A DNA stretch of 64,000 nucleotides from Stropharia rugosoannulata. Taxonomy: Eukaryota; Basidiomycota; Agaricomycetes; Agaricales; Strophariaceae. The position numbers and the translations under genes were made by a program. The DNA lies in the NCBI GenBank assembly GCA_028532985.1, contig JANCIK010000006.1, positions 3,224,001-3,288,000 of the forward strand. The letters are read 5' to 3'. Every line of letters starts with the position of its first letter. Position 1 is the stretch's first letter. The notes under the pieces are model-generated. The model searched no databases, had not been told where the DNA came from, and was given only the letters and a program-made list of their open reading frames with translations. Below are positions 1-64,000 of the stretch, in pieces.

Positions 1-2483
1 CGAGTGTGAGCAAATCCAGGCAAAAAAGGAGAATCGGCGCACAGCGCGTCGCGACGCGACGAGTACGGCATCGGTACGGCATGCAGCGGCACCGCGGCAG
101 CGACCCAAAATGGCAAAAATAACCATGGATGATGGCATGTTCCAGCGTTCCCTCATTTCCCTTGCCTTTCCCAGTGTTCCTGCCACAGACGCCAGGCGCG
201 TACCCAGGCCTCCACGTACTGTCACTACAAAGTGCTGTGGGCATCCCATCCCATCCGCCCGTCCATCTCTGTCTGATCCAGCTAATATGAACCATTCCTA
301 CGTCGTTTTTTCCCACTCGCAAGACCCTTCCATTCCATTGTAACCGTTTCGTTGCGTTCCCTGAATCGGACGACGCGCGCGCTCACACACGATGCCAGAA
401 CTAGCAGCTACTATTTCCATGCATATGTACATATTTCCGTATGCTTAATTTGCGCCATAAGAAAGTTAACCCTGGCCAAACGATTCCCATTGTCTTCTTA
501 TTTCCGCGTCGCCGTTGTGAGAATGGGCACTTGCAATGCATAGGGCATGCATGCTTGCAGGAGCTGGGCACCCAAACGTTCGTCCTGGCTCTCCACAGCA
601 GACCCTTACCTTACATCTACATTGATACATACATAAATTATATACATACCACCTTAAATGATCAAAACATCCGCGTCGGAGTCGGACTTAACATGCCCTC
701 TTCCCGTTCCCGTGGGCCCGTAGCCGTACGCAGCAGCACCAGCAGCAGAAGCCAGCTACACAGGGCCACAAATAGCCCGGAAAAAGGGCAAGCGCTCTTA
801 ATGGTTACTTACATACCTACATACCCACATGCCTGCATGCATCAGCATCAGCCCAGTCCTATATTTTGCTCAAAGCCTTGCGTAGGGACCTTTACTTTAC
901 TTGATTTCACTTTACTTGCCGTACAATTCAATTACTTAGGAGTATAATTATAAATTACATCTGGTGGACGACCGCAGGGTAACCGAGCCCCGCCGGCCTG
1001 GTAAGTGTTCTAATACAAGGGCTTCGCTACGGCGGTGCGGTGCGAGGCGAGGCGACAACGGCTACTTACTGACACAGTCGACTCGCATACGCACGCCAAA
1101 GCAGCGGATGGCCTATAGCACGGTAATGTCATTGGTAGAGGTATGTCTAAGCTACTAGTCTCCAAGTACGCACACACGCCCACCCCTAAGTGCACGCCAC
1201 GACCCCGTCAGGCAAACTCTGCTCTGCTCCGCCCCGTTTCAGCTAAGCCAAGTTCTGTGCCAACTCCAGCTCCAGCTCGCTCCCACACTCACACTCCAAG
1301 TCTCCGTTCTCAGCGAGCCGACCGGGGACCGATCAAGTAAGGCGAAGAAAAAACATTGGGGATGGAAAAGATCGTTAACAAAACATTTCTCGCCTCAATT
1401 CACGACCGACGGCAGGCAGGACAGGAAAAGATTATTAACGTGTGTTTTATTTGTAACCATTAATGGAGTAATAGTATGTTCAAGTATTTAGTTAACTAGT
1501 AAGTAGGTATACGTATGGGAACAGACAGAGCAGACAACGAAGACAATTATAAGCGCGGCATGTACGGTACTTACTGCGTACTTTGCGTGAGAGGGGCAGA
1601 AATGGTGATGGTACAGATGTGTGTATGTACTGGATGGATGATATGGATGTATGTACGAGGCCAAGAAAGGTCATGGGAATGGCATGAGCATGAAAGACAA
1701 CAGCAAGAAAACTGATTGATAGAGGAATATAAAGCGTGGTGGGCAATGCATGCGAAACAGATGTATGAAAGGGATCAGACGAACAAACAAACACCAGACA
1801 GTGTTCGTGGCGATTTTCGAAAGGTCATGAAAGAGAACAAGAAGACGATGAGACTGGGTAAAGGGCAGTAAAGGAAGAACAACAGCAGGCGAGCACCTTC
1901 CGCGTGAGAGAGGGCGGATGGCCATCCGCCTCATGCGTCGCACGCCCACCCAGCTAGGCGGGCCGCGGGACAGGCTTGGCTGGGCAGGGTAGAGGACGTA
2001 GGAACCGATGCCCACAGGCGTGCGAGTCGAGTCTGACAGTCTGCAGAGGGTGCGCAGTCGGCGGCGGGCGTGGGTAGCGGGCCCACCCCGTTGAGAAAGG
2101 ATCACCATCATGGCGGCGATGGTGACGGCGATGGTGACGCGGGCTGTGGGATGCGCCGTGGGCAGGGGGTGGGAGCGCACCCACGGTCGCAGCCCGCACG
2201 CACCGCATAGTGCTCAAAAAAAGAGCTGCACGCTGCGCGTGGGAGCCTCCGCAGAAAACTCGCAAAATGCACTGCCGTAAACAACAGGCAAAAAATCCTG
2301 GCACTGCAGAGAGGCGGAATGGAAGAGCTGGCCGGAATGACTCGGAGAGAATGCGTGCTGTTATGTTTGTGGTGCTGACTGGGTGGTTTGGGTCTGAAGT
2401 TGGGGCGATAGATAAGACTGGTTGGTTGGCATAGAGGCCGAGGCTGCGCAGCCGGGCGCAGGGACGATGCGATGCGCGCGCGC
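1..2483. other. No supported gene; moderately GC-rich spacer
   Basis: I see no coding region here that is supported by splice sites, a recognisable family or consistent frame use. Open frames exist on both strands but overlap one another and read as low-complexity Arg/Ser/Pro/His-rich peptides. The stretch contains simple-sequence patches built on ATGGATG, TACATACC and TGCATGCATCAGCATCAG. The right end must include the 3' untranslated region of the minus-strand zinc-finger gene that stops at 2484. The left part could be promoter or 3' DNA of a gene outside the window, but nothing shows which. Confidence 0.5.
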
Positions 2484-3227
2484 CTATTGTTCGAGTGCAT
2501 ATTCAACCGCAACACAGCAGGCCTCGCTGCCGCCGCGCTGGCCATGTAGGCGCAGACTTTGCAGAGTCGGGAAGCCGGCGTCACATGCCGGGCACGGATG
2601 CATGCTGAGCTCGTCTGAAGAGATGCTACGTGCTGAGCCACTCGACCGCGATCGCTTTGAGCTCTGAGAAGCCTAGACAAAGAAGGTCAGCGTTTAGGCA
2701 AGCGCATATATGCGGGTTATACTCACGTTGTCGTCATCCTGAACTGGCTCTTCGATTTCCTCCAACTTGCGTTTCAGCGAGTCTGTTCGCAGACCAGTCA
2801 GCTCCAGATCGGCTGCAAAGGGGCTGCAAGAGTACGCACCCGTTGAGGGAGTCTCGGAGTGTGCGCGCCATAGCAGGATGCGCTTCATCCTGCGCGCAAA
2901 GGCATCAGAGTCCGATGAGGTTTGGGAAGTGGGGGCGGGCTGCTGTTCCGGAGCATAGTCGTCGGACGAGCAGTATGAGGAGCACACCTCCTCCTCTTCC
3001 TCCTCCTCGTCGTCAAACGAAGACGACGAAGACGATGAGGAGTATGAGGAGGACGCGGCGGAGCTGGAGTCAATGACGGAGGAGATGCGGCGCGGGGGCG
3101 GTGCGTCGACCTCGACGAGCTGGATGACGGCGTGGGGCTGGCAGAGGTAGAGGCGGCCATCGTGCTGCTTTGTTTCGAAGGCGACGGGGGTGCGGAGCTG
3201 CTGGTGCGGGGGGACGAGGTCGAACAT
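2484..3227 (-). CDS. Small acidic protein with C-terminal C2HC zinc finger (2 exons)
   Basis: The model is exon 1 at 3227-2727, a 54-bp GT-AG intron, and exon 2 at 2672-2484, giving 229 aa. The start is the ATG at 3227. The N-terminus (MFDLVPPHQQLRTPVAFET) is followed by a poly-Ser and poly-Glu/Asp stretch at about residues 53-80. A basic Ser-rich patch (SSKRSRSSGSARS) follows. The C-terminus holds one finger, HPCPACDAGF...LRLHG...EAC, with spacing C-x2-C-x12-H-x8-C and ending near VAVEYALEQ. I recognise this ending as typical of a basidiomycete family of single-finger proteins whose function is not known to me; a nuclear nucleic-acid-binding role is inference. It lies 284 bp downstream of the MKT1 stop on the same strand, so its promoter must be in that gap. 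Confidence 0.8.
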
Positions 3228-3511
3228 GGTGGGCGTTGTGGGAGGGATGGTGGGTGGCCTGGCGTGGTGGAGAACCCGCGTCTTATGTACCCGGACGGCG
3301 AATTAACGCACGAGATCGTGCGCCCGATCCGCCGCCAGATGCATCGGGCCGCGCCATTCCCACCGTCCAATCCGGGGCAGCCTGGATTGGGTGCTCACGT
3401 GCTTGCAGATCGCGGATCTCATTTTCCCAGCCCCCACATCTCCGGATACATCCATCATAATCATATTCGCCGCGCCAACTCGTGCTACATATGTACACCA
3501 CTACGCCTACG

Positions 3512-6500
3512 CTACGCCTGCGCGGGGCGCATCGGCGCCAGCCACGCCTCCGCAGCCTCGAACTGCTCAATCAGCTCCCCCAGCACCGCCCGCTCAGAGT
3601 GCAGCTGCCGCATCGCAGCAAGCGCCTATAATAAGCATCGCCCAATCAGTCACCGCCGAACAAGACGAACACTGCACGAAAAAAGAAACCCTGCGAAGCG
3701 CCCCCACGCCACGCCAGTGCGGCCCAGATGGGCTGCTGATCCTTCTGCTGGCCAGAGGATGGCCAGGTGCGCCGGTCATGCACTCGCACACATGCGTTCC
3801 CCCACGCCCCCTCGCGCGGCGCACACAGCCAGCCAGCCAGACCACCGCCAAAATAGTATCCTGCAAGAAACACTCACCACGTCCCAGAACCTGAACCCGC
3901 GCTCGACCTCCGCCCGCGGATATTTCACCCCGGGGAATGTCTCTTCGCACAGTTCAAGCGCCACGGTCTTCTTTTCCGCGATGCCAGGCGCGTTCGCGTC
4001 GGTCACGCGCTGGCCACCGTTGATGTGCGTCAATGCGTCGAGGTACACCTTGGCAAGCACACCGAAACCGGTGTTCACGTCCGTCTGGAACGGCAGTGAA
4101 AGCGCAATGTCGAGCAGGTCTTCGCGCGCGCGCCGGGCGTCGTGTCGGAGGAGCATGTTCAGCGACGTCACCTCGAGCAGCGTGCGGAGGGCGCGCGTCA
4201 AGGAGCGTACGAACGCGTTAAACACCAGCAGCTCGCGCGAGAGCGGCGCGGACCATTGTTGAGGCTACGGAATGACAAAAAGGGAAAAATCCAATATTAG
4301 CCAAACCGCTGCCATGACACGACGAGACGAGACAAGGCAAAGTAGCAAAAAAAGAACGGTACGTCCCATCCCATACCACCGTTTCCTTCCTGGGTATGTT
4401 GTGGGAGCCATCACCTTACGACGATGAAATATCGGCGCAACCCACACTGCCCAAAATATGTGCAGATGCATCCCAGCGCGCTCACTCCAATCCATCCACC
4501 CATCTACATCACGGATGCATATGCTCTGCCATCCATCCACACAGTAGTCCACCCGCTCCGGAATCCCACAAAACCGGGCACCACAAATAAAAACGTAACA
4601 AATTTTGTAAAAATCACGGACCTTGAAATTGAGCGGCACGATGCTCAAAACTCGCATGACGAGCAGCATGTTCGACTTCTCTTCGTCTGTAAGTATCCAG
4701 GGAGCGTGTAAGCAAGCGGAACCACGAAAACAAAAACGCAACAAATGCACACGGCGGACGGAATGGAACTAGCACTTTTACGACGGCAGCACTGCATGTC
4801 TCTCCGATCCGCAGGGCTCTCGCCTGCACCAGACCACCCGCCACAGCATAAAAAAAGGCGGCTGTTGCGTGAAAGCATGCCATCAACTCCGGCCGTGAGA
4901 GCGCACCCACGGTTGGCCATCCCACGATCTGATGCTGCCTAGCACCCAGCCTGCGCTGTTCCCAAATGTCGGACACGGCGGCACAACCATGACACGCATC
5001 CAGTCCATCCATCCGTCCATATCCGTCTGCCCGCAAAGGGAATACAGAATAAATGCCTGTTGCATTGCATCAACCCCTCCAAACAGGGCCAAATGCCAAA
5101 TACAGCCCACGACACACTCGAAAAGGAAACGAGTATGTAAATATAAAAGGGTACGCACCTGTGCCGAAACTCGGCCCACCGCTAAAAGCACGCCCTGACC
5201 AGAGGTGGCCATGCATCACGCCTGCGCGGACGAGCTCGAGGAAGAGGTAAAGCGGGTCCTGGAATTTGTCGTTCACCTTGGCGTTCTTGAGTGCGCCATA
5301 CATTGCGCGAGCGAGCGGCGAATGCGTGTGGGTGTTGAGCAGGAATCTAAACTCGGCCCGACCAAAAAAAAATCCAAGCAGAAAACGAAACCCCAACAGA
5401 TGAAAAAAGAGTAAGGAAGCACGTCAGCACCGAGTCATCATCATCATCATATCAAGAACAGTTGAAGAAAAAAAGACAATGTTAATCTTCCCGCCACACG
5501 GGCTAGCCCGGCTGGGCTAGCGTGGGGGAGCGACTCTCTCCTGCGGCGCGCCGCCTCGCGCCGCATGCGAACAAGTGCAGGACACGGTAAACACGGGGCG
5601 AGAAGAAGCACGGCTCTCCTTCCCAGCCTGGTTTAGCCCATACCACTCGGGCTGATTCATCGAGTGATGGGTGTACCATAAACACTCGGGGCGGCAAGTT
5701 GATACATTGCGCCACCCATTCTCCATCGTGGCGTCAAGGCGGGCCCGCTCGGCGTGCGCAAGCCAAACGCGCGCGGGAGCACGAGTGCAGCGGAGGCGAG
5801 GAGGCCCAACGCGTCCCCACGACGGGCACACACCATATAAGGCTAAATATGGACGAGGGAAGCGGGAAGACCAAAAGCGTACGCACCCCCGTAGTTCCAG
5901 GAATCGCCAAATCACGTTGGCCACAACCTCGTCCTTTTTCTCAAGGGGGGCATTTGAGCTGTTTTTTATTTTCGTGCGAGTTGCGAGGCGTTCCGAGGAG
6001 GTCGCCCCCAGACAGAGTGCAAAGTCGATCGTCGCTGACTGCAATTAACCACACATCACGGCGAAGAAGCACATCAGTCAATGATCCACGGTAAAAAAAA
6101 GCAGAAACAAAACACAAAACATCCGCCATAGACAGCAGCGGGGGAAAGGAAGGCACAGCGCACCCCAGACGGGGTACGCTTTCCCACCTGCGCCCACCGA
6201 GTCTTGACTTTCTCCCTGTGCGTCGGAGAAACTAAAGTAGAATTATCGGTGCTTACGTTTTGTCTCCTCAACTCCTCCTCGACAATGGTATACCCAACAT
6301 TCCAGCTAGTAACGCGCTCGGCAAGCTGAGCGGTTTGTGCTGAATTGTGCTGCACGAGCTTGGGCGGGCCACCGTGCGCGTTGGGCGTATCGAACCAGAA
6401 GTGGCCCTGCACTTTCTTGTTGGCCCAGTATGAGTGGCACACGCTCCCAATGAGCGCGAGCGCGGTGCACCGAGGACCGGTTTGTCCGTCAGTAATGACC

Positions 6501-7849
6501 TCTTTAACAAAACGTTTATATTCTGTCGTTTCACCGTTGTCCAATGGCGGATTCTCCACGATTTGTCCGCTGGTAAGCCACACCAGCGCCTGTGGGCCCA
6601 GTAAGCCGCGGGAGAGGTAGTAGTAAATTTCATCGGGTAACCGGTTCGTGAAGATCTCGTGCAGGTCCTGTGGGATGTCTGCCGCCGTGGGATGGTGGGG
6701 GTGATGGTTGGGGTGCCCGTGAGTTGCGGGGTTGGGGAGCGCCAATGGGAGCGGCAGGACTGTGCCCTCGGATGAGAGAATGAGGGAATATTTGATCATA
6801 GACCGCGTGCGTGCATACTGGTCGGCATACTGGATAGCTTTGACCGCGGGATGTTCGGCGAAAGCGACTACGGCTTGGTGACCCGACTTGTAATATTTGA
6901 CCATATCAACTGTTGCTTTTAGTGCCTGCTCGTGCACTGTGGGAGGGAACGGCGTAGTTTGCTCTGACCCGACGAGGATGCCGATGTCCAAGAATTGATC
7001 CTCTGAGACTTGCAGCTCTTGCAAAAGGGTACGCTTCGAAGTAAATTGAAACGTCGGATTGGAAGAAGTCAAGTCGAGAGACGTAATGAGCTTATCCACG
7101 CCCGGGTAGAGTAAGGTGTCGGTTGGCCCGAATATCGCGTGGATGTACGATTTGTGGTGGCGTTGAAGGTATATTAACTATGCCGTGCAGAATGCAAGTA
7201 TCAGCGTATGTAAAAATAATCCAGTATAAAGCAGGATGCTATAGATCCCGTGAGAGAGGATAGGACGCGTACCTGTGCCCAAGCCACATACGGCGCAACG
7301 AGAAACTCCACGTTCCTATGCCTGAAGATCCTGAGGACCATCCTCCAGAGATCCCATTGGGCAAAGCTGCTTCGTCCTTCGAAGAGTTTGGTTGCAGCGT
7401 CTTCCTGCCCGTTTTCGTATTTGGCCCACGCGGCCTGACGGTCCCTGCATGCGTCGATGTGTTCGGCATGATTGGCGTTCTTCCAGCGTTTGTTGGGAAG
7501 CAATCCGGGAAAGACAAAGACTGGCTTGATGCGAAGCTTCTCGAGTGCCCGTAGGTCAGATTCAATGCGTTGTGTGAGCGCTAATGGGAGCCCTCCTGTC
7601 GCGGCAAGCAGGGGCTCGCGAGATGGCGCGTTGTCGGTCAGCTGCTGGAGGTAGTACGATGCATCGATCCCAAGACGTGAATCAGAAATGACAGAGAGTG
7701 GAAGGGTCTGGACATGCTTTCGTTCGAAAAGATAGTCTGCAAAAAAGGGACAATAGCAACAAAGGAAGATACGGATTAGCAGGCGGATTCTGGGAGCTTA
7801 GCAGGACTCTACAGGAAGTAGTCTCACTTTCTAGGTGCTTAAGCGGCAT
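3512..7849 (-). CDS. MKT1: MKT1-like post-transcriptional regulator (8 exons)
   Basis: Eight exons join without a frame break: 7849-7828, 7736-7273, 7177-6257, 6038-5887, 5346-5159, 4686-4622, 4264-3878 and 3625-3512, giving 770 aa. All introns are GT-AG. The start ATG at 7849 gives MPLKHLE, joined to a segment with LGIDASYYL and KPVFVFPGL, the degenerate XPG/FEN-type N-terminal domain of MKT1. The motifs FEGRSSFAQWDLWRMVLRIF and EFLVAPYVAWAQ (residues ~115-160) and DKLITSLDL follow. The C-terminal part (KFQDPLYLFLELVRAGVMHG, WSGRAFSGGPSFGT) matches the MKT1 C-terminal domain. In yeast MKT1 acts with PBP1 in the cytoplasm on mRNA fate; that role is inferred here from family membership. Five of the seven introns exceed 200 bp (218, 540, 472, 357 and 252 bp). 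The nuclease-like acidic residues of true XPG enzymes are generally not conserved in MKT1 proteins. Confidence 0.93.
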
Positions 7850-10800
7850 TTGGGTATGTGTCGTGAGCGCTGTGTCCGTTGAGCGCAGGCTGTTGGTGGT
7901 CGTTTCCAGCAACGACGCCCGTGGACAGGCCAGCAGTACCCAGAGCTTACATAAGCACAATCAACACAGCCGGGGCCTTGCTGCTTGCTTTTGCCTCTGC
8001 ACACCATCCTCAATAAATGCGTCGCTCGTCGTCGCGCCCCTTGAGCCTGCCCTTTGCCCACCTGTATGGTAGCTCATCCGTATGGCCGTAAGCTTTCTCT
8101 TCTTGGGCCTGAGCATGCTCATTTCGACCACGCATGTCGCAACAAGGATAAACCTCGACGGACGGTCGGGACGGTGGGCTATAGTAGACTCGGACTCTCA
8201 GCTGGAAATCGTTAAGTCCGTGGACATACGCTCGCCCTTGCACCTTCCTGGTGCGTAACATCTCTTGTAAAATAGCAATTCTCTCACCAGGATCCGTAGA
8301 GCCGTTTTAAACTTGGACTGGCCGTGCGATTGGCTCCCATCTACGTCAGCTCTGCCGCACCCGCACTGCACCGACTTATCACCCAGTCTACGTTTCGAAT
8401 CACCCTCAAATCCTCACCAGCATCGCCATTTCAGGTCGTGCTTTCCCAGCGGATGCATCATTTATCGCTGAATGGTACAGATAGATGGACCCTAATACAG
8501 CGGGCCTGGCTGTGTCTTTGGCTGTTGTCAATGCGTGCTCCGTAACCCTTGTCCATGGACGACAATCTGGCGTACATGTTGGGCACTGCGCTAGTTGAAC
8601 GTACTTTATTATTGGAGGTTGTCTGGAATGTCTATCCGATAGCGAGTCATCTGACGCTGCATCATGTATTTCGCGCGCCGTCACCCTGAGGTCGTGATGA
8701 ACTTTGTTCAAGGCTTCCCCTGTATCTCAACTAACTTGGATTGAACGCTCAGGCATCACCTCCGGTCACTTTGGTACCCATATCCGCTCGGCGAAACTCT
8801 TAGTTGTGCATGACGACGTTTCTCCGACGTTCCTTTGGACGTTATTCTAGTTGTGCTAGGCTGTGAACGGCCCTCATTTACCGGACTACCGTATCGTGCC
8901 TATCGTCCCAGACTCAGTCTTCTGGTCGTTGTTTTTCAAGTCATGTACAATCATGCAACATCTCCGAGGGTCTCTGCTCAAGAATCGGATCTGTTTTGGA
9001 TGGACCGGGTGTCTACTTTGTCTCCTTTTGAGACTCGCTAATCAAGGTCAATACATATCGTCGGCGTTCAATGATTTAACATTTAACGCCCAGCGGTAGC
9101 CTCGACGGCGAATTTACGACTATATGCGTTTCTATTGCGCAGTCCTAACATCACGGACGACATTCTACCTGCCCTACTTGCGACTAGAATGTATCACGGA
9201 GGTAAAAATACAGAAGACTTCGCATGTCAATCTCATCCGTAATCGACGAAGAAGGCTCATTTCTTCAGCTGGCTAGACATGTATATATTTCTTCAATCGA
9301 TATCACACAGGTTCTAATCATGACATGTCTTCTTCTGGGCTAAAACGATCGTGGGGACGTCCTTCTTTTGCTAGCTGGACACTACTGCAGGAATCAGGCT
9401 TTCACAAAAATCCGAACATTCTGCGACATCGTGCGACGGACAAAGCAATCACGTGTCTTCTTCCCCACGCGACAGATCCAGCACGATTGATCCGGCACCA
9501 TTTGCACCGCATTTCTCTCTAGCCGAGTCAAGAAGTCGGCCTTCGCCAACATTGTCGAATGCGATCATGGCATCGATGGCGCATTGCTGCTTATAGCTCT
9601 CCATCCCTTATATAATCCGGGGATGTTTGTTCTATGACCGACCCACCGACAAAGAACAACGGCCTACATTTTTTCTCGTCGCGTAGCTATCCAGTGGATA
9701 TGCGCACCACAAAGCGCCAGCGTGCATCACCTTCGGCGACAGAAGAAAAGTTGGAGTCGTGCGCACGTCCGGAATAATCACTTGATGTGCGGTACCACGC
9801 ACTGGCTTTGCATTCATCAAAGCCACATTGCGGTCTGGGCATGGACATGGCGAGACGTCCATCTGGGTCCCGCGACATCCCTGCAGTCGGAACTTCATGG
9901 AGCCTTGCTCACTCGCACTCACCGCCAGTATAACCGTCGCAGTCTTGGCCTTGGCGTGTCATCGTTTCGCGAACAGCGTCTTCACCGGGTATCGACTACA
10001 TTCAGGATGTAATGTAATTCAGTTGCAGGTGATTCTAAGCCTTCCGTTTGTTATGCTTTCGCAGTGCGGCGCACATGCGATTTACTCCGAGCTCCCTATT
10101 TGTACGTCTCGCAATTATGTGGCACGCCGCCCTCTCGCCTGACATACCTGAATTCTCGTGTCTTGTCCGCTAAAAATTAGGCTCAAGCTAAGTCACCGTA
10201 TGTTGAATGGTGTTCTAGATCAATATCAACAGGAGACCTCTGCTGACCCAGGCTTACCAGTAAGTAGCCGTACAAACTACACGCTAGTGGGAGCTAGGCG
10301 GACCTGCCACAGTTAAGGTCTGACGCCGGTGGGATTTTGTGGATGCCGCTGGGAAAGCGCAGGCTGTCCCAAGCCATTCATTGCTTGTCCGCAGGCTACA
10401 TTCTTGTCATAGCTGATGGCAATGCCTATAGAATCGGAATTCATAGGCAAATGAGGGAAAAACTGGGCAAAATAACCATTTGTGTGGTGGGCGTCTTGAA
10501 CAGAGTCCGGTCGGTGCCTGCGCGGTCAGTAGCCCTGCCCTTGTAAGGTTCCCATTTCCCTTCTCATCATCAGGCTCGGCGCCCGACAAAGACGGCGGGA
10601 GAAATGCATTTCGAGCCTGAGCCTCCACTGAGCGGGTTTTCTCCACTTAGAAGACAGAACGATATGTAGCGGCCCTTTGCCACGAGGGCATACGCGATGA
10701 TACTTGCTAACAATCATCGCCAGCGAGCCCGACATTCCCAGGCCTCTGGACTCTGGAGCACGACGAAGGAATGACATCAATATTCAAGTGGCTGCATATA

Positions 10801-13308
10801 TCCTTCCTGATGATGATGAGCTATTGACATTGCCACAATGGTCGAATGCGGATGGAGAATGGCAGAAAATAGTGTGGGCGGCTTCCCGCGATGAACGGGG
10901 AAAGCGTGTGCGCGCGTGGGCGCATTCCCACTTCTACTCTGTAACGTAGTTATGACTACGGCCCGGCCAGATATTCATGTGCGCGTCCGCAAGAGCTCAA
11001 CACGCGGTGGCAATAGAGAGAACGTGCGTGAACGTACTGTACATATGCGCATACCGCTGTGCATATGGACTCCATTACATACTTGTTACAACACAAAGCT
11101 TTCTAAAGCCACACTAGCCCAAACAGCTGACTTGATAAGTACATAGTGGATGGGTAAATTTTAGTTGGGCGTACCTTGGGAGAACTCACTCATCCACGGA
11201 CTTGCTCTAACTTGGGACGAAGCCAAGAAATTTTGGAAATATGTTATACAAGACATGGGAGAGTTATGTAAATAGATACATCAAGTGTAGTCGCTGGTGC
11301 ACTGATCCTTATCCGTTATAAACATCTTTTTTACTAGAGAATACAAGTAATTTTAATTTCTGCAGCAGCGGCCTTGAAGAGCTCGCAGTGCAACGAGATT
11401 GCAGATTTTTGCCTCTACATCCTCTTTGAGTTTATTCTATGATACGGCGCCCGGATACATCACACTGTCCGTACCTCGCAGAAAACGCGGTAATGTGACG
11501 TTACATGTCCCACTCTATGGAGAATCGATTTATCAAACTCTCTCATGAGCGACATCTACATCTGCGAAAGAATGATACTATGTAAGACCGGCCAACTACG
11601 AATGTCAGGCAACAAATGTTATATATTGTTCCGTGGTCATTTAAGCTCGCCCGCTCTGGCCATCATGGGCAGCGCCCAGCACTTACTACACGTATCAGTC
11701 CCTGTTCGACGCCATGGCTGCATCTCCCTGCAGCCGCAACTGATATACGTATTACTTGGTGTGTGTTGGGAAATTTCAACAGACACAGCATGCCGGAGCG
11801 TTTGAATCGGATGCGCATTATGCCCGTTTCGAAACCGCGGGGCCGGGAGTGTGTATGTTTAGACATAATTTAACTTATGTCACGTATGGACAGGCGACAT
11901 AGACAACTTGTGGCCTGCCTATTCCTGTCTATATGCTACTTATCTAATCTTTATCCAGAAGGTTACTCTTATCGGCCTCATAAATCGCAATCATCCTGCG
12001 TTAATAACAGGATCCCGGTAAATAGATCATAATACGTCCATGGAATGATGTGCATGAGTGTGCATGGCATGCATTTTAATTAATCCGGAGAGGATGCGGG
12101 ACCGTGCTTATAGCCGCTATTTGTTGGGTGTACCGTATTGCGAAATGGCACGCCAGGGCACGCCACCCTAATTCGCAGATCGAGCAATACAAATGTTTTG
12201 GGGACTTCGGTGTAAATGAAGGCACCCGTTTGTAACGGCAAACGTATCCATATAGTAAAGATCAGAAATTGTAGCCTCGACAAGCCTCGGCGACTCGGAG
12301 AGATACTATATGAATTGATACAATAGATTTGGAATCAGTCACGTTCAACGTAGGGAATTGATTCGGTTATGTGCATCCGAACTATAACGGCATGTCAGGG
12401 CATACACCGGATATTTGATAGAAAAGTGCAAAGCCTAGTGTCTCTCTGCACAGAGTGACGCTTACTGGATAAAGATGGAAACTGGCTTTCCTAAAGCAGA
12501 ATAGTGTACCAAGTTACTGTGTGAGAAAATCTTCAAATAAGGAGTAAAATTCGCATGCTCCAAAGTCTGGAGACAGCAGAGAAAGAAGGTAATGATGCAT
12601 TGGTATCCCTGAACTTTTTTAAACTTTTAACTAACTGTAGTACTCTATAATCATTCTCAAACCAGAATCAGTAACGGGCGTCTCAGCCTGAGAGCAGCAA
12701 TTTACTAACTGCATATCTAATCTGGGATCCGATAGGATTTATTGTAATTAGCGCTTATAATGCTCTTCAGGAAGAATTAAGCAGCTCCCTGCACAGTCAG
12801 GAGTCAATGGTACGTCAATACGTGTATGATAAGAGGGCTGGCTGACTATTCTGAAATGCTGTAAATTATCTGCATATCGCTGCGTTAATAAACCCCAAAG
12901 GTACCTTCCGAAACAAATCTTTCACTCAATTATTCAATATTCAATCCCAAAGAAGATCGGCCACTGTTTCAAATCAGGAAGTTGTCCGTTTAGTTTTTTG
13001 CCATTTCTCAACCCCAAAAACGGAATAAAACCCAATAAAATAACCAAAACAGGACACATGAACACCTATATGTTCCTTTATACGGAAACCAAGGAATGAT
13101 TATATAACTTTTTCTATAGAAATTTCTTGTGCTTCTATTTTACTCCTTGAGTTTAATGCTTATCCGCGTTTCCGGAAACAGAAATACCGACTAAAACAGG
13201 AAACTAAATGGACAACTTACTGATAAGTTGTCCAACATACAAATTGACTCCGCCTTTCTCAATATCCTTGATCCGAATCTTTCGATACGCGGCTATGTCC
13301 CATCTAAT
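7850..13308. other. Gene-poor 5.5-kb stretch; MKT1 promoter at its left edge
   Basis: The first few hundred bases upstream of 7849 must hold the MKT1 promoter. Beyond that I find no open frame above about 105 codons and no chain of frame-compatible exons. I recognise no protein family on either strand and no tRNA-like A/B-box pair. Composition is balanced to 12 kb and then becomes AT-rich (about 12.3-13.3 kb). It may be decayed transposon or gene DNA, but I could not identify a source. Confidence 0.5.
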
Positions 13309-13867
13309 GGGCAGAGGGAAAAAGCAGTGAGGCGTGCGTGAGTGCGTGAGTGGTACGTGAGCCACTTTCACGCATTTGCACTGATCCGTCACGCATTTTC
13401 ACGCACTTTGCACAGCCTCACGCACTTTCACACAGCCACACCACTGTTATGCATAATACCGGATACCTCACGCATCGTCACTTACTTGTTCGTTTACTAC
13501 AACAGACTAGTCAGTAGTGCTTTAAGTTCGAGTACAGTTATCTTATAAGAAGTAAATCATATCGAGTTAGTGTAATAATACATGGACAGATTGTATATAA
13601 GACAGAAATTCGGATAATACACGACTCACAGTCAACTGTTTCAGCTCAGTTTTGGATACCGAGTGATTTCTCTTGTGTTTCTGTGAAGTTGAAAATTTAA
13701 CTTAATCAAACACACATAAGGCTTTTAGACTTATATCATGTAGAATTACTATTTGTAACACATTGGAACTAATAGCATGAAAGATATTAGGCTCGGAAAC
13801 GAAAATATTTGTTATGGTGACAATTGTATTGCCTTTAGTTCTACATCAAAGATTTCTGTGTGGATCA

Positions 13868-14131
13868 TTTATCTCACTCACGTACTCACTGATGCACCTA
13901 CTCACTCTCACTCACGCACCTTCATGCACCACTCACGCACCACTCACGCACCCTCACGCACCTTCACGCACCTTCACGCACCCTCACGCACCCCCACGCA
14001 CCCCCACGCATCACTCACGCATCTTCACTTTCACTCACGCACTTTCACTTTCACTCACGCACCTTCACTTTCACTCACGCATTTGTCACGCATATTCACT
14101 GCCACTCACGCAACCCACGCACTTCTCACGT
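13868..14131. repeat. TCACGCAC(C) minisatellite array, internal
   Basis: This is about 260 bp of imperfect tandem units of CTCACGCAC, CTTCACGCAC and TTTCACTCACGCA, roughly 25 copies. The array is open in one plus-strand frame, reading Thr-His-Ala-Pro-Ser repeats, but I do not treat it as coding because a good splice acceptor (tactttacag) sits at its end, just before unique coding sequence. Similar units occur near both element termini (13320-13445 and 15003-15195) and in copy B. Confidence 0.85.
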
Positions 14132-14142
14132 GTACTTTACAG

Positions 14143-14910
14143 TTAGGAAAATGGCAACATGCAAACGAGGTTGAAACATCTGAGGATATTCTATCAAATC
14201 CTCTTTCAATACCATACTCTGAGCATGTAAATTCTTGCATGTTGCCCTGGCGTGATGTTCTAAGGCGCATTATGACCGCGGAGGAAGTCTCAAGCGACAG
14301 CATATCAGTCAAACAGTGGCTCAAGGACAACAAGAAATCCGAGGACTCTCTGATTCCATATGTCGGCACTTTGTCAGTTACCGAACGTGCTCAGATCGTG
14401 AACTGGTTTGAAGTTCATGTGTGCGACGGTAATAAGGACGCCCGAATGCTGTGGTTTGGTAAATACCCAAGTGCACATGCTCATACGGTCTACATGGCAG
14501 AAATACTCCGCCAAGGCGAGGCTCACCATGGAAAAAGTGACACAGAGCTACTTCAGCTTGCATGGCATCTTCTTCTGAATGATATGTCCAAACGTGCTGG
14601 AGTTGCTGGTAATTGGCAGTGGGGTTTAGATGCCAGAGACCATCAGTACTGGTCGCCTTACCTGGGCCTGCCGTCACATTGGAACCACGGTGACTATCTA
14701 GAAGACGAAAATGAGCTAACGGTAAGTGCTATTGATCTATTCCTCGAGACATTTATTTACCATCCAATAATACTATAGAGAGGGCCATCCTACATTGAGA
14801 ACCCACCGCTTCCGAGTGTTAAAAGTGACACCAGTAAACCTAGACCAAAACCAAAACCTCGCGGACCTGGTCGGGGTACCAAGCGTGGTCGTGCTCGTCG
14901 TGGTATTTAG
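14143..14910 (+). CDS. Unknown protein of the TIR element, 3' exons (5'-partial)
   Basis: Two exons are supported: 14143-14721 (acceptor tttacag) and 14779-14910 (GT-AG intron of 57 bp), together 236 residues to a stop. No start codon can be assigned, because upstream sequence is repeat array; a TATA-like TATATAAG lies at about 13595. Recognisable stretches are SVKQWLKDNKKSEDSLIPYV, ARMLWFGKYPSAHAHTVYM and HHGKSDTELLQLAWHLL. The C-terminus is a basic Pro/Lys then Arg/Gly tail (KPRGPGRGTKRGRARRGI) that may bind nucleic acid. A diverged copy in the inverted element keeps an additional 20-30 residue acidic segment (ILSDIDPDRECLEHLEEEMF) that is deleted here. I do not recognise the family and see no DDE transposase motif, so it may be an accessory or captured gene. 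Confidence 0.5.
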
Positions 14911-15002
14911 TAGTAGGTAGAGTAGCTGAGGGTATTCATTTATATCTAGAAATACATGTTGAAGTGTTTACTGGATACATTGACATATGAATAATCAACT
15001 GA

Positions 15003-15195
15003 AATACCCACTATACCGCTCACACACCATTCACTCACATATTTACCACACATTTACCCTCACGCACCTTCAATAATGGCCCACGCACCTTCACGCATCC
15101 TCACGTACCACTCACGCACTTTCACGCATCGCTCACGCAATTTCACGCATCACTCACGCACTCTCACGCACTCTCACGCACTCACGCACGGCTCA
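15003..15195. repeat. TCACGCAC subterminal array, right end of copy A
   Basis: Repeated CTCACGCAC/TTCACGCAYC units run up to the right terminus at 15214. The same array appears in reverse complement at 18590-18665, next to the inner end of copy B. Confidence 0.8.
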
Positions 15196-15214
15196 CTGCT
15201 TTTTTCCTGTGCCC

Positions 15215-15603
15215 TGGATAGAGCTATTATACCGTTCCGGGGTGACTGCGCGCCTGGTGCATGCATTGAGGTCCTGACGAAGTTCAGGATGGATCTGGTG
15301 AGAATCTTAATCTCCATTTTACAAATATGGACGGGTCGAGGTAGTCCGGTCAGTCATCGATCGGGGCTTGTAACTATCCGTTAAACTGGCACGTTGCGAG
15401 AAATGTAGGGCGTAGAAACAATCAGGCCTTCAGGCAACATGCTACGGTACACATTTAGTATGAGAGTATAGGGTGGGAAATACGCGGCACCATGAGCGGC
15501 ATTGCGTGGGAAATATAGTTGGCATGTTGATAAACAGGGGCTCTACTATGTATGTAGTATGAATGAAACGCCAATGAAATGCTCATATAAAAGTTGAAAA
15601 ATA
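15215..15603. other. Flank of copy A / 3' side of F-box gene
   Basis: No gene is visible. The first nine bases (TGGATAGAG, 15215-15223) are the exact reverse complement of the nine bases just outside the far end of copy B (20043-20051). The rest is presumably 3' untranslated or spacer DNA of the minus-strand F-box gene. Confidence 0.5.
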
Positions 15604-16994
15604 CTAGGCCTCTAATGGCCTATCCACCGACCGAAGCTCTCCAGCCCAACTCCGCACGTCCATGATCTCAGTTACATGAACAGAGAGTTCATCGTCAAAT
15701 ATTATCGTTTCAAAGGAGGTCAGAGCATGCAGGTGGGTGTGTAGGCACGACGCAAAATCCTTGATGACAGCGACACTGCAAAGTTTGAATCCGTATAGTT
15801 TCAAGATCTTGAGGCGTGGAATGGAAGGAACGACGGCATTCAAATAAGCGTCTAGTAGGTTAGGAGCCATATATGCATTTGTTATCTGTGTCTTTTGTGT
15901 GTATTCAACATGCCTATAGCCCTGGTGGATAGTGCACGTAGCTAGTTACTCACTTGGAGCTGTCGTACGTCTATTGTAAGAAACATGACCGCTTGAAGAG
16001 CGCTGTTCAGCCTATTTCTGGCCAGTGAAGTGGGTTCTTCGTGCGATAAGATGATTTTGCGATGGAATGCCTGGCGGTACGGAGTAAATGTGAGATGATG
16101 CGAGCTTTTGAGTGATGACTCTAGCCAATTGAAGAAGCTTGTGTTGTTGACAAATCCCACGAACTCGATGCTTTGCAACAAAAACATCGGCGGAATATTA
16201 GTATCCGGTGCGGTACCGTATGATTGGATAGTGTCGCCAATGAGCCGCAAGTGCCGCAGCTGTGGAAACGAATTCAGGAATGAGTGGTACTGAGGTGGTT
16301 GGGATGGTTCAAAATCCTCTCTGATGCTAATAGTCTGTACAGAAAACATAGAGAGGAAGACGGACACGCTTTCCTGTATTCGGGATGAAGACAGTAAAGA
16401 CTCGCCATTTGAGACTGGGATATATTCACGAGTTTTATACCGGTTTGGAATGTAGATAGACAGATGATTAATCCCTCGGCACTGGCATACAAGCTCATGG
16501 AGCATGCTGAGAAAGTGACTATTCCACTCCGGCTGGGTGTCTAAGTGGTAATCGTTAATTGCTAGCTTACGCACTGTTGAAGAAATCTTTGGAATTAGGC
16601 TTGCAGGAAGAAGATCTAGACGACTATATCCAGGTAAATGGATACCCCTGCACCCATGTATGCTGATTTCTCTGTAGAGTGCTTGCTGACTGGGGATGTT
16701 AAGTGCCCGAAATGAGAGCGAGGCTGATTTAATTGTGCGGTGCTCGAGCTCGTCTCCGATTAGATGTTTCAGTATTTCGGCCCAGAGCTCTGGGGTTAGT
16801 TTTCCCACAGGAGACTCACTTGGGTGGAGAGCGGGAGCTAATCGCATGAAGGAAATCTTGGGGCTGAGAGATGTGAGCAGGATGTTGTAAGACGATTGAC
16901 TGGGACTCATATAAGGCATTTGATACACAGGACGGCAGTGAAGTTGAGCACTCAAGTACTCGGGCCTCAGGTACAGAGATATTTTTGCTGACAT
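15604..16994 (-). CDS. F-box protein (2 exons)
   Basis: Exon 1 is 16994-15954 and exon 2 is 15885-15604, with a 68-bp GT-AG intron between them (donor gtgagt, acceptor acacag), giving 440 aa. The ATG at 16994 is my choice; the frame is open further upstream but without an ATG, and later in-frame ATGs (for example MSPSQSSYN or MRLAPALHP) are possible. The F-box core is GKLTPELWAEILKHLIGDEL at about residues 62-81, followed by SLSFRALNIPSQQALYREI, the usual pattern of the large basidiomycete F-box family. The rest has Leu-rich stretches (FPQLRHLRLIGD, IPRLKILKLYGF) suggesting degenerate leucine-rich repeats. F-box proteins link substrates to SCF ubiquitin ligases; the substrate is unknown. The gene sits exactly between two inverted transposon copies. 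Confidence 0.75.
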
Positions 16995-18573
16995 TATTAT
17001 GTCTGCGATGTAGATGTCCCAGCCTGCACCCCAGTACAAGTTAGGGACAAATCTGATAGGCCGCACAAGCGATCCAACTGAGTCTGATCAACGCGTCTCT
17101 GTCTGCGTGACCTAATATCTACATGGCACCCACCTCTTCCACTAGACTACCATGACCGCAACACAATCTCGCCCACATCTGGCCTACGCGCGTCTGCTCT
17201 GAAACGCCCCCAGATAAATCTTAGGGATTCCTAGCTAGTACCGCGTATTACGCAGTCCTTTAACGTACCAGGCAGGAATGGGGATGTCATCGGAACCTCC
17301 ACTCGCCCGTCATTCTATGTTAGCCCCAGGGCCCAAGTGCTGGCATGGTCCCCAGTCTGACTACCATGGTGTTTGTCTCCTGTCCCTGACTCAGTCTCGT
17401 ACGCATGACTTGAACTTCACAAAGTACAGCATGCATATATTCCTGCTGTCCGATAGGTGGTACATTTATTGGCGTCGATCTCTCACGCATCTTTACTGTA
17501 TCCAACTGCTATTATGAATATACTCAAGTACCCATTGTGCGGAAGAAAACCACATATACATTTAGCGAGCTCCAGTACGCCCATTAGCGGCCGACTCTCC
17601 TTCTTACATGCCATCATTCCACTCTCCCCTGGTCTCCGCTCATCTCTCATCTCTCATCACCCCACTATAACGGTGTATGACCGCCGCGGTAGTCCTAGAT
17701 CGTTTCACCAAACTTGAAAGGCATTTCCTGTCCATCCCTGACCTCCCCTGCACCCTGGATATGTATATGACACCTCACTCGTCACTAGAATTTCTGTGTG
17801 CTCACCAATCCCGCCCCTCCGACCGTGCGTTAGAATTCTTATTTGGCCGCTCACCCTCTCCGCTGTGCCATTACACTCCTGCTGTCACTCTCCATTCATG
17901 TATTTTTCGTTTACCAAATGCGCGCTTTATGTTACACCAGGCGTTGTCGTCCCAACTTCACAAATTAAAGTAAACTTCAGCTTCATCATTGATCGTCAAT
18001 TTGCAAGCGCTCGCTATCGTTGGCTCCCGACTTTGTCCATCCCCCTCCGCAGTTCCCCGGCCTGACGCTCCGACGTTTTCATCCACCTCTTGTTTCCACG
18101 GCCATTCAAATATTCAATTTCCAAATTCCGCCCACCTAATCTGCATGGACTTTGTGACGCTACTTGAAGTACAAACGACACCTCCGGCACTCATCGTACA
18201 CATGCCACTGTTTCCGGTCCCGTCACTACAAGAATTATACCTGACTCGGTACCCAAGAGGCACTCACCCTTAGAAAGCCACTGGCGGCTCGCGAGCCGCC
18301 TCCTCCCTGCTTTCCCGCAAAATGGAAAACATACCATACAGTCCTAAGTCTACAAATTAAACAACGCACACTTGCTCCCCCTCTTCCAGATGTCACTTTT
18401 TCACACTTGACTTCCATGCACGCTCACTTACTGGCCGGGCTTTGAACTGTACACTTACATCATGTTCCCATACGGAGTCGTCACTTTATCACCAACCTTC
18501 ATCCAGGCGTTCTGCTCTTTGAAGCTCTATGACGGGAGATACGTTAACGAAGCTAGTCTGTGTGTAGTACACA
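16995..18573. other. F-box gene upstream region; no gene recognised
   Basis: This 1.6-kb stretch holds the presumed F-box promoter and pyrimidine-rich sequence on the plus strand (about 17280-18270). Open frames of 80-98 codons are present but overlap and match no family I recognise. I found no coherent exon chain. Confidence 0.45.
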
Positions 18574-18811
18574 GGGCACAGGAAAAAAGCAGTGAGCCGT
18601 GCGTGAGTGCGTGAGAGTGCGTGAGTGGTACGTGAGGATGCGTGAAGGTGCGTGAGGGTAAATGTGTGGTAAATATGTGAGTGAATGTGAATGGTGTGTG
18701 GGCGGTATAGTGGGTATCTCAGTTGATTATTCGTATGTCAATGCATCCAGTAAGCACTTCAAAATGTATTTATAGATATACATGAATACCCTTAGCTACT
18801 CTACCTACTAC

Positions 18812-19340
18812 TAAATCCCACGACGAGCACGACTCCCGACCAGGTCCGCGAGGTTTTAGTTTTGGTCTAGGTTTACTGGTGTCACTTTTAACACTAGGAA
18901 GTAGTGGGTTCTCAATGTAGGATGGCCCTCTCTATAGTATTATTAGATGGACAATAAATGTCTCGAGGAATAGATTAATGGCACTTACCATTAGCTCATC
19001 TTCGTCTTCTAGATAGTCACCGTGGTTCCAATGTGATGGCAGGCCCAGGTAAGGCGACTAGTACTGATGGTCTCCGGCATCTAAACCCCAATGCCAATTA
19101 CCAGCAACTCCAGCGCCTTTGGACACCTCAAACATCTCTTCCTCAAGATGTTCAAGGCATTCTCGATCAGGATCAATGTCAGATAGAATCATTGAAATAT
19201 CGTTGAGAAGAAAGTACCATGCGAGCTGAAGTAGCTCTGCGTCACTTTTTCCACGGTGAGCCTCGCCTTGGCGGAGTATTTCTGCCATGTAGACCGTATG
19301 AGCATGTGCACTGAGATATTTACCAAACCACAGCATTCGG
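18812..19340 (-). pseudogene. Decayed copy of the TIR-element gene
   Basis: On the minus strand this repeats the unknown protein of copy A: MLWFGKYLSAHAHTVYMAEI, then ELLQLAWYFLLNDI, the Asp/Glu-rich segment missing from copy A, and GAGVAGNWHWGLDAGDHQY. An in-frame TAG follows GDHQY (about 19058), where copy A reads Trp. The intron and the basic tail can still be traced to about 18812, but the tail is also mutated. The 5' part is lost next to the MITE insertion. Confidence 0.7.
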
Positions 19341-19409
19341 GTGTCCTTTGCTATTGAATTATAATTATGACAATTGAACTTGAGCTTAATTTTCAAACAA
19401 TGAGAGAAG

Positions 19410-19991
19410 TATGGTGAGTTATTTGCACATTTATTCCCACGTCCCCCCCCCTCCTGATCGGAGTGCGCCCCCTCGCTCTCAAAAGACTTCAGTCTCTAAT
19501 TTAACTTCTAATGCCCTGTAATTAGTAGTGATATACAGGAATTTTACTCTATATAGTATAAACTGTATATTATATCCATCTCATGTACCAACAATGCAAT
19601 CATTATATTGCTACTTGACAAAATCAACCTACTATGTTATTCTGAAGGTCTTGTTAATAGTAAAATACTCGTAAATAGCATATTCACCAGTTGAAAGTAA
19701 TATTTCTTTGGCTAATTTAGTCATCTGAGGTTTGACATCTTGAGTGGGAGGGGGGAACAGTCGAGTGAGGGGGGGGAATGCTCGTGGGAAATTGAAATGA
19801 TGGCACTGAATTCAAGAAAATGTGATCGTTTCTGGTCTATTTCTTCGAGTATAACAGTTTGGATAAGTCAGAAAGATGTATACCATTATGTTTAAATGTT
19901 GTACATAAGTTATAATCATAACAAAATAAAATTTCATGTCGTTGTGAGAGGGGGGGGGATGTGGGAATAAATGTGCAAATAACTCACCATA
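19410..19991. mobile_element. 0.58-kb MITE with ~33-bp TIRs, nested in copy B
   Basis: The left end TATGGTGAGTTATTTGCACA continues TTTATTCCCAC and a run of C. The right end is its reverse complement (run of G, GTGGGAATAAATGTGC, AAATAACTCACCATA). The ends lie at a TA on both sides, consistent with a TA target duplication of the Tc1/mariner type. The interior is AT-rich with further short G-runs (19749-19775) and encodes nothing. Confidence 0.8.
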
Positions 19992-20042
19992 CACGCACCA
20001 CTCACGCACTCACGCACGCCTCACTGCTTTTTCCCTCTGCCC

Positions 20043-20738
20043 CTCTATCCAGGCTCTATGTACTCTGTTAAATTTGCTACAGAGAATAGCTTCTTCTGGT
20101 TAATATGTAATTAGGAATGACTTGAGCACGGACCAGACCGACTAACCCAGAGATGCATCGCTCACAAAAGAAAAATGAGCATTTTGTGGCTGTACGAGAC
20201 AAAGAAAGTCAGAAGGCAGTGAGTGCAACGCGTATGATGGATGGACCCACCAGTTATAATTAATTGCAAGAACGATGTGTTTTTGCGCAAGCGTTTGTGG
20301 CATGGAATAGCACGCGGAAAATGGGGCAATTTCGCATGCATGCAGGTTGGTATACACACCAGTCCAGTAGGCGTTGTTATGGGACGGTTTATCAGATTAC
20401 CTTGACTTGAGCTGGAGTTATTACCTTGTATATCAGATGTTACATTTTCTGTGGTTGGATAAACCGAATGAAAATACTAGAAGTGCTTATGCATACTATG
20501 TGTTGTCATGTGTGAGCTAGGACCATATACGCTCCATCGGTTTCCCTTTTAGGTTGCTCTTTTCTCTAGGTACACTTTTGTCCTACCCCACATAAGTAAC
20601 AGTGGCCATCTTGGGAAGAAAGGAAACAAACTTTACTCCTTCCCCACTCGCGCTAGTACGCATATACGAGGTACGCGTCTGGCGAGGTAGATTTCACATT
20701 CACCATAGGCTAACCCGTGCTACAGGTACTGAGTACCC
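20043..20738. other. Spacer and promoter region of the zinc-finger gene
   Basis: No coding region is supported. It begins with CTCTATCCA, the 9-bp outer flank of copy B. The right part must contain the promoter of the plus-strand gene starting at 20739. I see no clear TATA box close to the start. Confidence 0.4.
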
Positions 20739-23000
20739 ATGACAGTTATACCACAGGCTGCCCTGGAGGCACCTTCTGATACAGACGAAGAATCATTCTA
20801 CGAGTTCGACTTAAGCGATTTCTTCGATACATCAACTAATGGCCACATTTCGGATACCCAGGAATCATCCTCATTCAATCTGGGAGCCGTTAACCATATT
20901 CAGGGTACCCGGGAAACGGATGACTACGTTCCTCACCAGAATACTACAGTAGCAAGCGATTCTATACCCGGAGTGCCACTCAATGTCAACCTCTTCCAGC
21001 CTGCAGAGGAGGCAGGCTCCAGTCAGAACGACGAATACTTGGGAGGAGAAGACTACGTTGACCTTGGAGACATTGGAGACTTGTTTCAGGACGAGTATTT
21101 CCGTAACGCGCTGCTCTCGGGAGCGAGCTGGCCATCAACACTTGACTCCCCTCCCTCCATTCAGGTAACTGGACCCTCACCGGCATCCACCACCTTCGCA
21201 CGACAGCCTCACATTGGAATTCATGGAGCGCAGATCAGTGCGGCACTTCTAACGCCCTCCAACTCAGTGGACTCTCATACACACAGCTACATGGACACCA
21301 TCAGAGACACGGCCTCTGTCACCTCATCCAGAGATACCTTGATTCAGACGCAGCCAGATACCAGGCAAGGTACGAATAAGTTATCGCAATGGATTATTCA
21401 AATAGAGACCCCAGAGACGCTGCGTCACCGCTTTCATTCTGAACCACCCGTTCGGGCACTTTCACCGTCGTCTCTTCAAGCTCAAGGTCACAGAAGCCTG
21501 TCCCGTGTCCCATCACCGAGCAATAATAGTGAGCGCACGATTAATGATGCAAAAGCCCAGCACACCCAACCCGGAGAACGCACTTCCACAGCCCGTATAT
21601 CTCCACCTTCAGTCGTCCAGGAGCGCCGTGCTTCGTCAAACCGGAAGGGAAAACGCAAGCGTGATCCAGAACCCGAGCTGCAAAGTAGTCCAGAGCCATT
21701 TATCACCAACCCGCCCATCGTGCCTTCCATGGGCTTCGACGTTCCGGCGCCCTTGCCTGGAATGTCGAATGCGCTCGACGGCGGGTACCAACAAGCCGGG
21801 CCTAGCCATATACGCCCCACTCTTGATCAAAGGCCCGGCAGTTACTCTTTTCAGCATCAGAACCCTCCAGCGAAGCGGCAGCGGACCGGGATTGCGCGTA
21901 ACACGCGTTCCCAGCACCAGGAGGCCCCAGTCGACATCCCCATTGATCCTCAGCTTCTACTTCCCCAGCAAGGGCATACATCTCAATATCATCATGCAAG
22001 GCAGGCTCGGCCAACGCTCACGAATCATCCCATTGCCCAACCCTACCACCAACATCGTCAGATGGGCGAGCTCGTGGGCGGACCGGCATACAACACCCCC
22101 GGCACGTCTGCCATCAACCCGAACTTCGGCGTCCTGATCAATGGCAGTGGACCCACACAGGGTCTCGGCTACTATCCGCAACAGGCATTCGGCAGCGCCT
22201 CTCACTCCAGCGATCCATACTGGTCAGATCAATGGGCCATGTCGAACACCGGTGCTGCATATTCAGGCTCCTACTCGACCCCATCCACCACCGGAAACGC
22301 AGTAGCGTCCAGTTCACGCGTCCGGTTGGATATGCCCGAGCAGGCCAATCGTTGGGAATATGTGGGGGAATTTGCAGATGTTTCTAGAGCAGCAGATGCG
22401 AGAGGCTACCAGATGCCTGGGTATGCTGTCTCAAGCGCGCAGGAATACTATGCGCATGAGCATGGTCATACAGCGGTTACACATGCTTATGCACAGGCAC
22501 GGGGAGTCAATCCGAACGCCACAAACTCTCGGCGCCCACAACAGCGGCCTCACTCGTCCAGAAAAGGCAAGGGAAAGAAGGGCGAGCAACCGCCTATACC
22601 ATCGGAACCCGCAAAAGTAAAGCGAAAACGCCCTCCGCGCGATGCACGCATAGCTAACATACCGAAAACCCGGTGCATAATAGAGTCAGACGAACCCATC
22701 ACATGCAAGTATGACTCATGCAGAATGCAAACAACATATGCGGGAGCGCAGAGCCACATGGAGGATATACACGGGGTGAAACCAAGAAATGTTAAAGGAG
22801 GAGGACGTGAACAATGTTTGAATTGCGAAAAATATCTCAGCCCGTGCTCACTTGGACGGCATATATGCGAGATACACATGCCCCCCTATATTATATGTGG
22901 GGTGCCTGGCTGCCCCTTCAAAAATAAGCGAAGGCACAAGACGACGAAACATTACCTTGATAAACACTATCCTACTAATCCCGAGGATCCTTTCCCTTGA
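20739..23000 (+). CDS. 753-aa protein with three C-terminal C2H2-like zinc fingers
   Basis: This is a single uninterrupted exon from ATG 20739 to TGA 23000. The N-terminal ~120 residues are acidic (SDTDEESFYEFDLSDFFD, GGEDYVDLGDIGDLF), like an activation domain. Residues ~130-640 are Ser/Pro/Gln/His-rich and low-complexity, with basic patches (RKGKRKRDPEPE, SRKGKGKKGEQPP, KVKRKRPPR) that could serve as nuclear localisation signals. From residue 654 come three fingers: CKYDSC...HMEDIH (C-x4-C-x12-H-x4-H), CLNCEKYLSPC...HICEIH (C-x2-C-x11-H-x4-H) and CGVPGCPFKNKRRH...HYLDKH. This layout is common among uncharacterised Agaricomycete proteins. A sequence-specific transcription factor is the likeliest role, but targets are unknown. 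The lack of introns in so long a gene is notable here. Confidence 0.85.
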   Translation: MTVIPQAALEAPSDTDEESFYEFDLSDFFDTSTNGHISDTQESSSFNLGAVNHIQGTRETDDYVPHQNTTVASDSIPGVPLNVNLFQPAEEAGSSQNDEYLGGEDYVDLGDIGDLFQDEYFRNALLSGASWPSTLDSPPSIQVTGPSPASTTFARQPHIGIHGAQISAALLTPSNSVDSHTHSYMDTIRDTASVTSSRDTLIQTQPDTRQGTNKLSQWIIQIETPETLRHRFHSEPPVRALSPSSLQAQGHRSLSRVPSPSNNSERTINDAKAQHTQPGERTSTARISPPSVVQERRASSNRKGKRKRDPEPELQSSPEPFITNPPIVPSMGFDVPAPLPGMSNALDGGYQQAGPSHIRPTLDQRPGSYSFQHQNPPAKRQRTGIARNTRSQHQEAPVDIPIDPQLLLPQQGHTSQYHHARQARPTLTNHPIAQPYHQHRQMGELVGGPAYNTPGTSAINPNFGVLINGSGPTQGLGYYPQQAFGSASHSSDPYWSDQWAMSNTGAAYSGSYSTPSTTGNAVASSSRVRLDMPEQANRWEYVGEFADVSRAADARGYQMPGYAVSSAQEYYAHEHGHTAVTHAYAQARGVNPNATNSRRPQQRPHSSRKGKGKKGEQPPIPSEPAKVKRKRPPRDARIANIPKTRCIIESDEPITCKYDSCRMQTTYAGAQSHMEDIHGVKPRNVKGGGREQCLNCEKYLSPCSLGRHICEIHMPPYIICGVPGCPFKNKRRHKTTKHYLDKHYPTNPEDPFP

Positions 23001-23403
23001 GTAAAATACATTTTAACTCCATTCCCTAACATACCCATTTACCTGTCATGTAAAATCCACTAATCCTGTAACACTAATTATGTATAGCTTAGGATACACT
23101 TAATCATTTAGTTTGTGTGTACATCAGGGATAAATAAAGGCCGCCCAATGTGTCTATGTCAACCTATAAAACATAACACCGCAGTGTAGGTTCCTGTATC
23201 TTAAACAGGGGAAGGTAAAAATGTAATCCTTCGTTTGCGCAAACATGCGTTGATCTCAGCGTCTGTCCCGCCCGAACAACACTCGTGCGTTCACTCGAAA
23301 TGTACTTCTGAGTGAGTATGCTCTTCCTATTGAATACACATGAGAAACAGAGGAATATGTGAATATCAGTGAGTATTTGAAACAGCTTAAGTTTTAGTAC
23401 TAA
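23001..23403. other. AT-rich spacer between convergent genes
   Basis: The 3' ends of the zinc-finger gene (plus) and the PsiD-like pseudogene (minus) face each other here. AATAAA-like sequence (gataaataaagg) at about 23130 could be a poly(A) signal for the plus-strand gene. No gene is seen. Confidence 0.4.
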
Positions 23404-24734
23404 TCAGTTGGCTTCTACAGTAGCAATGACGGAATTAACCAAAATATGTTTATCGATGACGACATGGCCAGCAAATGTAATTTTAGTATGAGGGCCAAAA
23501 ACTAATGCATGAGACGATCAGCTAAAGTGGAACATCCCAAGCTGATCACCCGTCGCGACCTGTTGGCCTTTGGTCACGGTTATCTCGCAGGTTGAAACGT
23601 CTGCCATTCCGGCTCCAATAAAACACATAAGTCCGATGACTGGGTTCCGTGCTCGAATGAAGATGAGGGCCCGCGCAGCATTCACCGTGAGCCATGCTTG
23701 AGAGCGATTCATAGCTCCGGGTCATCAGGATCTGCACCTCCGTCGGGAACAACGGCGTAGTAGGTCCCCGGAATGACTGCTGTCTTTTCGATGACCCCGT
23801 CGACTGGGCTGTGCCAACGGTGGTAGTCCCAGGGACTGAGGAACGCTTGGTAGACGGAGCCGCCAACGAACTGTTTCACATAGCTGTTGTTGCCTGCAAT
23901 GCTGAGCATGTCATAGAGGGAGTACTTCTGAGCCTTCAGCCAGAACTGATCATAAGCTTTGAAATTTGATGTCGCATGCAATGCGGTAAACAGTGGCCTC
24001 GCATGCACTGTGGATGAGAGACTTATTTTCAGCAGGTTGGACCGGACGGACCGCACTCTGGAATCTGCATGTGAAGAAGTCTTCCCAGGAGGTAAAGCCG
24101 CGATTAACAGCATCCGGATCTGGCGTGATGTAGATGTCGTTAAAGGTACCCCGGTCTCCCTCGAGGCTCCTTAAGGCAGTCTTTCCAAACCAACCTTCTT
24201 CTCCATCGGTAAGAATGTTGATGGATTGGGGTGTTTTAAGGTAGTCACCTCAGGAGATGAGTAACTTCTTCATCACCTCGTTGAACTCTGACATACGAAA
24301 CAAATTATAACCTGCTTCCGTGTTGCTGAGAAGATCAAAAACGAGAGATAAAGGAGCTCCAATAGGCTCTCCTTCTGCTTCTCCAGCGATCTGGAACCTC
24401 GGTGCAGACGCGACAATATGATCCATTATGCCCAGCAAATGCTCGAAGTCCGGAATCTAGGAAAATTTATAAGAGGAAAAAACATGCATATACATATCTC
24501 GAAACATGCCTTATTCTCAGCAGAGACTTGAATAAACATCTTTTGAAATAATAGCGTCATCACAGTGCTGGACCTGATCGCATTTTCGAATTCCTGAACG
24601 GCAGGCTCGTGCTTAGTCTTGTTCTTTATGCAGTGACGAGCCTTCTGGACATGGCTCTCGAAGAAAGCATCATGAACTTCACGGCTCTGGGGAATCCAGC
24701 CGCCGTAGCGACTTAGAGCTGTAAGAGGTAGCAT
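23404..24734 (-). pseudogene. PsiD-like / phosphatidylserine-decarboxylase-family pseudogene
   Basis: The start ATG at 24734 opens MLPLTALSRYGGWIPQSREV, the N-terminal extension seen in the fungal decarboxylase family that includes tryptophan decarboxylase PsiD. An intron near 24520-24461 begins GC rather than GT. The family core follows: GSVYQAFLSPWDYHRWHSPV (proton-relay His region), then NPVIGLMCFIGAGMADVSTC. Breaks are a TGA near 24250 where Trp is expected before GDYLKTPQS, a frameshift near 23965 before YDQFWLKAQKYSLYDML, a second frameshift near 23710 (DDPEL to NRSQAWLTV), and a TGA at about 23520 within the GGSS-type autocleavage site. The C-terminus (ALVFGPHTKITF...VIATVEAN) is still readable to 23404. 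These enzymes need self-cleavage at that Ser to form the pyruvoyl cofactor, so no active product is expected. Confidence 0.85.
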
Positions 24735-27170
24735 TAATCTAGAAATGGGAGTACGAACAGAACAGACTTGAAGATGGCCCGGGAGGGCTTTGGTCTAGGC
24801 TCATAGTATGGATTCTGTGCGTCGCAGAAGGAATATATGTACTAGCTTGTGTTTCGAATGACATCACAAACGGGTAAGTAGGATTCTGCTCGGGTAACAT
24901 ACATATTTACAAAGGTGATCTAATACTGTATTACTGACACCCGTATGGCCTCATACAACTAACTAATAATAATCCTCCACGCGCAAGTCCATTGCTTTGT
25001 TATTTCAGAGTGACCGATGCCTAGGCAAAAGCTGAAAATTTGTAGGAACTAATGAGAGTATTAAAAAGTCGTACATATTATTTCAAGGAGTTTTTCATGT
25101 TACTGAACGAAAGAGACAACTGTAACATAGTAAACCTGTAAACCTTTCTTTTTTGCTGGGGTTGGAAGATTAACGGCACGTCGGCATGAAGTTGGATCTA
25201 GTTAATGTCGACGAGCAGTGCTTCCATTATCCATGCTTTGCTCCAAGTAGCACTCACTGGCGTGAGGTAATGTCCTGATATGATAAGGTAGGGTCCGGAA
25301 ACAGAGAGATTAGTGCGAGCCAAAATTTCAAAAGAGACACCCAGACAACACCCAGATAGACGACATTTGGAATGACCGGCCACGCAAGACTCGTAAGAGG
25401 CTATTCCCACCTACCTACAAATTTTGTGTCTCTCCTTCTGACTCGGATCTCCACTAAAATGCGGTATATTGCTTTATCCGCTCTTTCCTTGTGGTTCAAA
25501 CTTAAATTCATGTTCTCCTACCCGGGCCACAGAATCCGTCGGCACTTGAAGCTGTGCCAGGAACAGGTCCAACAACAGATGACAGTAATAATGGAGTGTC
25601 TCCTGGGTCTGCTGCTCTTTCCATCAAATTCGTCAATAACAATTTCATAGTTTCTGCACCGTACCAGTACATCGATTGTCACTAAAAGATGAAGTAAACT
25701 CAAGGAGTGCTTGACCGATGTTGCTCGAACTGATCCAATTTCTTTTGCCTTTACTGTGCATCTGCCAATAATGAAGGATGGTTCAATGAGCATAGGAAAA
25801 CCTCGTGCCGGCAGAGTGTAGTAGTGTTGATACGCTGAAGCTCTCTATGAGCACGTATGCGTGCGAGGCTGTTTTACACGACTTCTAACCAACCCAAAAT
25901 AATGCAGGACAAAGACGGAGATGAGGTAAAACGAAATGACAAGGGAGTGTAAGCTGTAACGACAGCTTCGAGCCACTCCTGGACGCGGGGCGCAACGGGG
26001 ACACAAAATAGGGCGCAAACGGGGGGCTAAGACAACTCAAAACAAGAGGAGGCTATCTCTTTTTTTAAGAGAGTAATGTAAATGGAAATCCAAGATGATA
26101 GGAATGGAGGTGAGGTGGAGTGGCATAACTTACTCCGAATGTGTATGCAAGGCGCGTTGTGGCACGTGGCTGTGCGTCGTGGGAATCATACTTGGCACGG
26201 CTCATCAATGTACTTTACCCAGATGTTGTCTACCGTTTTTCTCCGTGATTGTCATCTGCTGGGCAATAAATCTGAGTGCGAGTTTTCTGTTTACTCTATT
26301 TAGCATAGTTGACAAGTTTTTGTCCGGGAATACGTCGAGGAATTTGCGTTCTGGTAGATATGTAACAACAGTTTTGTTATAGCAACAAGATACAGTGGGA
26401 TGGAGTACTTTGTGGGATGGCGCCCTGGGAGCTGATGAGGACTGTCAAACGCACGTTAAACCATCACAGATATATTGCACCTGTTTTAATGTAGTGCAGG
26501 CGTGAAGGGGTGTGACTGTCATTGGCACTGTGTCATGAGAAAGAATCTAAACTCCCACTGTGCTGGGGCGGTTGATGAGCGCGCTGTTGCTATGGCATCT
26601 CAGGGATAGTTTGTATAAAATAGATTATATAGTATTATAGTTAGAATGGGAAATTCAAAGAATACAAAGCAAAGTTTGTTATGGAAAAAGATTATCAAGT
26701 TTGTGGACATAATAGTAATGTATCATTCGGCCCCTATGAAACAGATTTCACTGCATGAGAGTCAATGTTGTCATATTAGACAGTTGCTTAAAAATAAGAG
26801 ACAAGAAAGTTTGATGGAATGGATGTAATTGATGCAGTGATTATCATCGAACTGTACTCTGATGAATAGTTTGATAGATAATGGAGTTGTTAAAGATCTT
26901 AAGAATTACTCATATACCTGATAAAGTGCCTCATACTATATTGCTTCTAACACTTTTAGTGGCTTAGATATTATGAAACGTAAGTCAAATTTTATGACAT
27001 CATAACAAAAGCTTCAGAAGTAACTAATCAAATGAATCTACTTAGGGTACTGATGCAGGTGTACAGACATTGATATCCATAACAAAAACATGTTTGGCAT
27101 GAGAATACCTTGTCTCCCTCTGTCATATAAAGCAGCTCATGCCAATGAACCTAAAAAAACAATCACAAAT
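24735..27170. other. AT-rich spacer, no gene recognised
   Basis: Short open frames occur (minus strand 25198-25410 and 25518-25793, plus strand 26082-26382 and 26646-26828). They do not chain into a spliced gene, and I recognise no family in them. The two minus-strand frames could be fragments of a decayed gene. Low-complexity purine-rich sequence lies at about 25980-26060. Confidence 0.45.
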
Positions 27171-28454
27171 ATGTCATTGGGAGATATCTTCTCAATCCCT
27201 GTGGCTTTACAAAAGTCTCTTCTCAGTGACTCGTTAAACTCTACCATTCTTGGCACATTTCTGACAGGTAAACAGATGTATAAATTGTTTATTAACTGTT
27301 ACTAAGATTTGTGACTTTTTCCAGGAATATATACAACTATATCGATTTACACTATTTGCATATATGGTGCGAAGTTTGCTGATATACTTACCAGACTATT
27401 CATAATATCTATTAAAGCATATAAAAAAAAAGACAGAAGCAACATTATCACATGTGCACTTGTTTCCTTGTTTATCACGAATATCGCAACTCTTGGAACT
27501 AACTGGAAGGCGATGAATATATGCTACATTGATGACGGGCAAATATTGTTGTCTGCTTCTATGTGTTATCTAAATATTCAAACATCAAGTTATGGTTTTG
27601 CAACCGTGGTGTTGAATATCTTGCAATTAATTATTGCAGATAGCCTACTAGTAAGTAATATGTTTTCGACTGAAATTCAGTGACTAATAAAGTATGTTTG
27701 ATGAAAGGTATGGAGATGCTATCACTTGGCTGGTAAATCTATATTTTCCATAATCATTCCTTTATCCTTCCTTACGCTCGAAATTGGTATGAGCTACTAA
27801 TTATTTTAATATGATGTAAACCAACTCTAACAAGACACTCAGCTATGGCAATCACTGAAATAGCCATCACAGCAACGCTGATATTTCGGAATAATTACTC
27901 ATTCAAGATCGCAAATATCACAAACATAATCAATGTTGCTTTTTATGCGATAACGGCACTCACTACACTGCTATCCACTATATTTATCTGTCGACGGATA
28001 ACATGCTCAGTCCAGCAAATTCGGCACATCCGGCGGTAGTACCAGAAAATTGTACACATTGCAATTGAATCGGCTGTCATATACTCCGTTGCATCTGTTC
28101 TCAACACCGTGGACAATATAGTCAATACAACAAAGGTTAACCTCTTCATCTTTTACAGCTTAAGTTCATATGTCACATCCATCACGTCTGTTCTGGCAGT
28201 AAGTCCATTTAATCTGGTGTTATCGGGATAATGGCTAATAAATTGTGCCTTAGTCATTAGCACCCATGCTTATGATTGCGCAGATTAGTCTGTCTCCTCT
28301 TCCGGGATCTACACACACCAATAATACACTACCTGGCATGTCAGCACTTCAGTTTCATCATCAAGAAACCCCAGATGGCTCCGTGGATCCCACCACGAGC
28401 AATGTCATGGCTATTTCCAACACCCTACATGGCTTCGATAAGGAACAGGCATAG
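27171..28454 (+). pseudogene. Fungal multi-pass (about 7 TM) membrane protein with one nonsense codon
   Basis: Five exons join in frame: 27171-27267, 27325-27650, 27708-27786, 27843-28198 and 28254-28454. All introns are GT-AG and total 352 codons. Start ATG 27171 gives MSLGDIFSIPVAL. Hydrophobic segments include LGTFLTGIYTTISIYTICIY, NIITCALVSLFITNIATL, SYGFATVVLNILQLIIADSL (followed by VWRCY), SIFSIIIPLSFLTLEI, ITNIINVAFYAITALTTLLS, HIAIESAVIYSVASVL and YVTSITSVLASLAPMLMIAQ. The GTFLTGIYT, ADSLLVWRCY and IAIESAVIYS signatures and the short soluble tail are typical of the large basidiomycete membrane-protein family with a pheromone-receptor-like layout; its function is not established. A single TAG at 28037-28039 interrupts the sixth loop (IRHIRR-stop-YQKIVHI). 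Because all splice sites remain intact, the break must be recent, or it is a sequencing error or an allele. Confidence 0.75.
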
Positions 28455-29784
28455 CAAATCTACATATTTGTATTAAAAAAATAACTTGTATAATTTTATA
28501 TATTGTGCCATTGTACCCAGAATTTTGTTCTCTATATTGGTGTAAAAAACACGGATATTGTTAATGAGACTAAGAGTATGGACTTGTATGATGAAAAGCG
28601 CTTGTAGCACTCCCCCTACCCATGAAACCGTTTTAAGTTATCCCGGCGTCAATATGCAGGCTTCGAGATCATTGTGACTTGCTCCAATTGTGCTCCCCTG
28701 TGACCTGATGACGAGTCGAGGGGAAACAGGAAGAGGATAATGAAAGTTTGAGAATGTGCTGGAATTGTCTGTCCGGTGATTAAATGCTTGGCATCAGGCT
28801 TTCCGACTGCTTCTTTCACTAACTGGCGGACATTGTCACTTTTGAATAGTATCACGGTGGGCATTGTTGGAAATGCTCTTCATACCACTCGTTTCGAGCT
28901 CCATCTGAAGAGTGAGTTCTTCAGTTGCGGGCAGTGACTTGTCATGACGCCTAAAATGATTGTAAGGAAGAAGAGCGCCTCAGGTGCAGCTGAAAATGTA
29001 GGATAGTAGAAAATAGACTTTTCTTATGTGACTCTTCTTGAGTCTAGCTAGATATTGTACTAGGGGTGAACTGGGAGCTTTGTGCTGCCCTCTTTTCTTG
29101 TTTTCCAGTCTCTTAAACACTACAAATGTATACTTTTTTATCTAAAATTTCATGTCTACATGTCTGTTGCCATATCTTCTGGTATGTTTTTTCAGCCTTG
29201 AGACCGCCCTTTTAGTTCTGACATCTTCTGTTCAATTTTTCTTCGGGCAGCGGCCACTGTCGCCCTTGTTCACATGTTTGTTTGATCACCAGCCATGTCG
29301 TGCTCTTAGTGATCGGCAGTCATCCTGTCAACGTTACCTCCAGGGCTTGTGTATGTGAGTCTCTTGTGGACGGCATAGGTGATTGCCTTATGGGGGGCTC
29401 TGGCCTTCCTACGCTCGCTTCCTCCTGTATCGGTACGCGTTCTTGTTACTCGCCAGTCTTATTATTAAAACGGCATTAATGTGATTATGTATCATTAATT
29501 CATCATTAACTATGATGGATTGTAATCGGGTCGGGTCAGTACACTGGCATAGTTGACATCGATAGGATGATGATCAGACGGTATAGTACATCATAGAGTA
29601 GTAGGTAATACTGTACTTGGTAAAAGTAAAAGCGACGCTGCACTTTTATTTGCCATACTTAATACTCGTTCTTCTTCTAGTGGGACTCGTGAGCGGCGCC
29701 AGGGGCTAGAACGCGCCATGCACCACCCAGACGCCGGGTGGGTTACAGTGGATGGGTGGTGCGAGAGGACTTGAGGATGTCCGG
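28455..29784. other. Spacer left of gypsy element 1
   Basis: A minus-strand open frame at 28864-28649 (MPTVILFKSDNVRQLVKEAV) reads like protein but is isolated, and I could not assign it. The last bases before the LTR are GATGTCCGG. No feature of element 2 is visible on this side. Confidence 0.4.
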
Positions 29785-30749
29785 TGTGAGGTGCGTAGTT
29801 GGGTTGGACTGGTCTGAAAAGCCTGTCTCTATAGTTCACAATGTGCGAAGGCAACATGTGTACAACGATAGCACGTTGAAAAGGTTTTACTTGTTTTATA
29901 ACAAGGAGCTTCCAGTGTACAAGGTTTAAACAACGGTTTCCGATGCGAACTGGTATGATGTGTGTAGGTAGAATTTAACCCTGAAGGAAGCTGGAGAAGT
30001 ACAGAGATATTCTACTCCTTAAATACCCGTCTGGTTGCCATGCCCAGATCGTACCATATACCTCCACGAAGATCCGACCGCCCATGCTGACTTTATCTCG
30101 TCAGAACCCATGCTGCACTACAGCATGCTTCATATCTTGGCCACAAATATCCTTATCTTCGGAAACCAAGCCCAAGCACAAGAGATCTTCCTGCGGCCGG
30201 ATCAACTCCATGTTCTCCCCTAAACACACATCTCCTCCGACCCTCTTTCCACACCTATGTCCCTTGTGTTTGTATCGAGATTCTTCTGCTTTCTGCTACC
30301 ACACGCTTGCATGTCGTCGGAAACCCCTGCATATCGTCGGAATCCGTTGCCATATTTGTCCCAGGTCGTATGTATGAGTATTTCCATGTGATTGACTTCC
30401 TTGTGGGTCCATAGTTACATCAGATTGTTAATATTGATCTGATGTTGTCGGCATCAGAAGTCCAATATTGCTCTGATGCTGTTGTCTTTCTTGATCTGCC
30501 ATTGAGTTGTAATAACATCTTGAGTCTTTCTTGTGCTTGTCTTCTTGTTTCATCATGTACATATTTCATATCTTCGAATAAACTTGCATCTTCATATCTC
30601 AGTCTTCATATTTCGTGCTTCTTCTTGTTCTTTCAGTTTCCGATAGTAGTTTCCGATTGCTATGGCGGATATGTCACTTCTTGTGTATCTATGTTCTGAA
30701 CCTTATGGTTTTTCATGTTTTCACAAGGGGCCAGCCCCAGCCCCTCACA
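29785..30749 (-). repeat. 3' LTR of element 1
   Basis: It begins TGTGAGGTGCG and ends CAGCCCCAGCCCCTCACA, so the termini form the inverted repeat TGTGAGG/CCTCACA with the TG...CA ends usual for LTRs. It matches 40318-41282 along its whole length, with the same 965-bp size. Confidence 0.95.
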
Positions 30750-30788
30750 TCTCCCCCCAACTTTTAAAACACCACCCTCCTGGGTGGT
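30750..30788 (-). promoter_or_regulatory. Polypurine tract plus TCCT-loop hairpin, element 1
   Basis: Immediately inside the LTR the plus strand reads TCTCCCCCCAACTTTT, which on the element's sense strand is a polypurine tract for plus-strand priming. Thirteen bases from the C-run is a perfect 7-bp hairpin, ACCACCC-TCCT-GGGTGGT (30771-30788). Element 3 has a 7-bp hairpin of different stem sequence but with the same TCCT loop at the same place. The first opposite-strand gene's TATA-like sequence (CCTATAAATT, about 30796) follows directly. Confidence 0.7.
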
Positions 30789-30835
30789 CGGAAACCTATA
30801 AATTTCAGCCAAAAGCGTCGTCGCCATCAAGCACC

Positions 30836-31579
30836 ATGGACCCCGCAGCAGAAAGAATATTTCGCTCGCTCTGTTTTGCTCCAGGAAACCGAAGCCATGC
30901 ATTCGTTGTACCAACAACCATGCGTGAATTTGCGTTGACCATCCGTCACCAACATGAAATCCTATGCCTCGCCATCTACAAGGACATCCGCACCCACAGC
31001 GTACGAGAACTGAACATAATCGACCATGCGCAAGTGGAAGCATACATTCATGATCACCTTGATCACATGGTAAGCCCTCGAACCGTTTCACAACTAACCC
31101 TGCTAATAATCGCGCAGCGCTTATTGCTATGCTCTCGCGTCAACATGCGGCCGTCAAATGAGCGCGAGATTGAGCGCATGATTCCACCTGAGTGCTGTTA
31201 CCTAAGCGCAAGTGCCAGGCATTTACTGGAGATGTTTCCGATGGAGGATCATGAAGGATTAGAGTACTGGTCGACCATACTGCGGTTCATGGCGCTATAT
31301 GCTGAAGACACTGCCGATACAACTAAGGAGAACCAAGTCGACTTCAAAGAATTTAATGAATTGGACAGCACCAGTCGCTGGTGGATACAGTTTTCAAACC
31401 GCGTCAAAGCCGAAGACCCCCTTGAAGAACACCTGCCAGCATTCAGGCCAGCTGCAACACCTGAAGACACATCGGATATCAAAGAAATCCCAGCAGCGAT
31501 CTTTCATCTTCAAACAGCCGTGCCCTCCCAGCGTCCACATGCCAGATTCCGAACATCAGTGCGAGAGATGGATATATAA
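30836..31579 (+). CDS. Element 1 opposite-strand gene 1 (231 aa, unknown)
   Basis: Exons 30836-31069 and 31118-31579 flank a 48-bp GT-AG intron with a CTAAC branch-like site; the intron length is a multiple of three, so the frame is also open through it. The start ATG lies about 40 bp after TATAAAT. The product begins MDPAAERIFRSLCFAPGNRS and contains EILCLAIYKDIRTHSVRELN and a helical, acidic middle (MFPMEDHEGLEYWSTILRFM). I recognise no domain. It is transcribed against gag-pol, so its intron would be preserved through each retrotransposition cycle. Confidence 0.7.
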   Translation: MDPAAERIFRSLCFAPGNRSHAFVVPTTMREFALTIRHQHEILCLAIYKDIRTHSVRELNIIDHAQVEAYIHDHLDHMVSPRTVSQLTLLIIAQRLLLCSRVNMRPSNEREIERMIPPECCYLSASARHLLEMFPMEDHEGLEYWSTILRFMALYAEDTADTTKENQVDFKEFNELDSTSRWWIQFSNRVKAEDPLEEHLPAFRPAATPEDTSDIKEIPAAIFHLQTAVPSQRPHARFRTSVREMDI

Positions 31580-31617
31580 AGCGTAGAGCACTAGTAGATA
31601 GTTCCGTAGCACCCACA

Positions 31618-32106
31618 ATGCAAGCACCTTTGCGTCTATATCTTCAATCCTTAGTGCTTGAGTTGCCCACCGATCTAAACGATTTCTGATCGCGATTTCC
31701 GATCCCATATGTCTTCAAACATTGCCTTGATCCCTTCGTCGACGCCCTAGAATACGAATACACACGAATACTCCAGCTTGACACACTCAACTTGCAGCCT
31801 GTCATAACCGATCTCCGGTCCTTCTTGTTCCTAGGACAAACTATAGCAGTAAGCAACTTCTCCAGGCGACGTGCCGCCCTAACACAATCATAGTATATAG
31901 CATGGCATGGTCGTCAGCATGTAGCCATACATCAATCGCCTAACGAGCAAATCACCATGATCGAATTGAGGGTGTTAATGCGTATGCAATACATGACGAT
32001 GGCATTTGGATACACCGGGCACGAGATTCCCGAAATCAAGGAACGCATGGACGATGTTTTCTTCCAGTATCAGCAGGCATGTGTGTGCAGAGTAGGCGAC
32101 CCATAA
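31618..32106 (+). pseudogene. Element 1 opposite-strand gene 2 (148 codons, one stop)
   Basis: The model is exon 1 at 31618-31848, a 45-bp intron (gtaagc...tcatag), and exon 2 at 31894-32106. A TATATAAAG box lies about 48 bp before the ATG. The product starts MQAPLRLYLQSLVLELPTDL and is interrupted by TGA at 31687-31689 (codon 24). It then reads on as IPYVFKHCLDPFVDALEYEY, ITDLRSFLFLGQTIA and ITMIELRVLMRMQYM. No family is recognised. Its size matches the ~150-aa second gene of element 3. An intact copy of the element would presumably encode a full protein. Confidence 0.6.
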
Positions 32107-32248
32107 CCGACAACCGGCTGTCGGAAAATAGCTAGATAATCTCCAGACAAGTGACATGTAGCCATGCGCCCAGATCGTCCAATGCCAAGTAGCCCAGCGC
32201 CTGAACTCTGTATAAAGTGAAGGCAACTAGACTGTCCAAACACCAGAA

Positions 32249-32759
32249 ATGAGCACCACCACTCGATTCACCATGTTATTGACCACAGCTGTGAAGAATC
32301 CGACGGACATCATGCAGGTCCTAGAGCATGCCATTCGGCCCACCATAGACCAATTGTTATCCGATCAAATGCTATCTCATTCTGCAACAGACACGATGGA
32401 AACACATTGGACACTTGCCGCCCTGTGCCATTACATTGTAAGTTGACCCACTTGTCCTGTTGAAATCAGACCCAATTGACAATACATATTCTGCACAGAA
32501 TGACCATTTTGAAGATTATATATCCACAAAACAATTTCGACCCAGGTCATCGTGGACATTACTCTTGCTTCGCCGGATCATGAGTGAATACGGAGCCGTT
32601 CTTGTAGACAGCGAGCAGGATAAGGCATTAAGCCTACTCAAAGCAGCTGAGAAGCAGTCGCAAGGTTTCCGCCACTGTTACTTGTGCGAGACTGACTTCA
32701 CCATAGATGGAGTGGAGAGATGGAGGGACTGGATTGAAAAACAAGCCAAACAGGCATAG
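32249..32759 (+). CDS. Element 1 opposite-strand gene 3 (149 aa, unknown)
   Basis: Exons 32249-32437 and 32499-32759 are joined by a 61-bp GT-AG intron in phase 0. A TATAAAG box lies at about 32212, 37 bp before the ATG. The product begins MSTTTRFTMLLTTAVKNPTD and has Leu-rich helical segments (SSWTLLLLRRIMSEYGAVLV). It ends with a CYLC motif and a Trp-rich tail (VERWRDWIEKQAKQA). No known domain is recognised. The element 3 gene at 55500-56117 is of similar size and also ends in a CxC motif, which suggests but does not prove homology. Confidence 0.65.
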
Positions 32760-33378
32760 ATACAGCTGCCCATAGATGTAAACCCATTATGATAGATTTC
32801 TGCACGCAAATTTGACGTTGCCATACGATGCCGAAAAAGGCCGAATGAAAAAGGAAGATGCCGAAGTGAAACTGAACAAGCCGCCCAGCCTACACATGCG
32901 CCATTACGGCCGAAAAAGCCAGTTGAAAATCCGCGGTGGCCCAGAGCATTGCCGCAACAACAACCCGATGGCAGACAAAAGAGGTAACACCATTCCCTAA
33001 AGCAGCACGGCATGTCACCATAAAACCGGCGCCATCACGCCGTCATACTTGATTAGGCAACGCCGCTTTCCAGAACATGAGCCACGGTGATTTCCGACCT
33101 AAAAATAGAAAATCCGAACAAGATTTGGGTCAAAGTTTATCGCAGTTCCAGTAAAGGCAGCCCAATTGTCCAACATATAGGACCGAGTCATAGAGAAGAA
33201 TCCACAGCATTCTATCGGTTTCTTCATAGTGCCATCCGCGCATGGTGCCGAACCCATTCAAAGCTAGCCGATTTCCAAAAACGTGCTGAACCGCGGTCCT
33301 AAAAGAATATAAAAACCCTGCCCATTCCACTCATGCTTTCACCATTCTTTCTTCCCTCATCCACCATCTACTCAAAAC
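32760..33378. other. Intergenic part of the element 1 cassette
   Basis: No gene is supported, although a Lys/Arg/Pro-rich open stretch lies at about 32800-33000. A TATA box (GAATATAAAAACC, about 33305) precedes the cysteine-cluster gene by about 75 bp, followed by a C/T-rich leader. Several TTCCGA-type motifs lie here. Confidence 0.5.
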
Positions 33379-34374
33379 ATGCCTCCTTGTCGTACCGCTT
33401 GTCCCGCTTCCACCTACGAAATTGACATGTGCTGGGCCGCTCCGCAAATTCTTGGCCTCACAGAAGGATGGTATGAGTACGACCAAGTAAGTAATTATAA
33501 CATATCGAGTTTCCGTTGCTCTAAAAACATTGATCCAGAGGTGTTCGTGGTGCAAGAGCCACCCCAGCTATATGTGCACTTTGCGATATACCCCACGTTG
33601 GAGCCGAGCATGCACCAACTGCAAGATTGATAAGAAAAACTGCAGCAACAATACCACCGCATGTGTAAGTTCCTTATTATCTTCTTGGTCACTTTCTTGC
33701 TGATGGCACCACCTATAATCTAGAAACAGCAGCCGGGAGATTACTTGACCCGTGCATTAGCTGGCAGCGATTTCGCCTACGACCAACGATCGCGCACAGT
33801 CCACCCAAACCCCGAAGAAGATAGTGATGACGAGAGCGACAGCAACCAGAACAACGAGGCCGAAGAAGCGGACGAACTTGAAGCAAACGATGCAGTCAAC
33901 GAAGTAACCTCCCACGAAGCGCTAGCTAGCCCTATGCAAATTGAGGATGACGGTCCATTTCCTTTCTTTGATGCGACACATGTTGTCGAGTACACGGATT
34001 CCAACATCGTGAACCCAAAGGATGTTGGCGAAGGAACTTCAGGTGAGCAATTACAATTCCCTTTCTTTAACAAGTTTCGGTAACCTTGTTCCACAGGCAT
34101 TACGCGTTCCAGCCCCAGCGCCAGTTCCAGCATCCCTATTGAGGGTTTACCATCGTATGAACCCTATACGCAGTTGGTGCGGGATTTCCGCAAATGGCAA
34201 ACGACCGCAGACCCAGCAAATGGGCTCGAAGAACTAGACGGACTTTGCGAAAGAAACTTGCGACATTACTCTGACATGGAAAATCGACTTCGCGATCTGG
34301 TGGAATTATCGATGGAGCGTATTGAGGAGATCCGTAAAATGTCCGGGGAAATCAACAGATTTCGCAGGAGGTAA
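33379..34374 (+). CDS. Element 1 opposite-strand gene 4: six-cysteine zinc-cluster-like protein (276 aa)
   Basis: Four exons join in frame: 33379-33486, 33539-33664, 33724-34042 and 34097-34374. All introns are GT-AG and 52-59 bp. Residues ~37-78 contain CSWC, then a lone Cys, then CTNCKIDKKNC: C-x2-C-x7-C-x11-C-x2-C-x6-C, plus a further Cys. This resembles the zinc-cluster domains common in Agaricomycete proteins and recalls Zn(II)2Cys6 DNA-binding domains. A very acidic linker follows (EEDSDDESDSNQNNEAEEAD). The C-terminus is a charged, probably coiled-coil helix (NRLRDLVELSMERIEEIRKM) ending in FRRR. The gene is convergent with pol, stopping 260 bp from the pol stop. A DNA-binding regulator is a reasonable inference. 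Confidence 0.8.
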
Positions 34375-34633
34375 AAGGGGATTTATATGTATTTCTTCTT
34401 GTTGTATTTCCTTTCGCCCTTCGTCGGAAACCATTTTGTCATTGCATCTTGTAGTCAATAAATTGTCTTGGTCATGCATATTTTAGTTTGAAAGCAATAA
34501 TTTCATAATCTTGTAAAAACAGAAACATAACCTAAAAGAAAAAGAGTTTATTTAACAAATGAGAAGAAATGAACTTGAAACTGTTGAAGCTCCATTAAGA
34601 AATATAAGTTGTGTAAGCGTTGTCGGAAACTTG

Positions 34634-37600
34634 TTATTCATCATCAGGCACCACTTGCGAGTCCTCAGGTACCTCTTCGCGTACCATGCCTTCAATTAGA
34701 TCCTTGGGTTGAGACAATAGTTCCCATGGTATTTCAAGCGGTTCTCTTGATATATAAGGTATTAGGCGATATGCGGCGAATCTCTTGTAGGATACGGCTC
34801 CACTGAGTTCAGCACAGATGTAAGACCCTCCTTTCGTTCGTCGTAACACCATTAGAGGCCCAAAGTATCGCGGTTTTGTTTTCCGATCAAGTGATTTTTC
34901 AACTGGTGAATTTCTGACTAGGACCAAAGTACCTGGTGCGAAATCTTGTAACACGATGCGATGCTTATTGTACTGCTCAAAATAACGAGCTTGCCTCAGC
35001 CGTGCTTGCTCCACTTTGTCCTTGACCCTTTCAAGATCTTCCGGTCGCTTCTGCAGCATTATAGCTCTTCGTGCTATTAGCTCTTCTTCGGAAATCATAT
35101 CAACTTGATCGGGAAACATGAAGGTCGCTTCTGTGATGTCAAATGGGAATAATGGTTCCACTCCGTGCGCGATATAGTAGGGAGTATAACCAGTTGATTT
35201 TTGTACCGTAACACGTTCAGCCCATAAAACAAATCAGAGAATTAGTGGCCATATTGATAAGTCGCCTTCACAAGTCTTGACTATTGCTTCCCTAACATCG
35301 AGATGTCGTTTTTCAATCAAGCCGTTTGCCTGCGAATTATATCCCGAAATTCTGATGTGGTAGATTCCATATTTTTCCGCCAAATAGTTCACGGCTTTAA
35401 CCCAAGGTGTACCATTGTCTGTCACGATAATAGCCATAGCTCCCCATCGCGACATAACATACAACAGAAATTCTCCTATAACTGTATGGTTTTCCGACGC
35501 TACAGCCAGAGCTTCAGGCATTCCCGAAAGTGAACATCGTAGATGAAGACAGAGATGTTTCCCCCCTTTTCCTTTGGGCATAAAGAAAGTATCCGCGTGA
35601 ACCTTGACAAATAGCGACAATGGACGAGCTACCGTTGGCGGAATGAGGTTCTTTACCCTTGACTGTCGCTGACATATATCGCAAGTCTTCAAGTACCATG
35701 TAAGATCATTACTGATGTTAGGCCACCAAAAACACTTCGTGAGCCTATTCCACACAGTGAAATAAGACTTATGTCCTAAGTTATTGTGTACTTCTTGGAG
35801 TATCCGAAGCCTATCTTCTTGTTGTACCACTTGTTTATGTTCACCATCGTCGGACCTTTTCCATAGCTTTCCGTCCAGTATGAAGAATTGCCTTACTTTC
35901 TTGAGGAAGCGGTCGTACTCCTTTCTTGTGCGAATCCATGCGGGTCTTTCGGGGTTGCCTAGAAATTCTTTGACCTTCTTTAATTCCTCATCCATGTCAG
36001 CCCCTCTGTCAGAAACTGGTAACTTAAGCGTTGTAGTAATTTCCGAACGGTGAGGTACCGATTTAGCTGCAATAAGTACCATAGCCTTGTAAGACAATAA
36101 TGATCCTGGTATTTTCTTCTGTACCATGGACATGTGAGTGAATTTCCAATTGTCATTTTTGTTTAAGACCCAGATTCCGAAGCCGCATGCCCTGTTGATC
36201 CAGTCTTCTACTTCTTCTTCGGAATCTTCTTTAGGATCTAATTCTGATTGTTTCCTTCTTGACAGACCGTCTGGTGAATGTGATTTTCCAGGGACGTGTT
36301 CTAGCTTGAAGTCAAACAAAAGTATGGCGGCTATCCAGCGATTTATCGTAGCATTAGGTTGTATATCGGGGTTGTTTAACATTCCCTTGAGGTAACTCGC
36401 ATCAGTCCTGACTATCAAGTTTTCCACTCCAACCAGGTATATCCGATACGCTCTAAGGCTGCGAAATAGGCCATATAACTCGATCTTGGCTTGTGAGTAT
36501 CTTGATTCTCTTTCGTTCCAAGTTATAGAACCAAACCGCGCAGGATGTTCCTTTCCGTCTTCTTTAACTTGAGATAAAATAAAACCCACGGCTATGTTGC
36601 TTGAGTCCACCTCCATTATTATCTGTCCTTCGGATTCATAGTCCAATGCCGTTAATGCTGGAGACTGAATTAAGAGACGCTTTAAACTGTCCATTGCTTC
36701 TTGTTCTCTTTGTCCCCATGTGAATTCAACGTCCTTCTTTGTTAGTTCAGTTAACGGTCTTGAATGCATTGCATAATCTTTTATAAAGATACGCATTACA
36801 CCCAATGTTCCCAAGAATGAGCGAACTTCTGTCAAATTTTCACAAGGTTTCCAATCCCTGATAACTCTGACTTTTGACTCATCAACCGTCCTTCCTTGGA
36901 TGCTGCACATATGGCCAACAACATTAATTCTTGGTACAGCCAAAAAGGATTTCGAGGCATTGAAGGTTCCTCCAGCGTGCTGTATCCTTTGAATAATGCG
37001 ATGCACATTGTTCAAGTGTTCCCAGACAAATCTTCTGATACCAGGGTTTTCGGAAATCGTTTCATAGACCCCATTCTCATCTTGATAATAAGATCGTGGT
37101 CCTTTGACCGGTACATCGTCCACAAAAGGTGCCGTAAATTCAGGAATCTCAGGCTCCAAGATAAATGACACATCTCCCTGTTGGACTTGAACCGAATTTG
37201 TAAATCCTTGTGGTAGACAGGTCAATCTCAGGTTTCCGATAGGCGAAGAGAACGTAGTATAATCTCTTGAATCTTGATGAAGAACCCGATGGTCAAATCC
37301 TACAAACAAATCAAACATGGCATAGATAGTTCTTCCACCGAAAGATTCCGCATAAAGTTCTACAACTGGCGGTAGAGCTGAGTCTTTTATGGTTACTGCA
37401 TTCAACCTTCTCAGGTCATGCACTACCTGTATTGCTCCGCTTTTCTTTGGCACATATAGGATCCTGGACCGATACAGTGAACTAGAAGGTTCATACACTT
37501 TGCTTGCGACTTTATCTTGAAAAATTCTCGTGACTTCTTTAGCGATGCCTGGAGGTATCGGTATCGGTTTTTCCGCCCATGGTTCATGTGGTACAACGGG

Positions 37601-38204
37601 TATCTTTAGTGGTTCAAAATAGTCTTCTCTGAAGGCACCTTTCTCCATCTCATTCCAGGCGAATCCCATCTCATGTTCTTTAATGATCCATTGAACTAGA
37701 CGAGCTTCATCCGGTGTCAAGAAGCCATCTTCATTTATGTTCCAGGCGTCCATTCGTTCTTTAGTATAGCGTATTCCTGGTTCGATATGGTCTACTTTAA
37801 AAGGTAACGGTTTCATATTAGCCAGAGGATCCGATGGAATTCTTCTAATAACACGATATTCTTCGGGAAGTGTAGTTGACACAGGAAACGTCCGTCTTGC
37901 CACAGGTTTATATTTATTCCTGGCTTTTATTATTAGTGCTCTTTGTTGAAAAGAGTAAGCATAAGTCTTCTGTAAACATTGGCCGATAAATCTAGCCGAA
38001 ACTTCAAAATTAAAATTAGTAGGGTATATTTCATGGTATGATGATCCTCTTTCATCATCTATTCTTGCCGCAAATAAGGGAGTTATAAATCGTCCAAATG
38101 ATAGTGCTGAAGGAATATCCTTCTCTTGCTGTTCATGTCGTTTCTTGTGCACTATATTTAACATGAACATCTTTCCCGACCATTTTAATTCAGTCGGGAT
38201 TCTG
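34634..38204 (-). pseudogene. pol: Element 1 pol: reverse transcriptase, RNase H, integrase (one nonsense codon)
   Basis: The frame is open from upstream of ATG 38170 down to 35237, where a TGA (35236-35234) interrupts it. The same frame then resumes (FVLWAERVTVQKSTGYTPYY) to a stop at 34634. Domains are RT with KKSGAIQVVHDLRRLNAVT (~residue 245) and active-site FVDD (~349); RNase H with MEVDSSN, IELYGL and TDASYLKGM; integrase with HHCC zinc site HNNLGH...CDIC, then the DDE residues HADTFFM, VTDNGTPW and GLIEKRHLD; and a C-terminal barrel-like region LVRNSPVEKSL...RYFGPLMVLRR. Pol is in the -1 frame relative to gag-protease, and the overlap contains T-TTT-C at 38205-38209, as in the other two elements. 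No chromodomain was seen. Confidence 0.9.
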
Positions 38205-40290
38205 GAAAATCCGCTAACTCTTTTTCGGAAACCTTATTCCTGGGCTGAGTTGGAATAGTAACCACCTTTTGCGTGTTGGGGCAAGTCAAAGTAATTTCCT
38301 GGTCGCCATTTGTATAATCCCTAGTAGTGCATCCAGTATACACAAAGAACGGTCGTCCTATCAGAACTTGAAAAGGGGCTTTATCCACGACATGTACTTG
38401 AAAATAGAGTTCAAGGCTTCCAATAGTGATTTTAAGGTTTTTGCACATTCCATCCGTTTGCGACAATTCCGTGTTGGCAGACTCCATATATATTTTCCTT
38501 TCTGGGTTTATATTGTGAGACAGTTTTCTCCATATGCGCTTGTCCATTGCCATGATTTCCGATCCTTGGTCCAAGACACATTCCGCCGTGAATTCACCGT
38601 TTAGCAACGCGGGTATCACCCTGAGTTTCATAAGGGGAGAAGCCGTCAAAAGGACTCTATCTGATGGCCCATTTTCCGAAGCAAATTGTAGCACATAAGA
38701 CCCTTCATTTTCTTCGCCATGGACATAGCTAACCGTCGGAATTCTCTTTGGTGTAGTTGTTTCCTTGAAATATTTCCGAAGTTCTCCAGAAATAGCCAAC
38801 AATTCTCTTTGAGAAATAGTAATTTCTGCATCCAAAGATTTTGATATGACTTTCTTAAGAAGATCCAGATTTTCCGCTCCTGAGGTGAATCTGTACTGGG
38901 GTCCTTTAGCCAGTTCAAATCTTACATGTGCTTCTGGTATTGTCTTTTCCGATTTCCTTTCGGAAATCACGACTTCAGGGACTTTTTCATAAGCAGATGA
39001 GTTTTTGCCTGGTCCAGGTTTGTCTTGGGGCGAAGACCTTGTCTTCAGATAAACCTCACCGATTTCTTCGTCGACTTCTTCGAGTTTACTGGAAGAATTA
39101 AACAAGGTTTCAGCCGTAGTACAGGAAAACATCATCGTGGTAGCTGGCGACAGGTGAGGGGGTACATCTCGAGCACGTTGCAGTTTGAGGATGTTTTCAA
39201 TCCTTTCTTTTATTGTTCCAGTTCCATTGATCCAGTCGCCGTTAGCCATTGTGAATCTACCATTCGGTCCTTGTTTGATGATTCCCTTGTTTATAAATTC
39301 ATCCGGCAAGTTGCAAGACCTCATAATATGATTAATGTCTCCGCAAAACAAGCAACCAGGGGCGTAGCGCGGAGTGGAACGATACATAGGTCTTTCTTGC
39401 GTCGGAAAAGATGTATTAGGTTGGCCTTGCATAAACATCTTTATTGATCCTAATTCCGATGTCATTTTCCTTAGCATGAGCTCAAGAGCAGTTTCTTCGG
39501 TTTTCGTCCATTCACGAGGTGTGTCTTCAAGGCCATACCTGTCAGAATAAGTGTTATCTTGAAGAACATATCAAGCCGCTCGATTAACTTGAAGATAATC
39601 ATGAACCAGGCCCGGTTTCCGCTTCGGGTCTTCAGCTGTTAATTGAGTAAGAACCTTCGCCCTGAATTCTTTTGGAAGACCTAGAACATAGTTTCTGTTG
39701 ATGTCGTCTCTTGATGATAATTGCTCCTTCTCCAGATAAGTAGCTATAATCATGAATTCACAATGATATTCTGCTAGAAGTTCTTGATTATCCATGGGTT
39801 TGCTCGAAAACTTCTGTATTAATTTATGCAGATCGTTGACTGAGTATTTGTAGAGCGAATCCAACCCAGGGAAATATTCCAGTAATATTTGTTTATTCTC
39901 CTTCCAGGATTTGTTTTCATCTAGAATATTCTTCCATGTTTCGTGTTATCGGTAATCCACATACCACAGGGTTTTTGTAATCCGTGTGATATCCGATGTG
40001 TCTCCCCTGTCTTTGCATAATTCCTCGATGTCCTCTAGGTATCGATGTAAAGGAGTAGTGGGTCCTGCTTGACTTTGGGCGCCACGGTTTGAGCTTCAAA
40101 AGGGTTTGCTTCAATTCCTTGATCCATTTCCGATATATGGCTGAGTACTGAAGATATTTGGCTTCCTGATGGTGTCGGTCTTTTCCTTCTTCTCTTGATG
40201 GGCGCTTCAGGAGGTTGTAGGGGTATAGCAAATTCTGCAGCAAGTTGACGAGTTATCCGACGGTCTGGAACAGACGGATCTATTGTGAAC
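38185..40290 (-). pseudogene. gag: Element 1 gag-protease (disrupted)
   Basis: From the 5' side the frame reads a basic segment (PEAPIKRRRKRP), capsid-like sequence with ETWKNILDENKSWKENKQIL and YSVNDLHKLIQKF, a CCHC zinc knuckle CLFCGDINHIMRSC, and an aspartic protease with active site VLDQGSEIM and the IGRPFF flap region. Gag and protease share one frame here, unlike elements 2 and 3. Breaks are a frameshift near 40040, TAA at 39948-39946 and TGA at 39573-39571. No ATG is evident at the 5' end; the open frame continues through the primer-binding site into the LTR. The protease ends at TAA 38185. Confidence 0.85.
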
Positions 40291-40299
40291 TGTAGACCC

Positions 40300-40317
40300 T
40301 CGCGGTGGGCTCCACGT
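40300..40317 (-). other. Putative tRNA primer-binding site, element 1
   Basis: On the sense strand the LTR end CCTCACA is followed by ACG and then TGGAGCCCACCGCGA. The TGG start just inside the 5' LTR is what a primer complementary to a tRNA CCA end would need. The tRNA identity was not determined. Confidence 0.5.
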
Positions 40318-41282
40318 TGTGAGGTGCGAAGTTGGGTTGGACTGGTCTGAAAAGCCTGTCTCTATAGTTCACAATGTGCGAAGGCAACGTGTGTACAACG
40401 ATAGCACGTTGAAAAGGTTTTACTTGTTTTATAACAAGGAGCTTCCAGTGTACAAGGTTTAAACAACGGTTTCCGAAGCGAGCTGGTATGATGTGTGTAG
40501 GTAGAATTTAACCCTGAAGGAAGCTGGAGAAGTACAGAGATATTCTACTCCTTAAATACCCGTCTGGTTGCCATGCCCAGATCGTACCATATACCTCCAC
40601 GAAGATCCGACCGCCCATGCTGACTTTATCTCATCGGAACCCATGCTGCACTACAGCATGCTTCATATCTTGGCCACAAATATCCTTATCTTCGGAAACC
40701 AAGCCCAAGCACAAGAGATCTTCCTGCGGCCGGATCAACTCCATGTTCTCCCCTAAACATACATCTCCTCCAACCCTCTCTCCACACCTATGTCCCTTGT
40801 GTTTGTATCGAGATTCTTCTGCTTTCTGCTACCACACGCTTGCATGTCGTCGGAAACCCTTGTATATCGTCGGAATCCGTCACCATTTTTGTCCCAGGAT
40901 GTATGTATGAGTATTTCCATGTGATTGACTTCCTTGTGGGTCCATAGTTACATCAGATTGTTAATATTGATCTGATGTTGTCGGCATCAGAAGTCCAATA
41001 TTGCTCTGATGCTGTTGTCTTTCTTGATCTGCCATTGAGTTGTAATAACATCTTGAGTCTTTCTTGTGCTTGTCTTCTTGTTTCATCATGTACATATTTC
41101 ATATCTTCGAATAAACTTGCATCTTCATATCTCAGTCTTCATATTTCGTGCTTCTTCTTGTTCTTTCAGTTTCCGATAGTAGTTTCCGATCGTTATGGCG
41201 GATATGTCGCTTCTTGTGTATCTATGTTGTAAACCTTATGGTTATTCTTGTTTTCACGAGGGGCCAGCCCCAGCCCCTCACA
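40318..41282 (-). repeat. 5' LTR of element 1
   Basis: It is the 965-bp partner of 29785-30749, with the same TGTGAGG/CCTCACA termini. Differences are mainly transitions scattered along the length (for example GCGAAGTTGG versus GCGTAGTTGG near the start). Confidence 0.95.
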
Positions 41283-42121
41283 CCGCTGAGCTCTCCAAAT
41301 GACCCGGTGGCCAGAAGCTATCCAAAACTTCTATGATTCACAATACACTTCACAGTAAAGACCCTAACAAAAGCTAAACACAGCCCGCTGACAGTCTGGG
41401 ACGGAGCCCAACACACAGATCTAGTGGGTAGACAATTGCTTGATTTCCGTAGTTACAATTACAAGTTTATATAGACGCGCGTTGTGTACTAATTTAGGTG
41501 GAGAGTAAATACTAGCAATGCCGGACCAAAGGTCCGCTGAGCGCATGTGCCTCCGCTGGGCGCCTTGATGGCTACTCCGCTGAGCGCAACCTGATCCTGT
41601 TGTGTTACCAGCCTCCGTCGCGAGCCACTGTTAAACTCCGCTGGGCGGTTCCGTCTTGGTCATCGAGGCCTAGTTACTGCTGCCAAAGTTCCCCAGCGGA
41701 GTCCGTGCTGTGTGCATTGTTTATTCCCTCGGGCATCACACGCTCCAGCGCGCGCGCCACGGTCACCTGACGAGTGGACTTAGGCAAATTTCGCCTTCGT
41801 GATGTGTTCCGCTGAGCCCCTTTGAGACACCGTCTACACACAGTCCTGCTCGTCGCCTTTGATATTTTCCGCTCAGCTGTACTCCTGCCTTCCGCTGGGA
41901 CGACAGTAACCGTTATGTACTCCGCTGACAACTATTCCGGGTACTCCAACTGTGTACTTATGGCTCGTACAGTCCGCTGAACCCCACACAATCGTCTGCT
42001 GAGCACATGCGTGATAGATTCATGATACACGCGCTGAGCGCTGAGACGGCTGACCAGGCTAGTCACCGCTCCGCTGTGCCCTTGCACTTCAGCCCAAACC
42101 GCCCGCTGTGGCCACTTACAG
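41283..42121. repeat. CCGCTGAGCG-rich terminal region of element 2 (probable 3' LTR remnant)
   Basis: About fifteen copies of a TCCGCTGAGCGCA-like motif (also CCGCTGGGCG, CCGCTGACA and CGCTGAGCGC) are scattered through 840 bp. Related GCTGAGCGCA and GCGC words recur in the element 2 coding region. The placement matches the motif-dense LTR of element 3. I could not find a second copy, a polypurine tract or LTR termini, so calling it an LTR is inference. Confidence 0.5.
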
Positions 42122-43234
42122 CCTTGGTATAAACGCAGGCCTGTCAGCGTTATAAACAACAATGAAGCTATCGAGATACTCAATGAGACTCGCGCCATAT
42201 ATACGTCGCTCGAGGCTGACCACCACATTCGCTCCTTCTCTCCTGCCGCCAACGCATTTATCAACTTGCATGAACAAGTCCTCAAGGCCAAGGCTGCCGC
42301 TTCTCGTCAGCGCACCCATACCCCTACTGGACCGGTATGCTCATCTTCCTTCCCTAACCCTTTCTATACTTAATCTCCTTTTTGGTGCGCGCAGTGCAAC
42401 GTTCGTGTTCTTACGCGTTCCGCAACTGCGGACCTCGAGACCGCCTCCGCGCTTGGAGGTACTACACCTCCTGACTCTGACGATGACAAGGTGTGGCTAA
42501 CCTTGGTTTCTTTACCAGACATCACTAACATGCAACTTTACATGCTCCTCAAAAAGATGGCCCTTGACGATAAAGTTGAAGCCGCGACTGAGGGAGGTCC
42601 TCCCAGCAGGCAGCATACACCCGAGCCGAGCCCTAACAAGAAGCGCGCCGCGCCTCCTGATACTCCTAAACAGGTGTGTGTTTGACCCGTCTCCGCTGCA
42701 CGCACTTAGATTCTTATAGAAATACCAGTGCGAGCGCGGAGACACTCCTGGTTACCGCTCTCGTCCCCTTGGTCGAGGCATGACTTATTGTCAGACCAAG
42801 CTTTGTCGCTCATTCCGTGACGCCGCTGCAGGTGAGGCTTCTCCTAAGAAAGCCAGGCTGGGCTCAGAAGGCGTTCCTACGTTTCCCGACTCTCCTTTTA
42901 TTATGCAAGGTGCGCGCATCGCACCGTTTTCTTGCTGATCTCCTCTAACCCTTCTCCCTCAGGCACTTCTCTCATTTTGGACAATGACAAGGTCAATGCT
43001 TGTCTTGATGCCGCCGCTAACCTCCTTAAGGAACCCCTCAACATGGGTAACCCTTCCGAGTTAGTGATGCGCCGCCTCATCGGCGATTTACAGCCTGCTG
43101 AGATCATTTGTGATCTCCACAAGGTCGACTTCATCCTCAAGCGCCGCGCGCTCCTTGTCGAACAGCTTGTCATCTTGCAGCGCAGCCTCGACGTTACTGG
43201 CGTTACTGCCACCGAGGACAAACCGGCCCAGTAG
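42122..43234 (+). CDS. Element 2 opposite-strand gene (5'-partial, coiled-coil protein)
   Basis: The exons 42122-42334, 42395-42673, 42720-42909 and 42963-43234 join in frame, with GT-AG introns of 46-60 bp. The first exon follows an acceptor (cttacag), and no start exon could be found upstream. The product (about 318 residues) has a helical start (NEAIEILNETRAIYTSLEAD), an Asp-rich linker, a Pro/Lys stretch (TPEPSPNKKRAAPP) and a Cys-containing segment (KYQCERGD...TYCQTKLCRS). A basic patch (SPKKARLG) and a C-terminal coiled-coil (VDFILKRRALLVEQLVILQR) follow. Its order of parts parallels the element 3 gene at 56490-57960. It stops 127 bp from the convergent pol stop. Confidence 0.7.
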
Positions 43235-43360
43235 ATAGCCTGGCTCAATGTGTGCTGCGCGCCTAAAAGGGGCGTCTGTAGCTAGCTCTCTTTGTATTCC
43301 CCATCTTCTTTACCCAATATATTATATTGTGGTCGCTTTCTTCCTACGATGCTCGCACAT

Positions 43361-46300
43361 CTAAGTGTCTTCTTCGCCCCAGTCATCATCGTCTTCTTCA
43401 TCTTCTTCCACTGTAAGCGCGCCACTACCCGAGGGCATGCCAGGCTCGTCAAAGATATAATCTTTGGGAATAGCTGGCTCGTAATCCGGCACCTCTAATA
43501 TTTTAGCGAGGTTCTCCTTGGTCTGATCAATTATATCATCCAAGCCGTCCAGTAAGCGTAGCTGCCTTCGTGCAAAGTAAGGAATGAGGCGGAACGCCGC
43601 CACCTTATCCTTCAACACCGAGCCATCCATCTCTGCCACTAAGTACGCTCCACCATCTTTTCGTGTGATAACGATGTAAGGCCCGTTCCATCGTGCGAGC
43701 ATCTTACGGTTTAGACTCGATTCTATGCCCGAGTTCCTCATTAGCACTACATCTCCTGGCTTAAACACATAGTCACGGATTTTTGCCGAGTGCTTCTTTT
43801 CAAATGCCCTGATCGCATCTCTTTTCGTCTTTGATACTCGTGCGCGCATCTCCTCTACTGTGTCGCAATGTTTGGCTAGTGCGCGCGTGCGATACCCTAC
43901 TAACTCCTCTGTAGTCAGTACACGATCTGGTAGTTTCACCAGCCAAGTCGCTTCTGCTATGTCGAAGGGTAGTATGGGGTGCGCGCCCGTTACCATGAAG
44001 AATGGGGAACACCCGAATCCTCGTCGCACAGTGATACGATCCGCCCACAACACATGGTAGAAGAATCTACTCCAACACTTATGCGCACCTTCTGTCCCTC
44101 CACACGCTTTCCACAACATCTGTCTTATGTCCCAATGGGGACGTTCTATTTTGCCATTCGCTTGCGAATTGTACACTGAGATGGTAATCCCTGTAATCCC
44201 ATACTTCTTTTCTAAATACTTGAGTGCTGCGCGGAACGGTCCACCATTGTCTGTGATGATTTCTTGCAGACAGCCCCAGCAGCAGATAATGTCCTTGAAT
44301 ATCCACTGCGCTATTGCACGGGCATTCTCTTTCTTTAATGGCCGTCCTTCCACCCATGAGCTCAGCGCACATCTTCCGTGCACTATGTAATTATACCCAT
44401 TGGAGGCCGGGGACATGTGCATAGTGTCCGCGTGTAGTTGCTGGAAGATAGACAGCGTGTGTGTCTCGGTGCGCGGGATCTGGATGATTGTCTTCTGCCT
44501 TAACTGACAGACATGACATGTTTTCACATACCAGTAGACATCCCTTTCCAACTCAGGCCACCAGAAGTGCTCAGCTAGCAGTTTGCGCGTAGCGTACGCT
44601 CCTCTGTGCCCCAAGCTGTCATGCGCTGAGCGCAGCATGCGTGTCCGCTGCGCCTGATCTATCACCAACTTATGCGCGTCATCTATGGATCTCCTGTACA
44701 TCCGCCCATCCTTGTCTAAGAAGAAGTTACGAGCATTCCTTGTAAAGTTCTGATATTCTCGCTCCGTCATGCCTTTTGGCCTAGTGGTGGGATTCTGCAA
44801 CCAGTAGCGTATCATCGGCAATTTCTCATCCATATCTTTGCCTGCAGACGTCCTGTTGCGCTCATTATACTCCTCGTCCTCCAGATCCTCTATTCTGGAG
44901 TCGGGTATCGCGTGCGCTAGTATGAATTTCTCTAAGTACTCACGCTGCGCGAGCGGCACACTTTCTTTCTGTATGAAGTCCCGCACGGCCCGCTTTTCCG
45001 CTTCCGTCTCTTTCCGTGCGCGCTCGAGCTCCTGCTGGAAACAGCCTATAGAGTGCGCTTCTGGTAACTTGCGCGCAGTGGGACCTTCAAACAACTCGTT
45101 GAGGAGTCCTGTATATAGATACCCTCCGCGATCATCGATCTGTTCCTTGAATTCCTCCAAGTCCAGGGGATCTGGGTCATCTTCATAGACTTTCTCATAT
45201 TCGAGCGGTCCCACCTCCTGATCATCATCTTCTTCGGAGTGTGCGTACGCCTCATCTCCAGGTTGCCCTTCCCTACGCGATAAACCATCCGCACCAAAGG
45301 TTTTGCCTGCAACATGTTTCAACTGGAAGTGATACATAAGTATTTTATCTATCCAGCGGTTAATAGTTGCATTAGGGCCCATGCCCGGATTATCCAACAT
45401 GCCCTTCAAGTATTTGGCATCCGTTTCCACCACCAGCTTGCGCGCACCGATGAGCCAGTAATAACAGGCTTGTAGCGCACGTAAGAGTCCATACAACTCC
45501 CGCTTCAGCTGTGAGAAGCGCTGCTCGCGTTCCGTTAACAGTATTGATCCGAAGCGCGCATATACCCTCTTCTTCGAATCTTGTGGGTCCTGCTGGTAAA
45601 TATAGAATCCTACTGCTCGCCATGATGTGTCTACAGCCAAAGTAATCGGCCCTGGTAATGTGTAGTCCAGTGGTTTCACACAATGTGCGTTGCACGCACC
45701 GTCTTTCAGCGAGTCCATGCTAGCTTGCTGAGCGGGCCCCCACTCAAAGGGCTCTTTCCCACGCAATAGCCGCTGTATGTGCTTTGCGCGCTTCGCATAG
45801 TCTGAGATGTAAATACGTAGCAGACCCATTGTACCCATGAATGCGCGTACATCACTGATGTTCTTGCATGGCCCCCAATTGAGGATCGCATGCACTTTAT
45901 CGGGTGCTGGCTTTCGCCCTTCGTATGTACACAAGTGCCCCACCACTACTATCTCAGCCGCGCACAGTATGGACTTCTTTCCACTAAATGTTCCTCCCGA
46001 GTACTTCATGCGCTGCACGATTCTGTTGACATTCAACATGTGCTCCCATACGAATCTCCTTATTCCTTTATTCTCCGGTATCGTCTCGTATCCTCCTCCT
46101 TCTAACTCATAGCGCGTTCTAGGTCCCCTAATAGGTACATCATCTATGTAGGGTTCTGTAACTTCAGGTATCTCATCACGTAATATATAGGCGACATCCT
46201 CATGAAAGATGGGCACGGAGTTCGTCCATCCCATAGGTAGGGTTACTAAGCGCAGCGCACCGAACGGCGTCTGGAATGTAGTCAGGTCTCTAGAGGACTC

Positions 46301-47314
46301 GGCTAGCAGCCGCTCATCGTACCCAACATACAAGTCCAGGATGCCGCCACATGCGCGCCCCGCAAAGTGTTCTGCTAGACTCTCCGCGGCTGGAGGTAGT
46401 CCTGAATGTGCAATGGTTACCGCATTTAACAGCTCAAGACTGTGCACAATTCTGAACGAGACCCCGTCTTTCTTAGTCACGGTAAACCAGTGCGACCGGT
46501 ACGATGAGCTCGAGGGCTCATATGTGCCTGCGCGAATCTTGGTGGCGATGAATTCACATACGCGCTCATACATCCCAGGTGGTATTGGAATGTTCTTCAA
46601 TACCCAAGGCGTGTGCTCTACAGTGGGAATATCTACTGGAGGGAAGAAGTCCGTACAGAATCTACCCTTCTCTGTGTCATCCCACGCGAACGCCTCATTC
46701 TGCTGCATGAAAACTTGATGCACCAACTTGCGCTCCTCGGACCACAGGAAATCCCCTTCATGTGCCTTGTCAATCCCTTCCATGCGCTCAGCAGTGTACC
46801 GACCTGTAGGTACGAAGTCTGGCGGATGTGGTGACAATTGCGGCATGTCCTTTAGTGGGTCCCCTTTTATCTCCCTCACTATTCTAAACTTCTCTGGTAA
46901 ATCTTGATAAACGGGCCTGACTTTCTCAGCCACGGGTTTATACTTCTTTCCTGCGAGCACCGTAACGGTTGTAGCATTCTTGCCAGTCAAGCGCTTACGC
47001 GTTACTCCTTGTTTCTTACTAGGGACCTGTTCCTCGTGCGAGGCGCGGAACTGCCCTCTAGGCTCTCCCTTGACTACTTCCTCTTTGCGCCATTCGCGCT
47101 GCTGAAAATATTTGTATATTCTTTCTTTTTCATCATCCTCCATCTTAGCTTCATGTACTGCTTGAGCCATGTATACATCCCTGAGCTCAGTGCTCCCAAA
47201 TCGCTTCTTATTCTTTGGTAGCGCGTACCCCGCTATCTCTATTTTCCCCGTGCGATCATCTCTGTCAAACATCAATGCGACCTCTCCTTGACGCATCAAA
47301 TCATCGAGGATTGA
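43361..47314 (-). CDS. pol: Element 2 pol: intact reverse transcriptase, RNase H, integrase
   Basis: This is an uninterrupted frame of about 1,310 codons. Domains in order: RT (FRIVHSLELLNAVT; FGALRLVTLPMGWTNSVPIF; active-site YIDDVPIRGP), RNase H (LAVDTSWRAVGFYIYQ; KRELYGLLRAL; VETDAKYLKGM), a spacer rich in Asp/Glu, and integrase (HHCC HDSLGH...CHVC; HADTMHM, ITDNGGPF and KIERPHWD for the DDE triad). A C-terminal barrel region (RNSGIESSLNRKMLARWNG) follows, and the tail is very acidic (EEDEEDDDDWGEEDT). The pol frame is -1 relative to the protease, with T-TTT-C at 47313-47317 in the overlap. The first possible ATG lies at about 47296, but ribosomal frameshifting is the likelier route of expression. 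Confidence 0.92.
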   Translation of the reverse strand, partial: SILDDLMRQGEVALMFDRDDRTGKIEIAGYALPKNKKRFGSTELRDVYMAQAVHEAKMEDDEKERIYKYFQQREWRKEEVVKGEPRGQFRASHEEQVPSKKQGVTRKRLTGKNATTVTVLAGKKYKPVAEKVRPVYQDLPEKFRIVREIKGDPLKDMPQLSPHPPDFVPTGRYTAERMEGIDKAHEGDFLWSEERKLVHQVFMQQNEAFAWDDTEKGRFCTDFFPPVDIPTVEHTPWVLKNIPIPPGMYERVCEFIATKIRAGTYEPSSSSYRSHWFTVTKKDGVSFRIVHSLELLNAVTIAHSGLPPAAESLAEHFAGRACGGILDLYVGYDERLLAESSRDLTTFQTPFGALRLVTLPMGWTNSVPIFHEDVAYILRDEIPEVTEPYIDDVPIRGPRTRYELEGGGYETIPENKGIRRFVWEHMLNVNRIVQRMKYSGGTFSGKKSILCAAEIVVVGHLCTYEGRKPAPDKVHAILNWGPCKNISDVRAFMGTMGLLRIYISDYAKRAKHIQRLLRGKEPFEWGPAQQASMDSLKDGACNAHCVKPLDYTLPGPITLAVDTSWRAVGFYIYQQDPQDSKKRVYARFGSILLTEREQRFSQLKRELYGLLRALQACYYWLIGARKLVVETDAKYLKGMLDNPGMGPNATINRWIDKILMYHFQLKHVAGKTFGADGLSRREGQPGDEAYAHSEEDDDQEVGPLEYEKVYEDDPDPLDLEEFKEQIDDRGGYLYTGLLNELFEGPTARKLPEAHSIGCFQQELERARKETEAEKRAVRDFIQKESVPLAQREYLEKFILAHAIPDSRIEDLEDEEYNERNRTSAGKDMDEKLPMIRYWLQNPTTRPKGMTEREYQNFTRNARNFFLDKDGRMYRRSIDDAHKLVIDQAQRTRMLRSAHDSLGHRGAYATRKLLAEHFWWPELERDVYWYVKTCHVCQLRQKTIIQIPRTETHTLSIFQQLHADTMHMSPASNGYNYIVHGRCALSSWVEGRPLKKENARAIAQWIFKDIICCWGCLQEIITDNGGPFRAALKYLEKKYGITGITISVYNSQANGKIERPHWDIRQMLWKACGGTEGAHKCWSRFFYHVLWADRITVRRGFGCSPFFMVTGAHPILPFDIAEATWLVKLPDRVLTTEELVGYRTRALAKHCDTVEEMRARVSKTKRDAIRAFEKKHSAKIRDYVFKPGDVVLMRNSGIESSLNRKMLARWNGPYIVITRKDGGAYLVAEMDGSVLKDKVAAFRLIPYFARRQLRLLDGLDDIIDQTKENLAKILEVPDYEPAIPKDYIFDEPGMPSGSGALTVEEDEEDDDDWGEEDT

Positions 47315-47459
47315 AAATCCTGATCTGCGTTAGGGTTTTCCGTTGTGCCAGGGTCCTGCAATTTAGGTTCGCGCTGCACAATCTTGGGACCACACCCTCG
47401 GTTATAGGTGGGTACTACCAGTTTGCGCTGTGTGTTGGGATCGGTGAGCGTAAGCTCAA

Positions 47460-48519
47460 CATCAGGAAAACCACTTTTTTGAAAAGAGACTTTTTGAGAC
47501 ATCTATGTGTCTCTTGGGAAATTTACTGTCTTTTTGAGACTTTAATATGTCTTTTGGTGAATTTTTTGTCTTTTTTATACTTTTAAAGGTCTCCTAGAGA
47601 CTTTAGGGAAATATGTAATTCTTCCAATGTCTTTTTAGGTCTTTTTATGTCTTTTAAAGTCTTTCAATTTTTATAAGTATTTAAATGTATTGATGTAATT
47701 GTATAAATCTTTTTATGTCTCTAAAAGATTTTTAAAATGTCTCATAAAGTGTATTAAAAAGCTACAAAAAGACTCAAAAAGACATTTAAAGACATAAGAA
47801 ACTAGGAAAAAATTGACTTATGAATAGCTATTGTCAACTATTACTTGTAATCTACATTATAAATCTCATATAAAATACATCTGAACATGACTAAATTCAA
47901 TGATTTGTGATGTAACAAATTAATGTAGTCTAGAGCATTATCATCATATTTGACCTGCAGTGAGTCTATATACACAGGCACATGGTGTAGGGGGAAGTAT
48001 GCTGGTTTTAAGTCATGCATGAAGCTGTTGGTTCAATTCCTGGCAAATGCAAATTATTTCCACAACATAAGTTCCCCTTCCCATTGTACCCAAGTTAATG
48101 TGATGGTTTATTTGCCATTGTATGTTTATGTAAGGTGCTGACTAATATAGTTACTTCATGACAAATCTTAAGTACATTTAAATATACCTAATTACCTACT
48201 TACAAATACAAATACACTTACTAATACAATCTAATCTATGTAGTAGTGATTTGGCTAAGATGAGGTCATGTTTTTAATGTTTTTATAAAGCAAAAATGTA
48301 ACATTAAAAGACATTTAGAGACATCAAGAGACATTATGGACACATAAAAAGACAAAAAAGAGACTCCTAGAGACATAAAAAAGTCTTTAAAAGTTTGGTA
48401 CCTGGAGACTTTGCTTTAAAAGTCTCCTAGAGACCCAGGTCTCCTGGGGTCTTTTTAAGTCTTTTTAAGTCTTTTTAAAAAATTAAAAAACTTTTTTCAA
48501 AAAAGTCTTTTTCCTGATG
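47460..48519. mobile_element. 1,060-bp TIR element inserted in the element 2 protease
   Basis: Both ends start CATCAGGAAAA and continue CTTTTTTGAAAA, a 26-bp inverted repeat with two mismatches in the three-base middle. An AA dinucleotide flanks each side (47458-47459 and 48520-48521), consistent with a 2-bp target duplication. The outer 250-300 bp on each side is built of short AGAC/GTCT words in T-rich and A-rich runs that are loosely self-complementary. The centre is AT-rich and holds a tRNA-like segment. No protein is encoded. Confidence 0.8.
47976..48052 (+). ncRNA. tRNA-like / SINE-like segment with Pol III A and B boxes
   Basis: TGGTGTAGGGGG (47983-47994) fits the A-box consensus TRGYNNARNNGG, and GGTTCAATTCC (48030-48040) fits the B-box consensus GGTTCRANYCC. 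The spacing of about 35 nt is normal for tRNA-type promoters. An anticodon-like loop TTTTAAG lies between them, but the acceptor stem does not pair, so this is not a functional tRNA. It is most likely a tRNA-derived SINE head or a decayed tRNA carried inside the TIR element. Confidence 0.55.
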
Positions 48520-49631
48520 AACCGTTCCATCGCCGCGCGTCTTTACATTGCTCTCCGTGAGGATCTCGAACGGCCTGCCCAAGAGCACCTCGTAAGCCGC
48601 TGCGCTGATGACATGCACTTGTAAGTACACCGTCAGTCCGTTAAACACGAACGGTACGTTGCGCGCTAATCCCTTAGTGGATTCCACCTGCTTATTCGCG
48701 CTCTGCATCCGTATAGTGAAATCCGGATCCCAGCTAAGTCCTAAGCGCTCAGCAGTGTCCTGTGCCATTGACACAATCTGCGACCCACTGTCGAGCAATG
48801 TCTCCGCATGTCCCTTGCCGTTGATGAGTGGAAATACCGCCTTCAGATGGTGCGATTCGCGCGCCACAATAAGTCCCTTAGGCTTTTCGCCCGGCTGCAG
48901 AGTCGAGATGTACTGTTCATACGGGTCTTCCATGATAATGGTCCCCGGTTGCAGTCTGCTGCGCTCATCTGAGCAAGTAAGGAAAGTGGCCACTGGTAGC
49001 TCATCCATCTGCATAAACTCCTCTTCTTCCTCTTCTTCTGCTAACTGCGCAATAGCCTCGTCTACTTCGCGCTCTTCCTCATCATAGTCTAATTGTAGTA
49101 CGTGCATCGTATTCAGATCCAATGGTACCTTTCTCGGTACTATGCGCTCAACGAACTTTCTTCTGAAACCTGCAGTCAATATGCCTAACAACTGGCCCTG
49201 CGTGATCTCGATCTTCTGATTTTCTAAGTGTTTGAGGACTGCATCAGCCTGCGCTTCATCTTCGATAGGTGCGCGCAGCTTATAGGCTGGCTTCCTCTTT
49301 TCTACTACAGGTATGGGTTCTTCCCTTACTTTAGGCTTTACTTTCTCTGGTACGCGCAGTGGAGGTACCATTACATATGGCACTGCTGCTGGTCGTGCGC
49401 TAGGCCCCGCCTTGGTAGGAACCTCAAATACTACTTTCTTCTTTACTGGTGCGCTGTGTGCACCTTGCTCCTCCACTACTTCTTGCAACTCATCTTCCTC
49501 ATCATCACTCGCGTCCTCAACTGATGCTCTGGGTATATTTCTGATTGGTAACTTCTTATTTGCGCCCTCCGGGTTCTTGGGTTTATCAGAGCCGCTACGC
49601 ATAACTCTGCCCGCGTTTCCCTTCATCAGAC

Positions 49632-50503
49632 TCAATCGAAACCCTGACTGAGCGCAGCATCACGTTTGGCTTTCATCGTCGCTATTAACTGATGCTGTTC
49701 CTCTATCACCTCTTCAGGCGTCTTCGCCGATGCGCGCTCCTTCAGGAACACCTTCTTACTTTCCAGCTCTTGCTGGAGTGCACGTATCTGCTCCTCATAG
49801 GTCTCGTCCAAGGAACTGGCCGGCTGGTACATCTGCGAATATACCATGCTAGGAGGCATACCCATGTATGAGGGATGGACAGGTGCCATATACGCTTGCT
49901 GCGCGGGCTGCCCGTTCTTCTTATGCCATTCGTCGACGCGCTCTTTGATCGCGCACGAAGGGTCCCAAGGTATTGATGACCCGTCAGGTAGCTGTAAGCG
50001 CCCCGCTTCAGTAATGACAATCCTCCCCGCCGCCAAGTCCTGCTGCCGTACGATGCACTCAGCCACCACATGTCCCGTCTGCTTGCAGTAGAAGCAGTGA
50101 GGCTCCGGGCGTTGTTGGTATTGGAAGGGCCTAGGTGGTGGTCCACCAAAACTCGGTGCGCTCATGGGCATCATGGGGGCTACTGGTTGCACAGGCACCA
50201 ACATCGGTGCGGCGCGCGCAGCCATGACATTGCGGATAATGTCCTCCAACTCTTTCTTACTCGACTCCTTCGACTTCGCCACTGTCTTCTCTACTAACGA
50301 CAAGGTATCCTTGAAGGAGGCAACGAACCCTTTTAGGTCCTCAATCTCTCCGCGCAGCGAACCAACATCCGCGGCCTCAGTCTTGATGGCGGGCACCGGC
50401 ATAAGTCCATCAGTGCTCTCGCGCCCTAGGCTCAGCGTTGAAGGACCTTGTTTGGGTCTGGTCAAGTGCTCAGTGATGGCCCGTTTGTATGTCCTGCTAG
50501 AAA
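49632..50503 (-). CDS. gag: Element 2 gag, C-terminal part (truncated by element 3 insertion)
   Basis: The frame is open from the junction at 50503 (ISSRTYKRAITEHLTRP) to the stop at 49632. It contains a coiled-coil region (EIEDLKGFVASFKDTLSLVE), a Pro/Met-rich stretch, and the CCHC zinc knuckle CFYCKQTGHVVAEC. The conserved post-knuckle segment INTEAGRLQLPDGSSIPWD-like (VITEAGRLQLPDGSSIPWD in fact) corresponds to element 3's VDVYGKVKLADGRPVPWG. There is no start codon because the N-terminal half is separated by element 3. The upstream ISSRTYKRAI corresponds to GSRTTYKSLT in element 3 gag, supporting a break in mid-gene. Confidence 0.85.
49638..49644 (-). promoter_or_regulatory. -1 frameshift heptamer GGGTTTC at element 2 gag/protease overlap
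   Basis: On the sense strand gag ends CAG GGT TTC GAT TGA. The zero-frame G-GGT-TTC fits the X-XXY-YYZ slippery rule and lies one codon before the gag stop. Slipping back one base leads directly into the protease frame (RLSLMKGNAGRV). Element 3 has AAATTTC at the same junction. Confidence 0.75.
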
Positions 50504-50780
50504 TGATCTAACACAACACAACCAACAACCACAACAAAAACACACAACCAATCTCAAACAAATGCTTCTTTAATGCGAAGTCGAGGGTCTATGTACAAAA
50601 GAAAGACACAGTTGTCTTTTATAATATAAGCCGGGTAAACGTTTTCTTAACACAAAGACTCAGCCCGAGGGGCGTGGTGGTGTGGTGTGATAAGTGTAGT
50701 TTTGTGTGCGTATGACGCGAGGTGCTCGAATGAGACTTAGTCTGACACGACGATCAGAAAGAGAACTGAAAACTGTTTAA

Positions 50781-50941
50781 CCGCTCCAGGTATGTGCGCG
50801 ACGACACTGCCTGCAAAATAACCGCTCCAGGTATACACGTAGTGTTGCCTGCAAAATGACCGCTCCAGGTATGTGCGCGACGACACTGCCTGCAAAATTA
50901 AACCGCTCCAGGTATACGTTAAACGTTGCCTGCAAAACTGC
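50781..50941. repeat. Four tandem ~40-bp repeats in the element 3 LTR
   Basis: Units start CCGCTCCAGGTAT and end TGCCTGCAAAA, at 50781, 50822, 50860 and 50903. They alternate between two types: ...GTGCGCGACGACACTGCC (units 1 and 3) and ...ACACGTAGTGTTGCC or ...ACGTTAAACGTTGCC (units 2 and 4). An A-B-A-B order suggests duplication of a dimer. Such repeats in an LTR often act as enhancer-type sites; the role here is not shown. Confidence 0.85.
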
Positions 50942-51494
50942 TTCCAGACTCAAGACTTAGTCAAGTAATCCGTCAAAAGCTTTGAACTCTCTCTAAACTC
51001 GCAGTGAGGACTTTAAACCGTATATATTCACTCTAGGTAAATCTACTCGGGGGAACCTGCTATTCTACGTTACATGCTGGGGTATTTATACGTTTCTGGG
51101 AGACGGGTTTTCGTAGGCGCCCGGAGGTGTTCTCTACTAAAACCTCGCACCCGATTGGTTTGTAGGTCCATACGGTTCTGCCCGTTTAATTACATTTTAG
51201 TCGTTCTAGATGGGTGGAGTAGAAATTTGAAATAACTGAAAAAGGATAGATTCTGAAGGCTTGTCAGGAACGAGCCTATTTTTAGAACGGTTAAACCGTC
51301 TTTTGGTGCCTGGGCGTCTGTCTGCCTCCTGAGTACAGTCAGTTTTACTACGCCTTGGCTTTTTGGAATGTAAGCCGGGACAGAGTTACCCCACTGGTGA
51401 GTCATCTCGCCTCCGACTGTACCCGCTTTTCAGGGTCTATCAGGCTCCTGCCAAATAGCCCGCTATATTCCCTCTGTATGGCCAGTACGAGGCC

Positions 51495-52115
51495 TCGCTA
51501 ATTAGCCCGGTTTATTGACCTTTGCTAATTAACCCGGTATAACGTTCAGTCAAACGGCCCGGTATAACGACTAAGTCATTTAGCCCGATATAATTACTCA
51601 AGTTAAATAACCCGGCATAATGATTTGCTTTTCCTAATCTCTCGTTTTCGATGACTGGTTTTTAGAAGACTGACCCGCTATAAGTCTCTAGTCGAGTTTC
51701 GTCGTTATGGTTGGTGTCATTTAACCCGGTATAATTTAACCCGGTATAATGCCTCTGCCTTTGCGCTCCGTTTAACCCGCTTATCTGACTTCCTCGAAAC
51801 TGAAGACATTACTAAGTGTATTTCTTGGGCAGTAACTTTGCATTTAGCCGGTATAATTATACCGGTTAAATGCGGCGCATCTGTGCTCTCCTTTATGCCG
51901 GACTTATTATTATTCTAACTTTAAGCGGTCAGATGCGCTTATAAGCCATACTGGTCCTGCGACTAAGTCCAACCGTGAAGGCTTATTAACCCGCTTGTTT
52001 AAAGTCTCTTGGTTTACTCTCCAGTTAAGTTCTTTAACGTGGACAGTTACCGTCGTCACTTTTACTTAAGCTTTTAGTGTGGTTTCGCTTATAGTTAAAA
52101 TAGCCCGCTTAATTG
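51495..52115. repeat. Dispersed TTARCCCGSTATAA motifs in the element 3 LTR
   Basis: At least a dozen variants of TTAACCCGGTATAA occur in about 620 bp, including two adjacent copies at about 51720-51750 and a near-palindrome GCCGGTATAATTATACCGGT at about 51848. The core RCCCGSTTA continues through the rest of the element, in introns, spacers and coding sequence. Confidence 0.85.
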
Positions 52116-52271
52116 ACTAAGTGGAGGTCTACACTTGTCTTCGTTATTCTCTGTCTCTCATTGGGTCATACTGAAGTCTTTAATATGACTTTAATAGTCT
52201 AGACTACTGAAATGATAGGATTTGTAGTAAAATCGCAAAATTTCATGGCCAGGCACTTAGGTGCCCTATCA

Positions 52272-52307
52272 TCTCCCCCAAACCATAACTCGACTGTCCT
52301 CAGTCGA
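52272..52307 (-). promoter_or_regulatory. Polypurine tract plus TCCT-loop hairpin, element 3
   Basis: The plus strand reads TCTCCCCCAAACCA next to the LTR, giving a sense-strand TGGTTTGGGGGAGA polypurine tract. Then comes a perfect 7-bp hairpin TCGACTG-TCCT-CAGTCGA at 52290-52307. The stem differs from that of element 1 but the length, loop and position are the same. Confidence 0.75.
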
Positions 52308-52925
52308 TGCTGACTGATCTTTCTGCTTTCGGGCTTTGCCGGCCGTCTATTTTTAACTCGCCACGTTGCTCGCTGTTCCCTCTGTTGAGCGATTACGCTT
52401 CCTCACTGTTCATCACAATGAGGGACGTGTTTATCCATTGTGCTCATTGTTTGTCTATTTTTGGTATTTACTGCCGGCTGCTATCTCCTTTTTAGGATAA
52501 AGTGCTGCGCCACCGCCACGTCCCGCCTATGTCTCGATTCCCCATTGTGCCCGCCTTTTTGTAAGATGACCGAGTCGCTCTTCTGTTTATGACGGGGACA
52601 TAGGATGACTATTTCTGGAACGGTGATCTTGCTATGTCAAAATGACTCTCGTTTCCAACGGTCTTTCAAGAGCCCGGTTAAGTGACCGGTGCCTAATTAG
52701 GCAACGGCTCTTCCATTCTTGGTCGAATGACTTCCGTTGACCCGCCTTCTACTACTACCCGCTCTCTGGATCCTCGTATGTTTTCTTCTCCCTCCGTTCT
52801 ACTCTCTTTCTGGCAATGCCTCTCCCTTTCTTTTGCTTTTGCTCGCGCGGTCTTTTCGCCTATTATTCTGTATTTAAACAGCCCGGCTTAGTACCGCTTT
52901 CCTTCATTCCCCTCTACTTGTTATC
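52308..52925. other. Leader region of the element 3 opposite-strand cassette
   Basis: It is a mainly pyrimidine-rich stretch without a supported gene. Several CCCGG-type motifs occur. TTTAAACAGCCCGG at about 52873 is the only TATA-like candidate near the first gene. Confidence 0.4.
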
Positions 52926-54537
52926 ATGGCCGCGCCTTCCCCCTCGCCCGCTTTCTCCTCTCGTACTGTCTACAGCGAGTTCTTCGAGGAGCTCGCGGAA
53001 GCGCTCGAACGTTCCCACATCCCAGCGGACACGGTCGACTTTGCACAGCCCTTTCGCCGCCTCCGCGATGCGCTGCTCGATAACCCCTTCTTGAATGATG
53101 TCTTTGTCGCCCGGCAACTCCTGAAGTCTATCATTCCGCCCCTTTTCCGTGACGCCCGGAACGTTTTACTGGCGCTAAATGGGGGTTCTTTCCAGAGAAT
53201 AGGAGATGCCGGCACTATGCTGCCTGAATTTCGACATCTCTTTCGATGGGTTATCCTTCTGGTTCACTCAATTCCCTCAGAGATTCGGCAGGAGCTGGAC
53301 TTGGATTGGCTCGTTCTCCCCCGGGTAAGTACTTTACTCCCGTTCAGTTTTGTTTCTACGGTTTCTTATGGATATTTTTAGATTGACTACGGACCCGTCT
53401 GTCCGGTATCTGTACTCTGGCAACTCGAATTCCCCTCTCCTGTGGTGGACCCTGCCCTTGTTCAGGGGTTTGATGGGGACTTTCCCCACCTTTTTGAAGG
53501 TCTCCTGGATGGTTTTGGCCCCGGCTTAATAAATTTGGACGGGTATCGCCCTGCCGATGATGCCCCCTTGTCCCCACCTACACCACAAGTGGCTGGGGTA
53601 GACGTAGTGCCTTCGGGCCCTTCCACCCCTACAACAGGTTCGTTATTTTATTTTATTTTTATTTTTATCTTTCCTTTATCTCATTTGCTTTTAGCACCGT
53701 CTCGTCTCTCGGCCCCTTCCCCCGGGCCTGTGCATCCTTTCACTGGGAGGCCGCGGCCATCTGTCTCTCGCGCGGTCCCCGTCCCAACCGGTCAGGCAGA
53801 CGGGTCCGTTTTCACTCCACCGCCCATTCGTCCCATACGCAGGAATACGGCACGCGAGGGCCCCGCTTACGCGCACTATGCGCAACAACACCGTTGGGAG
53901 GCAACGCCTCTGGAATTCAAGGATCCCCGCCCGCCTCAGCTGATAAACCGGGCGCAAGCTGAGGGGCTTCGGGCCCAACATAATATTCGGGTGAGTTTCT
54001 TTAGCCCGGTTATTTTCTTCTGGCTCTCAAGTCCTCTTTTTCTTTAGTTACCAACCCCCTGTGCTGCCTGCCTGCTTCTTGGTCTGGAGGACCGTTGTGA
54101 GGTTCAGGAAGGTGAAGACCGGTGCACCCCATGTATAGTGCGCAAGTCTACTACCTTCCCTTGCACTTTCATGGCTTCCCCGGACGAGCGGGCCCTTTTG
54201 TCTGAGCGATGCTACTTTCTGGGTGGCACTTCCCTTGCTGGTAAGCTACGTTTCTTCTGACTCTCTTCTTACTTTTCTAATTTATTACTCTCTTTTTCCA
54301 GCTATCCAAGACGACTTCTCTAGCCTGCAACATCAGGCGGAGCAATACATCGTTCAGAGTCGACTAGCCGAGGCCAGCTTCGCCCGGGCCGAATTCTATC
54401 GCGACCGGATCTACGCCCGTTTGGGCCTGCTCCTCGAGTCGGACTCGCCCGACGCCATCTATTCTACACACGCTTCGATGGACCGCGCGTCTTTTGACGC
54501 CTTGGTGGAGGCTACGCGGGCTTCTGACGGGTTTTAG
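52926..54537 (+). CDS. Element 3 opposite-strand gene A: six-cysteine zinc-cluster-like protein (459 aa)
   Basis: Five exons join in frame: 52926-53324, 53382-53637, 53695-53990, 54048-54240 and 54302-54537, with 57-61-bp GT-AG introns. The N-terminus (MAAPSPSPAF...) is helical and Leu/Arg-rich (VARQLLKSIIPPLFRDARNV), and the middle is Pro-rich. Exon 4 begins PTPCAACLLLGLEDRC and continues CTPCIVRKSTTFPC: C-x2-C-x9-C-x9-C-x2-C-x9-C, the same six-Cys layout as element 1 gene 4. A charged helical C-terminus follows (AEASFARAEFYRDRIYARLG). A one-base shift at the stop would open another ~30 acidic residues ending in DDSGWTV, so the present end may be a truncation. A DNA-binding role is inferred from the Cys cluster. 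Confidence 0.78.
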
Positions 54538-54888
54538 CTGAGTCCGAGGCTGAAGGTTCCGAAGAGGTGGACCCGGCTCCTCCAGCTGAGTCTGAAATGG
54601 AGGTCGACGACTCAGGGTGGACTGTCTGAGGGGTCTTTTTGTACTGTTTTGTCTACTTCTTTTTGTGTAATGTTCTCTCTTGTGTACTTCTTTAGTAGGA
54701 GTACAAATTTTATATTCTTTTCTTTCTTGATAACTTCTTAAGTGTGAATCTGAGTCAATGATTTATTCTTTCAAGTTCTTTCCTTTAAGAATTTTGTTAC
54801 AAGTTTTCTGCCCGGTTATTTGTCCACATTTGGGACTCCGTCTTTTGATCCCTCTTTTAAACTGAGTCTTTTTGACCCTTGTTCACTC

Positions 54889-55449
54889 ATGGACAACTTG
54901 GAACTCTCTAATACCTTGCAGGCGATTAACCGTGCTAAACAGTCCAACCCGGTTAGCTTAGATGACATCTATTGGCTTGCCGTTGGTTGTATGTCTGAGA
55001 CAGTGAGCGGTCTGTTTTTATACCCGGTTATTTGGTCTGACTCTCCCTTTTCGTCTAGTTGGACCTCCTGGATCATTTGCCCGGCATATCCACTGGTCTA
55101 CAATTTCGCAACCAGGTCGTACAACTACTCAAGGAGTATCATTTGTGTCTTTATTACGCGGTCAATCCCCCTTCGTACCCATCAGTCTATTATACCCGGT
55201 TGACTTCTGTCGTTCGCAATTGGTATGACTGGGACGCAGAGGAGTTTGCCCGTCGTCTCGCAAGGGTATGTCTGTTCTTGGCTTCTAGATTGTTTGCCAA
55301 CAGCCCGGTTAATTTGTCTTTCTCAGCACATTCGCTCTGAGGCTTGCTTCCGCTCGTATCATGTGAACGTGCTGCCTTACGATTTTACCCGTTACCATCC
55401 GTCAGGTAGTAGTGATCCCGGGGATATGGACTTAGATCTGTACATATAA
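54889..55449 (+). CDS. Element 3 opposite-strand gene 2 (147 aa, unknown)
   Basis: Exons 54889-55002, 55059-55265 and 55327-55449 join in frame with GT-AG introns of 56 and 61 bp. The product begins MDNLELSNTLQAINRAKQSN and has Leu-rich helices (LDLLDHLPGISTGLQ, VVQLLKEYHLCLYYAV). An aromatic-rich stretch and an acidic C-terminus (SDPGDMDLDLYI) follow. The introns themselves carry the RCCCGGTTA motif. No domain is recognised. It corresponds in size and position to the ~148-codon genes of element 1. Confidence 0.7.
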
Positions 55450-55499
55450 AATCCTGTATTTTTCTACCGGTTTTTACTTGTCTCTTTGGCCGTCTATCC

Positions 55500-56117
55500 A
55501 TGTCTCCTCCTCGCAGGCCACGTTCCCCTCGGGTTCGCTTTTCCTCAGACATTATTGCCTCTCGTCTGGCCGATGCTATGGCTGATATTAACCAGCATTG
55601 CAATCGTAACGTCATAGACTTAGCAGGTCTTGCTCGTCTTTTAGCCCGGGCCTCTTGTTTAATGGTCAGTCACCTTTCTTATTTCTAAGCTTTAAGTGGC
55701 CTGATTTTGTCGTAGTCCCGTCTATTTGACGCTGTCGAGTCCTCTACTCCTACGGACGCCAATTATCCCCTTGCTTTCAACTCGATAACCCGCTATCTTC
55801 GAGCATTGTTGCGGCATTATCACCTTCTACGCTATTTCTTGCGTGATAGGGCGTATTTTTATCCCGCCAACTATCATCGTTTTGCGCGTGTCGGGGTTAT
55901 GCTTGGCTTTCTCTTTGATCGCGATACCCGCTTAATTGAGGCTGAGGTTCGGGCTTATTATTCTCTCTCAGTCTCTCTGCTTACTCTCTCGTGTTTTTAG
56001 GACTGGTATTCTGAACGGTGCAAGTATCCGCTAGACCGGCGCGTCACTTCTCGTGCGTTGACTTTGGAGGAGCAGAACCCATTTTGCCCGTGTGGCTTCT
56101 TAGTACACACATTGTAG
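55500..56117 (+). CDS. Element 3 opposite-strand gene 3 (170 aa, unknown)
   Basis: Exons 55500-55664, 55716-55946 and 56001-56117 join in frame with GT-AG introns of 51 and 54 bp. It begins MSPPRRPRSPRVRFSSDIIA (basic), then has helices rich in Leu, Arg and Tyr (LLRHYHLLRYFLRDRAYFYP). It ends with a Cys motif (NPFCPCGFLVHTL). The start lies 50 bp after the previous stop, close to ACATATAAAATCC, which may be its TATA box. No family is recognised. Confidence 0.7.
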
Positions 56118-56489
56118 ATCATTAATTTGTTGATGTCAATCGTGATCTGCCCGCTTAATTAAAGATTTAGCGTTTTTGGCTTGGCGTTGGATTTGTTTAT
56201 GTGTATAGGCGAATTAAACCGGTCTAAGTTTTAGCCCGCTTATTTCTCCTCTCCCCCAAACCAAAAATCGAGTGTCCCACTCGACCCGAGTGTGCCCGTG
56301 TCATGGCCTAGAATTCTTGTGCGTCCGCCCTGAATTAACCCGGATAAATGTGTACCCATCTGGCCCTCCCTGCCTTCTTTAATGCGAGGAACTTAGCGGA
56401 CTCTGGCGTGGTGAGAAATGTATAAAAGGTCGCGCTTTGCAACGTCGAAGAACAGACCAACATTACTTGTCCGCGTCCTCCGTCGCAAC
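56118..56489. other. Intergenic stretch before element 3 gene B
   Basis: It contains an internal copy of the polypurine tract and hairpin (56250-56284, listed separately), several CCCGCTTA/ACCCGGATAA motifs, and a good TATA box (TGTATAAAAGG, about 56418) some 70 bp before the gene B start. Confidence 0.6.
56250..56284 (-). promoter_or_regulatory. Internal copy of the polypurine tract plus hairpin, element 3
   Basis: TCTCCCCCAAACCA is repeated exactly as at 52272-52285, again followed after four bases by a 7-bp hairpin, here TCGAGTG-TCC-CACTCGA (56268-56284). It lies 4 kb inside the element and just before the gene B promoter. It could be a central polypurine tract, a shared promoter element, or the scar of a recombination that joined two 3' ends. 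Confidence 0.65.
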
Positions 56490-57960
56490 ATGGCTACTTT
56501 TGACATCTCTTCTACCCTTGAACGCGTTCAAGCGGGTCTCGCCCAATACAAGTCTACCCGGCCGTTATTGGGTACTGTCGATGCTATTACGCCCAAGCTC
56601 TTAGCCGACCAGTTAGTAGCCCAGGTTATGCTGATGGTAAGCAAAATCCCAGCGACCCAAAATAACCCATCACATCAACTCTTATTGTAGCTCCCGTGGG
56701 CGAGGATATGTCGTCCCAACTCCAACATACCGCTGCGTGCGATGCGTTGTTATTCTGCCGGGCAGAGTTACTTCACATTCACGCGGCTGGTGCAGCGTCT
56801 GGTTACGAACATCCTTCGGAGTTCCACAAGCTTAGCTCGCTTACTATCCATATCCACAATCATCGCAAAGGTCAATCCCTCAAAGCTCAGCAGCAAAAGG
56901 TACGTGCAGAAGCTGAAGCCGCTCTGCGCGACCAAGCGAAGCAGTCCCAGCGCGAGGTGAGCCAGTCGTATCTCAACTTTCATTATACCGGGCTAATTTT
57001 ACCCGGTACAGACCCGTCATCGCAAGGTCAAATCCAAGGCGACCGTGGAGGACAGCGACGAAGAAATGGAGCCGGTTATCATCCTGGATGGTAATCCCCG
57101 TTCTCTCAAGGATCTATGCATGCCCCAGCCACCCCGGTATGTTGTTGGAATTTTTAGCCCGGTAAAACACTTGTCTCACGGGTCTGGTTACTTAGGACGC
57201 GATGGTCGTTGACGACGCCACTGCTACTCCTACTCAAGCGTCTGTACGTGCTGAGGCGAAAGCTGCTAAGAACGCTCCTCCGACGCCTGGAACTCCTTCC
57301 TCTGTAGGTAGTGGCACCCTTCGATCTTAGGTGACTTACTAACTGCGCTTCTCTACCCGGTTCAGCGTGAACGCAAGGCTGAGGTGCGCTATTTCCCTCT
57401 GGCACAGATTAGCGGCCTCAACACTGATACCCCGGCTTACCGTAAGGTCACCCGTGTTACCAGCAAGTCTGATCGTCCGTCCTCCAAGCGCCCTCGTTCT
57501 TCCATGACGCCGCGCACTGTAGCAGGCGCTCCCGCTGGTGAAGGTACTGCGTATTTCCACTGTTCCCAATGGACACCTCGTTGACCCATTTTTGCAAAAC
57601 AGGCGGCCTCGATGGACCCGTCGAGCTAGACGAATGCCTTATGCGGGTACGCGTCCTTCAATCCCAGGAGAAGCTCGCTATCTCATCCGTCCGTGGCGCA
57701 CAAAAGGAAAAGGAGCTCTTACTTGCCCAACTCGAAGAACACCACTATCACTTGCGCTACAACCTTCGTATGCGCGACTTGGTAGTCGAAAGCCTCCAGA
57801 AGTGGCAGGCCAAGCATGAACCCGTATGTCATTCCCTCACAATACCTATCTTTTACAATTAACCCGTCATGACTAGATGCGCCTCTTCTCTTCGCTTGAC
57901 CAGCAGGTCCACAGCGAGATCGTCCGTGCCCAGTATCTACGTAGTCAAAAGCTCTTATAG
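56490..57960 (+). pseudogene. Element 3 opposite-strand gene B: coiled-coil protein, probably decayed
   Basis: Recognisable exons are 56490-56636, 56691-56956, 57012 to about 57135, 57196-57303, 57366-57543, 57603-57823 and 57877-57960, with GT-AG borders. It begins MATFDISSTLERVQAGLAQY. A helical His/Gln/Ala-rich exon, an acidic stretch (TVEDSDEEMEPVIILDG), a basic patch (SDRPSSKRPRSS) and a long C-terminal coiled-coil (KEKELLLAQLEEHHYHLRYN) follow. Phases do not fit at exon 1/2 (unless a GC donor is used) or at exon 3/4, so one-base lesions are likely. The arrangement parallels the element 2 gene at 42122-43234. It ends 112 bp from the convergent pol stop. Confidence 0.65.
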
Positions 57961-58071
57961 TACCCTCAAGTAGTGTTGTTAGACTTCATAGGATAGAAAT
58001 ACGAATAGAATCTCCGTGTGTTAAAATCTGGACGCCTTTGAACAGAGCTTCAACCTTTTACACCGGGCAAT

Positions 58072-61000
58072 TCAGTCGTCTTCGCCATTCTCAGAGTCGC
58101 TCAGATTCCCAGACAAGTCATCATCAGCCGATGGTTCTGAAGCGTCCAAGATCCTTTGTAACCCGTCTTTTGAAATGTTCAACCACCCTAATAAATTGTC
58201 CGGTAAGTCTATTTTTGACCGGGCAAAATAAGGTAAAACCCTAAATTGCGCGACTTTGTGACTCCACAGGGCACCGTTTAATTCTGCCACGATGTAGGAT
58301 CCGCCTGTAGTCCGTCGGATGACAACCATCGGTCCAAGATATCGCGGCTTCATTTTCTTGTCTAGGCTAGACTCGATGCCTGTGTTGCGGACTAAAACCA
58401 AATTGCCCGGGTTAAAATCAAAGTCTTTTATGACAGCCTTGTGATCGGCTTCATACTTCAACAACCGGTCTACTTTGGCCTTAGTTATTTTAGCCCGCAT
58501 TTCATCAATCAGAGTGGCTTGTTTAGCTAGCGCTTGAGCCCGAAAACCAATTAATTCTGCGTCGGTTAGAATCCTACCCGGCAGTTTAACTAACCAGGTA
58601 GCTTCAACTATATCCAGAGGTATGGTAGGGTGCGCCGCTGTTACCATAAAGAAGGGTGAACAACCAAGCCGCTTCCTTATTGAAATACGGTCGGCCCACA
58701 ACACATGGTATAAGAACCAGAACCACTTCGAGATCTGACCGCCTGTTGCTTTGTACAACATTTGACGGATATCCCAATGAGGCCTTTCCACCGTCCCATT
58801 TGCCCGTGAGTTATATGGGGAAATTCTGATACCCCGGATGCCATATTTATCAGCTAGCCATTTGACCGCTTTAATAAATGGAGGCCCGTTGTCTGTCACT
58901 ATCTCCACCATGCAACCCCATCTTGTTATAATCTCTTCGAAAAGCCATTTGCCAATAGTTTCACTATTTTCATTTCTAACTGCCCGGGCTTCTGGCCACG
59001 ATGTAAGGTTACATCGCCCGTGTACTATGTATTTACACCCGTTTGAAGGCGGTGACATATTCATGGTATCACAATGCACGACTTGGAAAACTGACGGCGT
59101 ATGAGTAACGACAGGGGGTATCTGGACCAGTATTTTCTGTCGCTCTTGACAGAAATGACAAGTCTTGATATACCACACCACATCTCGCTCTAATTCTGGC
59201 CACCAAAATCTACCCGCTAAAAGGTTCTTAGTGGAATAAACTCCCCGGTGTCCTAAACTGTCATGCGCTGCCTTCAACATATACATGCGGTCTTTCTTGG
59301 CGACCACTAGTCTGTGTTGAGAGTTTTCGCTCCGTCTGTACAGCCGTCCCTCTGCGTCTAAGAAGAAATGAGCTGCCCATCTTTTAAAGTTTTTAACTTT
59401 CTTAGATGTGTTGCAATAAGCGGGCAGGGTAGTCAAGTCTTTTAACCAGGTTGTTATATCCGGTAACTTAGCATCATGATCTATGCCTATTTTAGTTCTT
59501 AGGTCCTCGGGATATGCATCCACAACCGGATCCTCGGTCCGTTCTGGCAGTAAGTCTCTACTTATTTGGTTTGTAAAGGCTGTCATCGCGGCTACCACTT
59601 GTTTATTTTGCCGGGTTGTTTCCTTTTTCAAGAACTCCCTTAGCTCTTTACAAGTTTCTTGTGCTAGGACTTTGGCAGTTTTAATTTCTGTCTCGAAGTC
59701 TTTTACACAAGTAGCTCGCGTATGTAGAAATCCCTTCCTAGAGTCTATTTGATCTGCAAACTTCTCTATTTCAAACGGAATAGGCCCGTTTGGATCATCT
59801 AAGACACATTTAGGAGGTAATTCTTCTGCCTCTTCCTCGAGATCTGGGTTAGAATATTCTTCGTCCCCTGGGTAATATGGTCTGCGAGATAGCCCGTCTG
59901 GTCCAAAAGTTGCTCCTACTTTGTGTACCAGTGTGAACTGGAACAATTTAATATTGTCAATCCACCGGTTTATAGTAGCATTTGGCATCAGATCTGGATT
60001 CTCTAACATCCCCTTTATGTAAGATGCGTCGGTTTCCACTACTAATTTTCGTACCCCCAGTAGCCAGTGTCGACAAGCGTACAAGGCTCTCATGAGGCCA
60101 AACAATTCTCTCTTAGGTTGAGAGAAGCGGGCTTCTCGTTCGTTCATAGGTATTGATCCGAATCGTACGTAGTACTTCTTTTTAGGGTCATCTATATCGC
60201 GTTGATAAATATAATAGCCTATAGCCATATACGAAGTATCAACCGCCAACACTACTTCCCCTTGCCCCTCATAGTCTATGGTTTTTAGGCATTCGACCAC
60301 GTCTAGGCCATCCTTTATAAGTCGCATGCTTTCTTCTTGTTCAGCACCCCACTCAAACGGGTTATTGCTCTTGAGTAATTTCGCAATGTGTTGTGCCCGT
60401 TTCGCGTAGTTAGGTATAAATATTCGCAATAGTCCCAGCGTTCCTAAGAATGCTCGTACATCGCTCACATTTTTACAAGTGCCCCAGTTTTTGATGACAG
60501 CTAGCTTATCTGGGGACGGTTTTCTTCCATCGTAGGAACACAAGTGTCCCACGACGGTGATTTCACTCTCACATACGACGGATTTATGCCCGCTAAACGT
60601 TCCCCCGCAATACCTCATTCTCTGAAGTACCCGGTTCACGTTATTCATATGCTCCCAGACAAACCGCCTAATCCCTGGATTTTCTTTGATAGTTTCATAC
60701 GACCCGTCAGGTTTTTGGTAGCGTGAGGCGGGGCCTCTTACCGGTACGTCGTCTATATATGGCATAGTAATTTCTGGTACTTCCTCTTGCAAAATGAAAT
60801 TAACATCATCATGAAAGATTGGTACTGAATTTGTCCATCCCATAGGCAGTGTTACCAGCCTCATAGCTCCAAAAGGTGTTTGGAATGTGGTCAGGTCTCT
60901 AGATTCTTCCGCGAGAAGCCTTTCGTCGTATCCTACATATAAATCAAACATCCCTCCACAAGCCCGACCTGAGAAATGTATTGCCAATTCCTCGGTAGCC

Positions 61001-61829
61001 GGGGGAACCCCAGAGTGTGCGATGGTTACCGCGTTTAGCGGTTCCAGACTATGTACCACTCTTAGCTTCCCGTTTTTCTTTAGCACGGTAAACCAACGCG
61101 TTCTATACGGTGAATTTGATGGTTCTATTATTTTGCTTTCCAATTTCTCCTTGAGTATCCGACACACCTCGCCTTGTAACCCCGGCAGAATAGGTATGTT
61201 CTTGAGCACCCACGGCTTATGTTCGATAACCGGTATTTCTACCGGTGGAAAGTACTCTTCTTTGAAGCGTCCTTTCTCACTATCTTCCCAAGCAAAAGCT
61301 CCATTCTGGTTCATCATAAGGTTATGCATCAGATCTCTTTCTGCCGGCCATAAGAAATCACTCTTGTGTACCTCGTCAAACTGTTCTTTTCTCTCTTGGG
61401 TATACCGGCCTGTCGGTACGAACGGTACTGGATTTGTAGGTAAAGCGGGCATATCAGCTAGGGGATCTCCCTTGATATCCCGTTTAATCCTGTATCTCTC
61501 CGGTAGGTCCTGAAAAACTGGTCTCACTTTCTGTGCGACCGGCTTATATTTCTTTCCTACGTACTGTCCTCGAGGCTTACTAGTATTCCTTCTTTTACCC
61601 GCTAGTTTACCTATGCCCGGTTCTCGTGTAATATCCGTTTTCACCGTTTGTTGAACGATGATTTTCGCTACTATACTTCTGACCCATGAACAAGGCAAGC
61701 TTCTCTCTCTCGTTATCTTCAATCGGGCTTTCTTTTCCGCTACCTCTAAGTAGGCGTTCATTATCCCTCTTTCCGAAAATTTACCCGTCTCAGCTACAGT
61801 GTAACCGAGTACTTGTAAACTCCCGTCCT
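58072..61829 (-). CDS. pol: Element 3 pol: reverse transcriptase, RNase H, integrase
   Basis: The frame is open from about 61829 (LQVLGYTVAETGKFSERGIM) to the stop at 58072, with an ATG at 61761. Domains are RT (KLRVVHSLEPLNAVTIAHSG; FGAMRLVTLPMGWTNSVPIF; active-site YIDDVPVRGP), RNase H (LAVDTSYMAIGYYIYQ; KRELFGLMRAL; VETDASYIKGM), and integrase (HDSLGH...CHFC; HCDTMNM, VTDNGPPF and TVERPHWD). A C-terminal barrel region (RNTGIESSLDKKMKPRYLG) follows, and the tail is acidic. The upstream part of the pol frame is displaced by a one-base loss near 61828, so the fusion with protease is broken even though the catalytic domains are complete. Confidence 0.9.
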
Positions 61830-61830
61830 G

Positions 61831-63180
61831 GAATCATATTCCAGCATAACCGCAGTATCTCCTTGATCATCAATCAACTCCTCGATGCTGGAAAAACTTG
61901 TTCTGCTGCTTGCGCTGCAGTTGGCTTCCTTAGTTCTGCCGGTGATTTTCCTCTATCAAATGTTGGTACTACTAGCTTATTCCCATTTCTTGGATCCGTC
62001 AGAGTGATGGTTTGATCACCAGACGCTTCGCTTTTAATGTTACAGGCGGATACTACCTCAAAGGGCGACCCAGAAGAACTTTGTAAGGCGGGTCGTTTAT
62101 GATGTGGACTTGTAGCAAGTATTTTAACCCGCCAAAATCAAACATCACATTTCTAGCCAAACCTAGAGTCCTTTCTACATGTCCTTGGGCGCTCTGCATA
62201 TTGATGGTTATTTTTGGATTCCAGGATATACCCAATGAGACTGCGACGTCTTTGGCCATGGATACTATTTCTGATCCTCCATCTAGTAATGCTTCCTCCT
62301 GATCCACATTATTAATCTTTGGGTATACTGACCTAACTGGTCTGGCTTCTGTAGCTACCCATCTGATGTCAACGGGCTCATCTGTCTCTGCTAGACTATC
62401 CAAGTATTGGACTACCGGATCAGTTACTACTATTGTACCCGCTTGACCTATTTCTGAGTCTTGAGGCAAGATACAATAATTGGTACACTGCGGCAAGTCT
62501 TCAATATATATTTCTACCCGCTTTTGGGTGTCTGATATTATATCCAGGCTCGGTTCGGTATCTAGCTCTATTGCTGGCTCAGAAGTGCTAGGTAGTACTT
62601 CCTGACTAACAAATGATAGACTCTCCTCCGGATCAACCGGTTTATTTATTTCCCCGTCACTTTCTATATACTCATCATACCAATCTTTCCTGTTCTCGTC
62701 CTCTGTGATGTTTACATTGGACGCGACTGTAGGGTGGACTGGTACTCTGACTTTAGAAATATGCCGGGTTAATTCTTTAATAAAGCGGCGAATTGCCCAG
62801 CAATTGCCCCACTGTAGTGCCTACCGGCGTATTTAATATTAAGTCTACTACGTCTTTTGTTACTGCGCTAGCTTCCACTGGTGCTCTGGTCTGATAAGCG
62901 GGTATATGTTTCTCTCTCGGGACATCCCGCCTATGAACTTCATTCAAAGGCCTTACGTCCACGAAAGGTACCTCTGCCACTTGGCTAGGCGGAGGGTTCA
63001 CATTTTCCTCTACACTTCTCGTTTGTGCAACCGGCTTCTTTCTAGCGTTCATAACGACTTCAACTATTTTATTTTTATTTTTCATCTTTGGCTGTTTTTC
63101 TAATTTGTCCTCCGGGGCTGATAAACCTACTAAGCTAGCCAACTTATTAGGGTCAGCTGATCCCATCCTCGAACGCTTTA
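61831..63180 (-). pseudogene. Element 3 protease region (frameshifted)
   Basis: Reading from the -1 site at 63181-63187, the frame gives LKRSRMGSADPNKLASLVGL and a Lys/Val-rich linker to a stop at 62777; a one-base shift at about 62787 is needed to continue (IRRFIKELTRHISKV). The protease active site is EALLDGGSEIVSM. At YKVLLGRP (about 62055) another single-base loss creates an early stop, and the sequence continues in the next frame (FEVVSACNIKSEASGDQ; ITLTDPRNGNKLVVPTFDRG). T-TTT-C at about 61891-61895 marks the protease/pol overlap. The pol-frame start (IEELIDDQGDTAVMLEYDS) follows it and then meets the third shift. Confidence 0.8.
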
Positions 63181-64000
63181 GAAATTTTCTTGGTCTGCGT
63201 CTTCTTGCATTTTACCGTATAGGTATTGCCTGACGTCGTTCAGATCCATTTTGTCCAGAAGAATCTCCAAGTCAGCCTGGGTTGAATCACCCGGGTTGAA
63301 TTGTTCTCCTTCGGCTCTGTGAGCGACTGTGTGGTTGAACTGTATTATACCGGGCTGGTTCCTTGGTTTCACATTAAGATTAACCGTGACCTTGCCGTCG
63401 ACAAACAGCGCCTCAACTCGCTCTTTTACTGAGTCCCCTGCTTTTCCCCACGGAACAGGTCTTCCGTCAGCCAATTTAACTTTGCCATAGACATCTACCA
63501 ATATCCATCCTTTAGCTATATGATCCCCTTTTACCGGGCATTCATTTTTCATATGGCCAGACTCATTGCAATAGAAACAAATGCCTGACGGGCTGCTGCT
63601 AGCACCGTACCTAGGTCCGTTACTACCTGAGGATTGGGCTAGCACCCTAGACTGCGACATTAACCGGGTTAATTCCTCAATCTTATTATTGATAAGTTTC
63701 ATATTGCTCTCAGCCTGTTTGGCTTGGATATTGAAGGTGTCTTTCATCCTGCATATCTCAGCTTCTACCTTAGTGGACATTTCTGGATTAGCCCGGCTGT
63801 TTTGGCTTGTACTCGCGCGTGACGTTAACGATTTGTAGGTCGTTCGGGAACCTTGACCAATCGATATAGCCGTCTCGATCACATCGTCCAATTTATACCT
63901 GTCTTCGGGTCGTACTTTTCCTTCTACAGCTTTACTTGTTACCTCCAAACGGCTCTGTACGTTACTTCTAAACTCTGGCTCTAGACACTCCAAGAACATT
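63178..64000 (-). CDS. gag: Element 3 gag, C-terminal part (cut by window end)
   Basis: The frame is open from the window edge to the stop at 63178. It contains capsid-end sequence (FLECLEPEFRSNVQSRL), a Ser-rich linker, a coiled-coil (SNMKLINNKIEELTRLMSQS), and a CCHC zinc knuckle CFYCNESGHMKNEC. The conserved segment VDVYGKVKLADGRPVPWG follows. It is homologous to the element 2 gag fragment. The N-terminal capsid half lies outside the window. Confidence 0.88.
   Translation of the reverse strand, partial: MFLECLEPEFRSNVQSRLEVTSKAVEGKVRPEDRYKLDDVIETAISIGQGSRTTYKSLTSRASTSQNSRANPEMSTKVEAEICRMKDTFNIQAKQAESNMKLINNKIEELTRLMSQSRVLAQSSGSNGPRYGASSSPSGICFYCNESGHMKNECPVKGDHIAKGWILVDVYGKVKLADGRPVPWGKAGDSVKERVEALFVDGKVTVNLNVKPRNQPGIIQFNHTVAHRAEGEQFNPGDSTQADLEILLDKMDLNDVRQYLYGKMQEDADQENF
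63181..63187 (-). promoter_or_regulatory. -1 frameshift heptamer AAATTTC at element 3 gag/protease overlap
   Basis: Gag ends GAA AAT TTC TAA on the sense strand; A-AAT-TTC fits X-XXY-YYZ in the gag frame and directly precedes the stop. The -1 frame continues CTA AAG CGT into the protease region. The site is equivalent to GGGTTTC in element 2. Confidence 0.75.

Follow-up and report, generated by a model that had tools for sequence, protein, structure and literature searches.

Why do LTR retrotransposons of a basidiomycete carry spliced genes on the strand opposite gag-pol, and what might these genes do? The question is raised by a window of 64,000 nucleotides of Stropharia rugosoannulata (contig JANCIK010000006.1, positions 3,224,001 to 3,288,000; coordinates below are those of the window), for which the original prediction, made from the sequence alone, had claimed opposite-strand spliced genes in all three gypsy elements. 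This claim is borne out in that the coordinates hold and the GT-AG introns recur across copies. Our analysis indicates that such retrotransposons can carry a set of spliced antisense accessory genes with TATA-like boxes of their own and under selection.

Three Ty3/gypsy families and their antisense cassettes

All three elements are related Ty3/gypsy LTR retrotransposon families with 39% to 56% pol identity among them. By Pfam, RNase H precedes the H2C2 integrase in 3 of 3 elements, and RT was matched in element 1 only, weakly and below cut-off (E 0.0018). The gag-pol of element 1 (about 34634..40250, - strand) is split into several broken frames comprising a DUF4100-like part, RT, RNase H, and integrase H2C2, and lies between a 3' LTR (29785..30749, - strand, TGTG...CACA) and a 5' LTR (40318..41282, - strand) of 965 nt each that agree at 941 of 965 positions and have TG..CA termini. 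Its polypurine tract, seen as a C-tract, directly adjoins the 3' LTR; the check for paired LTRs covered element 1. At the window copy of element 1, the single copy checked, a 5-bp target site duplication is absent (flanks TCCGG versus CCGCT). This copy sits in rearranged DNA. The gag-pol of element 2 (43361..50507, - strand) is interrupted by an insert at about 47480–48515, and that of element 3 spans 58072..63999 (- strand), with its 5' LTR beyond the window.

Opposite gag-pol, element 1 carries four + strand genes (30836–34374) with six GT-AG introns of 45 to 61 nt. Gene g1 (30836..31579; exons 30836–31069 and 31118–31579) encodes 231 aa and is intact in 15 of 21 copies, while g2 (31618..32106; exons 31618–31848 and 31894–32106), intact in 17 of 21, has a premature stop in the window copy. 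They are followed by g3 (32249..32759; exons 32249–32437 and 32499–32759; 149 aa), intact in 18/21 copies, and g4 (33379..34374; exons 33379–33486, 33539–33664, 33724–34042, and 34097–34374), intact in 15/21; all four frames are intact in 8 of the 21 copies. A Cys motif lies in g4 exon 33539–33664, where seven Cys are invariant across nine aligned copies, and exon 34097–34374, the C-terminal part, appears helical by eye with a crude heptad count behind this impression.

Element 3 likewise has four + strand genes (52926–57960), here with 14 GT-AG introns of 51 to 62 nt. The exons of g1 (52926..54628) are 52926–53324, 53382–53637, 53695–53990, 54048–54240, and 54302–54628, with a Cys motif in exon 4 and, in the window copy, an internal deletion near 54533. 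Genes g2 (54889..55449; exons 54889–55002, 55059–55265, and 55327–55449) and g3 (55500..56117; exons 55500–55664, 55716–55946, and 56001–56117) encode 147 aa and 170 aa, respectively, and g4 (56490..57960; exons 56490–56636, 56691–56956, 57012–57136, 57196–57303, 57366–57543, 57603–57823, and 57877–57960, the last one uncertain) is frameshifted in the window copy. The window copy of element 2 retains only the 3' part of one cassette gene, a 5'-truncated g4 (42147..43234, + strand; exons 42147–42334, 42395–42673, 42720–42909, and 42963–43234), and a copy elsewhere in the genome has four cassette genes with 10 introns. The window genes as first read stand as spliced frames, though some are broken (element 1 g2, element 3 g1 and g4, and the truncated gene of element 2); the broken ones have intact copies elsewhere.

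Conservation of splice sites, reading frames, and upstream boxes

Across six introns and 21 copies, the splice sites of element 1 are GT-AG in 126/126 cases, and the introns of its g4 have diverged widely yet conserve their splice signals. Five introns of element 2 are GT-AG in 7/7 copies. For g2 to g4 of element 3, GT-AG is found in 63 of 70 cells across copies; the seven misses comprise one lost acceptor and six cases in which the last g4 donor is shifted by one base. Following a sound logic, we infer that these introns persist through their antisense orientation: They can outlast retrotransposition because this placement shields them from removal in genomic RNA.

Purifying selection on the antisense exons, which the original prediction had proposed to probe by dN/dS across copies, is supported: Values of 0.11 to 0.23 run counter to the dN/dS near 1 that it had named as refuting. 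In element 1, mean pairwise dN/dS is 0.11 for g1, 0.19 for g2, 0.23 for g3, 0.13 for g4, and 0.13 for pol (136 pairs of 17 copies, omitting L033, L041, L043, and L044 with truncated pol or diverged g4). Constraint is likewise seen on g3 and g4 of element 2 and on g2 to g4 of element 3; g1 and g2 of element 2, read in one copy, and g1 of element 3, not alignable as a gene across copies, stand outside this analysis. For variants shared between copies (19/21 copies, omitting L043 and L044), the N/S ratio was set against a neutral value that assumes a 4 to 1 weight for transitions. It amounts to 0.12 to 0.35 with 0 to 1 stop changes in the annotated frames and to 0.8 to 3.4 in the remaining forward frames. 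One reverse frame is also low (0.20 to 0.42) but has 3 to 19 stop changes, and it shares codon third positions. These frame controls support the annotated cassette frames, and we reject chance ORFs on the combined grounds of dN/dS and frame control. Comparison of the copies shows the predicted cassette genes to be exon–intron genes that are fixed in the element and held by purifying selection while it was active.

The same results bear on the idea that antisense transcription itself is the function (double-stranded RNA control), with incidental reading frames. Antisense regulation has been discussed for plant elements (PMC7264820; this and the other sources are cited here and below for the accessible parts of their text), but dN/dS, frame control, and splice conservation make this explanation extremely improbable, and as sole function antisense RNA is rejected since dN/dS and frame control contradict it.

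Separate TATA-like boxes, another feature of the first reading, were found upstream of 11 of the 12 cassette genes compared to 15% of 297 control ATGs. Palindromes accompany C-tracts at three sites, and the probabilities for both TATA-like boxes and palindromes are optimistic because both patterns were defined after looking. Adjoining the 3' LTR of element 1 (30750..30788), the polypurine-tract complement TCTCCCCCC is followed by the 7-bp palindrome ACCACCC-TCCT-GGGTGGT. On the 3' LTR side of element 3 (52272..52307), the palindrome is TCGACTG-TCCT-CAGTCGA, and the spacer that separates g3 from g4 in this element (56243..56284) holds a second, internal C-tract with TCGAGTG-TCC-CACTCGA.

Origin of the cassette genes and previously described antisense genes

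None of the 12 cassette proteins matches Pfam at the curated cut-off, and we attribute to chance three weak matches below this threshold (to DUF7079 with E 0.026, to Transposase_24 with E 0.035, and to Stm1_N with E 2). Searching 5.8 billion proteins with element 1 g1 and g4 gave no homologue at E <= 0.01. Relatives of the elements are present in this database, because element 3 pol has 1649 matches there at E <= 1e-10, and the gene calls behind it may miss spliced genes. Viral and prokaryote contigs scanned with pol yielded no relatives. When the 12 proteins were compared by profile in 66 pairs, from the same family or from different ones, the probability was at most 1.4%. Position, gene number, and a large part of the exon layout bear out the claim of a cassette common to related elements, whereas the genes themselves lack between-family matches by profile comparison; for this reason, common descent of the three cassettes is only plausible. 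An impression by eye of homologous genes in elements 2 and 3 is unsupported by sequence statistics, with layout alone in agreement.

Could the cassette consist of captured (transduced) host genes that travel with the element and do nothing for it? Spliced genes with their own promoters do resemble cellular genes, and reverse orientation is a way for intron-bearing genes to survive capture. We nevertheless consider this very unlikely given selection in all three families and the lack of a parent gene, as proteins g1 and g4 of element 1 (the two searched) match nothing in the genome outside element 1 places. In addition, cassette sequence adjoins the pol end of element 1 at all 26 of the listed places that keep this end (compared by eye; 40 of 58 candidates scored). 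Even less probable is a separate nested parasite, e.g., a virus or transposon remnant, carried by the retrotransposon. Genes that form a self-contained block, have promoters of their own, and lack detected similarity to other genes would fit such an insert. However, all 23 large cassette matches of element 1 have a pol match next to them, and the only match distant from pol is a 111-nt fragment; the site is also occupied by different genes in the three families and not by repeats of a single insert. Annotators may count such cassette genes as host orphan genes.

Antisense genes of other retroelements offer several points of comparison. HBZ of HTLV-1, a spliced gene, is one of them. This antisense regulatory gene has a nuclear product (PMC11963269) and differs in being single and in having its promoter in the LTR (PMC7264820); we claim no relation. 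Boty (BcGypsy1) of Botrytis cinerea is a fungal Ty3/gypsy element with an extra antisense gene, brtn (PMC7264820, PMC8365987), likened here by description only, and the accessible text names this single gene and mentions no intron or multi-gene cassette for Boty. The space from pol to the 3' LTR holds an antisense gene in maize Grande, RIRE2, and PvRetro13, and that of Grande, gene23, has a promoter of its own and a product that is nuclear (PMC7264820); these elements likewise are compared by description only and differ as plant elements for which single genes are named. In plant Retand elements, antisense ORFs are general (104 reported, more than one in some elements), the long pol–3' LTR region (2.9 to 6.6 kb) has antisense coding in all cases, and DNA binding of the proteins is suspected (PMC11963269). 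They differ from the cassettes in their plant host and their TRP28 domain (PF04195), which is not among the Pfam matches of the 12 cassette proteins, and the word intron is absent from the accessible text of PMC11963269. The original prediction mentioned opposite-strand genes for a few LTR elements of plants and omitted both fungal brtn and the generality in Retand (PMC7264820, PMC11963269). As far as the accessible texts go, previously described antisense genes are single (Boty, Grande) or several ORFs without mention of introns (Retand), and no report of several spliced genes forming a cassette in a fungal element turned up in our literature search.

Possible roles and the divergence island at element 1 g4

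We consider it probable that the cassette is a permanent accessory module of four intron-bearing genes antisense to gag-pol, nearly all having a TATA-like promoter of their own, between pol and the polypurine tract, whose proteins control their own element or blunt host silencing. Spliced antisense mRNAs would yield trans-acting proteins. Nucleic acid is the probable ligand of the Cys-rich one (encoded by g4 in element 1 and by g1 in elements 2 and 3), which, together with the smaller proteins, would control the element's own expression or blunt host silencing. Nucleic-acid binding and regulation are suggested by the motif and by precedent, and a regulatory or counter-silencing role was previously suggested for the antisense proteins of Grande and Retand. 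The Cys spacing in element 1 (X2, X7, X11, X2, X6), from which elements 2 and 3 depart more by eye, fits no known family. A classic fungal Zn2Cys6 regulator, whose pattern is C-X2-C-X6-C-X5-12-C-X2-C-X6-8-C, is rejected on this different spacing and on the lack of a Pfam Zn_clus match. Searching the g4 Cys region against PDB by phmmer yielded nothing significant, AlphaFold models are of low confidence (mean pLDDT 57.8 for the g4 Cys exon and 35.6 for element 1 g1, translated with its open 48-nt intron included), and nuclear-signal-like motifs, where they occur, do not exceed shuffled sequences (p 0.06 to 0.33).

Alternatively, the cassette might encode particle, envelope-like, or transfer proteins for replication instead of regulators, in keeping with its env-like position between pol and 3' LTR and with dN/dS near that of pol, as for core genes. 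This reading is unlikely given that the genes are antisense, that TATA-like boxes and introns are unlike known env expression, that one gene is far more type-diverse than pol, and that the 12 proteins contain no hydrophobic segment of membrane-span strength (19-residue mean at most 1.32, judged against a threshold for such spans). Antisense orientation and the missing membrane span lead us to reject an envelope-like role.

What is new here is that element 1 g4 is a divergence island of old types on a common backbone (33280..34480, edges approximate). Its six types, A to F, were assigned by eye from identity values and differ from each other at dS 0.5 to over 2, compared to pol dS near 0.08. 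Identity over 80 nt is 0.94 to 0.99 within types and 0.41 to 0.95 between them (omitting L029, L033, and L041), dropping to 0.13 between types across a length-variable linker; low identity at the far pol side of L033, L041, L043, and L044 reflects missing pol. The LTR U3 does not track g4 type, with a distance of 0.026 for the 40 pairs within types and 0.029 for the 131 pairs between them (19 copies, omitting L033 and the window copy), and on these values we reject a repressor whose U3 target changes by g4 type. Because U3 does not follow the types, a host- or competitor-facing partner is favored over a simple repressor–operator pair. The accessory genes would serve in trans-acting regulation or counter-defense.

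More tentatively, and with rather little likelihood, the cassette could be an element-borne recognition system in which old, functionally distinct types of the Cys-rich gene are exchanged among near-identical retrotransposons and give each copy its specificity, either for evading host silencing or for excluding rival elements. In this reading, the LTR retrotransposon would carry a gene that resembles an idiomorph. The role of antisense genes for retrotransposons is called unknown in plant reviews, and many copies within one genome, with differing g4 types on a common backbone, offer a natural test. Exchange is not sharply limited to one gene, since the g4 flanks also differ about twofold between types. 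Within type C, L027 differs from the other copies at dS 0.30.

Selection on the spliced genes of element 1

The antisense cassettes are coding, of spliced structure, under selection and permanent residents of their elements. In element 1, a Ty3/gypsy retrotransposon, four plus-strand genes (g1 to g4) lie between the 3' LTR and pol. A search of the 48 Mb assembly (20 contigs; window at G000:C6:3224001-3288000) listed 35 matches to this cassette, 23 of which, including the window, cover 84% or more of it, and we aligned the window with 20 of the other 22 large matches. The GT-AG introns of 45 to 61 bp noted originally hold up: all six introns (48, 45, 61, 52, 59 and 54 nt) keep GT and AG at their ends in 21/21 copies. 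Introns this short, together with the types of gene present, would fit a fungal host. Frames are intact in 15, 17, 18 and 15 of the 21 copies for g1 to g4, respectively, with all four intact in eight; the window copy itself has a premature stop in g2.

Relative to neutral expectation, N/S for variants found in at least two of 19 copies is 0.12, 0.27, 0.35 and 0.26 for g1 to g4, compared to 0.74, 0.62, 0.44 and 0.49 for those confined to one copy. Such a lower ratio among shared variants would be expected from selection that acts during the activity of the element and ends after insertion. Comparing dN/dS between copies had been proposed as a check, and the means fall far from 1, with pairwise values across 17 copies of 0.11 (g1), 0.19 (g2), 0.23 (g3) and 0.13 (g4) next to 0.13 for pol. 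The two other forward frames score 0.8 to 3.4 on the shared-variant measure. The reverse frame with common third positions also scores low (0.20 to 0.42), but the stop changes in g1 to g4 number 3, 3, 5 and 19 there, and 0, 0, 0 and 1 when the annotated frames are read. Of the single-copy substitutions in this region (30836-34374, 19 copies), 116/275 are CpG transitions, as cytosine methylation would be expected to cause in silenced copies.

A divergence island at g4

Outside g4, most 250-nt steps of element 1 copies are 88 to 100% identical to the window, while identity between g4 types drops to 58 to 94%. The edges of this island (copies L025-L044) lie near 33280 and 34480, at the promoter and the gene end, and six types (A to F) were delimited by eye. 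In a selection of ten copies (45 pairs), between-type dS of g4 ranges from 0.51 to 2.3 and reaches saturation in some pairs, compared to 0.04 to 0.16 for pol. For g4, dN/dS remains near 0.13, and exons 1 and 2 have a mean dN of 0.036 against a dS of 0.98 (17 copies). Copies L027 and L030 are near-identical in g1 (dS 0.04) and unlike in g4 (dS 0.58), so that, judging from these sequences, pieces seem to have been exchanged between element 1 copies.

Distances within and between types are 0.034 and 0.216 for g4, and they do not track type for U3 (0.026 and 0.029) and the g1 leader (0.037 and 0.039). For g2-g3, for the spacer between g3 and g4 and for the end of pol, the difference is roughly two- to threefold; it is larger for the short spacer between g4 and pol (0.012 within, 0.065 between). 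The Cys-rich gene, which is g4 in element 1 and g1 in elements 2 and 3, shows a similar tendency in element 3, where part of its N-terminal half (53158-53990, compared to L012 and L014) shows 65 to 75% protein identity between copies and the rest of the cassette 94 to 96% DNA identity.

Cassettes of elements 2 and 3 and their shared layout

Element 2 had been credited with one 5'-partial gene, which holds for the window copy, where only the 3' end of a gene is present, but not for the element, as another copy contains four antisense genes whose introns number 4, 1, 1 and 4 and whose frames are open. Among the matches listed, those of the 39 other copies start at 42147-42149 (40 of 208 candidates scored). 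Across seven copies, g3 and g4 keep GT-AG in 35/35 intron cells, have mean dN/dS of 0.11 and 0.13, and are broken in two and none of the copies, respectively. In element 3, g1 to g4 have 4, 2, 2 and 6 introns, GT-AG in 14/14 cases in the window. When six other copies are compared, every differing pair for g2 to g4 has a dN lower than its dS; most ratios are below 0.35, but values of 0.4 to 0.7 occur in some g2 pairs that differ little. Splice sites of these genes are retained in 63/70 cells; six of the seven misses concern one g4 donor that is one base off, which makes the last exon of g4 uncertain.

Intron phases of the Cys-rich gene are 0,1,0,1 in both elements 2 and 3, with intron 3 immediately preceding the Cys motif; in element 1 they are 0,0,1, and the motif starts right after the first intron (phase 0). 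The seven small genes have nine introns in total, every one in phase 0. By profile comparison, with mostly shallow profiles, none of the 12 cassette proteins significantly resembles another. This likeness of layout without a sequence match would reflect either an ancient common module, with proteins that diverge too quickly for sequence tests, or repeated recruitment.

We infer that the cassette genes are expressed and that their products act in the nucleus, in regulation or in counter-defence. The antisense gene of the plant element Grande is described as having a nuclear product and its own promoter (PMC7264820), and plant Retand elements carry the TRP28 antisense ORFs (PMC11963269); these precedents point the same way. 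An envelope role is disfavoured, as no membrane span is seen in the 12 proteins. The open-access papers searched describe plant antisense ORFs and brtn of Boty, and among them no fungal element with an antisense cassette of several spliced genes came to light, though a subscription paper may hold an earlier report, and the words "antisense" and "opposite" are absent from the available text of a Laccaria transposon survey.

Promoter motifs, palindromes and retrotransposon backbones

The separate TATA-like boxes noted before most element 1 genes extend to all families: a hexamer or heptamer lies at most 120 nt from the start in 11/12 genes (the exception being g2 of element 3). The corresponding background is 15% for 297 control ATGs and 10% for positions in the cassettes. 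A second form, a C-tract followed after 9 to 12 nt by a 7-bp palindrome with a TCC, TCCT or TCCC loop, occurs at three plus-strand sites of the window (30750-30788, 52272-52307 and 56243-56284) and once before g2 in an element 2 copy (L018+L045); it is found neither on the minus strand of the window nor in 200 first-order simulations of it. Stem sequences differ between sites while the form is alike, and the C-tract is a polypurine tract on the genomic strand. Since the element 1 site directly adjoins the LTR, a hairpin would lie immediately before the polypurine tract on the genomic RNA. Its palindrome is identical in 21/21 aligned copies (by eye), with the C-tract variable in five, and the internal palindrome of element 3 is retained in 5/6 other copies. 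Its role may be that of a hairpin for priming the plus strand or of a protein site.

Element 1 lies on the minus strand between 965-nt LTRs that match at 941/965 positions. Its gag-pol (about 34634-40250, minus strand) has broken frames, RNase H and H2C2 integrase domains and a sub-threshold RT match. RNase H and integrase have the same order in elements 2 and 3, whose pol proteins share 56% identity (BLASTP); element 1 pol shares 48 to 50% with either in the RT part and 39 to 40% in the integrase part (BLASTP). Given that no matching 5-bp duplication surrounds window element 1 (29775-29784 versus 41283-41292) and that element 2 is truncated at 42147, neighbouring DNA has probably been rearranged. 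Element 2 also carries an A+T-rich insert of ca. 1 kb between protease and RT (47480-48515) with inverted ends (by eye) and, near 48030, a GGTTCAATTCC box resembling a tRNA B box; ARAGORN and Rfam at gathering scores return nothing for this insert. Element 3 pol (58075-61833) has 1649 relatives at E <= 1e-10 among public protein predictions, and nearly all of the 120 listed are on contigs under 20 kb; its clade looks common in metagenomes.
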